A stretch of 64,000 nucleotides of DNA from Pegea sp. RAD2-039 (lineage: Eukaryota > Chordata > Thaliacea > Salpida > Salpidae): contig JAQGEQ010000158.1 of the NCBI GenBank assembly GCA_034620365.1, positions 62,001 to 126,000 of the forward strand. Direction: 5' to 3'. The notes beneath the pieces are model-generated. The model ran no database searches, was not told where the DNA came from, and saw nothing but the letters and a program-made list of their open reading frames with translations. Positions 1-64,000 of the stretch are shown piece by piece. Each line of letters begins with the position of its first letter. Position 1 is the first letter of the stretch. A program made the position numbers and the translations under genes.

Positions 1-149
1 CAAATTAATACTTTTTCATTTTTATTGTTAAAAAAGAATTTTTTTCATTTTTTTTTTGTAAATATTTTTCAACATTTTTAAAAATATTTTTGTAAATACT
101 TTTTTGAATTTCATTTTAAATGATTAAAGTATAAATAATTTTCGATGAA

Positions 150-200
150 ACCACACACATAAGGTTATATGCAGCTTATAAATAACATTTAAAAATTCCT
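150..200 (-). pseudogene. Degenerate SL-like module S
   Basis: Minus-strand sequence with ATAACCTTATGTGTGTGG then TTTCATCGAAAATTATT resembles the second half of the modules. It lies at about the expected distance from a good dyad at 242-265. The hairpin is lost. Confidence 0.2.
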
Positions 201-241
201 TTTTCAGTGAAATACCAAATCCAGTATTTATAAATGCAATA

Positions 242-265
242 TTTGGAAGATGCTCTTTTGCATCT
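242..265 (-). promoter_or_regulatory. PSE-like dyad S
   Basis: AGATGCA-AAAG-AGCATCT then TCCAAA on the minus strand; one arm mismatch. Upstream of the degenerate module S. Confidence 0.35.
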
Positions 266-328
266 GTTTATCAACTAAGTATTTTTCATAAGTAAGAAAT
301 ACACAGATTGTATTTTATTTAAAATAAA

Positions 329-993
329 ATTTAGTTAAATCTCATCATCAAATAATCTACATTTATTTCGCCACTGAATATCATGAACTTTGTTCAAGTT
401 GTAAATTAACTCTGAGGAATACAAAAGCTCCTAGTTTAGTGTAAACGATTAATCGTAGTTAAATAAATCGTAATACAGCAACTGTAAACACAAATTTAAC
501 AAATATAAATTGTATATATAATATTTGACCTAATGTTTACTAAAATCAATTTTAACTGTTAAAGAATATATTTTTCTATAGTTAAATCCAAATCTAACTT
601 TGATAATAAGAATAGTGTATGCAGTTTAAATTAAATCTTTAAAATTAGTTAAAAACCCATTGATTTTAACTTTTTGCTTCTATCGTTTACGTTCTCTAGA
701 AAATAGAATATCTTGGCTAATAATAAATATCTAATACTTTGATATTCTCTGGATAAATTACTTTAATGATTTGTATGATTTCTAAGTTTGAAATTCATTT
801 TGAAGATCAAACGAATATAATCTCTGAGTCTTATAGTACTCTCAATTAAAAAAAAAGTCACATGACTTTTGATTTAATTTTTCATCATCAGCACGACTAA
901 TGTTTTTTAATTTTAATCATCAAAGTAGGAATAACTTTAAATCTTAATTAAATAAAACTTGATAAGAAAAATTAAACTAATTTTATTTGTATA
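329..993 (+). repeat. 0.67-kb repeat, copy 1
   Basis: Direct match to 27968-28684, from TTTAGTTAAATCTCATCATC to TTTGTATAATA. Includes the GTCACATGACTTTTGATTTA box at about 857-876. No coding capacity. Confidence 0.8.
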
Positions 994-995
994 AT

Positions 996-1790
996 ATTCC
1001 ACAAATCTCTACCGAAAATAAGCAACTTTCAAATTTATTGCTATTAGTCAAAATATAAATAAATCTGTAAACAAAAATTGATTTATAAAATTTTTAAGAA
1101 AGCTTTTATAGTTATTGATTGCTGACTAACATCCATTAAGAAAGAATTTTTTAACAATTTCTTTTATATTCTAAAATGAAATTTCATAAAACCTGTTTTA
1201 CTGAAGTTTACAATTAAAAGAAAATTACAAATTTTTATCAAGAAGTTAGTTTAAACTAACAAGGGTTTCAAGTGTAATATTTTACGAATATGGATTGATT
1301 GTCCTTTAATTGTAAATTAGCTTTGATTTAATGAAAAATAGAATATGTAAAAATGAATAAGTCTGTTGGTTGTTGTACTAGAAATGTAAACGAGATAGAA
1401 AATTTTATTTTTTTTAAAAAACGAATAATTAAATTTATGTTAAAAAAAAGAAGTTTTTACTAAACAGATTTAACTTTTAATTTTTATAGTGAGTAAACAT
1501 ATATTTGATATAAAATGTTTTATATAAACGTTTACAAAAATACATTGTTTATTAACAAAAATTAATATTAAAATTCGGAAAATAAATTCGTTTAAACTTG
1601 ACCCAACAAACTCTAGATTACGACAAAGTGATAAATAATAAAAAATTACGAAAACCTTAACAAAATATCAATGGTTATTAAAAACATAATTTGGAGTTAA
1701 AATTTTGTTCAACGGAAATTCTATTAGTAAAGAGGTTAATTAACTTGAGTTTCTATTGTATAGAAGAAGTGACGAAAAAAATAATTTCAT
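996..1790 (+). repeat. 0.8-kb repeat, copy 1
   Basis: Direct match to 38471-39255, starting TCCACAAATCTCTACCGAAA. Contains the ACTCTAGATT box at about 1610. The homology switches exactly where the preceding repeat ends. Confidence 0.8.
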
Positions 1791-1795
1791 TTAGT

Positions 1796-2445
1796 TTTGT
1801 TGTAAGGTACTTTAACTTCAAATATAAAAACTTTGCAATCTTTTATGAAAGATTGAGTTTTATTTTACTTTTTACTTCTAATAAACGTTGTTGCAATCTG
1901 AAGTGTATGGGATCAAGTTCAAATGAAACTAATTTTATAATTTATTTATTATTTTATTGATAAGCAATTTGTTGACTAATATTTTTCCAATTAAAAATTT
2001 GATTTGAAAGTTGATAAGAAAATTTATTGTATGTTTACTATTATACAAACCAAAATAGTTTAATTTTTCTTATCAAGATTTATTTGATTTAGATTTAAAT
2101 TTATTTCTACTTCGATGACTAAAATTATAAGTGATCAATCGTTCTGAAGATGAAAATATAAATCAAAAGCCATTTGACTATTTGTTTTAATGAGATTTGT
2201 TTAAACTCAGAAATGATTTTCGTTTGATCTTCAAAATAATTTACAAATCATAAAAATAATTTACAAATCATACAAATAATTTATCCATCAGCTACTAAAG
2301 TATTAGATATTTGTTCTAAGCAAAGATATTTTATTTGCTAGAGAATGCAAACGATAAAAGCAAAAACTTATAGTTAATGAATTTTTAACCATTTTAAAGA
2401 TTTAATTTAAGCTGTTTATGCTATTTATATTATTAAAATTACATT
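1796..2445 (-). repeat. 0.65-kb composite family, copy 1
   Basis: A ~280-bp segment with the CTTGATCCCATACACTTCAG variant box joined to a segment with the CACATGACTTTTGA box and CGTTCTCTAG...AATATCTTGGCT. Same join recurs at 16141, 28290, 43075 and 62535. Confidence 0.65.
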
Positions 2446-4172
2446 TGCTTTTGACTATAAAAAAATATTCTTTAACAGTTCATGTTTATTTTAGTAAACA
2501 TTAGCTCGAATATTATATACAATTTATATTATTTATACTAGCAAACTTAAAAAAAATATTTCAATCTTAATATTACTTTTGCGTTTAGTTACTAAACCAT
2601 AACCTATTGAAAGTTATTACTACTTCAAGTTATGAATAATTGTTTAAGAATATCTTATTTTTCTCATTTATTTTAATTTTGTAAATCACAAAATTGTTCT
2701 ATAGAATATTTCTTTACTTAAAAGACTAAAAATTTGCTACTAAATATTATTATGATGGTAGTTGTTTTATGTATGACGTCATCAAAGATGTTTTCTATTA
2801 TTAGTTACTTTGAATATTTTGAGTACTTTATTAAAGTCAAATATTTCTGAAAGAGTAAAGTTTAATTTGTCAAGATTTGTTAAAAATATCAACAATAAAT
2901 TTATTGAATTATAACAAAGCACTTTTAAAAAAACTAAATTCTAAATGAAGTTTTAAATTAAACTTTAGATTTTAGATTTTATCTTTTAAATCTTTTCGAA
3001 TTTTTACTTAAATTTGATTAGAAATTCAAATTATTTTGACTTTTGCTTCTTATTAAGCCCCTTTTAGTTGGAACTGCTTAATTATTAAACAAAAAGAAAT
3101 GTTATAAAAAGATTTTTATTTCAGTAAATATTTTACAAAAAAACGAAATTGTTTTAAATAATCTATTTTCAATTTTGTATACACAGGACTTTTTTTTTAC
3201 TATTTTATATTTTTTAAACAGAGAAACCTTTCTTCCACGAGATTTTGTTTTTTAAAATCACCTAAAACATAAGGTTCATAGAAGATAGACTTAAATGTCA
3301 TTATAGTGTTTTCGAAAATATTTTAAAGATCAAACAAAAAGAATCCCTTAGTCTTATTGTACTCACAATTTAAAAATACAGGGTCACATGGCTTTTGATT
3401 TAACTTTTCATCTTCAGCACGACTAACTAGTTTTCAATTTAAGCATAAAGTAAAAATAACTTTAATCTAGGCACAAACAGAATGCCATAAAACAATTATT
3501 TATGAACTGATTACAGTGTTAAACTATATTTTGTTTTGTAATAGAAAAATATTGATAACATTTACGCATTAACTGTAAAGTCAAATTTGATTTGAGTATT
3601 ATTTGTCGACAAGAAGTTTTCTATAAAAATTCAAAAAATATATTTATCTTGAACTTGATCCCACAGACTCTACATTTGATATATTAAAGGAAAAGTACAA
3701 TTATCTAATTTTCTTGATAGCATAATTCAACAAGTTTTTTTTTAAATTTTCAGTTGAAACACTTTTCTACAGAAGTTTAATTAGTAAATAAATTGAGTGA
3801 ATTTAGTTTTTATTTTGTAGAAATAAAGAAATAAAGATTATTTACATTAGAAGTTCATTGCATTGTTGTAATCATGCTACCGCTAAAATGCCAGAATGTT
3901 TACAAATAAAATTTTTATTTCAGCAAAATTAGTCAGTTGTTAATAACTAATAAATTGAATAACAAGTTGAAATGATTTATATTCTAAAAAATTTTGGGAT
4001 TATAATTTATAAAAAAGTTTTGGTAAATCGGTAGAATCTTATATTAAATCAATAAACAATTAACCAAAACAATAGCCCAAACCATTACACAAAGATAAAA
4101 GTCTTTGAAGTAAATTATTAGAAGACTTTTAAATTTTTAGATTCTTTTTTTATTGTAAGTAAAATATTATAT

Positions 4173-4185
4173 CCGCTAGGTGGCG
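4173..4185 (+). promoter_or_regulatory. CTCF-core-like motif
   Basis: CCGCTAGGTGGCG, close to the CCNCTAGRTGGCGC core of bilaterian CTCF sites. In the 6.3-kb repeat. Confidence 0.4.
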
Positions 4186-5718
4186 TATAAAATAAAAAAC
4201 ATACAAATATATTTCATTGGATTTTGGACTAGTAATAAAAAGCTAATTTATTGTAAACTGTATAAAGTATTCAAATTCTTAATATCAATTTGTGTTTAAG
4301 TATCAAAAAATACTTGCTGTATTATTTAAAGTTGATATTACACCATATAAATATCAGTTCGTATGTTATAGATACATTTAAACTTAAACATTTGAAAGTT
4401 TTATATTTTTGTAGATTAGCAAATTGCTTTTTATATTTACAACTTAAAATTTAGAGAGTGTTTGTTTTATAAATTTCAGCAAAAAGTTCAATTTTGGTTT
4501 TGAAGTGAAAAAATGAAAATAGTTATTTTACTGATAAACAGATTTAGAACTGGACTAAGAATAATGTTAAAAACAGCAATATTTTTAATAATTATATAAA
4601 TCAATTGATGTTGTTGTTAGACTACAGACGTACCTGTTTGTATACTTTATTCATAATAAAAGTTAATTATTGTGTGGTAACGATTTTACTTAATTTATCA
4701 AAATCTCTCTCTACATATATATATATTAATATATGTGTTAATACTTTTTCCTATTTTTTTAACATCTAATATTTGGAAGAAAAAACTTTAAAAATTATTA
4801 GATTTTATTAACTTTTACTAATTTACATTACACCATACTTGATTTTTTTAAAGAATACGAAAAGAATTAATTATTATACAAAAATTAATTCAGCTATTAA
4901 AAACTGAATTTTAATTAATTCAGAATTAAAATAAATAAGTACATTAAAGAACAGAGAGTTAAATCGTTAAAAATAAAATTTAAAATTAACCAATTATTTC
5001 AAATAACATTGAAGTTTAAATAAAGTATAGTTTTCATAATGAACTGAATTTTTAATGTTATCTGCAAATTTTATGTATTTAAGTAACATGTATATCATTG
5101 TAACACTTTTTTCATTTGGCATTGTCTAAGATTTCAAATGAACTTAAACAACTTGCTTTATTAAAAGCAAAAGAAGTTAGCATGTTTTGATATTACATGC
5201 AGTAATTTTGTAGACCGATTACATTGTACTTTCTTAAAAAATGTTAAGCTTTTCTAGCACCATAAACAACAGACTTTAAACATTTTAAATATTCCGATTT
5301 TAATCTTTCAGTAATATCCTGTTAACAAATACCTTCACAATTTAAATAATTTAGAAACGAATGACCAATTTCAAAACAAATATAATTTGTAAAATAAAGT
5401 ACTCATTAAAAATGCAAAATCGTATTTTTAGTTGCTGAATAGCCAAAAATACTCAATTAAGAAAATAATGAAAAATGAACCCAAAAATATTTAGAAGAAA
5501 TTACAAAGAAAAATTACTAATAGCAAACAGATTTTAACAATTTTAAGCAATCTATAGAAAACGTTCAATCTTGATATTCTTATGAAAAATAATCTTCGTT
5601 TGTGGTAACGATAGATTTTGTGTAGAAAAACTGTTGTTCTTAACAAATTTTGACTTAAATGAATAAATCAATGATTAAAAAGTAAAAGAAAAATGTAACT
5701 AAAAAAAATCTGATAATT

Positions 5719-5742
5719 AGATGCAAAAGTGCATCTTCCAAA
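5719..5742 (+). promoter_or_regulatory. PSE-like dyad A
   Basis: AGATGCA-AAAG-TGCATCT then TCCAAA, perfect 7-bp arms, 71 bp before the module A start. Position matches the proximal element of snRNA/SL RNA promoters. Confidence 0.45.
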
Positions 5743-5789
5743 AGAAATCAATAAAAAGACTCTTACTTCATCAGTTAAACCGGCCTTCT

Positions 5790-5885
5790 CCCTAAGCTTT
5801 ACGGTTATATATTATCTTCATTCAATCTTACGTTTGTGGTATCGGTAAATTTTTCGATGGCTTTATTCAATCAACAATGTTATTG
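5790..5885 (+). ncRNA. Spliced-leader/snRNA-like module A
   Basis: A 96-nt module. The 5' hairpin CCCTAAGCTTTACGG has one mismatch. The leader-like 49-nt segment (5790-5838) ends TTTGTG before GTATCGG at 5839. The Sm-like AAATTTTTCG is at 5847-5856. The 3' stem is weakened because TCAATCAACA replaces CAATCGAT. A dyad lies 71 bp upstream. A and P are direct-repeat partners, 53 kb apart. Function as an RNA gene is inferred from architecture shared by all copies. Confidence 0.42.
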
Positions 5886-6600
5886 AAAATTTCATTTTTA
5901 ACTGAACTTCTATCTTAACGGTTATTTTATTTCCTTATTCTTCTCAAAAAATTGTTTTTTTGTTTTTATTTATTGTTATATAATATTAAGTTTTAATTAA
6001 GACTGAAAATTAAACAGTTTTATAGTGTAAATAGTATTTCATAAAATAGAAATTAATGGTACATTGTTCAGTGTGATTATTTAAAAAACTTTATTATTTT
6101 ACATTTTAAACTGCCAAGTAGCAGTTGAATGAGTTAAAAACAAATTAATTATCATTATTATATTATTAAAAATTATTATTATTATTATAAATTATTTAAA
6201 TATATAAATGATTTATTGAACAAATGTTGCTAATCGAATCAAAATTTTCATTTGTAAAATCCTATTTAAAAATAATATACAAACAGTTTACTAATAACTA
6301 GAGAAAAGTTTTAATAGCGTCAAACTGTTTGAACTAATCCTAAAATGAAAATAAAGAACTGAAATTAGTTAGAAATTTAACTCAAAAAGAGTTTAACAAA
6401 ACTAATTGAGCCTAATTGTTGAGTCTAACCATCAATTTGGTATCAACTGCTTATTGACATCAGCAATTATTAGCAGTCTACAAATGGTAACCTCAACAAA
6501 ACTCTCGATTAAAAATTTAAAAAAGTTGCTAAATACAATTAAAAATTTTAAAAAAGTTTTTATTGCTAATTTTAGTATTTTTTAAAAATAAACCTCTTTT

Positions 6601-6613
6601 GCGCCAAGTAGCG
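6601..6613 (-). promoter_or_regulatory. CTCF-core-like motif variant
   Basis: ACGCTACTTGGCGC on the minus strand, 'ACTTGG' variant of the core. Confidence 0.28.
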
Positions 6614-8228
6614 TAAAATAAAAATGTTGAATAACTATTTTTTTAAATTCATTTCTGCTAAAATATCCAAAATACAAAGTTTTATGATTATGCAGACTGA
6701 TAAATGTGTTTAAAATGTCTGTTTTAAAATTACTAATTTTGCTAAAACATTTTGTTTCGTAAAAATTTGTAAACATTCGGTCATTTTATCAGTTACATGT
6801 TTTTACGTCAAAAAGTAAATGTTCAACATAAATAACTTTTATGTTGCTAATTGTAGCAAATTGAAACTCAAAGTAGTCTTAGTATTTATTAAATAATTTT
6901 CGTTAAAAGTAATTCAAATTCAAACGAATAATAACAGGTTTCTTACACTACAATGGATTTTACAACCTTTTGATTTATTATTAATTGGTTACAATTTAGA
7001 GTTTGTGGGATCAATTTTAAACTAATAAATTTTGGTAAATTTTATATTGTTAAAATTTTATACTAATTTTCTTTGTACCAATATTTAAGTTACAATAAAA
7101 ATTGGTTTTCACCTTTAAGTCAAATTTTCTGTTTAAGCATTATTTGTCAACAAATAACTTAATATTAAAATTAAAAAAATATCGTACTATAGATTGATCC
7201 TACAAACTCTAGATGGCAACATAGAAAACAACGTTTATAAATAATAAAAAAGTATATCTTTCAAACCTTTCTTCCTGATAACAAATCGTTTACATAATTT
7301 TGAGTTGAAATACTTTTCAACGAAACTTCATTCAGTGAATCAGTAGAAAATTTTAAGTTTATATTTTTTTAAAAATGACAAAACACTTGATTAGTTTAAA
7401 GTTTTTTCCTTTTCATATCGTTTAATCAAAATCATTATATTTCTTTAACAAGCTCCATTTACCAAACACTTTAATATCTTCAGCATTCATTCTTTACAAT
7501 AAGATTTGACTTATATGATGGTATCGTGAGATAACACATATATTGATATAAAAACATCTTCTGATCAAAAGATTAAGAAAATTAAAAGTCATTAAGGAAC
7601 TAATTTTATGTTTTTGATGTAATTGGAAGAATATTTTGATTATTTTTGACCGACACGCAGTAGTTTTAATGTAGTTCACAGATTTTTGATCTATTTATTA
7701 TCATAGAGAGATTTAAGAGTTGTTGAAATTATAACTCGCATTTTCAATTTTTCATTTTTAATTCAAAGAAAAGATTTATGATGAAACAGTCTTTAAAAAC
7801 GTCAAATTAAGATTTTAGTTGTTTCTTACTGATCATGAAAAATTTAAAACAAATTGTTTGTATAAAAATTGTTTAGATAGCATAAAATACTCAATGAAGA
7901 AAGTAAGGAATTTAATATATGATGAATCCTAATATATTTAAAAGAAATTAAAAAGAAAATTACTAACAGCAAACAAAATTTAAAAACCTTCGAGCAATTT
8001 AGAGAAAACGCTCAATCCTGATGTTTTTATGAAAAAAAATATTAGTTTGTTCGATAGATTTTGGGCATAAAAAAACGGTTGTTTGTTAAACAATATTGAC
8101 TTAAATGCATAAAAAAAAAATAAAAGAAAACTTAAGTTATACTTTTTTACAAGGAATTTGTAAAAATCAAACAATCTCAAAAAAACACAAAATCTTATTT
8201 TATCTTGGAAAAAACTTACTTGATAATC

Positions 8229-8252
8229 AGATGCAATAATGCATCTTCCAAA
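8229..8252 (+). promoter_or_regulatory. PSE-like dyad B
   Basis: AGATGCA-ATAA-TGCATCT then TCCAAA. Arms perfect, centre changed. 69 bp before module B. Confidence 0.45.
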
Positions 8253-8297
8253 TTAATATTTTAAAGTCAAATTACGAGATAAAACGATTTCATTTCT

Positions 8298-8393
8298 CTG
8301 TAAGCTTTACGGTTATGTACTATCTTCATTTAATCTTAGGTTTGTGGTATCGCTAAATTTATCGATTGCTGTAATCAATCGATAAAGTTATTG
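8298..8393 (+). ncRNA. Spliced-leader/snRNA-like module B
   Basis: A 96-nt module. The 5' hairpin CTGTAAGCTTTACGG pairs throughout if one G-U is allowed. The donor-like GT follows TTTGTG at 8347. The Sm-like site varies to AAATTTATCG. The 3' stem is a perfect 8 bp, ATCGATTG (8361-8368) with CAATCGAT (8376-8383). Around the donor, TTAG and CTAA replace the usual TTAC and GTAA, a reciprocal change that keeps a short stem. Confidence 0.48.
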
Positions 8394-8635
8394 TTCATAT
8401 TATTTTTATAACGATACTATTAGTTCAAATTAAATTTAAGTATCATTAAACTGAGCTTCCATCAAATACAGTTATTTTATTTCTTGGTTCAACTCAATAA
8501 TTAAGTATTTTATAAATTGAAAATTAATAGTACATTGGTTACTAGGACTAATTAAAATCTTTATTGTTTTAGATAATGTAAACAAATCAGCAAAAAAAGA
8601 TAAACCTACAAAAAACAAGTCGACTATTTCCTTTT

Positions 8636-8649
8636 CCGTTACTTGGCGC
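8636..8649 (+). promoter_or_regulatory. CTCF-core-like motif variant
   Basis: CCGTTACTTGGCGC followed by TAGACGG, variant shared with 34974, 42031 and 62053. Confidence 0.28.
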
Positions 8650-9558
8650 TAGACGGTTTGTTTTCAAAAAAATCACTTACAAAAATACATCATTTATTAT
8701 AATTATAATATTTTTTTGGTATTACTTTAAGTTTAAAGAAAATATTATATAACATATTTAGACATTTTTGTTTTTTTAGGAATCTGGAAAAGTTTAGTAA
8801 GTTATATAGTTTCTATTCTTAAAAATTAATTTTAATTTTTGTAAATAGAAATATCAACGGCAAAAAATTACAATATAGAAAACTTTAGAAACAAAATAAA
8901 ATTATTTGATATTTCATCTCATGATAGAAAATTTGTAAACTTTTTGATATTTGTCAAATGCAATAAACTATGGACAAAAGAGGAATTGCCGAGCTGATAT
9001 AAATGATTTCGAATAAATGATAATAAAAAGCAAAATACTAGTTTTGTTAAATGAAAAGTTTTCAATTAGTAAAAAATCTGTCATATTACCAATAACATGT
9101 TTACAAACATATTTTGTGATGAATAATAACTCAAGTTATTAAACTTATTTATTATTTTTAGTTTCATTGTAAAGTACTTTAAGTCCAAATTTGAAAACTT
9201 TGCAATCCTTTACGAAAGATTGAGTTTATTTTACTTTTCATTTCTTATAAACGTTGTTGCAATCTGAAGTTTTTGGGATCAAGTTCAAATGAAATTAATT
9301 TTATAATTTTATTGATAAGCATTTTGTTGACAAATATTGTTTTTTATTTTCTAAAACAATACAGTTTTTAAATAACCACATTGACCAATGTACTATTTAT
9401 TTTACATTTTTTAAATACTATTTACACTCTACAACATTCAGTTTAAATTAAAATTTAATATTATATAACGATAATTACAAATAACAAAATTATTCATTGA
9501 GAGGAATAAAGAAATAAAATATCCGTTAAGATAGAAGTTAAGCTAAAAATGATATTAT

Positions 9559-9654
9559 CAATAACATTATCGATTGAATAAAGCAATCGAAAAATTTACA
9601 GATACCACAAATATAAGATTGAATGAAGATAATATAAGACTGTAAAGCTTACGG
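9559..9654 (-). ncRNA. Spliced-leader/snRNA-like module C
   Basis: Minus-strand copy. Leader-like segment 9654 down to 9606, then GTATCTG. Hairpin CCGTAAGCTTTACAG has one mismatch. AAATTTTTCG is intact. The 3' stem TCGATTG/CAATCGA is a perfect 7 bp (9570-9590). The dyad lies 68 bp upstream on the same strand. Confidence 0.45.
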
Positions 9655-9698
9655 GGAAGTTGAAACGTTTATCCACTTGATCTCCGTCTACCTGTTTA

Positions 9699-9722
9699 TT
9701 TGGAAGATGCACGTTTGCATCT
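9699..9722 (-). promoter_or_regulatory. PSE-like dyad C
   Basis: Minus strand AGATGCA-AACG-TGCATCT then TCCAAA, 68 bp before module C. Confidence 0.45.
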
Positions 9723-9760
9723 GATTATCAAATATTGTAATTTTCTTTTAATTAATTTTT

Positions 9761-12700
9761 TGATTGCTTGATATTTACATCTTCCTTGTAGAAGTGTGAT
9801 TTAAATATTCAAATATTTTTAGTTTTTCAGATATGAAATAAAAATGGTTCATAACTTATTTTGTAAGGTGCGCACAACAACAAATATTTTATCCTTCAAT
9901 AGTCTTCTGTTAAATTATCTTACAGATTATTATAATTTGTAGAATGGTTCATGTTTACTTTTTCAGGTTACTTTTCACCAAAAACTTGAAATACTTTTAT
10001 CTAAATTCTTTAAAGCATTAGAATAAGGGCTATAGAACGCTAAATGGTTCCTTGTAAGATCAGCAATTAAAAATGATAATCTAATTTAAAGTTTTAGTTT
10101 TTCCTCAAAATTCTTATTTCGAAATAAAAATATTTTTCATTAAATTATTAACTATAAGATAACTGTCAATGTTAATAATTTAAAAGAAATTGATAGTTGA
10201 TATTAGTATAAAATTTACTATTTTTAAATCAGTTTGTTAACTTTAAATAATTAAAACGTTCACAATTTTATAAACGAAAATACTTTTTGATATTTCATCT
10301 AATGAACAAAAATTTTGAAATTTCTTGATATTTGTCGATTGATTTGAACTTTTAAGAAGATTAAAAAGAGATTTGTCGAACTGATACTGATTGATTTACG
10401 TTAAATAATATAAAACAAAAAATATATATTTTGCTGATTAATTTTGTTTTTTAATCTAAAGTATAAGTAGAAATACTAATTTTGTTGAAAAAAAACTTTT
10501 GTATTTCTAAACATTCTAGCACGTTGTCAGTAACTATATGCTTACAAGAACTTTGAAAAATATTTTTTTTTGTTATTTGTTGTAGATAATAGAAAGTCAA
10601 GTTATTCTACTTAATTATAATTTCGTTGAAAAGTAATTCAACCCCAAATACCAAAATCATATTAACACGTTTATTGCGCCCAGTTTTAGTGTACTTTTCA
10701 TTATTGATAAACTTTTCTGAAATCTAGTGTTTGTGGGATCAAGTTCAAACGATTAAATTTTTCTAGTTTCAATAATAAACTTCTTGTGGACAGATAATGC
10801 TGAAATATAAAAAATCGATTTTAAAGTTGATAAGAAAAATTATAAAAGTATAAACATAAACAAAAAAAGAAAAATTATAAACAAAATTATTTCAAAGATA
10901 ATAAAAAAAAAAATAATAATAATAAGAAGTTGATAAATTTTTAAAGATTAATTTCAATAATATATATATTAAAATCTCAAAGATCAATGTATTTTTAGGA
11001 AATCTGAAAATTTTTGTCTTTTTGTTATATAAAAAACTTGATATTAATTAGATATAAAAGTACATCTTTCATATAATAAACCAGAAATTGGTGAAATATT
11101 TTCCAGATCATAACTATCTATGGTTTTAAAAAAGTAATAAATTACCTAAAGTCGCAATTTCTTCAAATATTAACTATGCTGTACTTTATTGTTATTGTCG
11201 TTGAAAATACTATTTTTCTAATGTTATTATTAGTTCAATTTACTTCACAGTATAAGTTAATTGGAAATTCTGGTTTTTCATTTCAACAAAAAATAAAATT
11301 TTTCAATGGAATTAAAAAAGAAGTAATATAAAAAACTATTACATTGTAATTATAAAAACAACGATTTATATTTATATTTTTATGTTTAATTTAAATGTTT
11401 ATTACGATGGAATAAGTTTTTCTCAAATTATCAAAACTTCTCAATAACATAAAATCTAAAATTTATAAATAATATTTTTGCTTGATTTTGTTATTTGATT
11501 TATAACAACTGAATATTTCTTTAATTAATCTATCTTACTTCTGTAAAAACTTAAATATAATTTTATTTATAAACTTTATATTTACCAGATTATACTAGGG
11601 ATTTCTTTGATAAGATGTTTGAAAGTCTTTTTTATTATAAACAGCAAATAATTTAATTTTTTGGTGATGACTTGTTATAACTATTTGCAATTATGAATGT
11701 CATATACAGATTCAAACAGACAATAGTTTATCATTAAACATTTTTGGTGTGAAAAATTTGTAATTTAATAATATATATTCAACGATAAATTTTCTTGTCA
11801 ATCAAAAGCACACTTTCATCAAGGTCGGAAAATTTTCATCAAAATAAAAAAAGTTGTTTTTTAATTTTCTATTATTTTTTAAAACATTAGATGCTAATTA
11901 TTGATGAATCTAAAAAGATTTTTATTCTTCATTTCAAGTTTAAAATTAAATTTAAAAAATAATCGTCAATTAATTCTTAATAAAATATTTGAAGTTTAAA
12001 GCCTTTTAATAATTTCTTCATCATCAGCAAAATATTCATATATTTATCATCCGCCAAACTACCAAATTTTCAATCAATTTAAAACAAATTATTTTCTAAT
12101 AAAAGACTATTTTTTAAATCTCTAAAAGGCTTTTAACTGCACTAAACTAGTTAGAGGACTAAAATAAATTTATCCAACTAATATTAAATGGTTTCGAATA
12201 AAAAATATCAAAAAAATTTATAAAGTACGAATTTTGTTGCTTAATTTCTTTTAAACTGAATTAAAAGTAAAAATGTTTTTGAAAGAAAAGTGTTTATTTG
12301 TAAACATTCTGTCATATTATCAGAAACATATTTACAATAATTAAATGAACTTTTGACGAATTAAAAAATTTTATTTTATTATATATACTTCACTATTTGT
12401 ATCTCATCATTTGCATATATAGGAAATTCAAGCAATTCTTGTTATTTAAAAATTGAAATTTGTTGAAAATTCATTCAACTTCAAATTTGTAATTCAACAG
12501 ATGGAACCAGATTTCAAACTCGAATTTCGTTGTTCAAAGTTTCATCGTTTATAATTTTGTTGCAGTTTAGCGTTTCTGGGACCAAATTTAAATAAATCAA
12601 TTTATGTATTTTTAATAACAAATCTTTTGTTGAAAATTTATGTCAGTAGTCATCATTTGGAATGTTTAAGTCTTATTTTATCCTATCTTCTTTTAGTATT

Positions 12701-13290
12701 TTTTAGTTGGTACTTCGCAATTCTGTATTTATTCCAGGAAATTTATTTTTTTGAACAAATGGAAAAGAACCACTAAGTTATTAAACTACGATTATTATCT
12801 TGATTTCATTCAACCATTAGATATAAAGTACTTTGTAGATTTATTTGATTTAATATTAATTAGTTTAAATTTTTATGTGTGGAAATTAAAAAGTAAATCG
12901 TTGGGATTTAAGTAATGTTTTAAATTTTCATAAAAAAAAGACAAAATAATAGATAAGTAGTTTATACATTTTGAAAATATTTTAAAACATAAACAATTAT
13001 GCATTCTTAACTAAAATGAACTTTATAAGAAGCACAAGTCAAAATACTTTGAATTTCCAATCAAATTAAACAAAAAGTATTGAGTCTCTTTGTTTCTTAA
13101 AAATCATTAATAATTATGAAAAACTGCTATATGCTGCACAATATTTTTAAATAAAAAAAACGTTAATCAACATTTAAAAGAAAATTTAAATTTAATTTTG
13201 AATTTGAATTTGTAGAAGAAATTTGTAAATATCAAGCAATCTCGCCAAAACGAAGAAACTTGTTATTTTTACTATAATATAAACCTTTTT
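9761..13290. other. Gene-free stretch with old repeat fragments
   Basis: No open frame of note. Decayed dyad-like AGATATAAAAGTACATCT at 11050, boxes resembling CTTGATCCCACAAACTCTAG at about 10720-10745 and 12545-12585 (minus), palindromes GTTGAAAAGTAATTCAAC (10624) and GTTGAAAATTCATTCAAC (12462), A-rich simple sequence near 10900-10925. Confidence 0.5.
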
Positions 13291-13295
13291 TAATT

Positions 13296-13319
13296 AGATG
13301 CAAAGGTGCATCTTCTAAA
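13296..13319 (+). promoter_or_regulatory. PSE-like dyad D
   Basis: AGATGCA-AAGG-TGCATCT then TCTAAA, 68 bp before module D. Intact although the module's hairpins are decayed. Confidence 0.42.
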
Positions 13320-13363
13320 ATTATTAGATTGTGTGCGTACCAAATCGTACGGATCTTATTTAT

Positions 13364-13459
13364 TCGAAATCTATACGGTTATATATTAACTATATTCAAT
13401 CTTACGTTTGTGGTATCGTTAAATTTTTCATGCGCCTTAATCGACTAATAATGTTATTG
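13364..13459 (+). ncRNA. Spliced-leader/snRNA-like module D, divergent
   Basis: Same 49+47 nt spacing with no indel, in a repeat context unlike the other copies. The 5' hairpin is largely lost (TCGAAATCTATACGG), but ACGGTTATATATTA, CTTACGTTTGTG|GTATCG and AAATTTTTC are kept. The 3' stem is degraded. The dyad is 68 bp upstream. Probably an older or decaying copy. Confidence 0.4.
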
Positions 13460-13946
13460 AAAATATTATTGTTTTAATAATATTATCGGTTCAACTGTAT
13501 ATCAAGTAACAGTAAAATAATTACTTTGGTTTTCTTAGTTCTGAAAATAAATTAAAAAATTTCGTCTGTTTACTTAATAAAATAATAATGTTGATTATAC
13601 TGAATCATGGTTATAAAGCAATAGGTTTATAGTCAACACAATATCAACATTGATGGTTAAAAGTAAATATGCTAATAAGCAATAAAAGTAATAAATATTA
13701 TGTTTTATTTATTTTTTGTTGACATAGAGCTCAATATAAAAACTACAAAATTTATTTCGTTAGAACTTGATCTTTTATGCTCTAGACAATAACAAATCGT
13801 TAGAAAATAATTGAAGGGTTAACTTTATAGGTGAAATAATTTCCGACGAAAATTCAATTAGCAACCTGAGTTTCAGTTCTCTACAGATAGAAACATAAAA
13901 GTAATTTAAATTGAAATATTATTATATTGGTGTAATGAGTAGAAAA

Positions 13947-14272
13947 ATTACTTTTTAAAACTAATGTAAATAAACTGTGTATAAATGTTTACAAATATAT
14001 TGAGTTTTCTCATATTATTTGTAAAACATAAACAAAATAAAATGAACCAAAATAAGTTGTTTGAAAAAACAGAAGTTTAAAATTCGAGCTAAAAATTAAA
14101 AGAACTGTAAAAATTTTATATTTCTTACTATTATAAATAATTGTTTAATAAATAGATACAAGAGGGCATCTTGCAAAGTACTTAGTGATAATACGTTTTT
14201 ATACAATTCTATTAATAGGAGAAATATACTGATTTATATATGCTTCTATATCTATAATTTTCGTAAAAAAAC
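13947..14272 (+). repeat. 0.33-kb repeat, copy 1
   Basis: Direct match to 15550-15875, 1.6 kb apart; includes decayed dyad E. Confidence 0.72.
14154..14177 (+). promoter_or_regulatory. PSE-like dyad E, decayed
   Basis: AGATACAAGAGGGCATCTTG then CAAA. No recognisable module follows at about 14222 (only TTTATATATGCTTC). Paired with F inside a duplicated 0.33-kb repeat. Confidence 0.28.
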
Positions 14273-15549
14273 TTTTGAGACTTAAGTAATTGTATTTAGT
14301 TAAAACAAAGTTTAATTTATTCTTGCGTAGTCACCAAGCAAGACAATAATCTATTTAATAAAAATAGAAAAATAATAAACCATTTTGAAAATTTTTTTCA
14401 TTAGATAATAATTCTATTCCTTTTAATCACTACATGTATGCTTGTATGTATGCTATTGTATGTGGGTATTATTCAAAAAAATGTTCTTTTAATTTCTTTC
14501 ATTTTCTCTGTTTACCAGTATTGCAAACTGTATGATACTTTGAAATCATTTTAAAAGTTTAACATGCTTTTTGTTATTATGCTTGATAATAAATTCAAAT
14601 GAAATTAAATCTTTACAGAGAATGAGAACTTTTATAAAAAGTTATTTAGTATTTTCTTAGATTGATCGTTATCAAAAGTTTTTAAATTATCTCGAAAACA
14701 CTGAAGTCAAAAAATGTATCTTCTATTAAAAATAATTTATGAAATTTAATTATTTATTTTAACTTTTTTTAACTATTTATTTTATATTTGATTTTAAAAA
14801 CAGAAAGAGAAACTAACAGTCTTTTTAGTTTATAGATTTTTTTTAGAATATCCAGAAAGTTTCTTTTGCGACTTTATACATTAAAACTTACTGCAAATTC
14901 AAACTTTTAATAATAATTATAAAAATCTAATAAAAGTGAAGAAAACAAAAATTAAATTTCTTTAATAGTTTAATAGAATACATTACAAGTTGTAAGCGTT
15001 TACTTCAATCTTGGGAAAATAAATAAAAATTCAAAACTTATTCTTGCGTAATCATTTAGCAAGAAAATAACTTATTTAATATTTGCAAATTATTTCATAA
15101 TAGTCAAATCGTATAAATATTAACAAACAAGAGAAAAATGTTGTCTTAAAAAAATAAAATAACTTTTTAAAAATTGAAAACATTTTAAAGAGTGCTTAAA
15201 AAGATTTCAAAAATATTCAAAAAGTTTTTTGAAAATCTCAGATTTTTTATTTTTTTGTAAAAAACAACAATTTGGTTTAATAGTTGTATAAACACATCTT
15301 TAGAATTGTGAATCTGTACTTGGTGAAATATGTACTAGATCATGTTTATATATTAATTTACAAACAATTAATTTAAATACTTTGTGGCAAAGTCTTTTTC
15401 TGCTCTGTTATATAAACAAGTTTCTTCAAAATATTTGTGCTTTACTAAAAGATTCAACATTTTAGTGGTTGTATCAAACAAATCGTTTATTGAAGATTTT
15501 AAAACCATTTAAAATTTTTAAAATATATGAAAACGTTATTACAAAAAAG

Positions 15550-15875
15550 TTACTTTTTTAGACTAATGTAAATAAACTGTTTATAAATGTTTATAAATAT
15601 TTTGACTTTTCTTCTATTATTTGTAAAAAGTAAACAAAATAAAATGAACTAAAAAAATTGTTTGAAAAAACAGAAGTTTAAAATTCAAGCTAATAATTAA
15701 AATAACTGTAGAAATTTTATATTTCTTACTATTATAAATAATTGTTTAATACATAGATGTAAGAGTGCATCTTGCAAAATACGTAGTGATAATAGTTTTT
15801 TAAACAATTCAATTAATAAATGAAATATATTAATTTATTTATGCTTGTATATATAAAATGTCTAGATATATATAT
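15550..15875 (+). repeat. 0.33-kb repeat, copy 2
   Basis: Direct copy of 13947-14272 with decayed dyad F. Confidence 0.72.
15755..15778 (+). promoter_or_regulatory. PSE-like dyad F, decayed
   Basis: AGATGTAAGAGTGCATCTTG then CAAA, the duplicate of E. No recognisable module follows. Confidence 0.28.
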
Positions 15876-16140
15876 ATAATTTCAGTAAAAAATTGAAATT
15901 CTAGTTATTCAAATTATTTACTTATTGAATTTTCGTTTAAAAGTATTTGGACTCCAAGTTAAATTTTAAGTAGCCACTGATTATTATTAAAATAAACAAC
16001 GTGAATTTTTGATTATTTATTACTTTGTCGCAATCTAGAGTTCAGTTGGTATCAACTTCAGACGAATTCTTTCTTAATTTTGTTATAAGATTTTCAAAAA
16101 CGTTTCACAATAAATTAATTTCTTTATTCTTTCATAAAAT

Positions 16141-16745
16141 TATGGCATTAATACATAAAAACATTAATTTTTACTTTTGCTTTTATCGTTTGCGTTCTCT
16201 AGCAAAAAGAATATCTTGGCTTAGAACAATACCTAGAACATTAATAGTCTCTGGATAAATTACTTTTATGGTTTGTATGATTTGTAAGTTATTTTGAAGA
16301 TGAAACGAAAATCATTTCTGAGTTTTATAGTAATCTCATTTTTAAAAACAAATAGTCACATGGCTTTTGACTTAATTTTTGATCGTCTGTACGATTGATC
16401 ATTTTTAATTTTAATCATCGAAGTAGAATAAATTTAAATCTGAATTAAAAAATTTAATCAAAAAAATTAAACTAATTTTATTTGTAAAATAGTAAACTTA
16501 TAAAAAATTTCTTATCAACTTTAAAATCAAATTTTCAATTTGAACAAAATTTGTCAACCAATTGCTTATCAAGAAAATTATAACATTAATTTCATTTGAA
16601 CTTGATCCCATACACTTCAGATTGCAAAAACGTTTATAAGAAATGAAAAGTAAAATAAAGCTCAATCTTTAGTAAAGGATTGCAAAGTTTTCAAATTTGG
16701 AGCTAAAGTACTTTACAACGAAACTTTAAATAATAAATAAGTTTA
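16141..16745 (+). repeat. 0.65-kb composite family, copy 2
   Basis: Same two joined segments as 1796-2445, opposite strand. Extends on the right into sequence matching inverted 8880-9180 up to about 16935. Confidence 0.65.
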
Positions 16746-17055
16746 ATAACTTGAATTATTATTCATCACAAAATATGTTTGTAAACATGTTATTGGTAAT
16801 ATGACAGATTATTTACTAATTGATAATCTTTCTTTCAGCAAAATTAGTAATATGCTTTTTATTATCATTTGATCGAAATCATTAAATATCAGCTCGGCAA
16901 TTCTGTTTTCTATCATGAGATGAAATATCAAACAAAATTGGTTTGCTTTTACAGTCTTAAAAATTCATATTTTATACAGTTTAGAATATATTGAATTTTC
17001 ATTGTTTGATTAATTACAAAAATGCAAAAATTATAATTTTTTGTTCAGACTGCTT

Positions 17056-17069
17056 GCGCCATCTAACGG
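17056..17069 (-). promoter_or_regulatory. CTCF-core-like motif
   Basis: CCGTTAGATGGCGC on the minus strand; one change from CCGCTAGATGGCGC. Confidence 0.4.
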
Positions 17070-19859
17070 ATAGATTAAGTTTGCTACAATAATAAATATC
17101 TAAAACTTAAATAATCACTTTAATCAATTGCTTTAAACTATCTTGAGGATTAAAATTAGACCTGTTTTTTAGTAAATAGTCTTCAAAATGTAAGTTAAGC
17201 ACCAGAAGGTTTCATAATCTGAAATTAAAAAGAAGTATTTGAGTGAAAATTTTACAAAGAAGTTGTTTACAGTAGATGTAAAAGATATTTCGCTAGGCGA
17301 AAAATTAGGATAAATCAAATATAAAAAACTTACTTTTAAGACTGGTGTAAATTTAATTACGTAATTTTTCATTTTAACTTTTTTTATAATTTATAAATTC
17401 TATATAAAAATGGATATTTAAAAAATTAGTCATTTGTGTCAAATGCATAATAGTATAATAGTAATGTCTCATAAAAGATTATCTAAGCTTGTATTTAGAT
17501 ATTACCAGATACAAAAAAATACAAATTTTGCTGTTTAATGTTAAAAAATCGAAATAACTATTCTGCATGGTTTTCTTTTTTTTCAATTCTAAAAGTTAAG
17601 TAAAAATATTAATTTTGCTAAAAATATATACGTATCTTCTCAGCAATTAACCGTTTAGAATAAACTTTGAAAAAATTTAATCAAAATTGTTTATTGTTGA
17701 TTTAGATGTATATTGAAATAAATATTTTTCTATAAATTTGAGTTTTTGTATCTTATATTTGATTCAAAAAATTTTGGTTAAAAATATTATTCGATATCAG
17801 TGGTTAGGGAATTTGATCACTTTAAAATCTTTTTCTAGTTACTATTTAATTAATGATAAGAGAGTCATAATCAGATAAATTTTTTTGTTGTTGCAAATAA
17901 TTTTAATAGTTTGTGTTGATTACTTAAAATAGATTTGTAATTCATTTTACTTCGTATACTTCATATTACATTAAGTTTAACTTTTTGCAAATTATATTTT
18001 TAACTTTAGAAATTTAGAATTTTTACAATCAAGAAACGAACAAATATTTTTGATTTTTTATCTGATGAAAGAATAATTGTAACTTTCTTGATATTAGTCA
18101 GCTGCGTTTAGCTTTACAGAGGATTAAAAATAGAATTGTCGAAATGATATTTAATGGTTTAATGATATAAAAAATATGGATATTTGTTAATGTTTTTTGT
18201 TTTCTTATTCTGAATTCTAAATAGCAATACAAAAAACTTAATTTCTAGGAAACTTAAAATATTTAAATATAATCAAGATTTTCTACTTTTGATTTCTCAT
18301 AAGTTTAGTGCAATCTAGTGTTTGTAGGATTAAATTTAAAAGATTTATTTTTTTGTTATTTTAAGTATAAACCTTTTGTTGAAAAATAATTCACTTATTA
18401 TCAAGTTTCAAAAAAAGTTTCAATTTTTAACATTCTGTAACAATATTTACAATATGTTTATAACATCGAATTACATTTTTCACCGAAATTATTTTTTTCT
18501 TATCTTATGTATAAACCGGAAGCTCAAGTTACTGAACTTATTTACTAATTGATTATATTCGTTGAAAAGTATTTCAACTCCAAAATGGTATATACAACAA
18601 CAGTTGAGTACACGTTATAGTTTTAATATTTAAATATCCTTATTTATTTCTTTATCGTAATCTAGAGTTTGTGGCATCAGCTGAAAACAAAAAATTATTC
18701 AAGTTTTAATTATAACTTATTGCTGACAAAAACAAATTTAATGTAAAATTTTAAAAGTCATTAGAAACTTATCTTTTATTTGTATAGTTAGACTTTATAG
18801 TTTATAGTTAAGCGATGTTCTACATTTTTCTAGAAAGTTTACAATAAAAATTTTAACTTTTTGATAACTTTGTAGGATATTGAAAAATAATTCAAATTTG
18901 TTCTGCATTAATTTATTCTTCAAATTTTAATTTGTCATTTTGTAAATAAAACACTAATTAAATATAATAATCAGCTAAGCACTAGTAAAGTTTAATGTAA
19001 AAGTTTACATATTGATTAACTCAGCGAATTTTTTTAATGAATATTTTTTTATAGTGATTTTAAATGAAACAAAATTGAAAGTATATAAACATTCTAAAAA
19101 TAAATAAAGCCTTGTAAGAACTTTGTTTCAAAATGGTTTTAGCCTCATAATTTATTTACAATATCAAATATAAACAATTTTTCACTTCAGGTTTTCTCTG
19201 TCATACTTTTCCAAAATTTAAAACGAAATTTTTTACTTTAGATATAAAACTACTAATATATTATCAAATCCTTCTTTTCCTAATTTTCAGATTATGTAAA
19301 TATACAATTTGAGTTTTTATGTGAGGTAATAAAAATGGAAATTACATTGTGTAAGTTTGAAGACTTAAAGAAAAAGTTATAAAAGTGATAGAAAACTAAA
19401 ATTAAACTTTTATATAATTCTTATATTATGTTAGAATAATTTTATTTGCAAAATAATACTAAGGTTTCTTACAAAAGATTCTGAATCTTTTTGCATTTAA
19501 ATATTTTAATTGAGAAAATACTTCATAACTGACGTCATAATTGTTTGTACAGATTCATAACACCAAATATTTTAAAGGAAAGTTGGTAGTTTAAAAATGA
19601 ATGTTATTATTAGAAATTTTATTTTCATACTTTTTACGAATTTAAATTTTTATTACTTTAAAAAATTGTTGATTTAATTTATATTTTAGTAAACAAATTT
19701 ACAAAAGTATTAAATTAATATTTCAACTTTTGAAAGAAGATATTTTGGAATCGACTAAATGTCGATGACAACTTTTACTATTTTTTGAATATCTAAACAT
19801 TAATGCATTTAAGTCTCAGAAACAACAGCTTTGATATGTTTTCTAAAATGAATGATTTG
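17070..19859. other. Gene-free stretch with old repeat fragments
   Basis: Minus-strand ACTCTAG-type boxes at about 18310-18335 and 18657-18680 and a palindrome GTTGAAAAGTATTTCAAC near 18562; otherwise featureless A+T-rich DNA. No supported coding region. Confidence 0.5.
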
Positions 19860-20310
19860 TTTCTTACTTTGATCGAAGTTGCTTCTAAATAAATTACTTT
19901 TTTATTATGAATAGCTTAGATAGTTAACAAAAATTCATTGTTATTAAATTCTTATACAAAAAATTAAATTTTTTTCTTTTTACTCTTTGCGCCACCTAGC
20001 GGTTATCGTGTTTTGTTTAAAATAACAAATATTTGAAACTTGATTAGCATTTTATTGAACCACTTTAATGAATTGTACAATTTGTAGATTGGTGCATGTT
20101 TTGTGCAGCAAAGCAATTCAATACTTTATTTTACTTCATTTTTTTATTGTCAAGGAATAGTTGATTAAACTATTTTCTGTAAATATTTTTCAAAAAGGTT
20201 AAATCCTTAAAATCAAAATTTAAATTAACTACTTATTTCAAATAATTTAAAATTTTATATAATACTTAGTTTCCATAATGAACAGAATTTTTTTTGCTTG
20301 GTGCTATAGA
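19860..20310 (-). repeat. 0.74-kb repeat, inverted partial copy
   Basis: Reverse complement of the central part of 25364-26101 (CTTAGATAG..., GCGCCACCTAGCGG, AATAAAATGCTAATCAAG). Confidence 0.65.
19989..20002 (-). promoter_or_regulatory. CTCF-core-like motif
   Basis: CCGCTAGGTGGCGC on the minus strand, a full match to the core. Confidence 0.45.
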
Positions 20311-23300
20311 ATTTTTGTGAAATAATATAATTCTATTTGTAGATTACAACATTGCTTTAAAGTTATTCTGATCAATAATTACAGAAACAAATTATATGGT
20401 TTTATAAACGTGTAATTAGTAATTTATTAATTATTAATGTTAAATTTGCTGCTTAATTCTATATTTTAACTAGAATTCTGAGTAGAAATACTTATTTTAC
20501 TCAAAGAAAAGTTTGTTTTCATAATTATCAAACACAATAATATTAGAAGGTTTACAACAATACAGTTTTTGTATGTCCACTTCTGTGAAAAATAATAACT
20601 CAAGATATTCAACTTACTTAATAAATGAAGTTTTGTTGATTAACAATTTAAATCCAAATTTATAATCAGCTAAAAACCTTAAATGCTGATTGAAATATTT
20701 TGTTACTTTTCATTTCTTATCAGTTTGTTGCAATCTAGAGTTTTTGAATCAAGTTTAGGAGAATATTTTCCTATAATTTTGTTGAAAAAACTTTTGTTGA
20801 CAACAAAATTATTTTGACAAAATACATTTGAAAAATGTGTTTATATATTTAACAACTCAACAAGTTTCTTGTACTCCGAAGAAAAATTTTAAATATTAAA
20901 AACACTATAAAAAAATATTTAAAAATCTTTAATATCAGAAGAAGCACTCTTAAAAATTTTGTCTATTTTTTAAAAATCGAATTACTAACTCTCAAACAGT
21001 GTTTTTCTGATAATATTTTTACAAATTAAATCTTGCTAGTAAATTTCCAAAATTTTATTTGGTCTTTTCTTTCTTATTAATTATGCAAGGAAACAATTGT
21101 AGAAATATATTTATCTAGTTTCTAATTTTTTCTGTCTTCTTCACTTCAATTTGTTAAAATATTTTTGCAAATTTTATATTACTGTAAGTTTAATGGGTGA
21201 GATTTAAATAAAATTTCTAAATTAAAAAAAAATAAAATTCAGTCAAATCCAAAAACTACTACTGAATTACTTCTCATAAATCAAAAACCAGAATTTTCTG
21301 ATAATCATTTTAAAGAAAATTAATTAGTTCTTGAACGCTTTTTAAATTCTTCAATATTTTGATAAAAGTATGTTTTTTGTCATTAAAAGGTCAGTTTGTT
21401 GTCATATTTGTCTGCAAAACTTTAAACAGTTAAAATATTAAATCCAATATTTTGCTTTTAATAGAGGAAAAGTATTTTGACTTCAATGTTTTCAAAACAT
21501 TTAAAAACTTTTGTTGAAGATCAATAATAAGAAAATCTGAAAATACTAAATCATGCTCTTGTTCTCTTCGAAGATTTCATTTCTTTTTGAGTGCACTCTC
21601 GAATAAAAAAAAAAAAAGATGTTTAATCGTTAAAATAATATCAAAGTATTATACTGTTGGCAATACTGGTAAACAAAGAAATTGATAAAAATTAGAAGAA
21701 AGAGATTTTTGCATACACAAAGTTGAACAATACTACAAAAATAAGATTGTTTACAGATAGTATATAACCGCGTAGTTCTGTGCTTACCAGTCTTTGATGG
21801 AATATTTAACTTAAAAGATTCATTTTCTTATCTATTTACTTTTCAAAGGAAAAAATTAGGTTTTGCGTTTTTTTCAGATTTCTTGTTGTTTACAAACTCC
21901 GTATAAAAATGAGATTTCCTACTAAAGTTGCTTTTTACTTTCAGTCAATTTTTCCAAATATTCAACCGAAATTTTTTCAACAAAATTGTTTTTTCTGCGT
22001 TGAAAATATTTTGTATTCTTGTCAAATAAAATGTAAAGTTTTAATAGTTCTATGTCAAATGATTTTAAACCTAAAACTAATTGAATAAAATTAAGTGAGA
22101 CATTACTGATTTCAATACCATAATTTAAAATCTCTTTTAATTTTTAATCATTATTTTGAAATATTTATCATAAATTTTTTTCATTCAAAATATGTTTTTA
22201 TTGAAATTCTTGAAACGTTTTTTGTCAGTTGAATTATAAATTTCAATAATTCTAAGACTTTTTAAAAATGAACTTTGAATAAATGTTTTCTTTTAATTAG
22301 AACTCCAAACATTAGAAAGTTACATTTTCATATCATTTAAAAAATCGTTAAATAATCCTTTGAAAACTATTGTTAACTACTTCATAAATATTTGAAATTA
22401 AAATATTTTTCCACAAAAAAGAATTAAACCAATAAAATTTGAATCTAAATTTTCTACAAATTATAGAAAAAAACATTTTCAAATCTAAATAGTTTTTAAA
22501 AACTAAATGATTGCCGAGAAGACTTTAATTAAAAATGGAAATTTTGAGTTTAAAATTGGAAAAAAAATTTCAAAGATTCTATTTGTTTCTTCAACAAATT
22601 GATACAAAGCATTAAAAAAATATAATTTCAAAAAACTTTTCAGCTGCTTTAAACTAACTAGAGGATTAAAGATAAATTTGTCGAGCTGATATTTATTGAT
22701 TTCGATTAATTTATTTCAGTAGGAAATTAGGAAATACCAATTTTGCTACATAATTTTAATTTGTTTAATTGAATTCTATGTAAAAGTACTAATTTTGATG
22801 ATAGAAAATTTATCTATTGTCTACGGTGTCTGTAACATATCTAAATTAATAAAATAAACTTTTGGACGTAAAGTATGTTTACAGAATAGTTTTTAGAGAA
22901 TTGAATATCTAGTTATTCAAAAATCAAGATTTTGTTGAAAAGCATTTCAACTACAAAATTCATTTATAAACTATCTTGTTATTAATAAACAAAATCTAGA
23001 GGTACTTTTCCTTATTTATAAACTTTGCTGCAATCTAGAGTTTGTGGGATCATGCTAAAATACGATAATTTTTCTAATTATAGTAATAAACTATTTGTTG
23101 ACAAATAATTCTCAAATAAACAGAAAATGTTAAACAGAAAGTTTGACTTAAAGGTGAAAAACAATTTTTATTATAAATTAATTATTGGTAAGGACAAAAT
23201 TAGTATAACACTGTAATTAGGTCATAAAAAAAATTTCTTACGGAGTTTTGTTTATGTCAGTTTTACATTTATTTTTACTTTGATAATTAAATTGGAAATT

Positions 23301-24329
23301 GATTAGTCGTTTAATAAAACTATAGTCGACATAACTTTAAAATTAAATATTTAAACTAAATAAACTAATAGATAATACAATATAATAAATTTTATCTTTC
23401 ACTTATTATTTTTATCTACGTAAAGTTTAGAATATACAATTACGAAAATTTATTGGTTTAAACTTGTTCCCACAAACTCTAGATTGCAACAAGGTAATAA
23501 TAAATTAAAAATTTATTAAATTATAAATATTTTATTAAATAAACAAATATTTGATATACATAGTTTTATTTTAAACTTGACAAAGAGAGCATTATTTATA
23601 AACAAAAGTTACCATTAAAATTTGAATTTGATCCCACAAACTCTAGATTACCACAATGTTATATATAGTCAAAAGTAAATTAATAATTTTGATTACTACT
23701 TACAGCTAAATAGACAGTTAATAATAATGTTGGAATTTTGGAGTTGAAATAGTTTTTCAACGAATCTGTTTATTTATTATGTCATTTATTATAAAAAAAA
23801 GTTGAGTAACTGAGTTAAGTCACTTGAGTTACCTTTTATACAAAAAATGAAGTAAAACTAATTTAGGTAAAAAGTTTATTTTATATTTAAAAACCTTACT
23901 GATAAATGACATATTATTTGAAAAAGTATCTAACTTTCAAATAATTAAGTAAAATTATTTACAGCATCACTAAAAACAAAGTTTCTTAATATAAGATTTA
24001 TATTTCGATAAATTTATAACAATTATTACTTGGGGTAAACTTTAAAACTCCGTGTTGAAATGTTCCACTTGAGTGCACAGCCAATATGACTTTTTCGAAA
24101 GTTGTTGCAATTTATTCTTTCTATCTTAATATATTTTTTATTTTATCTAGATGACATTTTTTTCTCCAATTGTTTTGACTCTGGAGGTATCATGAAGATT
24201 CAACTTTTTATAAAAATTAGTGAAACGCTTTTTGAGTTCTAACAGCAGTTTTTGCTATTTAATAGAGATATGCAAGCATCTTGAAAATGTTTTTCACATT
24301 TAATTCAAATTTTCTGTATTATTTGAAGT
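20311..24329. other. Gene-free stretch with old repeat fragments
   Basis: ACTCTAG-type boxes at about 20728 (-), 23030 (-), 23470 (+) and 23630 (+), the last two only about 160 bp apart; palindrome GTTGAAAAGCATTTCAAC near 22933; degenerate SL-like module G at 21734. Nothing coding. Confidence 0.5.
21734..21782 (-). pseudogene. Degenerate SL-like module G
   Basis: A 49-nt minus-strand match: GCGGTTATATACTATCTG...AATCTTATTTTTGTA followed by GTATTG. Hairpin, Sm-like site, 3' stem and upstream dyad are not recognisable. Confidence 0.28.
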
Positions 24330-24885
24330 AGTATTTGTCAACAAATAGTTTATTATAAAAATTATAAAAAATATCGTATTTTAGATCCCACAAACTCTAG
24401 ATGGCAACAACGTTTATAAGTAATGAAAAGTAGTTCTCTCGATCGTTTCTTCGAGATAACAAATTGTTTACATAATTTTGAGTTGAAATACTTTTCAACG
24501 AAACTTTATGGAGTGAATCAGTAGAAAATTTTAATTTTGTATTTTCTAAAAAAATGACAAAACACTTGATTAGTTTAAAGTTATTTCCTTTTCATATCGT
24601 TTAATCAAAATCATTATATTTTTTCGACAAACTTCATTTATCAAAAAGTTTAATATCTTCATTATTCATTCCTTACAATAAGATTTGACTTATAAGATGG
24701 TACCGTCAGATAACACATATATTGATATAAAAACATCTTCTGATCAAAAGATTAAGGAAATTAAAAGTCATTCGGGAACTAATTTTATGTTTTTGATGTA
24801 ATTGGAATAACATTTTGATTATTTTTGACCGACACGCAATAGTTTTAATGTAGTTCACAGATTTTAGATTTATTTATTATTATAG
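24330..24885 (+). repeat. Partial copy of the 6.3-kb repeat (no SL-like module)
   Basis: Matches about 7140-7700, from ATTTGTCAACAAATAG through the CCCACAAACTCTAGATGGCA box and the GTTGAAATACTTTTCAAC palindrome to GTAGTTCACAGATTTT, then breaks off. Confidence 0.75.
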
Positions 24886-25049
24886 ATGTATATAACTTTT
24901 AAATTATATTTTCTAAATGAAATAACAATTCGATTAACAACAATTGTTCAACTAATCATTAAGTTTACTTCGAAATTTGTAAACTGCTATTGACAGTTTC
25001 AAAGTTATATTTACTATGAACCATACGACAGCAGGATTTTTTTAAGAGA

Positions 25050-25340
25050 ATAAAATCGGAATATGTAAAAATAGTTTAAGTCTATCGCTTGTGGTGCTAG
25101 AACTCTAGACCTATTTAACATTTTTTAAGAAAGTACAATGTAATCGGTGTACAAAATTACTGCATGTAATACCAAAACATATTAGCTTCTTTAACTTCTA
25201 ATAAAGCAATTTGTTTTAAGTTAGTTTGAAATCTCAAACAATGGCAATTGAAAAGTGTTACTAAAGATATACATTTTAGTTAAGTTAAGAAAATTTGCAG
25301 CTAAGATTAGAAAGTATGTTTATTATGGTAACTAAATGTT
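25050..25340 (-). repeat. Inverted copy of about 5020-5270
   Basis: Shares GTGGTGCTAGAA, AAGAAAGTACAATGTAATCG and TTACTGCATGTAAT with the reverse complement of the 6.3-kb repeat, and abuts the 0.74-kb repeat just as those sequences are ordered near 20 kb. Confidence 0.65.
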
Positions 25341-25363
25341 ATATAAATTCTGATGTTATTTTT

Positions 25364-26101
25364 AATAATTAGTTAATTTGAAATTTCATTTTTAACGATT
25401 TAACCCTGCTTAAAAAATATTTACTAAAAAAAGTTTAATCAATTAATCTTTAACAATAAATATGAAAAAACCATTAATTTGCTTTGTAGCAAGAAACATG
25501 CACCAATCTAAAAATTGTACATTTTGTTAAACTGGTTCAATAAAATACTAATTAACTTTCAGAGTTTTGTTGATGCAACCAAAATACACTAACCGCTAGA
25601 TGGCGCAAGAAGTAAAAAGAAAAAGTTTTTGATCAAAAATTTAATATTAAATAGTTTTTGCTTTCTATCTAAGCTAGTCATAATAAAAAATTTACTTATT
25701 TAAAAGCAACTTTGATTTTGTATAATTGAATTCAAAATGTCACCAAAAAGTGAAAACAGCTTTTTTACATGCAATAAAATAAATAAATAAAATTATAATT
25801 TTCTAAAACTGTAAATATACTTGTAAGTATACATAAAATTATTGCTAGAGATAAGCTGTAAAATTATCAAAAAAATCTGATGAACTTTTGTTAAAAACTG
25901 TAATTCTATTTAAAATTTTTATTTCCACTATAGTGCGCTATCAAGCATAAAAAATATTTCAATCTTAATATGATTTCGAAACATTATATTATTTATCTTG
26001 AAAATAAATTAAACAACTGAAATTAGTTATTATTATAAAAACTGATTTACTTTTTAGTCTTTGATAATCTAAAAATATATATTTGATGAGTATGTAAACG
26101 C
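25364..26101 (+). repeat. 0.74-kb repeat, copy 1
   Basis: Direct match to 36233-36968, with CCGCTAGATGGCGC in the middle. An inverted partial copy is at about 19860-20310. Confidence 0.8.
25593..25606 (+). promoter_or_regulatory. CTCF-core-like motif
   Basis: CCGCTAGATGGCGC, a full match to the core; centre of the 0.74-kb repeat. Confidence 0.45.
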
Positions 26102-26203
26102 AAAGGTAATTTCAAGAATTTTAATATCTTTTAAAGTTTATAAAAAATTAGCTTTCTATTACAAGTTCTAAAACCAAGATATATATTTTTTTGTTTTTAT
26201 TTT

Positions 26204-26216
26204 GCGTCATCTAGCG
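26204..26216 (-). promoter_or_regulatory. CTCF-core-like motif
   Basis: CGCTAGATGACGC on the minus strand, one change (GGC to GAC). Convergent with 25593, 0.6 kb apart. Confidence 0.33.
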
Positions 26217-27474
26217 TATAGATTATCTCGGTTACAAAAAGTAAAATTTCGTACATTAAAATAATGAAAATAGTCATTTCACATAAATTTAAAAGTTAAA
26301 ATAAGACTAAAATTCTAATAATAAAATTTTCTTGAAAATTTCAATTGATAGAAGGATGCATATTATTTGCTAAAACAGCAATCTTCTTTCAAATAAAAAA
26401 AATGATTTTTTTTTTTCTCAAGGCTTATTTACAATGCAAAGATAATTATGATTTTGTATATTGTACCGATTTTAGATCCATAATTTGAAAGATGTGTTTA
26501 TTTATCTTATCAATCAATAAGTTTTTTTGTATTAGTGAAAGAAAAAAAACCATAAATTTTCAAAGAACATTTTTATCTTGTTTTAAAATATATAATTTTA
26601 GAATTACTTTTGTGACTGTTTTTGCGCATACTATACACTTATTTGAATTACATAAACATTGTTACAAGTTTTAACTTATTGTAAGTTTAATGTGTATGTA
26701 TTAAATATTTTTAAAGAAAAAGAAATTATTTAATCGTGGATATTTTCTAAAGATTTTATAACAACTTTAAAAAAGAATTCGTTTGAACTTGATGCCACAA
26801 ACTCTAGATAGCGACAAAGTAATATATGATGAAAACTAACAATGGATTATTTAGTAAGTAATGCTTATAATTGTTTGATCCAATTTTTGAGTTGAAATAT
26901 TTTTCAACGAAATTTTGTTTAGTAAATCAATTAAATAAACTGTTTTCATTTTTCACGAGATATGACATAAAAATTTTAAGTTAAAATTTTATTTCTATTT
27001 TAAACACGTTACTTGTATTATGACAAAATATTGTTATAATATTGTTATAAACTTTTATATTATTGTTATATTCAAACCTTTGTTATATTATTAAATTTTT
27101 ATTATTTTAAGTTTGTTATTTTAACATAATGTTGAAATTTGTATTGCAACAACAAAAATTTAAAATTTTCAAATTTTTCAACATTTTTTGTTCTATTAGA
27201 AACAATTTTTATAAATCAAATGTATTTAATTTCAGCTTAGTAAAAAATCTGAATTTACAAGCTTATCACTATTAGTGTATACCTTAAAGAATTTTAAATT
27301 AGCTTTTATTAACCAAAAAAAAACAAAGTATTTATTTTATAGATAAATGATTTTAAGTAAACCAAGAATATCATTAGAACAATAATATCTTCAATAACAT
27401 TATAAATGTATTTATAAAATGTGTAACATTTAACGATGTCAGTAACAGTACATATAAAATATGATATGAGAATA

Positions 27475-27488
27475 TGATGACGTCATCA
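27475..27488. promoter_or_regulatory. Perfect 14-bp palindrome containing a CRE
   Basis: TGATGACGTCATCA is perfectly self-complementary and contains the CREB/ATF site TGACGTCA. The 8-bp core also occurs at 2774-2781 and 19530-19537. No gene start is visible nearby. Confidence 0.35.
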
Positions 27489-27740
27489 ATATATGAATGT
27501 TAGTTTCCTCAAAACTTTATTTTTAGTTTCTGAAACAAAAATTTATATGATTAAGTTTATGAAAAAGAATAATAACAAAATTGAAATGTTTTTCTATTTT
27601 TATTTCAATTAAAATAATCTAACTATTGATGTTAAATTAAATTTTTATCAAATTTAAGATAAATTCTAGAATATTTTATTGAAGAATTAAAGAATTGAAA
27701 ATATTTTTTTCTATATTGGTAATCTTCAACAAAACTAGCA

Positions 27741-27797
27741 GCGCGTGACGGTGATCAGTTAAGCAAATCAGAAAACTTGAGGATACTTAGCACTCGC
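27741..27797 (+). other. Local GC-rich 57-nt foldback islet
   Basis: GCGCGTG (27741-27747) can pair with CACTCGC (27791-27797) with one mismatch. Inside is GATCAGTTAAGC, faintly like the GTTAAGC segment of 5S rRNA. It stands out in base composition from several kilobases around it. It is not a tRNA: there is no T-arm GGTTCGA consensus. Confidence 0.25.
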
Positions 27798-27967
27798 TTT
27801 CTTTTATGATTAACATTCTTTAAACAGCTTAGAAAGAAATTTTAAATCTGGCAAAGTCTAAAATTAATTTATTTTAAAAATATTATTCTTAAATTGTTTT
27901 TATTTGATAAAGCTGTTTTTTAACATCTATCTATAATAGAGTTCTTTGTATTTTTTTGTAGAAAAAA

Positions 27968-28684
27968 AATTTAGTTAAATCTCATGATCAAAAAATCTAC
28001 ATTTAATTTCACCATTAAATATCATGAAGTTTGTTAAAGTTGTAAATTAACTCTGAGGAATACAAAAGTTCCTAGTTCAGTGTAAACGATTAATCGTAAT
28101 TAAATAAATCGTAATACATCAACTAAAAACACAAATCTAACAAATATAAATTGTATATATAAAATTCGAGCAAATGTTTAATAAAATAAATTTTAACTGT
28201 TAAAGAATATATTTTTCAATAGTTAAAACCAAATATAATTTTGATAATATGAATAGCGTACGCAGGTTAAATTAAATCTTTCAAAATGGTTAAAAACCCA
28301 TTAATTTTAACTTTTTGCTTCTACTGTTTGCGTTCTCTAGAAAATAGAATATTTTGGCTAATAATAAATATCTAATACATTGATATTTTATGGATAAATT
28401 ACTTTAATGATTTGTATGATTTCTAAATTTGTAACTCATTTTGAGTTTTAAATTTATAAGTTTCTAATTCATTTTGAAGATCAAACGAATATAATCTCTG
28501 AGTCTTATAGTACTCTCAATTAAAAAAAAAGTCACATGACTTTTGATTTAATTTTTCATTATCAGCACGACTGATGGTTTTTAATTTTAATCATCAAAGT
28601 AGGAATGACTTTAAATCTTTATCAAATACAGCTTGATAAGAAACTGGATCAGAAAAATTAAACTAATTTGGTTTGTATAATAAT
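27968..28684 (+). repeat. 0.67-kb repeat, copy 2
   Basis: Direct copy of 329-993 with a short internal duplication near 28430-28470 (TTTGTAACTCATTTTGAG / TTTCTAATTCATTTTGAAG). Confidence 0.8.
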
Positions 28685-28925
28685 AAACTTATAATAAATT
28701 TTCTTATCAACTTTAAATCAAACTTTCTATTATAACAATTTTGTCAACAAAATGCTTATCAATAAAATTATAAAATTAGTTTCATTTGAACTTGATCCCA
28801 TACACTTCAGATTGCAACAACGTTTATAAGAAATAAAAAGTAAAATAAAACTCAATCTTTCTTACAGGATTGCAAAGTTTTTTAATTTGGAGCTAAAGTA
28901 CTTTACAACTAAACTTTAAATAATA
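28290..28925 (+). repeat. 0.65-kb composite family, copy 3
   Basis: Overlaps the end of the 0.67-kb repeat and the start of the inverted 6.3-kb copy, showing the two share this join. Confidence 0.65.
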
Positions 28926-29007
28926 GACAAGTTAATTATAGTTAATATTAGTTAAAAACACGATATTAATGTTATATATAACAGTATCTTTATAACATTA
29001 ATATCAA

Positions 29008-29103
29008 CAATAACTTTATCGATTGAATAAAGCCATCGAAAAATTTACCGATACCACAAACATAAGATTGAATGAAGATAATATATAACCGTAAAGCTTA
29101 TGA
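29008..29103 (-). ncRNA. Spliced-leader/snRNA-like module H
   Basis: Minus-strand copy: segment 29103 to 29055, then GTATCGG, AAATTTTTCG, and a CGATGG...CAATCG stem with one mismatch. The 5' hairpin start is TCATAA, with one A-C mismatch. It sits between two ~280-bp copies of the same flanking repeat (28640-28925 and 29170-29490); M at 42884 is its inverted counterpart. Confidence 0.43.
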
Positions 29104-29146
29104 AGAAGTTATATCAATTTATTTCTTATCTGGATAACAATACTAA

Positions 29147-29170
29147 TTTGGAAGATGCAGTTTTGCATTT
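29147..29170 (-). promoter_or_regulatory. PSE-like dyad H
   Basis: Minus strand AAATGCA-AAAC-TGCATCT then TCCAAA, 67 bp before module H. Confidence 0.42.
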
Positions 29171-29935
29171 GATTATCTTAATGAAATACAACTGGATAAG
29201 AAAATTTAAACTAATTTGGTTTGTATGATAGTAAACTTAAAATAAATCTTCTTATCAACTTTAAAATCAAATTTTCTATTTGAACAATATTTGTCAACAA
29301 AATGCTTATCAATAAAATTATAAAATTATTTTCATTTGAACTTGATCCCATACACTTCAGATTGCAACAACGTTTATAAGAAAATAAGATAAAAGTAAAA
29401 CTCAATCTTTCGTAAAGGAGTGCAAAGTTTGTAAATTTGGAGTTAAATTCAAAGTTTTACTTTACAACGAAACTTTAAGTAATAAATAAGTTTAATAACT
29501 TGAATTATTATTCATCACAAAATATTTTTGTAAACATGTTATTGGTAATATGACAGATTTTTTACTAATTGAAAACTTTTCATTCAAAGGAAATAGTATT
29601 TTGCTTTTTATTATTATTTAATCAAAATCATTAAATATCAGCTCAGTAATTTCTCTTTTTACTATCATGAGATAAAATATCAAAAATATAATTTTGATTC
29701 TACTTTTTTAAAAATTGTAATTTTTTGCCGTTGATATATCAATTTAAAAAAATTAAAATTAATTTTTAAGAATGGAAACTATATGACTTACTAACCTTTT
29801 CCAGAGTCCTAAGAAAATAGAAATGTCAAAATATGTTATATGATATTTTCTTTGAACTGAAAGTAATACTAAAAAATATTATAATTATAAAAAATGATGA
29901 ATTTTTTAAAGTGTGTTTTGATAACAACCCGTCTA

Positions 29936-29949
29936 GCGCCAAGTAGCGG
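29936..29949 (-). promoter_or_regulatory. CTCF-core-like motif variant
   Basis: CCGCTACTTGGCGC on the minus strand. Confidence 0.28.
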
Positions 29950-30190
29950 AAAAGGAAACAGTCGACTTGTTTTTTGTAGGTTAATCTTTTAGTCCTCATT
30001 TGTTTATATTATTTAAAACAATAAAGATTTTAAATAGTCACAGTAACCAATGTAGTAATATTTTTTAATTTATAAAGTACTTAATAATGGAGTTAAACCA
30101 AGAAATAAAAAAACTATTTTTGATAGAAGCTAAGTTTAATGATACTTAAATTTAATTTGAACTAATGTATCATTATAAAAATAATATCAA

Positions 30191-30286
30191 CAATAACTTT
30201 ATCGATTGATTAAAGCCATCGAAAAATTTACCGATACCACAAACATAAGATTGAATGAAAATAATATATAACCGTAAAGCTTACGG
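30191..30286 (-). ncRNA. Spliced-leader/snRNA-like module I
   Basis: Minus-strand copy with the perfect 5' hairpin CCGTAAGCTTTACGG (30272-30286), leader-like segment to 30238, GTATCGG, AAATTTTTCG and the 3' stem. It is the only copy with a longer spacer to its dyad (97 bp), apparently because spacer sequence from another copy was added. Confidence 0.45.
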
Positions 30287-30359
30287 AAATATGAAATCGT
30301 TTTATCTCGTAATTTGAAATTAAGATACTTGAAATAACTTGTCTGGATAACAATATTAA

Positions 30360-30383
30360 TTTGGAAGAAGCAATTTTGCATCT
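30360..30383 (-). promoter_or_regulatory. PSE-like dyad I
   Basis: Minus strand AGATGCA-AAAT-TGCTTCT then TCCAAA, 97 bp before module I, the only spacing outlier. Confidence 0.38.
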
Positions 30384-31992
30384 GGTTGTCAAGTAAGTTT
30401 TTTCCAAGGTAAAAATAAGATTTTGCGTTTTTTTGAGATTGTTTGATGTTTACAAATTCCTTGTAAAAAAGTATAACTTAAATTATCTTTTAATCTTTTT
30501 TTATGCATTTAAGTCAATATTTTTTAACAAACAACAGTTTTTTTATGCCCAAAATTTCTATCGAACAAACAAATATTGTTTTTCGTAAGAACATCAGAAT
30601 TGAGCGTATTCTCTAAATTGCTCGAAGGTTTCTAAATTGTGTTTGCTGTTAGTAATTTTCTTTTTAATTTCTTTTAAATATTTCAGGATTCATCATATAT
30701 TAAATTACTTACTTTCTTCATTGAGTTTTTTATGCTATCTAAGCAATTTTTATACAAACAATATGATTTAAATTCTTCATAATCAGTAAGAAACAACTAA
30801 AATCTTAATTTGACGTTTTTAAAGACTGTTTCATCATAAATCTTTTCTTTGAATCAAAAATGAAAAATTGAAAATGCGAGTTATAATTTCAACAACTCTT
30901 AAATCTCTCTATAATAATAAATAGATCTAAAATCTGTGAACTACTTCAAAACTACTGCGTGTCGGTCAAAAATAATCAAAATGTTATTCCAATTACATCA
31001 AAAACATAAAATTAGTTCCCGAAGGACTTTTAATTTCCTTAATCTTTTGATCAGAAGATGTTTTTATATCAATATAAGTGTTATCTCACGATACCATCTT
31101 ATAAGTCAAATCTTATTGTAAAGAATGAATACTAAAGATATTAAACTTTTTGATAAATGAAGCTTGTCGAAGAAATATAATGATTTTGATTAAACGATAT
31201 GATAAGGAAATAACCTTAAACTAATAAAGTTGTTTGTCAATTTTTTAGAAAATACAAACTTAAGATTTTCTACTGATTCACTGAATGAAGTTTCGTTGAA
31301 AAGTATTTCAACTCAAAATTATGTATACGATTTGTTATCAGAAAGAAATGTTTGAAAGATGTACTTTTTATTACTTATAAACGTTGTTGCAATCTAGAGT
31401 TTGTGGGATCAAGCTAGAGTACGATATTTTTTATAACTTTAATAATAAACTATTTGTTGGCAAGTAATGCTTACACAGAAAGTTTGACTTAAAGGTGAAA
31501 AATAATTTTTATTGTAACTTTATTATTGGCACAAACAAAATTAGTATATAATTGTAACAATACATAATTTACCAAAATTTATTAGTTTAAAATTGATCCA
31601 ACTAACTCTAAATTGTAACCAATTACTGATAAATCAAAAGGTTGTTAAATCCATTGTAGTGTAAGAAACCTGTTATTATTCGTTTGAATTTGAATGACTT
31701 TTAACGAAAATTAATTAATAAGTACTAAGACTACCTTGAGTTTCAATTCGCAACAATTAGCAACATAAAAGTAATTTATGTTTAACATTCACTTTTTGAC
31801 GTAAAAGCATGTAACTGATAAAATGACCGAATGTTTAGAAATTTTTACGAAACAAAATGTTTTAGCAAAATTAGTAATCTTAAAACAGACATTTTAAACA
31901 CAGTTTTCAGTCTGGATAATTATAAAACTTTCTATTTTCTATATTTTAGCAGAAATGAATTTAAAAAAAGTAGTTATTCAACATTTTTTTTT

Positions 31993-32006
31993 ACGCTACT
32001 TGGCGC
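31993..32006 (+). promoter_or_regulatory. CTCF-core-like motif variant
   Basis: ACGCTACTTGGCGC; inverted homologue of the 6601 site. Confidence 0.28.
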
Positions 32007-32711
32007 AAAAGAGGTTTATTTTTTTAAAATATAAAATTTAAAAAATTAGCAACAAAAACTTTTTTAAAATTTTTAATTGTATTTAGCAACTTTTTTAAAT
32101 TTTTATTCGAGGGTTTTGTTTAGGTTACCATCTGTAGACTGCTAATAATTGCTGATGTCAATCAGCAGTTGATTACCAAATTGATGGTTAGACTCAACAA
32201 TTAGGCTCAATTAGTTTTGTTAGACACTCTTTGAGTTAAATTTCTAAATAATTTCAGTTCTTTAATTTCATTTTAGGATTAGTTCAAACAGTTTGACGCT
32301 ATTAAAACTTTTCTCTAGTTATTAGTAAACTGTTTGTATACTATTTTTAAATAAGATTTTACAAATGAAAATTTTGATTCGATTAGCAACAATTGTTCAA
32401 CAAATCACTTATATATTTAAATAGTTTATAATAATATAATAATAATAATTAATTTGTTTTTAAGTCATTCAACTGCTACTTGGCAGTTAAAAATCAAAAG
32501 AATAAAGGTTTTTAAAGAATCACACTGACCAATGTACCATTAATTTCTATTTTATGAAATACTATTTACACTATAAAATTGTTTAATTTTCAGTTTTTAT
32601 TAAAACTTAATATTATATAACAATAAATAAAAACAAAAAAAATAATTTATTGAGAAGAATAAGGAAACAAAATAACCGTTAAGATAGAAGTTCAGTTAAA
32701 AATGATATTTT

Positions 32712-32807
32712 CAATAACATTATTGATTGATTAAAGCAATCGAAAAATTTACCGATACCACAAACATAAGATTTTATGAAGATAATATATAACCGTAAAT
32801 CTTACGT
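32712..32807 (-). ncRNA. Spliced-leader/snRNA-like module J
   Basis: Minus-strand copy, 32807 to 32712. Hairpin ACGTAAGATTTACGG (one end mismatch). Segment ends TTTGTG at 32759, then GTATCGG and AAATTTTTCG. The 3' stem GATTG/CAATC is kept. Dyad 68 bp upstream. Inverted homologue of module A. Confidence 0.45.
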
Positions 32808-32851
32808 AGAAGTGAAATAATTTTATTACTCATCTAGATTAAAAATACTAA

Positions 32852-32875
32852 TTTGGAAGATGCACTCTTGCATCT
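32852..32875 (-). promoter_or_regulatory. PSE-like dyad J
   Basis: Minus strand AGATGCA-AGAG-TGCATCT then TCCAAA, 68 bp before module J. Confidence 0.45.
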
Positions 32876-33413
32876 GATTATCAAATGTTTTTTAGTTACA
32901 TTTTTCTTTTACTTTTTAATCATTGATTTATTCATTTAGGTCAACATTTTTTAAGAACAACAGTTTACCTACACAAGATCTATCGTTACCACAAACGAAG
33001 ATTATTTTTCATAAGAATATCAAGATTGAACGTTTTCTCTAAATTGCTTAAAATCGTTAAAATCTGTTTTCCATTAGTAATTTTCTTTGTAATTTTTGGT
33101 TTATTTTTGGGTTTATTATTCCTTATTTTCTTAATTGAGTATTTTTGGCTATTCAGAAACTAATATTACGATTTGGCATTTTTAATGAGTATTTTTTTTT
33201 ACAAAATGTATTTGGTTTGAAATTGGTCATTCGTTTCTAAATTATTTAAATTGTGAAGGTACTTGTTAACAGGATATTACTAAAAGATTAATATCGGAAA
33301 ATTTAAAAAATGTTTAAAGTCTGTTGTTTATGGTGCTAGAAATTTAAACGAGTTTAACATTTTTTAAGAAAGTACAATGAAATCGGTCTACAAAATTATT
33401 AAATAATAATTAG

Positions 33414-34290
33414 TTAAATATAAAATAAGTAAAAGCAAAAAATTTATTTGTTTAGATCACTACAGAGTTTACAAAAATTAGCTTTAAATTTTGGTAGTTA
33501 GTTAGCTTTTTCTATATTATTCTTTTAAATTAAATATTCTAAATAAAAAGGCAATTAAATACAAGTATTCAACAAATTATTAATTCGTTTATAAATTAAT
33601 CAACCACTACTTAGCGGTTTCAAAATTAAATTGATTGTCCGTCTTTACTAAATAAACGTTTCTGGAAGGGAAAAATTGGAATATATAAAAATAGTTAAAG
33701 TCTGTTGTTTGTGGTGCTAGAAATCTAAACGAATTAAAGCGGTTTTTTTTTTAAGTAAAATGTAATTAGTGTATAAAACAACTTCAAGTAATCGCCAAAG
33801 GTTTTTAACTTTTTTTTTGCTTTTGATAAAGCAGATTGTCTTAATTTGGTTTAAAATGCAAACTTTTAAGGAGATATATCATTTACAGATATTAGTTTTA
33901 TGAAATTTTATAAATTTATTTAAATGGTAAGAAAGCTAATTTGATTTCTTATAAAATAAAAATTAAAAAATCATGAAATCATGAAATCTTAGTTTATTAT
34001 GGTCACTATAATTTCTATAAAGTTTTATGTGGTATTTGAAATAATTTGTTACAATGAAACTCTATTGTGAACTGTGTAACTCAGTTTAAAAAATATTTAT
34101 AAAACTAATGTAATCAATTATCCTTTAAAAAATACACTAAAAAAACAGTTATCTTGATTCGCTTCAAAAAACCTGCAGCAATATCCAAAAAATGGAATTT
34201 ATTAAGTTTATTTATTAAACAATTGTTTTAGATTCAGATTTATGTTATTCTAATCAAGATATTTTAACAGCTAGAGAGTGTATAAAATAA
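33414..34290 (+). repeat. Foldback element, left arm
   Basis: Reverse complement of 35100-35965; arms share e.g. CCACTACTTAGCGGTTTC and GCTAGAGAGTGTATAAAA at corresponding positions. The inner part also resembles 5240-5300 reversed (GTGGTGCTAGAAATCTAAAC). Confidence 0.78.
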
Positions 34291-34685
34291 AATCAGAAAT
34301 TTATCCATTTTGGATTTGGTAAATGAAAACAAACATTAAAATTCATTCTAAATTTTATATAATAAATTTAATACTAAAACTACTTCTTTAAAAACAACTT
34401 TCATTCTAAGGAAGCTCATTAGATGCGGTTATATAAGAAGATTGCTGTAAGTGATTGTTATGTGTTAGCTTAATGACATAAACTTTTAATGAAAAAAAGT
34501 TTAATTTGTTTATTTTTTTACTTTTCATGGTTTTAATTAACTGCTTGTTATATGCTTAAGAAATTACTGTAAAATAATAAAAACATGAAATATATTAAAA
34601 ATAAATATAAAAAGATTTCCTCTAACTTGATTTCTAAAGTCCTGTAAATTTTATAAATCATAATAATGTCATTTAAAGGGCTTCT

Positions 34686-34721
34686 TTTTTCGATGGCTTT
34701 AATCAATCGATAAAGTTATTG
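34686..34721 (+). pseudogene. 5'-truncated SL-like module K (Sm-like site and 3' stem only)
   Basis: Begins abruptly at the T run of the Sm-like site and continues through CGATGGCTTTAATCAATCG to GTTATTG with unchanged spacing. It then runs into the usual downstream repeat (matches 8394-8770). It lies in the loop of the 33.4-36.0 kb foldback. Confidence 0.4.
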
Positions 34722-35100
34722 TTGATAATATTGTTATAAAGATGTTATTAGTTAAATTTAAATTTCAGTTTCAATAAACTGAGCTTCTATCAAAAACAGT
34801 TATTTTATTTCTTGGCTTAACTCAATAATTAAGTATTTTATAAATTACAAATTAATAGTACGTGGGTTACTGTGACATTTTAAAATCTTTATTGTTTTAG
34901 ATAGTGCAAAAAAGTGTAAACAAATCAAGACTAAAAGATAAATCTACAAAAACCAAATAAACTGTTTCCTTTTCCGCTACTTGGCGCTAGACGGTTTGTT
35001 ATCAAAAAAACACTTACAAAAATACATCATTTATTTTAATTTTATTATTTGTTTGGTATCACTTTCAGTTTACAGAAGATATTAAATAATACATTTAAAT
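34722..35100 (+). repeat. Partial copy of the 6.3-kb repeat in the foldback loop
   Basis: Matches about 8394-8770, including CCGCTACTTGGCGCTAGACG at 34974. Directly follows the truncated module K. Confidence 0.72.
34974..34987 (+). promoter_or_regulatory. CTCF-core-like motif variant
   Basis: CCGCTACTTGGCGC in the foldback loop. Confidence 0.28.
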
Positions 35101-35965
35101 ATATTTTATTTTATTTTATACACTCTCTAGCAGTTAAAATATCTTGATTAGAATAACATAAATCTGAATCTAAAATAATTTTTTAATGAGTAATCTTAAT
35201 AAATTTCATTTTTTGTATATTGTTGTAGGTTTTTTGAAGCGAATCAAGATAACTGTTTTTTTTATTGTATCTTTAAAAGGAAAATTGATTACATTTGTTT
35301 TGTAAATATTTTTCAAACTGAGTTTAACAATTCACAATAGAGTTTCAATGCAGCAAAATATTTCAAATACCACATAAAAGTTTATATAAATTATAGTGTC
35401 CATAATAAACTAAGATTTCATGTTTTTTCATTTTTAATTTATAAGAAAACAAACTAGGTTTCCTACTATTTAAATAAATTTATAAAATTTCATAAAATTA
35501 ATATCTGTAAATGATATATCTCTTTAAAAGTTTTTAATTAATTTAAGACAATCTGCTTTATCAAAAGCAACAAAAAAGTTAACAACCTTTGGCGATTACA
35601 TGAAGTTGTTTTATACACTAATTACATTTTACTTAATAAAAAAACAGCTTTAATTTGTTTAGATTTTTACCACCACAAACAACAGACTTTAACTATTTTT
35701 ACATATTCCGATTTTTTCCTTCCAGAAACGTTTATTTAGCATAGACGGACAATCAATTTAATTTTGAAACCGCTAAGTAGTGGTTGACTTATTTATAAAC
35801 GAATTAATAATTTGTTGAGCAGCTGTATTTATTTGCCTTTTTTATTTATAAAATTTAATTTAAAAAACTTATATAGAAAAAGCTTACTAACTACCAAAAT
35901 ATAAATATAAATTCTATAGAGATCTAAACAAATTATTTTTTTGCTTTTACTTATTTTATATGATT
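35100..35965 (-). repeat. Foldback element, right arm
   Basis: Inverted partner of 33414-34290, separated by an 0.8-kb loop that holds truncated module K and a 6.3-kb-repeat fragment. No transposase gene in the loop. Confidence 0.78.
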
Positions 35966-36232
35966 AAAATTCTAATTGAAACTGCTTATGAGATTACTAA
36001 AATTAACTCCACTTAAAATATAGAGATAATAAGCTTTATTACTTTTTAATTAAAAAAACAACTGAACTTTTTAAAATAAGTTGTCAAATATTTTTAAGCA
36101 TATTTAATTTAAGTTTAGAAAGACTATAAAAGACATTATTACCCCCTAATTGATAACAGCGACAAGCTTATCATTAGAAATTTTGTTCACTGTGGAAAAT
36201 ATTTTTTAAATAAGGTTTTTTGTTGCATTTGG

Positions 36233-36968
36233 AATAATTAGTTAATCTGAAATTTGATTTTTAACGATTTAACTCTGTATAAAAAATATTTACGAAAAAA
36301 AAATTTAATCAATTCTTTTTTAACAATAAAAGAAAAAAAGAAAATATTAATATGCTTTGTAGCAACAAACATGCACCAATCTGCAAATTGTACAATTCAT
36401 TAAAGTGGTTCAATAAAATACTAATTAAGTTTCATAATATTTGTTGTTGTAACCAAAACACGATAACTGCTAGATGGCGCAAAGAATGAAAAGAAAGGTT
36501 TTTGATTAAAAATTGAATATTAAGTAGTTTTTGTTTACTATCTAAGCTATTCATAATAAAAAAGTTACTAATTTAGAAGAAACTTTGATTTTGTAGAATT
36601 GAATTCAAAAATTTCACCAAAAAGTGAAAACAGTTTTGAACATGCAATAAAATAAATAAATAACTTCTAATTTTCTAAAACTGTAAACATACTTTACAGT
36701 ATACTTAAAATTATTGCTAGAGACAGTAAACATTTTCAATAAAATTTGATGAACTTTTTTTTAAAACTGTAATTCTATTTGAAGTTTTCATTTCCACTAT
36801 AGTGCGCTATCAAACATAAAAAATATTTCAATCTTAATATAATTTCGAAACATTATAATTTTTATCTTGAAAATAGATTAAACAACTGAGATTAGTTATT
36901 ATTATAAAAACTAATTTACTATTTAGTCTTTGATAAACTAAAAATATATCTTTGAAGAGTATGTAAAC
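36233..36968 (+). repeat. 0.74-kb repeat, copy 2
   Basis: Direct copy of 25364-26101 carrying CTGCTAGATGGCGC. Confidence 0.8.
36467..36480 (+). promoter_or_regulatory. CTCF-core-like motif
   Basis: CTGCTAGATGGCGC, one change from the full core. Confidence 0.42.
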
Positions 36969-37014
36969 ATAGATTATCTAGTCTACAATTGTTATCAACA
37001 GTTTAAGAACAAAA

Positions 37015-37610
37015 AACTAACATGGCTTTTGACTTGATTTTCTTTTAACGTTTATTTGTCAGCACGACCACTAAGTTTCTATTGAAGAATCAATGTAGAA
37101 ATCACTTTAAATGTGACTTAAATCAAACTTCGTAAGAAATTATTTTCTCAACTAATTACAACCTTAGACTGATTTCGTTCGTATAACAAATAAGTTACCT
37201 CTATATTCTTTAATAACTTATGTGTTAGTGTTATTGTCAAAATTATTATTTGAACATTTCTTGTCAACAAAAAGATTATTTTTATAGGAAGAAAAATTAA
37301 ATTCTAAAATCTGGGTTTAAACTTGATCCCACAAACTCTAGGTTGTAATGAAGTTATATACAATGAAAATTATATTTACATGACCAGACTTTATGTAAAT
37401 TTAGTACTAAATCGTGGACACAATTTTGGAGTTGAAATACTTTTCAACAAAAATACATTAAATAAATAATTTATCTGCAAAAAATTATAAAAAAAAATTA
37501 GGTTAAAAGTTTATTCCATTATTACGAAGATGATACTGAAAATGTGACAGAATATTTTCTAATAGAAAACCAGATTTTCAGTAAAATTAGTAGTTCTACT
37601 TTAAAACATC
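37015..37610 (+). repeat. Non-coding element with ordered boxes, example 1
   Basis: Order: CATGGCTTTTGACTTGATTT (37022), TGTCAACAAAAAG (37262), CTTGATCCCACAAACTCTAG (37322), GTTGAAATACTTTTCAAC (about 37431) and GTGACAGAATATTTTCTAAT (about 37545). The same order recurs at 3385-3960, 44281-44770, 54540-54960 and 56810-57390. Confidence 0.6.
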
Positions 37611-38470
37611 TTTATAAACTCGTTTGATACAACTTCTTTAAAAATTTGAATCAAAAAAACTTGAAGCACATTATAAAATTATAATAAATATTATAAAACA
37701 AAATTAATATATATACAAAAATAGAAAAAGCTTATGCAAAAGAGTATTTAATTTAATTGTTTGTAAAGTATTTTGATGTTTATTTTTTATAAATAAAAAA
37801 AAATTGCTGGAGTAAAACACGATTTTTTGAAAATCGTCTTATTTAGATAGTGAAAAGCCTGATTCATCCACTTTTAATTTAGATTTTGTTAAATTATACA
37901 ACTAAATATGCTTTTTCTCTTTATTTATTTGCAAATAAACTACAGATGAAACAAGGGAAGAAACAGTTCATAGTAATCCAGAACTTAAATTTATTTACTA
38001 ATTTACTATATTATTTATAAATTATAATACTATAAATTAATTACTTATATTTCACTAATTTTAACGTAAAAAAACATGAGTCACTCTAAAATGAGATGAG
38101 AGTATAGATAATAGTAATAAAATTAAACACTACAATATACAATGTGAAAACAACTATTCAAAATTACTTTTCGATACTGGACACTACTTCTTAAAAAATT
38201 AACATCTAAAAATATAATTCAATTTCAGTTGACTTGTTTTAAAACATTTCAATCAATAAAAACTTTACAACTTTAAATTCAAAATAAAGATTCAATATCA
38301 AAATAAAATGATAAATAATGAAGCTGCATTAGTTTTTATAGTAAAATCCAAATTAAATTTAATTAATTTTTTTCGGTTTACGTAAATTGTTAGATCAGAG
38401 TTTAACAAAATTAAAATTTGATATTTAATTAAAATTGTAACTAACTTAATTTTAAACAAATCATTAAATT
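37611..38470. other. Gene-free stretch
   Basis: I see no gene, conserved box or repeat match here. Confidence 0.5.
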
Positions 38471-39255
38471 TCTTCCACAAATCTCTACCGAAAATAAGCA
38501 ACTTTCAAATTTACTGCTATTAGTCAAACTATAAGTTAGTCTGTAAACAAAAATAGATTTATAAAATGTTTAAGAAAGATTTTATAGTATTTGATTGCTG
38601 ACTAACATCCATTAAGAAAGAATTTTTTAACAATTTCTTTTATATTCTAGAATAAAGTTTCATAAAACTTGTTTTAATGAAGTTTACAATTAAAAGAAAA
38701 TTATAAATTTTTATCAAGAAGTAAGTTTAAACTAACAAGGGTTTCAAGTGTAATATTTTACAAATTTGGATTGATTGTCCTTTAGTTGTAAATTAGCTTT
38801 CATTTAATGAAAAATAGAATATGTAAAAATTAATAAGTCTGTTGGTTGTTATGCTAGAAAAGTAAACGAGATATAAAATGTTAATTTTTTTACAAAACAA
38901 ATAATTAAATTTAAATTAAAAGAGAGTTTTATTAAACACTTAAAAGTTTTTTATTGAGTAAAAAAATATTTGATATAAAATGTTTCATTTAAACCTCTAC
39001 AAATAAACTTTGTTTATGAATAACAAATTAATATTAAAATTGTAAAAACAAATTTTGTAAGCTTGACCCAACAAACTCTAGATTACGACAAAGTGATAAA
39101 TAATGGAAAATTACAAGAACTTTAACAAAATATCAATGGTTATAAAAGCCTAATTTGAAGTTAAACTTTTGTTCAACAAAAATTCTATTAGTAAAGAGAT
39201 TAATTAACTTGAGTATCTAATATATAGAAGAAGTGACATAAAAACAATTTTGTTT
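38471..39255 (+). repeat. 0.8-kb repeat, copy 2
   Basis: Direct copy of 996-1790, here without the 329-993 element on its left. Confidence 0.8.
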
Positions 39256-40176
39256 CATTTTTGAAAAGATATAACTGATAATGTGATCAAAAAATTTATA
39301 ACCTTCAGTTAATCAAAGATAATTATTTATGGCATCACTAAAATCTGTTTCATATTCAGTTATATCTAAAATTTAATTTCTTATTATTAAAAATAGTTTA
39401 ATTTAAATCTTATAATTATTTTTAATCTTTTAATTACTTTGAATAAAAATTTATATTAATGAATAATATATGATAATATAAATCAAAAAGTAACACTAAA
39501 TGAAATAACTTAAGTAATTGTAATTTTTATGAATGAATAAATTAGTTGTTTTGTTACTTTTACTTTATATTTTGCATTTGTATATCAAAAAGATATAGAT
39601 TAAAGATATATTTTTTAAAATATAGAAATAACAAGAATTTGCCTTTCTTGAGATTGTTTGATAATTTACAATTATGCTTTTTAAGAGTAAGTTTCTTTTA
39701 GATTTTAATTATTTTTTTTAGCTAAACAAGAAAAATTTTTTCCAAAAAAAATGTAAGTTTAAGTAAGAAAATAAAAATCATAATTATTCGTAATTAAATG
39801 TTTCAAGGATATTTGTATCACTAAAACTCTAACTTGTAGAATCTTCCTAATATTAATTAAATATTAAACTGTTTAGTATTAGGCATCTAAATTTTTGCTT
39901 GCTTTAAATCTAATTTAATAAATCTATTAATGGATATTATTTATTATGATTCTTAATTTTAGTCAGAAATGATCTTAAATGTCTTCTGATTAATTGCTGA
40001 AAAGCATCATCTGATGACTACCTCTAAAAACCACAAACTATGAACACTTTTACTGATCAAACTTTTACTGTTTTTTCAAATTTATTTTAGTATTTGAATT
40101 ATAAAGCAAACATTTACTACTTAGAAAGTATTATTTTTAATTTGAATTTAAATTAAAATTAATTAGGAATATACAA
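39256..40176. other. Gene-free stretch
   Basis: No gene or clear repeat match until the truncated module N. Confidence 0.5.
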
Positions 40177-40191
40177 CCGTAAAGATTATGA
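40177..40191 (-). pseudogene. Truncated SL-like module N (5' hairpin only)
   Basis: Hairpin sequence TCATAATCTTTACGG and a few following bases match the modules. Homology stops just after TGTATATTCC, so leader end, Sm-like site and 3' stem are missing. The upstream dyad remains at the normal 67-bp distance. Confidence 0.35.
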
Positions 40192-40234
40192 AACAGCAAG
40201 CTTATTTTAGTTTCTTAAATAATTCATGTATAAC

Positions 40235-40258
40235 TTTGGAAGAAGCACTTTTGCAACT
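40235..40258 (-). promoter_or_regulatory. PSE-like dyad N
   Basis: Minus strand AGTTGCA-AAAG-TGCTTCT then TCCAAA, 67 bp before the truncated module N. Confidence 0.35.
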
Positions 40259-41623
40259 AATTATCAAATAAGTTTATATCATAATGAAAATAAACTAGTA
40301 ATTTAAAAATAAGTTTAATAATAATTTCAGTTGTTCAACAAAAAACTTTTATAAACATAACAGTTTTACATAATTATTAATGATTAGCAAAAAGCAAACC
40401 AGGCACTAATTTGACATCTTACAATTTTTAAGTAATCAGTTAAAGTTATTGGAATAACAAGCTTAAGTGAATTATAAAACTAACTATTTAAAGTTACAAT
40501 AAAGATTGTTTTTCACCTTTAAGTCAAATTTTCTGTGTAAGCAGTGTTTGTCAACAAATAGTATATTATTAAAATTAGAAAAAAATATCGTATTTTAGCT
40601 TGATCCCACAAACTCTAGATGGCAACAACGTTTATAAGTAATGAAAAGTATATCTTTCAAACATTTCTTCATGACAACAAATCGTTTACATAATTTTGAG
40701 TTGAAATACTTTTCAACGAAACTTCATTCAGTGAATCAGTGGAAAATCATAACTTCTTATTTTCTAAAAAATTGACAAAACACTTGATTAGATTAAAGTT
40801 ATTTCCTTTTCATGTCGTTTAATCAAAATCATTATGTTTCTTTAACAAGCCTTATTTATCAAAAAGTTTAATATCTTCAGTATTCATTCTTTACAATAAA
40901 ATTTGACTTATAAGATGGTATCGTGAGATAACACTTATATTAATATAAAGACATCTTCTGATCAAAAGATTACGGAACTTACAAGTCATTAGGGAACTAA
41001 TTTTATATTTTTGAAATAAATGGAAGAATATTTTGATTAATTTTGACCAACACGCAGTACTTTTGAAGTAGTTAACAGATTTTTGATCTATTTATTATTA
41101 TAGAGAGATTTAAGAGTTGTTGAAATTATAACTTGCATTTTCAATTTTTCATTTTTGATTCAAAGAAAAGATTTATGATGAAACAGTCTTTAATAACGTC
41201 AAATTAAGGTTTTAGTTGTTTCTTACTGATCATGAAGAATTTAAAACATATTGTTTGTATTAAAATTGTTTAGATAGCATAAAATACTCAATGAAGAAAG
41301 TAAGAAATTTAATATGTGATGAATTTTAAAATATTTAAAAGAAATTAAAAAGAAAATTACTAACAGCAAATAGAATTTAGAAACCTTCGAGCAATTTATA
41401 GAAAACGCTCAATCCTGATATTGTTATGAAAAACAATATTAGTTTGTTCAATAGATTTTGGGCAAAAAAAAACTGTTGTTTGTTAAAAAATGTTGACTTA
41501 AATGCATAAAAAAAGATTTAAAGAAAATTAGCTTACACTTTCTTAAAAAAAATATGTAAACATCAAACAATATCCAAATACACAAAATCTTATTTTATCT
41601 TGGAAATAACTTACTTGATAACC

Positions 41624-41647
41624 AGATGCAAAACTGCATCTTCCAAA
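41624..41647 (+). promoter_or_regulatory. PSE-like dyad L
   Basis: AGATGCA-AAAC-TGCATCT then TCCAAA, 69 bp before module L. Confidence 0.45.
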
Positions 41648-41692
41648 TTAGCATATAAAGTTCAAATTACGTGATAAAACAATTTCATTTCT

Positions 41693-41788
41693 CCGTAAGC
41701 TTTATGGTTATATATTATTTTCATTTAATCTTATGTTTGTGGTGTCGGTAAATTTTTCGATTGCTGTAATCAATCGATAAAGTTATTG
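41693..41788 (+). ncRNA. Spliced-leader/snRNA-like module L
   Basis: Plus-strand copy. Hairpin CCGTAAGCTTTATGG is fully paired with one G-U. The leader-like segment ends TTTGTG at 41741, followed by GTGTCGG. AAATTTTTCG is intact and the 3' stem TCGATTG/CAATCGA is perfect. Dyad 69 bp upstream. Confidence 0.48.
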
Positions 41789-42030
41789 TTCATATTATTT
41801 TTTCAAAGATACTATTAGTTCAAATTAAATTTAAGTATCATTAAACTGAGCTTCCATCAAAAACAGTTATTTTATTTCTTGGTTCAACTAAATAATTAAG
41901 TATTTTATAAATTAAAAATTAATAGTACATTGGTTACTAGGACTATTTAAAATCTTTATTGTTTTAGATAATGTAAACAAATCAGGAAAAAAAGATAAAC
42001 ATACAAAAAACAAGTCGACTGTTTCCTTTT

Positions 42031-42044
42031 CCGCTACTTGGCGC
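42031..42044 (+). promoter_or_regulatory. CTCF-core-like motif variant
   Basis: CCGCTACTTGGCGC followed by TAGACGG. Confidence 0.28.
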
Positions 42045-42816
42045 TAGACGGTTTGTTTTCAAAAAACACTTAAAAATAAACGTCATTTATTATAATTATA
42101 ATATTTTTTGGTATTACTTTCAGTTTAAAGAAAATATTATATAACATATTTAGACATATTTGTTTTTTTTGGAATCTGGAAAAGGTTAGTAAGTCATATA
42201 GTTTCCATTCTTAAAAGTTAATTTTACCTTTTTTATTGTAAATTGATATATCAACGGCAAAAAATTACAATTTTTAAAACATTAGAATCAAAATTATATT
42301 ATTTGATATTTTATCTCATGATAGTAAAAAGAACAGCATTGCCAAGCTGATATTTAATGATTTCGATTAAATGATAATAAAAAGCATAATACTAGTTTTT
42401 TTGAATGAAAAGTTTTCAATTAGTAAAAAATCTGTCATATTACTAATAACATGTTTACAAAAAAATTTTGTGATGAATAATAACTCAAGTTAATAAACTT
42501 ATTCATTATTTAAAGTTTCCTTGTAAAGTAAAACTTTGAATTTAACTCCAAATTTACAAACTTTGCAATACTTTACGAAAGTTTGAGTTTTATTTTACTC
42601 CTCATTTCTTATAAACGTTGTTGCAATCTGAAGTGTATGGGATCAAGTTCAAATGAAACTAATTTTATAATTTTATTGATAAGCATTTTGTTGACAAAAA
42701 TTGTTATAAAAGAAAATTTGATTTAAAGTTGATAAGAAAATTTATTTTAAGTTTACTATTATACAAACCAAATTAGTTTAAATTTTCTTATCCAGTTGTA
42801 TTTCATTCAAATAATC

Positions 42817-42840
42817 AAATGCAAAACTGCATCTTCCAAA
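42817..42840 (+). promoter_or_regulatory. PSE-like dyad M
   Basis: AAATGCA-AAAC-TGCATCT then TCCAAA, 67 bp before module M. Confidence 0.43.
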
Positions 42841-42883
42841 TTAGTATTGTTATCCAGATAAGAAATAAAATGATATAACTTCT

Positions 42884-42979
42884 TCGTAAGCTTTACGGTT
42901 ATATATTATTTTCATTCAATCTTATGTATGTGGTATCGGTAAATTTTTCGATGGCTTTATTAAATCGATATAGTTATTG
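42884..42979 (+). ncRNA. Spliced-leader/snRNA-like module M
   Basis: Plus-strand copy. Hairpin TCGTAAGCTTTACGG pairs with one G-U. The segment ends TATGTG at 42932 before GTATCGG. AAATTTTTCG is intact; the 3' stem is CGAT/ATCG. Dyad 67 bp upstream. Flanked by two direct ~280-bp repeats (42510-42790, 43075-43355). Confidence 0.45.
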
Positions 42980-43074
42980 TTGATATTAATGTTATAAAGA
43001 TGCTGTTATATATAACTTTAATATCGTGTTTTTAACTAATATTAACTATAATTAACTTATTTATTATTTAAAGT

Positions 43075-43900
43075 TTAGTTGTAAAGTACTTTAGCTCCAA
43101 ATTAAAAAACTTTGCAATCCTTTACGAAAGATTGAGTTTTAATTTACTTTTCATTTCTTATAAACGTTGTTGCAATCTGAAGTGTATGGAATAAGGTTCA
43201 AATGAAATTAATTTTATAATTTTATTGATAAGCATTTTGTTAACAAATATTTTTCAAATAGAAAATTTGATTTAAAGTTGATAAGAAAGTTTTTTATAAG
43301 TTTACTATTATACAAACCAAATTAGTTTAATTTTTCTTATCAAGTTTTATTTAATTTAGATTTAAAGTTATTTTTACTTCAATGATTAAAATTAAAAATG
43401 ATCAATCGTACTGACGATAGAAAAATAAATCAAAGCCATGTGACTTTTTGTTCTTAATAATGAGAGTACTATAAGACTCAAAAATCATTTTCCTTTGATC
43501 TTCAAAATAATTTAAAAATTATACAAATCATATAATGTTATCTATCCATAGACTATAACTATCAGATTTAAATTTATTTCTATTTCAATAATTAAGATTA
43601 AAATTAACCGTCGTTTTGACAAATTTAAATTATGTCAAAAGCCATGTGACTTTTTGTTTTTAAAATAGTAAATTGAGAGTACTATAAGACTTAGAATTTT
43701 TTTCGTTTGAACTTCAAAATAATTTTCAAAAAGGTTTAACAACATTTTAATCTATCTTCTATGAGTTAAATCCTAATTTTTTGTCAAAATAAATATTTCT
43801 TGAAAATCCTTTTTTTGTTAAAGGATAATAAACTTTATTAACCAGGTTACTTTAAAATTAATAATTCCTGCTATATTTTGGGTAAAATTTATTAGCAAAA
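43075..43900 (-). repeat. 0.65-kb composite family, copy 4, with extension
   Basis: Colinear with 62535-63362, including a second CATGTGACTTTTTG box at about 43636. Homology ends near GCTATATTTTGGGTAAAATT. Confidence 0.7.
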
Positions 43901-44280
43901 GTTCAAATTTATGACCTTTTTTACTGCTTTCGTCACCAAACGGATACAATAATTCGGCTACAAAAACAAATAAATAAACTTTCAACATTCATGGGATAGA
44001 TTAGTTTAATAATTTGTATATTTGTAGAATAATGTTTATTTTTTTAACGTTAATTTTCTTGAATTAAGTTTTTTACCATAATTGATTAACTTATGTATTT
44101 GGTGAGGTAAAACATCTGTGTTGAAATCATAAAGAAAAATATCTTATATACATTGTGTTTATTTATTAACTATGTAAATATTAAATAATATTGTTTAAAT
44201 TTTGAAAAAACAAGAAATTTTTATTTAGAAATATAAATAAGCTTTCCAGTCTGTTAGTATTCACAATTTAAAAACAAAAC

Positions 44281-44770
44281 ATTCAATTGGCTTTTGACTT
44301 AATTTCTAAAAGTCTTCATTTATCAGCGCCACCAAACTTTTTTAAATTATCAAATATGTTATTAATATACAACAATTTTAATTCAAACTTGAAAAATATG
44401 AATTTATTTATAAACAAATATTTTCTTTAAAAGTACAAAAAGTAATTCGTTTAAACTTGACCCCCACAAACTCTAGATTAAAACAAAATTATAAATACTC
44501 AGAAATTCTGAAAAGTATCAAGGTTATTGTACTTTCGACAGACGATATTTTTGGAGTTGAAATACTTTTCAACAAAACTTTAATTAAAAGTTAAATAAAT
44601 TTAGTTTGTATTTTGTACAAAAAATAAAGTAAAAACAATTGATGTTAAATTTCTTTTACTTGTTTTGAAACATGTTACTAATAATGTAAATAAAAGTTTA
44701 CAAAAAGAAAACTTTTTTTCAACAAAAATAGTATTTCTACTTAAACTTCAACTTAAAAGGAAATTAAGGA
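44281..44770 (+). repeat. Non-coding element with ordered boxes, example 2
   Basis: Same box order as 37015-37610: GGCTTTTGACTTAATTTCTA, ACTTGACCCCCACAAACTCT, GTTGAAATACTTTTCAAC. No open frame. Confidence 0.55.
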
Positions 44771-46802
44771 ACGGAAATCTTTATTTCTATTTTGTTTTTT
44801 AATATTACTAAAATAAGTTAATTGAATATCATTTCGACAAATATACTTTTAATGCTGTAAATACTTCAATGCAGTAGAAAATTATTTGAAAAGATTTTAA
44901 TTCTTAAAGTTTTAATTTCTTAGTCATCCAAGTAATATTACAATAAGATTTTATATGTTAAAAATATTTTTATTCAAATAAGTTTACAATTATAAATACA
45001 AGCAAACAAATAGATTTCTATATATACAATTATAAGTTATTCAATGAATTATTGAATTAGTTATTTTATTAATTAAATTTACAGTTTAAAAATTATCAGA
45101 AAAAAAGTAACCAACAGGAAAATTTAATCTATTATTGTAGAAAATCTATTTTATTGCAAATTTGGAATTTAATTTTTCTAATGAAATTTCAAGTAGTAAA
45201 TAAATTAAAAAGCTTAAGTTTAGATTCTTTACAAATAATAATAGAATTAATTTAGGTCAAAAGTTTTTCTTATAGTTCTAAACATGTCACTGATAATGTG
45301 AGCAAATTTAGTGTTGTGAGTTTAAATAAAAATTATATAAATATTAAAAAAATAATGTTTTGTAAGTTCAAACATTTTGACCTATTTATCTAACAAATGT
45401 ATGGTTACAACATTTGAAATTTTATAAAATAGGAAAATAATACTATAATAAGAATATTTTGTTGTTGGAAAACAAATATTAAAATGCTAAATTCTAGTTT
45501 TTTTTGTATTTTACAATCTACTAAAATAAATTCCAATAAAAGTCAGACAAACTGCAAATAATTTGTTGAATTCTGTTTTTCTCTGACTGCTAGTAAATTT
45601 ACATGGTAGAAAATGTTGGAAAACTATTCTCTTTATTCTTACTAATGTTATTCTAAACTTATTTAAGTATTGTACAAAAACCAGTTTATTAAAATTAATC
45701 TCATAGTTATTATATATAAATGCAAATATATTGAAAAAATTACTGTATTTTATTTTACAATATTGCTGTGAATCATAGCTTACGATCATTGGTTACTTGA
45801 GGCATAATGTTTGTTTGATTATGAAACACATAACGTTTTCAAACATAGAATTTGTTTTAATGATTTTAAGAAACTTGATCAAGCTTCGAATTTTAGTAAT
45901 GGAGAACTGTCTATAAGTATAAATAAAGAAATCAAAATATTTTTATCACGGAGACTATCACTTGAAACAAAAGAATTCAGTTTAAGATCACTTAAATATA
46001 AACATTAGAAGAACAGGTAATAATGAAACAATAAAGACAATTTTTACGTTCAATGACTTGACAAGTTGTTTAATTATTTTTCCTAACAAATTGTTTATGT
46101 TTACTTAAGAACTCTTTTGGTCTTATAGACTTGCTTAGAAGGCTTTATATATTTTTTTCAAACTATTTACATAGTTAAGAAACTAATCTGAAAACAAATT
46201 ATTTATTTTTAAAGGTTTTTTAATTCAGTGAAAAACATTATCCGCTAATTCTGATCAGTTTAAATTGTTTATGAGAACTGAAATACTAAGCAGTGCAAAT
46301 ATCAAAGATACTGATGATGTAATATTTATTAAAGAACTTTTATTTCTTTAAACATCTTAGATACAGATCTCATCTTAATACTTTCATTCTGAATTTAGTG
46401 AATCACTGTGAAATACTATTGCTATTTTGTACCTGTAGTTATTTCTTAGCAAGTACAAGTTTAAATAATGAATATTACAATTTAATTAACTAATAATGTG
46501 TAGTGGTTTACTATTTTAGAAAACAAGTTTCAAAAGAAATACCAGTTTTTTACATAAATCTTTTCGTTCAATATTCAAATAAATAAGTTTGCAATTATAT
46601 TATTGACACTTGGTATTCATAAACTTCTTATAAGATTTTTATTTTGGATTGCGTTTTATTTTTAAATAAAAAATGTGTAATTGCTTTTTAGATTTTAAAC
46701 AAAACTTTGCAAAAAAAGTTTTTACGTGAAAACTGTTCTTAGAAATTTTATAATGAAACTTTTTTAAATTGCAGAAAATATCAAATTTTAAAAATACTTT
46801 AA

Positions 46803-46815
46803 GCGCCAGTTAGCG
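46803..46815 (-). promoter_or_regulatory. CTCF-core-like motif, in the repeat-poor island
   Basis: CGCTAACTGGCGC on the minus strand, about 1.6 kb upstream of the zinc-finger gene; the only clear copy in 44.8-54 kb. Confidence 0.3.
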
Positions 46816-47913
46816 AAACTAAAAAACAACCTTACAATTTATTGGTTTTGTACGAAATTTATTCGCATAAATAAATTCTTTATTATAGAGAAATAGAATT
46901 AATTATAAATAAATATATCTCTTAAAAAAGTATTGCAGAAATTGTATTTACAACGCATCTGTTATAATTCTAAAATAAAAATAAATAAAAGATATTACTA
47001 ACAACCTTATTTTCACACAAAAAAGCTTTACCAATTATTAAATACAAAATATTTTATATTGATATTTTTTTACTAAAATAAAATTATTGATATTATTTCT
47101 GCTTTTAAAAAAATTTGAAATTTTAAGGTCAAGCTAATAATAAACATCTTTAATAAATGTTTAATAACTTGTTCTCACTACACACTACTTTAGTGGGCTT
47201 ATAAATGTCAAACTTTATACTGAAGAAATAAGATAAAGTCTATAAAAATTGAAAACTTATATTTTAAAGTATACAATAGAAAATGTTAGAAATTGTTGTT
47301 TGTGTAACATCATGGTAAACACAAGAAACTTCAGTTTTGTAACAACAATTGCAATCAAACGATTATGTTAAGCAGTTTACTATTGACGTAGTCATACAGA
47401 TAAACAATACTAACATACAAACTAAATTGGACAGTTTGGTTTGGAAATAATTTGGAATCAATAGTTTGTATCACCTTATGCAAATTTATAAAACATATTT
47501 CTAATAAGGTATTTCTAGATATATTCCACTTAAAAATGTGAATTAGATTTACTTTCGTTTATTAAATTTGTCTCTTTGTTTTCCAGATTATTTTTTGCTG
47601 ACAGTAGTACCTTACAGCTTTATGCATATTTACTGCAGTCAATCTAAGATAAATAATACTTTTCGGAAGAAAAAAGATATTTTGATTTTTAAAGCCAAGT
47701 TAAAAAAAAACTTATTTTCCCAAAATTATGATTTATATTCCTGAAAATTGGTTTCTGGTAGAACAATCTAAAAATATATTTTAATTTTCTTTCCAAAAAT
47801 AGTTAAACAACAAACTTCAACTGATCAATTTAAAAACACTGCTTAGTAATTATAAAAGTGTATTTGCTTATTTTTTTATTTATATATCTGCTTATATATA
47901 ATATATTTTTCAG

Positions 47914-48038
47914 GTAAACATTTATTTCAAATCATCAAAAACTCGAAGAAAAGAGCAGAAAACTTAGCATTAAGAGATATTAAAAAACGTTTAATAGAAA
48001 ATCTAAAGATAACGTTGAATGCTAAAGACTTTTTGTGA
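47914..48038 (+). CDS. Possible terminal coding exon, unrecognised product
   Basis: A good acceptor (run of T ending TTTTTCAG at 47906-47913) precedes a frame open from 47916 to TGA 48036-48038. It encodes about 40 residues beginning KHLFQIIKNSKKRAENLAL and continuing with a basic, helix-prone stretch. The composition (Lys, Arg, Glu, Leu, Ala) is less like translated AT-rich intron than most frames here. I do not recognise the family. There is no in-frame ATG, so it could only be the last exon of a gene starting upstream or an exon-like chance frame. It lies 0.35 kb before the zinc-finger gene on the same strand. Confidence 0.22.
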
Positions 48039-48349
48039 AATGTTGTCAATTAGAAAGCTTTTGTCAGGCTATTTTGAATTGTTTACTTTCATTAAATTTT
48101 TGTTGTAGTATTGAATATGGCAATAAACCACTTTAAAATTTACTTAAGATATTTTCTTGTAAAATAAATATTTATATTTTAAGAAACTGTGAATAATTGT
48201 TTTTGGTTCAATTATAATTCTTTTTTTAAATAAACTATAATTTTATATTGCATAGAAATTAACAAAAAGTTAATTCAGATTACAATCGAATTGATTTGTA
48301 TATAATATATTGTTTTTTTTAACTTTTTATTACACTAAAAACTAAAACG

Positions 48350-48365
48350 TTTTGTTTACATGTAG
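48350..48365 (+). promoter_or_regulatory. Possible 3' splice acceptor upstream of the zinc-finger ATG
   Basis: A T-rich tract ending ...GTTTACATGTAG lies 24 nt before the ATG. The AG at 48364-48365 would be a usable acceptor for either a cis intron or a trans-spliced leader. The in-frame TAG is part of this acceptor, so splicing here would leave the frame open from 48366 (L-N-K-L-K-L-N-L-Met). No upstream donor exon can be assigned by eye. Confidence 0.4.
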
Positions 48366-48389
48366 CTCAACAAGTTGAAACTGAATTTA

Positions 48390-49172
48390 ATGGACGACAA
48401 AGAATCTGATTGCATGCGAAAATTGTTACCAAACGAAATTAACATCAGAGGTGAAACACCTAACAAGAAAAATGATAATGAATGTGTTAGTGAATTTGAT
48501 AGCTGGTACGGAATTAACTTTGATGAAGTCAGTTCAAACAATGAAATAGAAAATACAACAACTAAGAAAAGCGTTTCTACCAAAATTGGTGCTTCAGCAG
48601 AAAATAGTGGAAAAGAAGAAAACAAACTTTTGTTTAAGAAAATTTCAATTGGCAAGGACAAATATGAATGTTTGATTTGTTGCAGACGCTTAAGTTGCAG
48701 ATCTCAATTTATTATTCACGAAAGAATTCATACTGGAGAAAAACCATATGAATGTATTGTTTGTAGAAAAAAGTTTAGTAAAAAATCAAATCTTTTATCA
48801 CATGAAAGAACACATACTGGTGAGAAACCATTTGAATGTATTGTTTGTGGAAAAAAGTTTGGTCAAAATTCAGATCTCATAAAACATAAAAGAACTCATA
48901 CTGGTGAAAAACCATATGAATGTATTGTTTGTGGAAAAAAGTTTAGTCAAAATTCAAACCTCTTAAGACATGAAAGAACTCATACTGGTGAGAAACCATT
49001 TGAATGTATTGTTTGTGGAAAAAAGTTTAGTCAAAATTCAATCCTCTTAACACACGAAAGAACACATACTGGTGAGAAACCATTTGAATGTATTGTTTGT
49101 GGAAAAAAGTTTAGTCGAAATGACCTTCTTTCACAACATAAGAGAACTCATACTGGTGAAAAACCAATTTAA
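48390..49172 (+). CDS. Six-finger C2H2 zinc-finger protein, probable DNA-binding transcription factor
   Basis: This 260-residue protein, counted from the first ATG, is a likely nuclear sequence-specific DNA binder. Residues 1-91 are polar and partly acidic (Asp/Glu/Ser/Asn rich) with no domain I recognise; no KRAB, BTB or SCAN is visible. Residues 92-259 are six C2H2 fingers of exactly 28 residues each, starting at 92, 120, 148, 176, 204 and 232, all with C-x2-C, H-x3-H and TGEKP linkers. Finger 1 is atypical: the conserved Phe and Leu of the core are Leu and Phe. Helix positions -1/3/6 are C/Q/I, K/N/S, Q/D/K, Q/N/R, Q/I/T and R/L/Q, so fingers differ mainly in the base-contacting residues. 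The frame is open upstream to a TAG at 48363-48365, which overlaps a possible splice acceptor, so an upstream coding exon is possible. ATG at 48390 is the only plausible start in this exon. The family is certain; its target and orthologue are unknown. Confidence 0.93.
48729..49172 (+). repeat. 84-bp tandem coding repeat (zinc-finger units)
   Basis: The fingers repeat with a strict 84-bp period. Stretches encoding the TGEKP linker and the ECIVCGKKF segment are nearly identical at nucleotide level, including synonymous positions, in fingers 3 to 6. The helix codons differ. This pattern fits recent unit duplication or gene conversion within the array combined with divergence of the DNA-contact residues. 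Confidence 0.8.
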
Positions 49173-49244
49173 TGAATTGTGTGTGGAAAGCAATTTGGCC
49201 ATCATGCAATTCTTTCATACCATCAAACAACTTACATTATTTAG
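49173..49244 (+). pseudogene. Decayed seventh zinc finger downstream of the stop codon
   Basis: Read in the gene's frame, the sequence after the linker continues as a finger: stop, stop, IVCGKQFGHHAILSYHQTTY, then TAG at 49242-49244. Compared with the finger template, the Glu codon GAA corresponds to TAA (the gene's present stop, 49170-49172), the first Cys TGT corresponds to TGA (49173-49175), and the last zinc-binding His is Tyr (49233-49235). Spacing Phe-x5-Leu-x2-His is intact and there is no frameshift. The protein therefore seems to have lost a C-terminal finger by point mutation. Confidence 0.8.
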
Positions 49245-49678
49245 ATTCAAAGTAATCAGAAAAAAGATCAGATAAAGATCAATTTTGACTCATCCTAGTT
49301 TTTAGTATTTCATGTTTTTCTTCTATTATTTTTCTAACAACATTTTAAAGTTTCGTTGGTTTTAAGTATTTCTGATTTTTTCTTGTAATTTCAGCAAAAA
49401 ACGTTTTTGTTTATTTAAACGGTTATTTATGGTTATAGTAACTCTTTTGTGTTATTGACTATATACTTGAAAGCTATTATCTCTTAATTTTTTAACTTTT
49501 AATTTGCAAACGGTTAATTGTTGTAAATCAATTTTCAATCTTTTTAATAGATAAACAAAATGCAAATAATGAACATACAGTGCAGAATTTAGATATAAGA
49601 AATGTGAAAAAGTGTTAAATATTACAATGTAGCAATGTTATTCTTTTTAAGAAAAGAAATTCTGCAAGTTTGGCTTAT

Positions 49679-49740
49679 AATAAAATTAAAATTGAAAAAA
49701 GCAAATAAGCGAGTATTTTGATGTAAGTAAGAGCAATAAA
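49679..49740 (+). terminator. Candidate polyadenylation signals of the zinc-finger gene
   Basis: The first AATAAA hexamers downstream of the stop codon are at 49679-49684 and 49735-49740, about 0.5 kb into the presumed 3' UTR. In DNA this A+T-rich the hexamer is common by chance, so only position supports them. Confidence 0.35.
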
Positions 49741-52700
49741 CATTATTTTAAAACAAAATTACTAAACTTGTATTTTCTATCACAATTTTAAGAAACCTAA
49801 CAAATTTTTACGTAGTGAACAAGTCGAGAAAAGATCTTAGGTTTAATTAATTGATAATTTATTAATCATTTATATCTCGTAAAATTTTGAGTTGCTTGAT
49901 TTTGAACTAGAATGCATAAAATATAAGAGTTGATATGTAACCTTTTAATAAGGTAACTAACATTGAAACCATGAAGCAAACGAACAATATTTAGTAGTTG
50001 AGGAAGCACAAGAAATATCATCAAAAAAATTATTGAAATTTATGTGATACAGCATCACCTCTAAGGATCTCAATTATTAGAATAAGAAAATTTAAAATAA
50101 CTTCATACTGTTTGGAAAAATAAACTTTCAAATAGAATAAAAGAATAGTATTTTTAATCACACTATAGTTAAATAAATGTGTTTAAATTAATAAACCTAA
50201 ATAGATACTGATATTATACAGCCTGTAAACGCGATGATAACATTTTATTTGAGTCTTATTATGAGAAAATGAAAAGTTTTTCTTGAAAAATTGAAAAATT
50301 ATTTGATATTTTTTAACAAATCCTTTAATAAAAATTTGTTTCAGATTTTATTATAAGCACCATAAACATAATGAATTGTGGTTTAACTTATAAATTAAAT
50401 TAGATTTCACTATAGATTGCTAGTTTATTGCTAACTAGCGGAGGTTTAATTTCTTGTATACAATTTTTGTTATACATTTTGCTGTAAACGAAATAAATAA
50501 TTTATATGTTTGGTTATTGTGTTGTTTTTTTTAAATATATAATATTGTTTTTAAGTTAAAAATTATTTCAGCAAAAAAAATCTATGTTTATTTTTTTCCA
50601 AACAATTAAGATTAAATAATATTAAAAAAATAACAACAATTTGAAATTCATCTTCAGTCAACTATATTAGAAAATATTTCAAAATCTTAAAACGAAAAGA
50701 ATATAAAATTTGTAAAAGGTTAACATTCACTAATATTATCACTAACTTCCTTTCTTAATTTTACTGCAATTTTATTTTAAAGTTGATTAATTCAGTTAAA
50801 AAACAATTTTTTTTCACAATTTTAATAATCTAGGCTAATAAGCTCGACTAACTAAGATCGATATAATTTTCGGATGTTTTTAAGTGGAATAGAAAGTGTT
50901 TTGACTTTTGAACCATTTATAGAGATTTAAGGTTAATACTGGGAACGAGAAAACACTCTTCTAACGACATATTTTCTTTACTTTGAAAAAAATATTTTCT
51001 TTAACACTTTCTTCCAATTTATAAACATAATCACTAAGCTGGAAGTTCTTAAAGATACTTTTGTTTAAATATAAACCAGTTATAATAATTATATTAAACT
51101 CGATAGTTTTGACACTTGCATACTTGCAAGAACAAACCAACTCAATTAACCAATCAAAACAAACTAAAGTTGACGTAAGTCTGGTAAATAATGACTAGTC
51201 AGTCTGAAGTACATGCTCGCTAAACTCCGTTTTGCATAATTAGTGTATCTCTATTAAGCAAACAATTTGTCTAAAAACATGCAATATATTTGCATTTGAA
51301 TACTGAACAAATAATAGCAAATCACAACATATTACAAGTTCTCTAAGAAAGCTTATTACTGATTGCTGATTGACATAAGCTAGGGAGTGATAAAATTGGT
51401 ATTGAGAAAATCAAACAATGTTTCAAAAGTTCCAAGCAATATGATCTTTCACTGATTTATTGTTCTTTAAGGAATATGCAACTCCAAAGTGAAAAAAATC
51501 TTGACTAAAACCATTTCATATGAAAAGTTAATAACATTGAAATCTTTAAGCTTATATACCTTAACAAAATTATCATCTTGAGATATCCAATAAACACATC
51601 CAGGTAAATCAATTCTGTCTCTCAGAAAAGAATCAGAATTCCAATCAAATTTATGTCTTTTTAAATCATCAGGTTTTTACTGTTTTTCAAACTGTAATTT
51701 ATTTCTAAATATTTTATTTGCGAAAATGTATTGAAACATTGTATTTTGCAAAATGTAGAACTTGTTTTCTTTTATCTCGCACTTTCTTACAAACATAGAA
51801 AACTTTGATTACTTATTAAAATATTTGTTTGTTAGAAAATGTGTTATAATTGTTTAATAATGATTTTTAATTTTATTTTATTTATTCATTTTTTAAGTAG
51901 TTTAAAAATATTGAACTGGTTAGATTTTTAGCACCACAGACAACAGAATTTAACCATTTTTACATTATTTTTTTATAAATAAAAACCTTTAAATTTTGTA
52001 TTACTTTTTAACGCTGAAAAAATTTTTTAAATACCATTTTACTTAGAAAAAAAATGTCATTTGTTTAAAAGTAAAATATATATCAAGATAGAAAAGAATA
52101 AATTGAAACAACTTTCAAAAAAGTCAAATTTGATCTGCACTCAAGTGGAACATTTCAACAAAGAGTTTTTACAGTCTACCCCAAGTAAGAATTGTTATAA
52201 AATTACCGAAATGCAAATTTTATTTTAAGAAACTTTGTTTTTGAACCAACTTTAAGTTTTTATTTCCGAGTATCTTTTTTCTGAAAATATATTTTTAGTT
52301 GAGCTATTATTATTAATTATTACATTACTACTGTATCTTTGATAAATTTATTCCTAATATTTTTGATTTTAATTAGATTCAATAATTAACTAAATTTCAT
52401 TGCGTTTTAAGATTACAAAAACAAACTTTTTAATTATTTTTATATTTACCAGCTTATTAGTTCAAAAACTGTTGTTTGTTTTTTAAACAATGTGGATATT
52501 TGTACGAGTTTTTGACAAAACTAATATAAAATTTGAAAGTTTTTAGTTTGGGAAAATCTTTAGAAATACAATACATAGAGAAATAGTTTTTTATATTTTT
52601 TTTAACCTGATTAAAATAAGTTTAAATCCTGGTTCAGTGCTTTTCTCCTTACAGTGATAAATCAGTGTTTCACCCACAAACACTAGAACAAAAATACTTT

Positions 52701-53999
52701 TTATTAAGCAATTTCTTCAACAGTTTTTATGAACTTTCTTGTATTCATAAGATTCTAAAGAACTTAATTTGAAGTCGACTACGTGTCGATAAAACCTTTA
52801 CAAATATTGAAGTATTTAAAAGCATGGTAGTCTGTAAATCGTAAATTAACTTTTGCTAGATTCTGTTTCATTTATTAATAATCTTTAACTTTAGTTATTT
52901 AAAAGTGTAATCTTATCAAGCTAAAACTTCATTATTATTCACAACAACAGTATTTGATTTCATTAATTACTTGTATCTGTGAATGACAGAAAAAAATCAA
53001 AATTCAGAATTGTTTTAGAAAGAACAGAACTACTCTAAAAGTAAAATAAAATCAATTCTAAATCAAATCAAATTTTATAAAACAAGCTAGAATAAGAAGA
53101 TGAGCAAAGTGAATTCAGAAGTTTAATTTTCAAAATTATCAAAATTACGTTGCTAAGAATAAATATAAAATGGAAATCTTTATTTTATAAATAATAATCT
53201 TAAAATTTTTTTATTAATTCTTAACAATGAAAAAAATTTTAAACATATTATTTTAAATTAGAAAATAATTTTAACACAAAAAAATTAGGATTTTTTAATT
53301 TTTACTCCTTTTTTAATCTACAGTAGAAAAAAAATTTAATTAAGCTTTTTTAAGTTACAATATTTATTTTAAATGTTATGATATAAACCTTTTCCAAAAT
53401 TTATTATCTTGCACAAAATATATAAAACTATTATTTAAAAAAATGAAAAACATCATCCAAATTATATTTAAAGGTGTTTTATTTTTAAAGAAATAGTATT
53501 TATTGTTTATCATTGCTATAAAAACCCCATTTTAGAATGTAAATTATGAACTATTTCTAGAACGATTGTAGATGAAGATTTATAAAGCAAAAATACAAAC
53601 ATATGAACATTTAAAAATTGTTACTAACAGAACAATAAACATTGAATAAAATAAAAAAGTATTAAAATTTTGTTGTGTAATAGAAAGTTCAACATTTTGC
53701 TAAAAAAACTAAAAAAAAGATGAAACTGCATATGAAACAGCTTGTAGTGATACCCTTAAAAATTGTATGTAATTATTTGAAAACTAAAAAACTTTTTCAA
53801 ATCTCTTTCATCATTGACATGTTTACAAAAATGAAATAAACTTTTGACCTAAACTATTTTTATCGTATTATCTGTACATAATAGAAATTCACTGTATTTA
53901 AAGTATACACTAATTGTACTTTTGAAAATTATATTTCAACTCCAAATTATAACTTCAAGCAAATTATAACCCAAGATCATTAACTGATCATAAGATTGA
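49741..53999. other. Repeat-poor flank downstream of the zinc-finger gene
   Basis: Mostly unrepeated A+T-rich DNA, with a weak box-bearing remnant at 52660-52740 and the exon-like minus-strand frame at 51467-51673. Inverted element remnants begin near 53800. Confidence 0.4.
51467..51673 (-). CDS. Possible internal exon or exon remnant, unrecognised
   Basis: A 68-codon open frame on the minus strand has unusually protein-like composition in its first half: PDDLKRHKFDWNSDSF, then ...LPGCVYWISQDDNFVK. Immediately after that Lys (51560) comes AAG|GTATATAAG, a good 5' splice site, so the exon would be about 51560-51673 and the remaining frame to TAA at 51467 would be intron. On the upstream side an in-frame TAA (51677-51679) directly follows a CAG, so no acceptor fits cleanly; the exon may be broken or the frame accidental. 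I do not recognise the protein. Confidence 0.22.
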   Translation of the reverse strand, partial: PDDLKRHKFDWNSDSFLRDRIDLPGCVYWISQDDNFVKVYKLKDFNVINFSYEMVLVKIFFTLELHIP

Positions 54000-54066
54000 A
54001 ATATGCATCCTGTAAATCACATATACTTATTATCAGAAATAATTTCAGAGATGAATGCTTGCTTTA

Positions 54067-54115
54067 TCGTCATCTACAAGGTTATAAAACTTCTACTTAT
54101 TATCTTATGTTTATT
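54067..54115 (+). pseudogene. Degenerate SL-like module R
   Basis: GGTTATAAAACTTC...TTATCTTATGTTTATT followed by GTATCGTTAAGTTTT resembles the 3' half of the leader-like segment. A second tail fragment (TTGTGGTATCTTTAAG... CTTTAATCAATTG) follows at about 54179-54220. No clear dyad. Confidence 0.2.
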
Positions 54116-54539
54116 GTATCGTTAAGTTTTGCGTGTGAATGTTTTTTTTCATGAAAATTAAAATGATTGTTAGAATTTATTGTGGTATCTTTAAGTTTTA
54201 CGGGTGCTTTAATCAATTGAAAACGTTTTTAAAAATATTATTGTTATAAACATAAAATTGACTCAATTTAAAATCTAGTATCAGTAAAATAGTTACTTTG
54301 CTTTTTGTAGTTTTGAAAAAGATTAAAACTTTTTCATGGGATTACTTAATAAAATCAAGATTAGAAGATATTGAATCTTAGATCTAAAATATTACCTTTT
54401 TAGTCAACTCAAACTCACATTAAAGGTTTAAACTAAATAAACTAATAGATAATACAAAATATATATTATTATGTTTTTCATTACTTTGTCAAAAAAGAGT
54501 TTAGCATAAAAAATACAGAATAAAAATTACAGATACTTA

Positions 54540-54960
54540 TTTGTTTAAACTTGATCCCAAAAACTGTAGATTGTAACAAAGTTGTTATAAACGAAAAGTT
54601 TTGAGAAGTTCTCAGATGATTGTAAACAATACATTAGAAACCCAATTTGAAGTAGAAATACTTTCAACAAAAATCGATTAAGTAAATAACAAGACTACTT
54701 TGGGTTTCAATTCTCTGCAAGTAGCAACATAAAAATGATTTATGTTGAAAATTTATTATTTTGATGGAATCATGTAACTGATAAATTGACAGAATGTTTA
54801 CAAATAAAAAAAAAAATTATAGCGAAATTAGTATTTGTAAAATCGAATTTTTAAATACATTTTTCAGTCTAAACAATTAAATGAGTTCTAAGAATAACTT
54901 TACAAAACAACAATTCAAAACTTTCATTTTCCGCTACTGGGCGCTAGATGAGATCTTTCA
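54540..54960 (+). repeat. Non-coding element with ordered boxes, example 3
   Basis: CTTGATCCCAAAAACTGTAG (about 54550), AGAAATACTTTCAAC, TGACAGAATGTTTACAAAT, then CCGCTACTGGGCGC at 54931; shows the CTCF-like motif as the last box of the series. Confidence 0.55.
54931..54944 (+). promoter_or_regulatory. CTCF-core-like motif variant
   Basis: CCGCTACTGGGCGC followed by TAGATGAG. Confidence 0.28.
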
Positions 54961-55425
54961 TTAAACAGTTAAGCAAACAATTAAAAGGTTTTTCTTTTAT
55001 TATAATTTTTGCATCTTTCTAGAAAAATGTTAGTTCAAACAAGATATTCTTTATTAAAATCAAAGTAGTTTTGTTGACCCGATGTTTAATGATTTCGATT
55101 GAATGATATTAAAAAGTAAAAAAGAAATAGAAATAGTGCTGCTTAATTTTATTCATCTGAAATATAAGTAGAAATACTAATTGTGTTAGATAAAAGTTTT
55201 TTTATTTAAAAACATTCTTTTATATTATTATTCTGTTATTTGTTAGATGAAATTTTAAAAGATTGTTCTTAAGACTAATTTTGAAAATAGTTTAACGACA
55301 TAAGTTTATTTTTTGTGAATTAAGTTCCATTTCTGGTCTTTTTAAAAAAGGAGATATTAATATGAAAACGCTTTTTCTAACTAAAGCATATACATATTAA
55401 TGAAAACAAGACAAACATATTACTA

Positions 55426-55521
55426 CAAGTAAAATATTTCAATTTTTCAAACAAATGCATAACTACCGACACCACAAACGTAAGATTGTATGCAGATAAT
55501 ATATAACCATATGGATTCCGA
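55426..55521 (-). ncRNA. Spliced-leader/snRNA-like module O, 3' part diverged
   Basis: Minus-strand copy. The 49-nt segment (55521-55473) ends TTTGTG then GTGTCGG, with spacing preserved, but the 5' hairpin is gone and the Sm-like site and 3' stem are not recognisable. Its upstream dyad has matched changes in both arms (AGATGTA/TACATCT), still 69 bp away. Confidence 0.33.
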
Positions 55522-55566
55522 AAAGAGCAAGTTATCAACGTTCGTTATTTTTTCAAGGGAAATTAT

Positions 55567-55590
55567 TTTTGAAGATGTACTTTTACATCT
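55567..55590 (-). promoter_or_regulatory. PSE-like dyad O, compensated arms
   Basis: Minus strand AGATGTA-AAAG-TACATCT then TCAAAA, 69 bp before module O. The C-to-T change in one arm is matched by G-to-A in the other, preserving the symmetry. Confidence 0.4.
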
Positions 55591-56428
55591 AATTACCAGC
55601 ATAACTGACTTCTTTAAAGAAACAGAGTTTTGTGTTTTCTTGTGATTGCTTGGTATTTACGACTTTGGTGTAATGGCATAAAGCTATTAAAAAATTGTTT
55701 TTAAATTTTAAACGTTGTTTTATCCTGTTCAAAACAACAAATTTATACAAAAAACACTTTTTTTTACGTAAAACCTATCCAACCATAAAGAATGATTGTT
55801 TTTCGCATGGCCTCGCCCAGTTTTACAAAATATATACAAAAAGATTTCTGTAAATTCTTCAGTAAAAAAACCTAGAACTTTAATTTGACATTTTTAAAAT
55901 CTGTTTTGGAATAAAAATTTTTATGGAGTTTGAAACGTAAACAATTGCAGAAAATATGATTATTTGTTTTATATTAATTCTAGCAAATTGTATAAGAACT
56001 TTGTTTCAATCGTTAAAGCTAAAAATTGAATTTTATCCCTATGTTCATTAATATGACGTTTTTAAAAAGTTGAATATTATAGTGAAGTCTGTGTTGGTTA
56101 AAAGATATTTTAGTAAATACCAGAAAGAAAATACTACTTTTAAAAAATAGAAATTAAATTTTTACTATTTTGTCTTGTTTGCTTTTGTCTATAGAAATTT
56201 AAAAGAATCACTTAATCCCAAACATTTACTTTTGAACTTATATATTTAAAAAATTTAAATTACTTTACATTTAATGAAATTAGTTTGCAAAGTGCAATGT
56301 TTGATATATAATTAGATTATTGTTGCAAAGCAGTAGAAAAGTAGTTTTGAATGCATAATAAAGTAATACGTTTCAAAGAAACTTCATTTAGTAAATAATT
56401 TCTCTGCAAGAAATAATATAAGAGAAAG
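55591..56428. other. Gene-free stretch
   Basis: No supported gene or repeat match between module O's dyad and the start of the 6.3-kb repeat. Confidence 0.45.
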
Positions 56429-57587
56429 TTTTTACTTAAGTTTGATTAGAAATTCCAACTATTTTGACTTTTGCTTCTTATTAAGCCTCTTTTAGTTAGA
56501 ACTGCTAAATTATTAAAATAAAGAAATGTTATAAAAAGATTTTTATTTAAGTAAATATTTTACAAAAAAACGAAATTGTTTTAAATGATATATTTTCAAT
56601 TTTGTATACACAGGACTTTTTTTAATATTTTTTATTTTTTAAAAACAGAAACCTTTCTTCCACAATATTTTGTTTTTTAAAAACACCAAAAACATAAGGT
56701 TCATAGAAGATAGACTTAAATATCATTATAGTGTTGCTGAAATTATTTTAAAGATCAAACGAAAAGAATCCCTTAGTCTTATTGTACTCACAATTTAAAA
56801 ATACAAGGTCACATGGCTTTTGATTTAACTTTTCATCGTCAGCACGACTAACTAGTTTTTAATTTAAGCATAAAGTAAAAATAACTTTAATCTTGACTCA
56901 AACAGAATGCCAAAATACAATTATTTATGAACTGATTAGAGTGTTAAGCTATATTTTTTTTTATAATAGAAAAATATTGATAACATTTATGTATTAACTG
57001 TAAAGTCAAATTTGATTGGAGTATTATTTGTCAACAAGAAGTTTTCTATTAAAATTTAAAAAATATTTTTATCTTGAACTTGATCCCACAAACTCTGCAT
57101 TAGATATATTAAAGGAAAAGTACAATTATCTAATTTTCTTGATAGCATAATTTTTAAAAAATTTTAATTTTTGATTTGAAACACTTTTCACAAGAAGTTT
57201 AATTAGTAAATAAATTGAGTGAATTTAGTTTTTATTTTGTAGAAATAAAGAAATAAAGATTATTTACATTAGAAGTTCATTACATTGTTGTAATCATGCT
57301 ACCTATAAAATGCCAGAATGTTTACAAATAACATTTTTATTTCCGCAAAGTTAGTGAGTTGTTAATAACTAATAACTTGAATAACAAGTTGAAAGGATTT
57401 TTATTCTAAAAAAATTGTGGGATTTTAAAATATAGAAAAGTTTTGGTAAATCGGTAGAATCTTATATCAAAACAATTAACAAAAAACAATAGCACAAACC
57501 ATTACACAAAGATAAAAATCTTTGAAGTAAATTATTAAAAGACTTTTTAAGTTTTAGATTTTTTTTATTGTAAGTAAAATATTATAT

Positions 57588-57600
57588 CCGCTAGGTGGCG
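57588..57600 (+). promoter_or_regulatory. CTCF-core-like motif
   Basis: CCGCTAGGTGGCG, the direct-repeat partner of 4173. Confidence 0.4.
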
Positions 57601-59121
57601 TATAGAATAAAAAACATACAAATATATTTTATTGGTTTTTGGACTAGTAATAAAAAGCTAATTTATTGTAAACTGTATAAAGTATTCAAATTCTCAAAAT
57701 TAATTTGTGTTTAAGTATCAAAAAATACTTGCTGTATTATTTAAAGTTTATATTACACCATATAATTATCAGTTTGTATGTTATACAGTTAAACTTAAAT
57801 ATTTGAAAGTTTTATATTTTTGTAGACTAGTAAATCGCTTTTTATATTTACAACTTAAAATTTAAGGAGTATTTGTTTTATAAATTTCAGCAAAAAGTTC
57901 AATTTTGGTTTTGAAGTGAAAAAATGAAAATAGTTATTTTATTGATAAACAGATTTAGAACTGGACTAAGAATAATGTTAAAAACAGCAATATTTTTAAT
58001 AATTATATCAATCAATTGATGTTGTTAAACTACAGACGTACGTGTTTGTATACTTTATTCATAATAAAAGTTAATTATTGCGTGGTAAAGATTTTACTTA
58101 ATTTATCAAAATCTCTATCTATATATATATATTAATATATGAGTTAATACTTTTTCCTATTTTTTTAACATCTAATATTTCGAAGAAAAAACTTTAAAAA
58201 TTATTAGATTTTTCTAAATTTTACTAATTTACTTTACACCATACTTGATTTTTTAAAAGAATACAAAAAGAATTTATTATTGTACAAAAATTAATTCAGC
58301 TATTAAAAACTGAATTTTGATTAATTCAGAATTAAAATAAATAAGTACATTAAAGAACAGAGAGTTAAATTTTTAAAAATAAAATCTAAAATTAACCAAC
58401 TATTTCAAATAACATTGAAGTTTAAATAAAGTATAGTTTTCATAATGAACTGAATTTTTAATGTTATCTGCAAATTTATGCATTTAAGTAACATGTATAT
58501 CATTGTAACACTTTTTTCATTTGGCATTGTCTAAGATTTCAAATGAACTTAAACAACTTGCTTTATTAAAAGCAAAAGAAGTTAGCATGTTTTGATATTA
58601 CATGCAGTAATTTTGTAGACCGATTACATTGTACTTTCTTAAAAATGTTAAACTTTTCTAGCACCATAAACAACAGACTTTAAACATTTTAAATATTCCG
58701 ATTTTAATCTTTCAGTAATATCCTGTTAACAAATACCTTCACAATTTAAATAATTTAGAAACGAATGACCAATTTCAAAACAAATATAATTTGTAAAAAA
58801 AAATACTCATTAAAGATGCAAAATCGTATTTTTAGTTGCTGAATAGCCAAAAATACTCAATTAAGAAAATAATGAAAAATGAACCCAAAAATATTTAAAA
58901 GAAATTACAAAAAAAACTACTAATAGCAAACAGATTTTAACAATTTTAAGCAATTTATAGAAAACGCTCAATCTTGATATTCTTATGAAAAATAATCTTC
59001 GTTTGTGGTAACGATAGATTTTGTGTAGAAAAACTGTTGTTCTTAAAAAATGTTGACTTAAAAGAATAAATCAATGATTAAAAAGTAAAAGTAAAATGTA
59101 ACACAAAAAAATTTGATAATC

Positions 59122-59145
59122 AGATGCGAAAGTGCATCTTCCAAA
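59122..59145 (+). promoter_or_regulatory. PSE-like dyad P
   Basis: AGATGCG-AAAG-TGCATCT then TCCAAA, one arm mismatch, 71 bp before module P. Confidence 0.42.
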
Positions 59146-59192
59146 AGAAATCAATAAAAAGACTCTTATTTCATCAGTTAAACCGGCCTTCT

Positions 59193-59288
59193 CCCTAAGC
59201 TTTACGGTTATATATTATCTTCATTCAATCTTACGTTTGTGGTATCGGTAAATTTTTCGATGGCTTTATTCAATCAACAATGTTATTG
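59193..59288 (+). ncRNA. Spliced-leader/snRNA-like module P
   Basis: Direct-repeat partner of module A, with the same one-mismatch hairpin CCCTAAGCTTTACGG, donor-like GTATCGG at 59242, AAATTTTTCG and weakened 3' stem. Dyad 71 bp upstream with one arm change (AGATGCG). Confidence 0.42.
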
Positions 59289-60003
59289 AAAATTTCATTT
59301 TTAACTGAACTTCTATCTTAACGGTTATTTTATTTCCTTATTCTTCGCAAAAAATTGTTTTTTTGTTTATCTTTATTGTTATATAATATTAAGTTTTAAT
59401 TAAAACTGAAAATTAAACAGTTTTATAGTGTAAATAGTATTTCATAAAATAGAAACTAATGGTACATTGTTCAGTGTGATTATTTAAAAAACTTTATTAT
59501 TTTACATTTTAAACTGCCAAGTAGCAGTTGAATGAGTTAAAAACAAATTAATTATCATTATTAAATTATTAAAAATTATTATTATTATTATAAATTATTA
59601 AAATATATAAATGATTTATTGAACAAATGTTGCTAATCGAATCAAAATTTTCATTTGTAAAATCTTATTTAAAAATAATATACAAACAGTTTACTAATAA
59701 CTAGAGAAAAGTTTTAATAGCGTCAAACTGTTTGAACTAATCCTAAAATGAAAATAAAGAACTGAAATTAGTTAGAAATTTAACTCAAAGAGAGTTTAAC
59801 AAAACTAATTGAGCTTAATAGTTGAGTCTAACCATCAAATTGGTAATCAACTGCTTATTGACATCAGCAATTATTAGCAGTCTACAAATGGTAACCTCAA
59901 CAAAACCCTCGAATAAAAATTTAAAAAAATTGCTAAAACCAATTCAAAATTTTAAAAAAGTTTTTATTGCTAATTCTAGTATTTTTTAAAATAAACCTCT
60001 TTT

Positions 60004-60016
60004 GCGCCAAGTAGTG
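60004..60016 (-). promoter_or_regulatory. CTCF-core-like motif variant, decayed
   Basis: CACTACTTGGCGC on the minus strand, the partner of 6601 with one further change. Confidence 0.22.
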
Positions 60017-61636
60017 TAAAATAAAAATGTTGAATAACTAATTTTTTAAATTCATTTCTGCTAAAATATCCAAAATACAAAGTTTTATAAATATGCAGAC
60101 TGAAAAATGTGTTTAAAATGTCTGTTTTAAAATTACTAATTTTGCTAAAACATTTTGTTTCATAAAAATTTGTAAACATTCGTTCATTTTATCAGTTACA
60201 TGTTTTTACGTCAAAAAGCAAATGTTCAACATAAATTATTTTTATGTTGCTAATTGTAGCAAATTGAAACTCAAAGTAGTCTTAGTATTTAGTAATTAAT
60301 TTTCGTTAAAAGTCATTCAAATTCAAACGAATAATAACAGGTTTCTTACACTACAATGGATTTTACAACCTTTTGATTTATTATTAATTGGTTACAATTT
60401 AGAGTTTGTGGGATCAATTTTAAACTAATAAATTTTGGTAAATTTTATATTGTTAAAATTTTATACTAATTTTGTTTGTACCAATAATTAAGTTACAATA
60501 AAGATTGTTTTTCACCTTTAAGTCAAATTTTCTGTTTAAGCAGTATATGTCAACAAATAATTTAATATTAAAATTAAAAAAATATCGTACTATAGATTGA
60601 CCCTACAAACTCTAGATGGCAACATAGAAAACAACGTTTATAAATAATAAAAAAGTATATCTTTCAAACATTTCTTCCTGATAACAAATCGTTTACATAA
60701 TTTTGAGTTGAAATACTTTTCAACGAAACTTCATTCAGTGAATCAGTAGAAAATTTTAAGTTCCTATTTTCTAAAAAAAATTGACAAAACACTTGATTAG
60801 TTTAAAGTTATTTCCTTTTCATATCGTTTAATCAAAATCATTATACTTCTTTAACAAGCTCCATTTATCAAATATTTTAATATCTTCAGCATTCATTCTT
60901 TACAATAAGATTTGACTTATAAGATGGTATCGTGAGATAACACATATATTGATATAAAAACATCTTCTGATCAAAAGATTAAGAAAATTAAAAGTCATTA
61001 AGGAACTAATTTTATGTTTTTGATGTAATTGGAATACCATTTTGATTATTTTTGACCGACACGCAGTAGTTTTAATGCAGTTCACAGATTTTTGATCTAT
61101 TTATTATTATAGAGAGATTTAAGAGTTGTTGAAATTATAACTCGCATTTTCAATTTTTCATTTTTGATTCAAAGAAAAGATATATGATGAAACAGTCTTT
61201 AAAAACGTCAAATTAAGGTTTTAGTTGTTTCTTACTGATTATGAAGAATTTAAATCATATTGTTTGTATAAAAATTGCTTATATAGCATAAAATACTCAA
61301 TGAAGAAAGTAAGTAATTTAATATATGATGAATCCTAAAATATTTAAAAGAAATTAAAAAGAAAATTACTAACAGCAAACAGAATTTAGAAACCTTCGAG
61401 CAATTTATAGAAAACGCTCAATCCTGATGTTCTTACGAAAAACAATATTAGTTTGTTCGATAGATTTTGGGCACAAAAAAATGGTTGTTTGTTAAAAAAT
61501 GTTGACGTAAATGCATAAAAAAAAGATTAAAAGAAAATTTAAGTTATACTTTTTTACAAGGAATTTGTAAACATCAAACAATCTCAAAAAAACGCAAAAC
61601 CTTATTTTTACCTTGGAAAAAACTTACTCGACAACC

Positions 61637-61660
61637 AGATGCAAAATTGCATCTTCCAAA
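61637..61660 (+). promoter_or_regulatory. PSE-like dyad Q
   Basis: AGATGCA-AAAT-TGCATCT then TCCAAA, 69 bp before module Q. Confidence 0.45.
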
Positions 61661-61705
61661 TTATTATCTTAATTTCAAATTACGAGATAAAACGATTTCA
61701 TTTCT

Positions 61706-61801
61706 CCGTAAGCTTTACGGTTATATATTATCTTCATTCAATCTTAAGTTTGTGGTATCAGTAAATTTTTCGATGGCTGTAATTAATCGATATAGTTATT
61801 G
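61706..61801 (+). ncRNA. Spliced-leader/snRNA-like module Q
   Basis: Perfect 5' hairpin CCGTAAGCTTTACGG (61706-61720). Segment ends TTTGTG at 61754, followed by GTATCAG. AAATTTTTCG is intact; the 3' stem is short (CGAT/ATCG). Dyad 69 bp upstream. Counterpart of module B in the direct 6.3-kb repeat. Confidence 0.45.
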
Positions 61802-62052
61802 TTGATATTATTTTTATAATGATACATTAGTTCAAATTAAATTTAAGTATCATTAAACTTAGCTTCTATCAAAAATAGTTATTTTATTTCTTGGTTTAAA
61901 TCAATTATTAAGTATTTTATAAATTAAAAATTAATAGTACGTTGGTTACTGTGACTATTTAAAATCTTTGTTGTTTTAGATAGTGCAAAAAAGTGTAAAC
62001 AAATCAAGACTAAAAGATAAATCTACAAGAACCAAATAAACTACTCCCTTTT

Positions 62053-62066
62053 CCGCTACTTGGCGC
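62053..62066 (+). promoter_or_regulatory. CTCF-core-like motif variant
   Basis: CCGCTACTTGGCGC followed by TAGACGG. Confidence 0.28.
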
Positions 62067-62534
62067 TAGACGGTTAGTTATCGAAAAGACACTTACTAAA
62101 ATACATCATTTATTATAATTTTAATATTTTTTTGGTATTACTTTCAGTTTACAGAAGATATTAAATAATACATTTAAATATATTTGTTTTTTTTTTAAGA
62201 ATCTAGAAAAGGTTAGTAATTCATAAAATTTCCATTCATAAAAGTAAATTTTACTTTTTGTAAATTGATAGTATCGAAGGCAACAGTTTACCACTTTTAA
62301 AATTTTAGAAACAAATTTATACTATTTGATATTTTATCTCATGATAGAAAAAAAAACAGCATTGCCGATCTGATATTTAATGATTTCGAATAGATGATAA
62401 TAAAAAGAAAAATAATAGTTTTCTTGAATGAAAAGTTTTCAATTAGTAAAAAATCTGTCATATTACTAATAACATGTTTACAAACATATTTTGTGATGAA
62501 TAATAACTCAAGTTATTAATGTTAGTTATTATTT

Positions 62535-63362
62535 AAAGTTTCGTTGTAAAGTAATTTAACTCCAAATTTTAAAACTTTGCAATCCTTTACGAAAGTCTGA
62601 GGTTTATTTTACTTTTTATTTCTTATAAACATTGTTGCAATCTGAAGTGTATGGGATCAAGTTCAAATGAAACTAATTTTATAATTTTATTGATAAATAT
62701 TTTGTTGCAAATTATTTTTCAAATAGAAAATTTGATTTTAAAATTGATAAGAAAATTTTTTAGAAGTTTACTATTATACAAACCAAATTAGTTTAATTTT
62801 CTTATGAAGTTTTATTTAATTTAGATTTAAAGTTATTTTTACTTTAATGATTAAGATTAAAGATGATCAATCTTACTGACGATAGAAAAATAAATCAAAG
62901 CCATATGACTTTTTGTTCTTAATAATGAGAGTACTATAAGACTCAAAAATCATTTTCCTTTGATCTTCAAAATAATTTAAAAATTATACAAATCATATAA
63001 TGTTATCTATCCATAGACTATTACTATCAGATTTAAATTTATTTCTATTTCAATGATTAAGATTAAAATTAACCGTCGTTTTGACAAATTTAAATTATGT
63101 CAAAAGCCATGTGACTTTTTGTTTTTAAAATAGTAAATTGAGAGTACTGTAAGACTTAGAATTTTTTTCGTTTGAACTTCAAAATAATTTTCAAAAAGGT
63201 TTAACAACATTTTAATCTATCTTCTAATAGTTAAATCCTCATTTTTTTGTCAAAATAAATATTTCTTGAAAATTGTTTTTTTATTAAAGGATAACAAATA
63301 TTATGAGCCAGGTTACTTTAAGATTAATAATTCCTGCTATATGTTGGTTAAAATTTATTAGT
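62535..63362 (-). repeat. 0.65-kb composite family, copy 5, with extension
   Basis: Colinear with 43075-43900. Links the right end of 6.3-kb copy 2 to flank shared with the 40.5-43.4 kb block. Confidence 0.7.
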
Positions 63363-64000
63363 AAGTTATGTATTTCACATCTTTTCATTATTAATTATAA
63401 TCATTTGATAAATTTATTTATGGATTTGTAGAAACGTTTATACAATTTGCAACAAAAAACATTGTGGTCTTTATTAAATAAAAATGAACTGCTTTCTTGA
63501 TTTTCATTTCTCTAACAAAACAAATTGACAAAACAAATCTAATAAAAATAAAAGATATACAAAACAAAATTTAATTTGAATATTTTATTAGTATTAAGAG
63601 TTTATTTAATATCAGAAAATTAGAATGAATTTTACAATTTTTGTGTTTCATAATCAAGACGAATTATAAATTTTAATTTTCATATTTATAAGGTTAAATA
63701 TACGATTAAATTTGTATTACTAATAAATAAGGAAAATTTTTCAAAACCAAAATAAAAAAATTGATTATTTTTAAAGTATATTTCCGAAATTAAAGAACTA
63801 CAAAACAAAGGATACACAATTTGTTTAAATTATTCATTTTGTCTGTTTTCTATATATAATAAAACGTTTTTGAATACGTGAATATAAAAAAGCATCTTTC
63901 AAATTATTGATTATGACTTGAAGAAATGTTTCCAAAGTTATAAATATCTGCGGATATACATAAGCTGTAAAATCCTGTATATTGCGATTTGATCAAATTA
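63363..64000. other. Gene-free window end
   Basis: Only a decayed dyad-like remnant (AAAAAAGCATCTTTCAAA at 63886-63903) is seen. Confidence 0.4.

Follow-up and report, generated by a model that had tools for sequence, protein, structure and literature searches.

Promoters of the snRNA type usually serve a limited set of RNAs. The payload of nematode piRNAs is not conserved, and to our knowledge their loci possess neither an Sm site nor a hairpin. U7 snRNA and the viral HSURs both have a 5' segment for base pairing, then an Sm site and a 3' hairpin; they exist in few copies and have defined targets. Dictyostelium Class I RNAs are encoded by many small RNA genes behind an upstream element, the DUSE (A/T)CCCA(C/T)AA; we know of no Sm site in these RNAs. 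Nematode type-1 piRNA (21U) genes each have their own SNAPc-derived promoter and occur in dense clusters (PMC6436959). SmY RNAs are encoded by twelve genes in C. elegans and have an extensively conserved first stem-loop, and the LU snRNA of Drosophila is an Sm-class RNA of 116 nt with a PSEA/PSEB promoter, an Sm site and conserved 5' and 3' stem loops, represented by one gene and a pseudogene (PMC11229312 and PMC4053861, respectively).

The stretch of 64 kb analysed here, referred to as the window, had been interpreted in a first-pass annotation as carrying spliced-leader or snRNA-like RNA genes in modules of 96 nt without indels. Eleven modules were recovered at the annotated positions and aligned to a 100-nt module query with zero gaps; the twelfth (55521, minus strand) was partial, its match spanning 57 nt only. 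The absence of indels holds for the eleven window modules, but 5 of 41 near-full copies from the window and the rest of the DNA examined contained a gap. Genome-wide, all 40 scored module matches, among 156 first-look candidates, had E-values from 5.5e-44 to 7.4e-36, an abundance far above chance. On the opposite strand of each module lies CCACAAAC, followed after 20 nt by TATATAA. The 49-nt segment taken for a leader ends within this PSE, GTTTGTGG being the reverse complement of CCACAAAC, and the proposed Sm-like AAATTTTTCG is located upstream of the PSE on the opposite strand. The 96-nt module is probably for the most part the promoter of an oppositely oriented gene of the snRNA type; the assignment to snRNA-type genes and the remark on an "SL-type promoter" came near the mark, while the strand and the part of the gene had been mistaken.

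The genome's own U2, U5 and U6 genes have a PSE of this kind. In 9 of 12 U2 loci the element and its 20-nt gap to TATA were those of the modules, whereas the gap was 24-25 nt in four of the five U6 loci where both motifs matched. A position weight matrix from U2 and U6 promoters alone (23 promoters, 12 distinct sequences) gave 26 window sites of at least 12 bits, compared with 0.9 in simulated sequence. Among the 92 PSEs accompanied by an Sm-like site, the gap to the first TATA-like match was 16-22 nt in 89 and 25-27 nt in three. The PSE-TATA spacing of the modules is that of the Pol II class, as in U2. The start distance separates the classes imperfectly, since at U6 locus L040 the element is also found at -57. 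Loose criteria yielded 155 PSE+TATA sites, with about 42 expected from the reversed control, and 92 of the 155 had a match to the Sm-like pattern. At the predicted start, which was derived from U2 distances, a search for a sharp initiator revealed only a weak A/T pattern.

Downstream, an Sm-like site AATTTTGGA is located 22-46 nt past the predicted start (AGTTTTTGGA in the U2 of this genome). A 3' hairpin comes next, its end lying about 53-64 nt from the predicted start. The stretch from the start to the Sm-like site, the payload, measures 29-41 nt in 77 of 85 units. Several unrelated hairpin sequences occupy one and the same place. Units of class A, the class of the modules, are located on the minus strand at 5719..5839, 8229..8347, 41624..41742, 42817..42933, 59122..59242 and 61637..61755 (annotated before at 5790, 8298, 41693, 42884, 59193 and 61706) and on the plus strand at 9605..9722, 29054..29170, 30237..30383 and 32758..32875 (before at 9654, 29103, 30286 and 32807). 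The unit at 5719..5839 has its PSE at 5839, a TATA gap of 20, Sm-like TTCTTTTGGA and the hairpin AGATGCA-CTTT-TGCATCT. The units at 8229..8347 and 9605..9722 run from PSE to hairpin, and in the former TACATAA replaces the usual TATATAA, so that TATA was not called. The unit at 30237..30383 has its PSE at 30237 and Sm-like AATTTGGA; its imperfect hairpin AGAAGCA..TGCATCT, ending at about 30383, was placed by hand, the script having called a weaker 5-bp site at a shorter distance, at 30332. The module at 13360..13459 (minus strand, before at 13364) has a PSE at 13413 and TATATAA, and an Sm-like site with hairpin was not called downstream. The former twelfth module is a diverged unit A at 55472..55590 (plus strand) with the hairpin AGATGTA-CTTT-TACATCT, a double change in the stem. 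A further unit with an A-type hairpin is found at 151..259 (plus strand).

Class B units occupy the plus strand at 1604..1717 and 39069..39181 (both with a variant hairpin), 7200..7321 (usual TATA place empty, a TATA-like element further on), 23634..23756, 24388..24499, 26795..26908, 37329..37448, 40606..40717, 44464..44573, 54557..54664 and 60603..60724 (usual TATA place empty), and the minus strand at 18561..18674 (Sm-like ATTTTGGA, hairpin GTTGAAA-TACT-TTTCAAC), 22934..23047 and 31295..31406. In class C, TTAATTTTGA is followed by a different hairpin, AACCGCT-AAGT-AGTGGTT including a G-T pair, at 33602..33714 (minus strand); TATA was not called in the second copy at 35673..35785 (plus strand), nor in the class D unit at 52674..52790 (plus strand), where TTAATTTGA precedes the hairpin GTCGAC-TACGT-GTCGAT.

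A scan of the 64 kb with a PSE model trained on sequences from outside the window detected 50 PSEs, 41 PSEs that had a TATA, and 31 units with all parts, compared to 3.8, 0.9 and 0 in simulated sequences. In the genome, the order PSE-TATA-Sm at set spacing gave 369 matches, against 1 for the reversed and 11 for the shifted motif: there are several hundred loci of this type, many of them clustered, and within the window their number grows through segmental duplication. Starting from the hairpins, 33 of 58 Sm-like sites with hairpin had an snRNA-type PSE 78-112 nt upstream, while two control windows each gave none for the 58 sites, though 28 of the 33 positives belong to class B and the sites are non-independent. 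Of the 31 complete units in the window, 7 had a hairpin of just 5 bp, and covariation in the class A hairpin was modestly above shuffles, its score being reached by 28 of 500.

Between diverged copies, PSE and Sm-like site with hairpin were of high identity and the payload was near chance; PSE, Sm-like site and hairpin were still common to copies with upstream flanks less than 50 % identical. In recent duplicates, the rate of change relative to the flank was 0.40 for the PSE, 0.65 for TATA and 0.63 for the hairpin, the conservation of PSE, TATA and Sm site being partly ascertained, as sites had been picked by these same motifs. The interval for the Sm site spanned 1 (0.49-1.03), and the class A hairpin was barely constrained (0.91). 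The payload ratio was 1.06 with an interval of 0.70-1.45 from one-use pairs; an apparently faster change of payloads than of flanks in non-independent pairs (0.10 and 0.16 versus 0.077 and 0.084) was dropped on this result. Gap openings, counted in 255 non-independent duplicate pairs of classes A and B together, amounted per site in class A to 0.0002 for the promoter core and 0.0016 for positions -60..-10, compared with 0.013-0.019 for the flanks; the class B core, at 0.011, was not clearly lower than the flank values of 0.022 and 0.0075.

The computed features, namely the snRNA-like promoters and their spacing, the fixed order of Sm-like site and hairpin, the uneven conservation and the genome-wide number, are probably the signature of several hundred Pol II genes, grouped in clusters, that form a predicted repertoire of U7-sized Sm-class RNAs with variable 5' payloads. 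The units would be transcribed and their RNAs would bind Sm proteins: SNAPc would bind the PSE (CCACAAAC..) and TBP the TATATAA 20 nt downstream, and RNA polymerase II would start about 57 nt past the PSE start. The product would be a short RNA whose first 22-46 nt vary from one diverged copy to another, followed by Sm-like AAUUUUGGA and a 3' hairpin; Sm proteins would assemble on this RNA to a U7-sized RNP with the variable 5' end exposed.

The units might instead be repeats of snRNA origin that are dead for the most part: segmental duplication would have copied old Sm-RNA genes, of which a few are live and the rest decay. Long duplications fill the window (e.g., 3001-9341 versus 56429-62719, 93 %); a neutrally drifting payload is also expected of non-functional copies, and the relaxed class A hairpin and the module with the PSE at 13413 fit such decay. 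We consider this unlikely, as the PSE, Sm-like site and hairpin are retained where the upstream flanks have diverged, and differing hairpin sequences stand at one position.

The nearest parallel is offered by the nematode type-1 piRNA genes with their SNAPc-derived promoters, and an snRNA-type motif per gene, clusters and a free payload are all encountered here. The loci could give rise to piRNA-like precursors after an early polymerase stop, the Sm-like T-tract and hairpin being a pausing or termination signal only; the nematode promoters may cluster densely and have a downstream pausing signal (PMC6436959). This is rather improbable, for the downstream element matches the Sm site of the genome's own U2, with a hairpin at fixed distance, and the units have a TATA box, whereas none was found at the piRNA loci of Plectus sambesii (PMC6436959). 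The lack of a match to the nematode cuticle collagen domain (Col_cuticle_N) is a weak argument, as control genomes gave none either. A search for Chitin_bind_4 gave no match, equally weak because its control genomes were silent too, and COX1 was not found.

RNA polymerase III genes of the U6 type would also have a TATA box, and T6-T8 about 15-20 nt past the hairpin in some class A units could serve them, yet the gap is that of U2, unlike most U6, and 81 of the 85 predicted transcripts contain a run of at least four T upstream of the end of the hairpin (62 of them before the Sm site), which makes this reading very improbable. Spliced-leader RNA genes on the strand annotated before would account for the rough order of hairpin, leader, GT and T-tract, and the two stems described there are partly kept, with all pairs of the 5' hairpin formed in 16 and the 3' stem intact in 22 of 31 distinct ungapped copies. 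However, a promoter of the U2/U6 type on the other strand accounts for the same bases, the 5' part of the predicted RNA is near chance identity between diverged copies, a GTRAG donor occurs in 2 of 85 payloads (bare GT in 67), and no Rfam family matched the window at gathering score, so that this is extremely improbable; the sole Rfam match at an E-value of 5 or less, MicF on one module (29 bits versus a gathering score of 79, E 4.2), was taken as chance. An opposite-strand coding exon was considered because several changes looked synonymous; by eye, an open stretch ends in TAA right at the TATA box. This reading is practically negligible, as that TAA is the TATA box itself and variability did not clearly follow a three-base period (0.061, 0.075 and 0.071 by position).

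As putative Sm-class genes, the units resemble the U2 and U5 genes of their own genome in a PSE that includes CCACAAAC/T, a TATA box at a distance of about 20 nt and the Sm-like site of U2, but differ in several hundred matches compared to 19 U2 found, and in a predicted RNA of about 53-64 nt with a variable 5' part lacking spliceosomal sequence. They are like SmY in encoding, by prediction, a small Sm-class RNA with a hairpin 3' of the Sm site, which is present as motif and predicted structure, and unlike SmY in lacking a conserved first stem-loop: the 40 nt preceding the Sm site were only near chance identity, and no enriched stem was detected in windows at -40..-14 and -25..+1. The predicted layout is that of U7 and the HSURs, with hundreds of copies and differing 5' segments as the distinction. 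The upstream element of the Dictyostelium Class I RNAs, of another organism group, looks very similar to the PSE. The predicted Sm-class type, PSE promoter and Sm site are shared with LU, which is a single gene plus pseudogene (PMC4053861).

The proposed repertoire makes an exact and cheap prediction, capped RNAs of about 50-65 nt with their 5' ends 57 nt downstream of each PSE. No prior description was recognised among the open PMC papers listed, and we do not claim that the repertoire is unpublished. As to function, a diverse set of base-pairing RNAs is the leading guess and a tentative one. More doubtful still, an animal apparently outside the nematodes may possess several hundred Sm-class guide RNAs with one promoter type and one RNP scaffold, whose 5' guides diversify freely in dedicated clusters. 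If true, the snRNA machinery would have been recruited independently for sequence-diverse RNA defence or regulation. The nematode piRNAs are the striking exception to the limited use of snRNA-type promoters; a second large, clustered and PSE-driven set, in which the RNP-forming ends are constant and the 5' parts free, would mean that the snRNA machinery can become a source of diverse small RNAs more than once.

The first-pass annotation suggested that the 96-nt modules of the window may be spliced-leader RNA genes or parts of a transposon using an SL-type promoter. The eleven modules and the truncated twelfth were found where it had placed them, and its statement that the module is free of indels held within the window, where 11 of 11 aligned gap-free to the module query, but not beyond it: 5 of 41 near-full copies, window included, were gapped. 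A search for the module in the 105.7 Mb of this genome (387 contigs) gave 156 first-look candidates; all 40 that were scored matched. No Rfam family reached its gathering score in the window, where a single ORF measures 150 aa or more. The GC content was 21.9 % in the window, 20.9-27.5 % in fetched pieces of contigs C287 (whose positions 62001-126000 are the window), C286 and C275, and 21.4-34.3 % in fetched U2 and U6 loci.

The opposite strand of the module reads GATACCACAAACGTAAGATTGAATGAAGATAA-TATATAA, to be compared with the snRNA promoters of the same genome. Rfam models yielded 15 matches for U6, 13 of them above the cut-off, and 19 for U2. Twelve loci of each were taken; U6 locus L039 was left out because it had no such upstream element, leaving 23 promoters with 12 distinct sequences of the proximal sequence element (PSE). 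U2 promoters carried CCACAAAC at -57 in 10 of 12 loci and a TATA at gap 20 (-29) in 9 of 12; the pattern detected no TATA in L050 (element at -56) or L051 and missed the variant PSE of L047. Among the U6 loci both motifs matched in five, four of them with the element at -62/-63 and a gap of 24-25; L040 has the element at -57 and TATA frames at 23, 25 and 27, L029 the element without a TATA under the pattern, and L034-L038 carry CTAACAAAC instead, missed by the pattern. Five U5 genes showed CCACAAAT with TATATA 18-20 nt further (gap counted by eye). The PSE-TATA gap of the modules is 20, the same as in U2.

Several hundred matches in this genome present a snRNA-type promoter with polymerase II spacing and, a limited distance downstream, an Sm-like site with a hairpin. 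Scored with a matrix from the 23 U2/U6 promoters only, the window had 26 sites reaching 12 bits; ten simulated sequences averaged 0.9. Genome-wide, counting matches rather than loci, with overlapping frames of one site counted repeatedly, exact CCACAAAC-N18-22-TATAWA occurred 725 times (reversed control 39), PSE-TATA with TTTKGAR at the right distance 369 times (control 1), the same with the allowed distance moved 50 nt further 11 times (reversed 3), and PSE-TTTKGAR without TATA requirement 759 times (control 91). In a loose PSE-TATA set of 155 sites in 271 kb (reversed control 42), an Sm-like expression matched at 92 sites. Around the 155 sites, 92 perfect hairpins of at least 7 bp lay between -40 and +239; 48 of these fell 90-109 nt after the PSE start, preceded by a T-rich Sm-like site, and 13 formed a smaller pile at 160-169 nt. 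Two classes were distinguished, class A of the modules with AATTTGGA-AGATGCA-nnnn-TGCATCT and class B with AATTTTGGA-GTTGAAA-nnnn-TTTCAAC; the Sm sites of the genome's own U2 and U5 are AGTTTTTGGA and AGTTTTTG.

Starting from the hairpin, 33 of 58 Sm-like sites followed by a perfect stem of 6 bp or longer had a snRNA-type PSE 78-112 nt upstream, as against 0 of 58 in each of two control windows. Duplicated sites among these are not independent, and class B made up 28 of the 33 because the U2/U6 matrix gives class A PSEs low scores. At the hairpin place a perfect stem of at least 6 bp occurred in 82 % of 22 distinct class B sequences (2 % shuffled) and 37 % of 30 class A sequences (1 % shuffled), in other windows along the unit in 0-17 %, so that the contrast is clearest in class B. 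In class A stems 87.4 % of 231 cells were paired and three of seven pairs showed a double change; the covariation score was equalled or exceeded by 28 of 500 shuffles.

With a matrix built from 34 sites outside the window, the window presented 50 PSEs; TATA or TAAA accompanied 41 of them, and 31 headed full units comprising TATA, Sm-like site and hairpin (3.8, 0.9 and 0.0 in ten simulated sequences). Hairpins of the 31 full units, G-T pairs allowed, measured at least 6 bp in 24 and 5 bp in 7; six further PSEs lacked a TATA but were followed by both Sm-like site and hairpin. Ten of the twelve modules had an Sm-like site and a 6-7 bp hairpin downstream, including the unit with PSE at 8347, where TACATAA replaces TATATAA. 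The hairpin of the unit at 30237 is imperfect and was placed by hand, and no Sm-like site with hairpin was called downstream of the PSE at 13413. Alternative hairpins occupy the same place at 33714 and 35673 (AACCGCT/AGTGGTT), at 52674 (GTCGAC/GTCGAT) and elsewhere on C287 (AACTGA).

Many PSE-TATA-Sm matches are clustered: of the first 100 match positions listed from the 369, 31 lay on contig C102, within which this list ends, 27 on C92 and 16 on C64, and further units were on C286 and C287. Repeated PSE-Sm matches without strict TATA were seen at C46:772576-818526 (11) and C22:261714-370720 (7). At C12:503954-511947, PSE-TATA loci with a downstream TTTKGAR site form an array, which initially repeats every ~1.3 kb; the portion read shows an RNA unlike those of the units, possibly with TCAATCCCGATTGGGA as a 5' hairpin, which may be a further Sm-class RNA or a genuine candidate for a spliced leader. 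Units are carried by segmental duplications of kilobase scale, in direct as well as inverted orientation and at 89-93 % identity (window 3001-9341/56429-62719 and 5203-9341/33398-29283). Paralogous C2H2 zinc-finger genes with HTGEKP arrays (window 48375-49172; L015:4790-5512, a fetched locus) share the contig with units, and long open frames at L014:2363-6359 on C287 belong to a non-LTR retroelement, its family assigned by eye. A CTCF-like motif spotted by eye, CCGCTAGATGGCGC / GCGCCACCTAGCGG, recurs at window position ~25593 and in the fetched loci L025 and L026.

Diverged copies, compared as non-independent pairs with upstream flanks below 50 % identity (749 pairs in class A, 695 in class B), were near chance (~0.33 at this composition) in the flanks and the start-to-Sm stretch (~0.27-0.42). 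Identity was 0.90-0.93 in the PSE core, 0.72 (class A) and 0.51 (class B) in the TATA stretch (+30..39), and 0.74 and 0.56 (class A) or 0.89 and 0.85 (class B) over the first and second ten positions counted from the Sm-like site; conservation of the PSE core and of the Sm-like hexamer with the next 1-2 bases is partly built in, because sites were picked by them. In 35 one-use pairs of recent duplicates, 20 of class A and 15 of class B, substitution relative to the flank was 0.40 (0.19-0.65) for PSE, 0.65 (0.35-0.93) for TATA, 0.75 (0.49-1.03) for the Sm-like site and 0.63 (0.38-0.93) for the hairpin, with 0.91 in class A and 0.35 in class B. The start-to-Sm payload had a ratio of 1.06 (0.70-1.45). 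Anchoring on flanks, with no motif demanded of the duplicate, left exact CCACAAAC in 335 of 422 non-independent duplicates, among which PSE and hairpin also changed less than the flanks. Promoter-core indels were far rarer than flank indels in class A duplicates and not clearly rarer in class B.

The nearest published parallel to these PSE-driven loci are nematode piRNA genes, at which no Sm site or hairpin is known. According to the excerpted text of PMC6436959, the nematode piRNA motif evolved from the SNAPc motif, the genes can be clustered, and a TATA box is absent from Plectus piRNA loci. Transcription of the units by polymerase III is argued against by T4+ tracts within 81 of 85 predicted transcripts. 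Polymerase II, with SNAPc and TBP, would instead produce a capped RNA, whose hairpin is predicted to end ~53-64 nt after the start, judging from folds of ten units with 3 nt added to each. This RNA may take up an Sm ring and expose its variable 5' end. U7 and the HSURs have the same layout, and their 5' ends pair with target RNAs. By this likeness, the leading if tentative guess is that the RNAs with variable 5' ends may function as a set of base-pairing RNAs.
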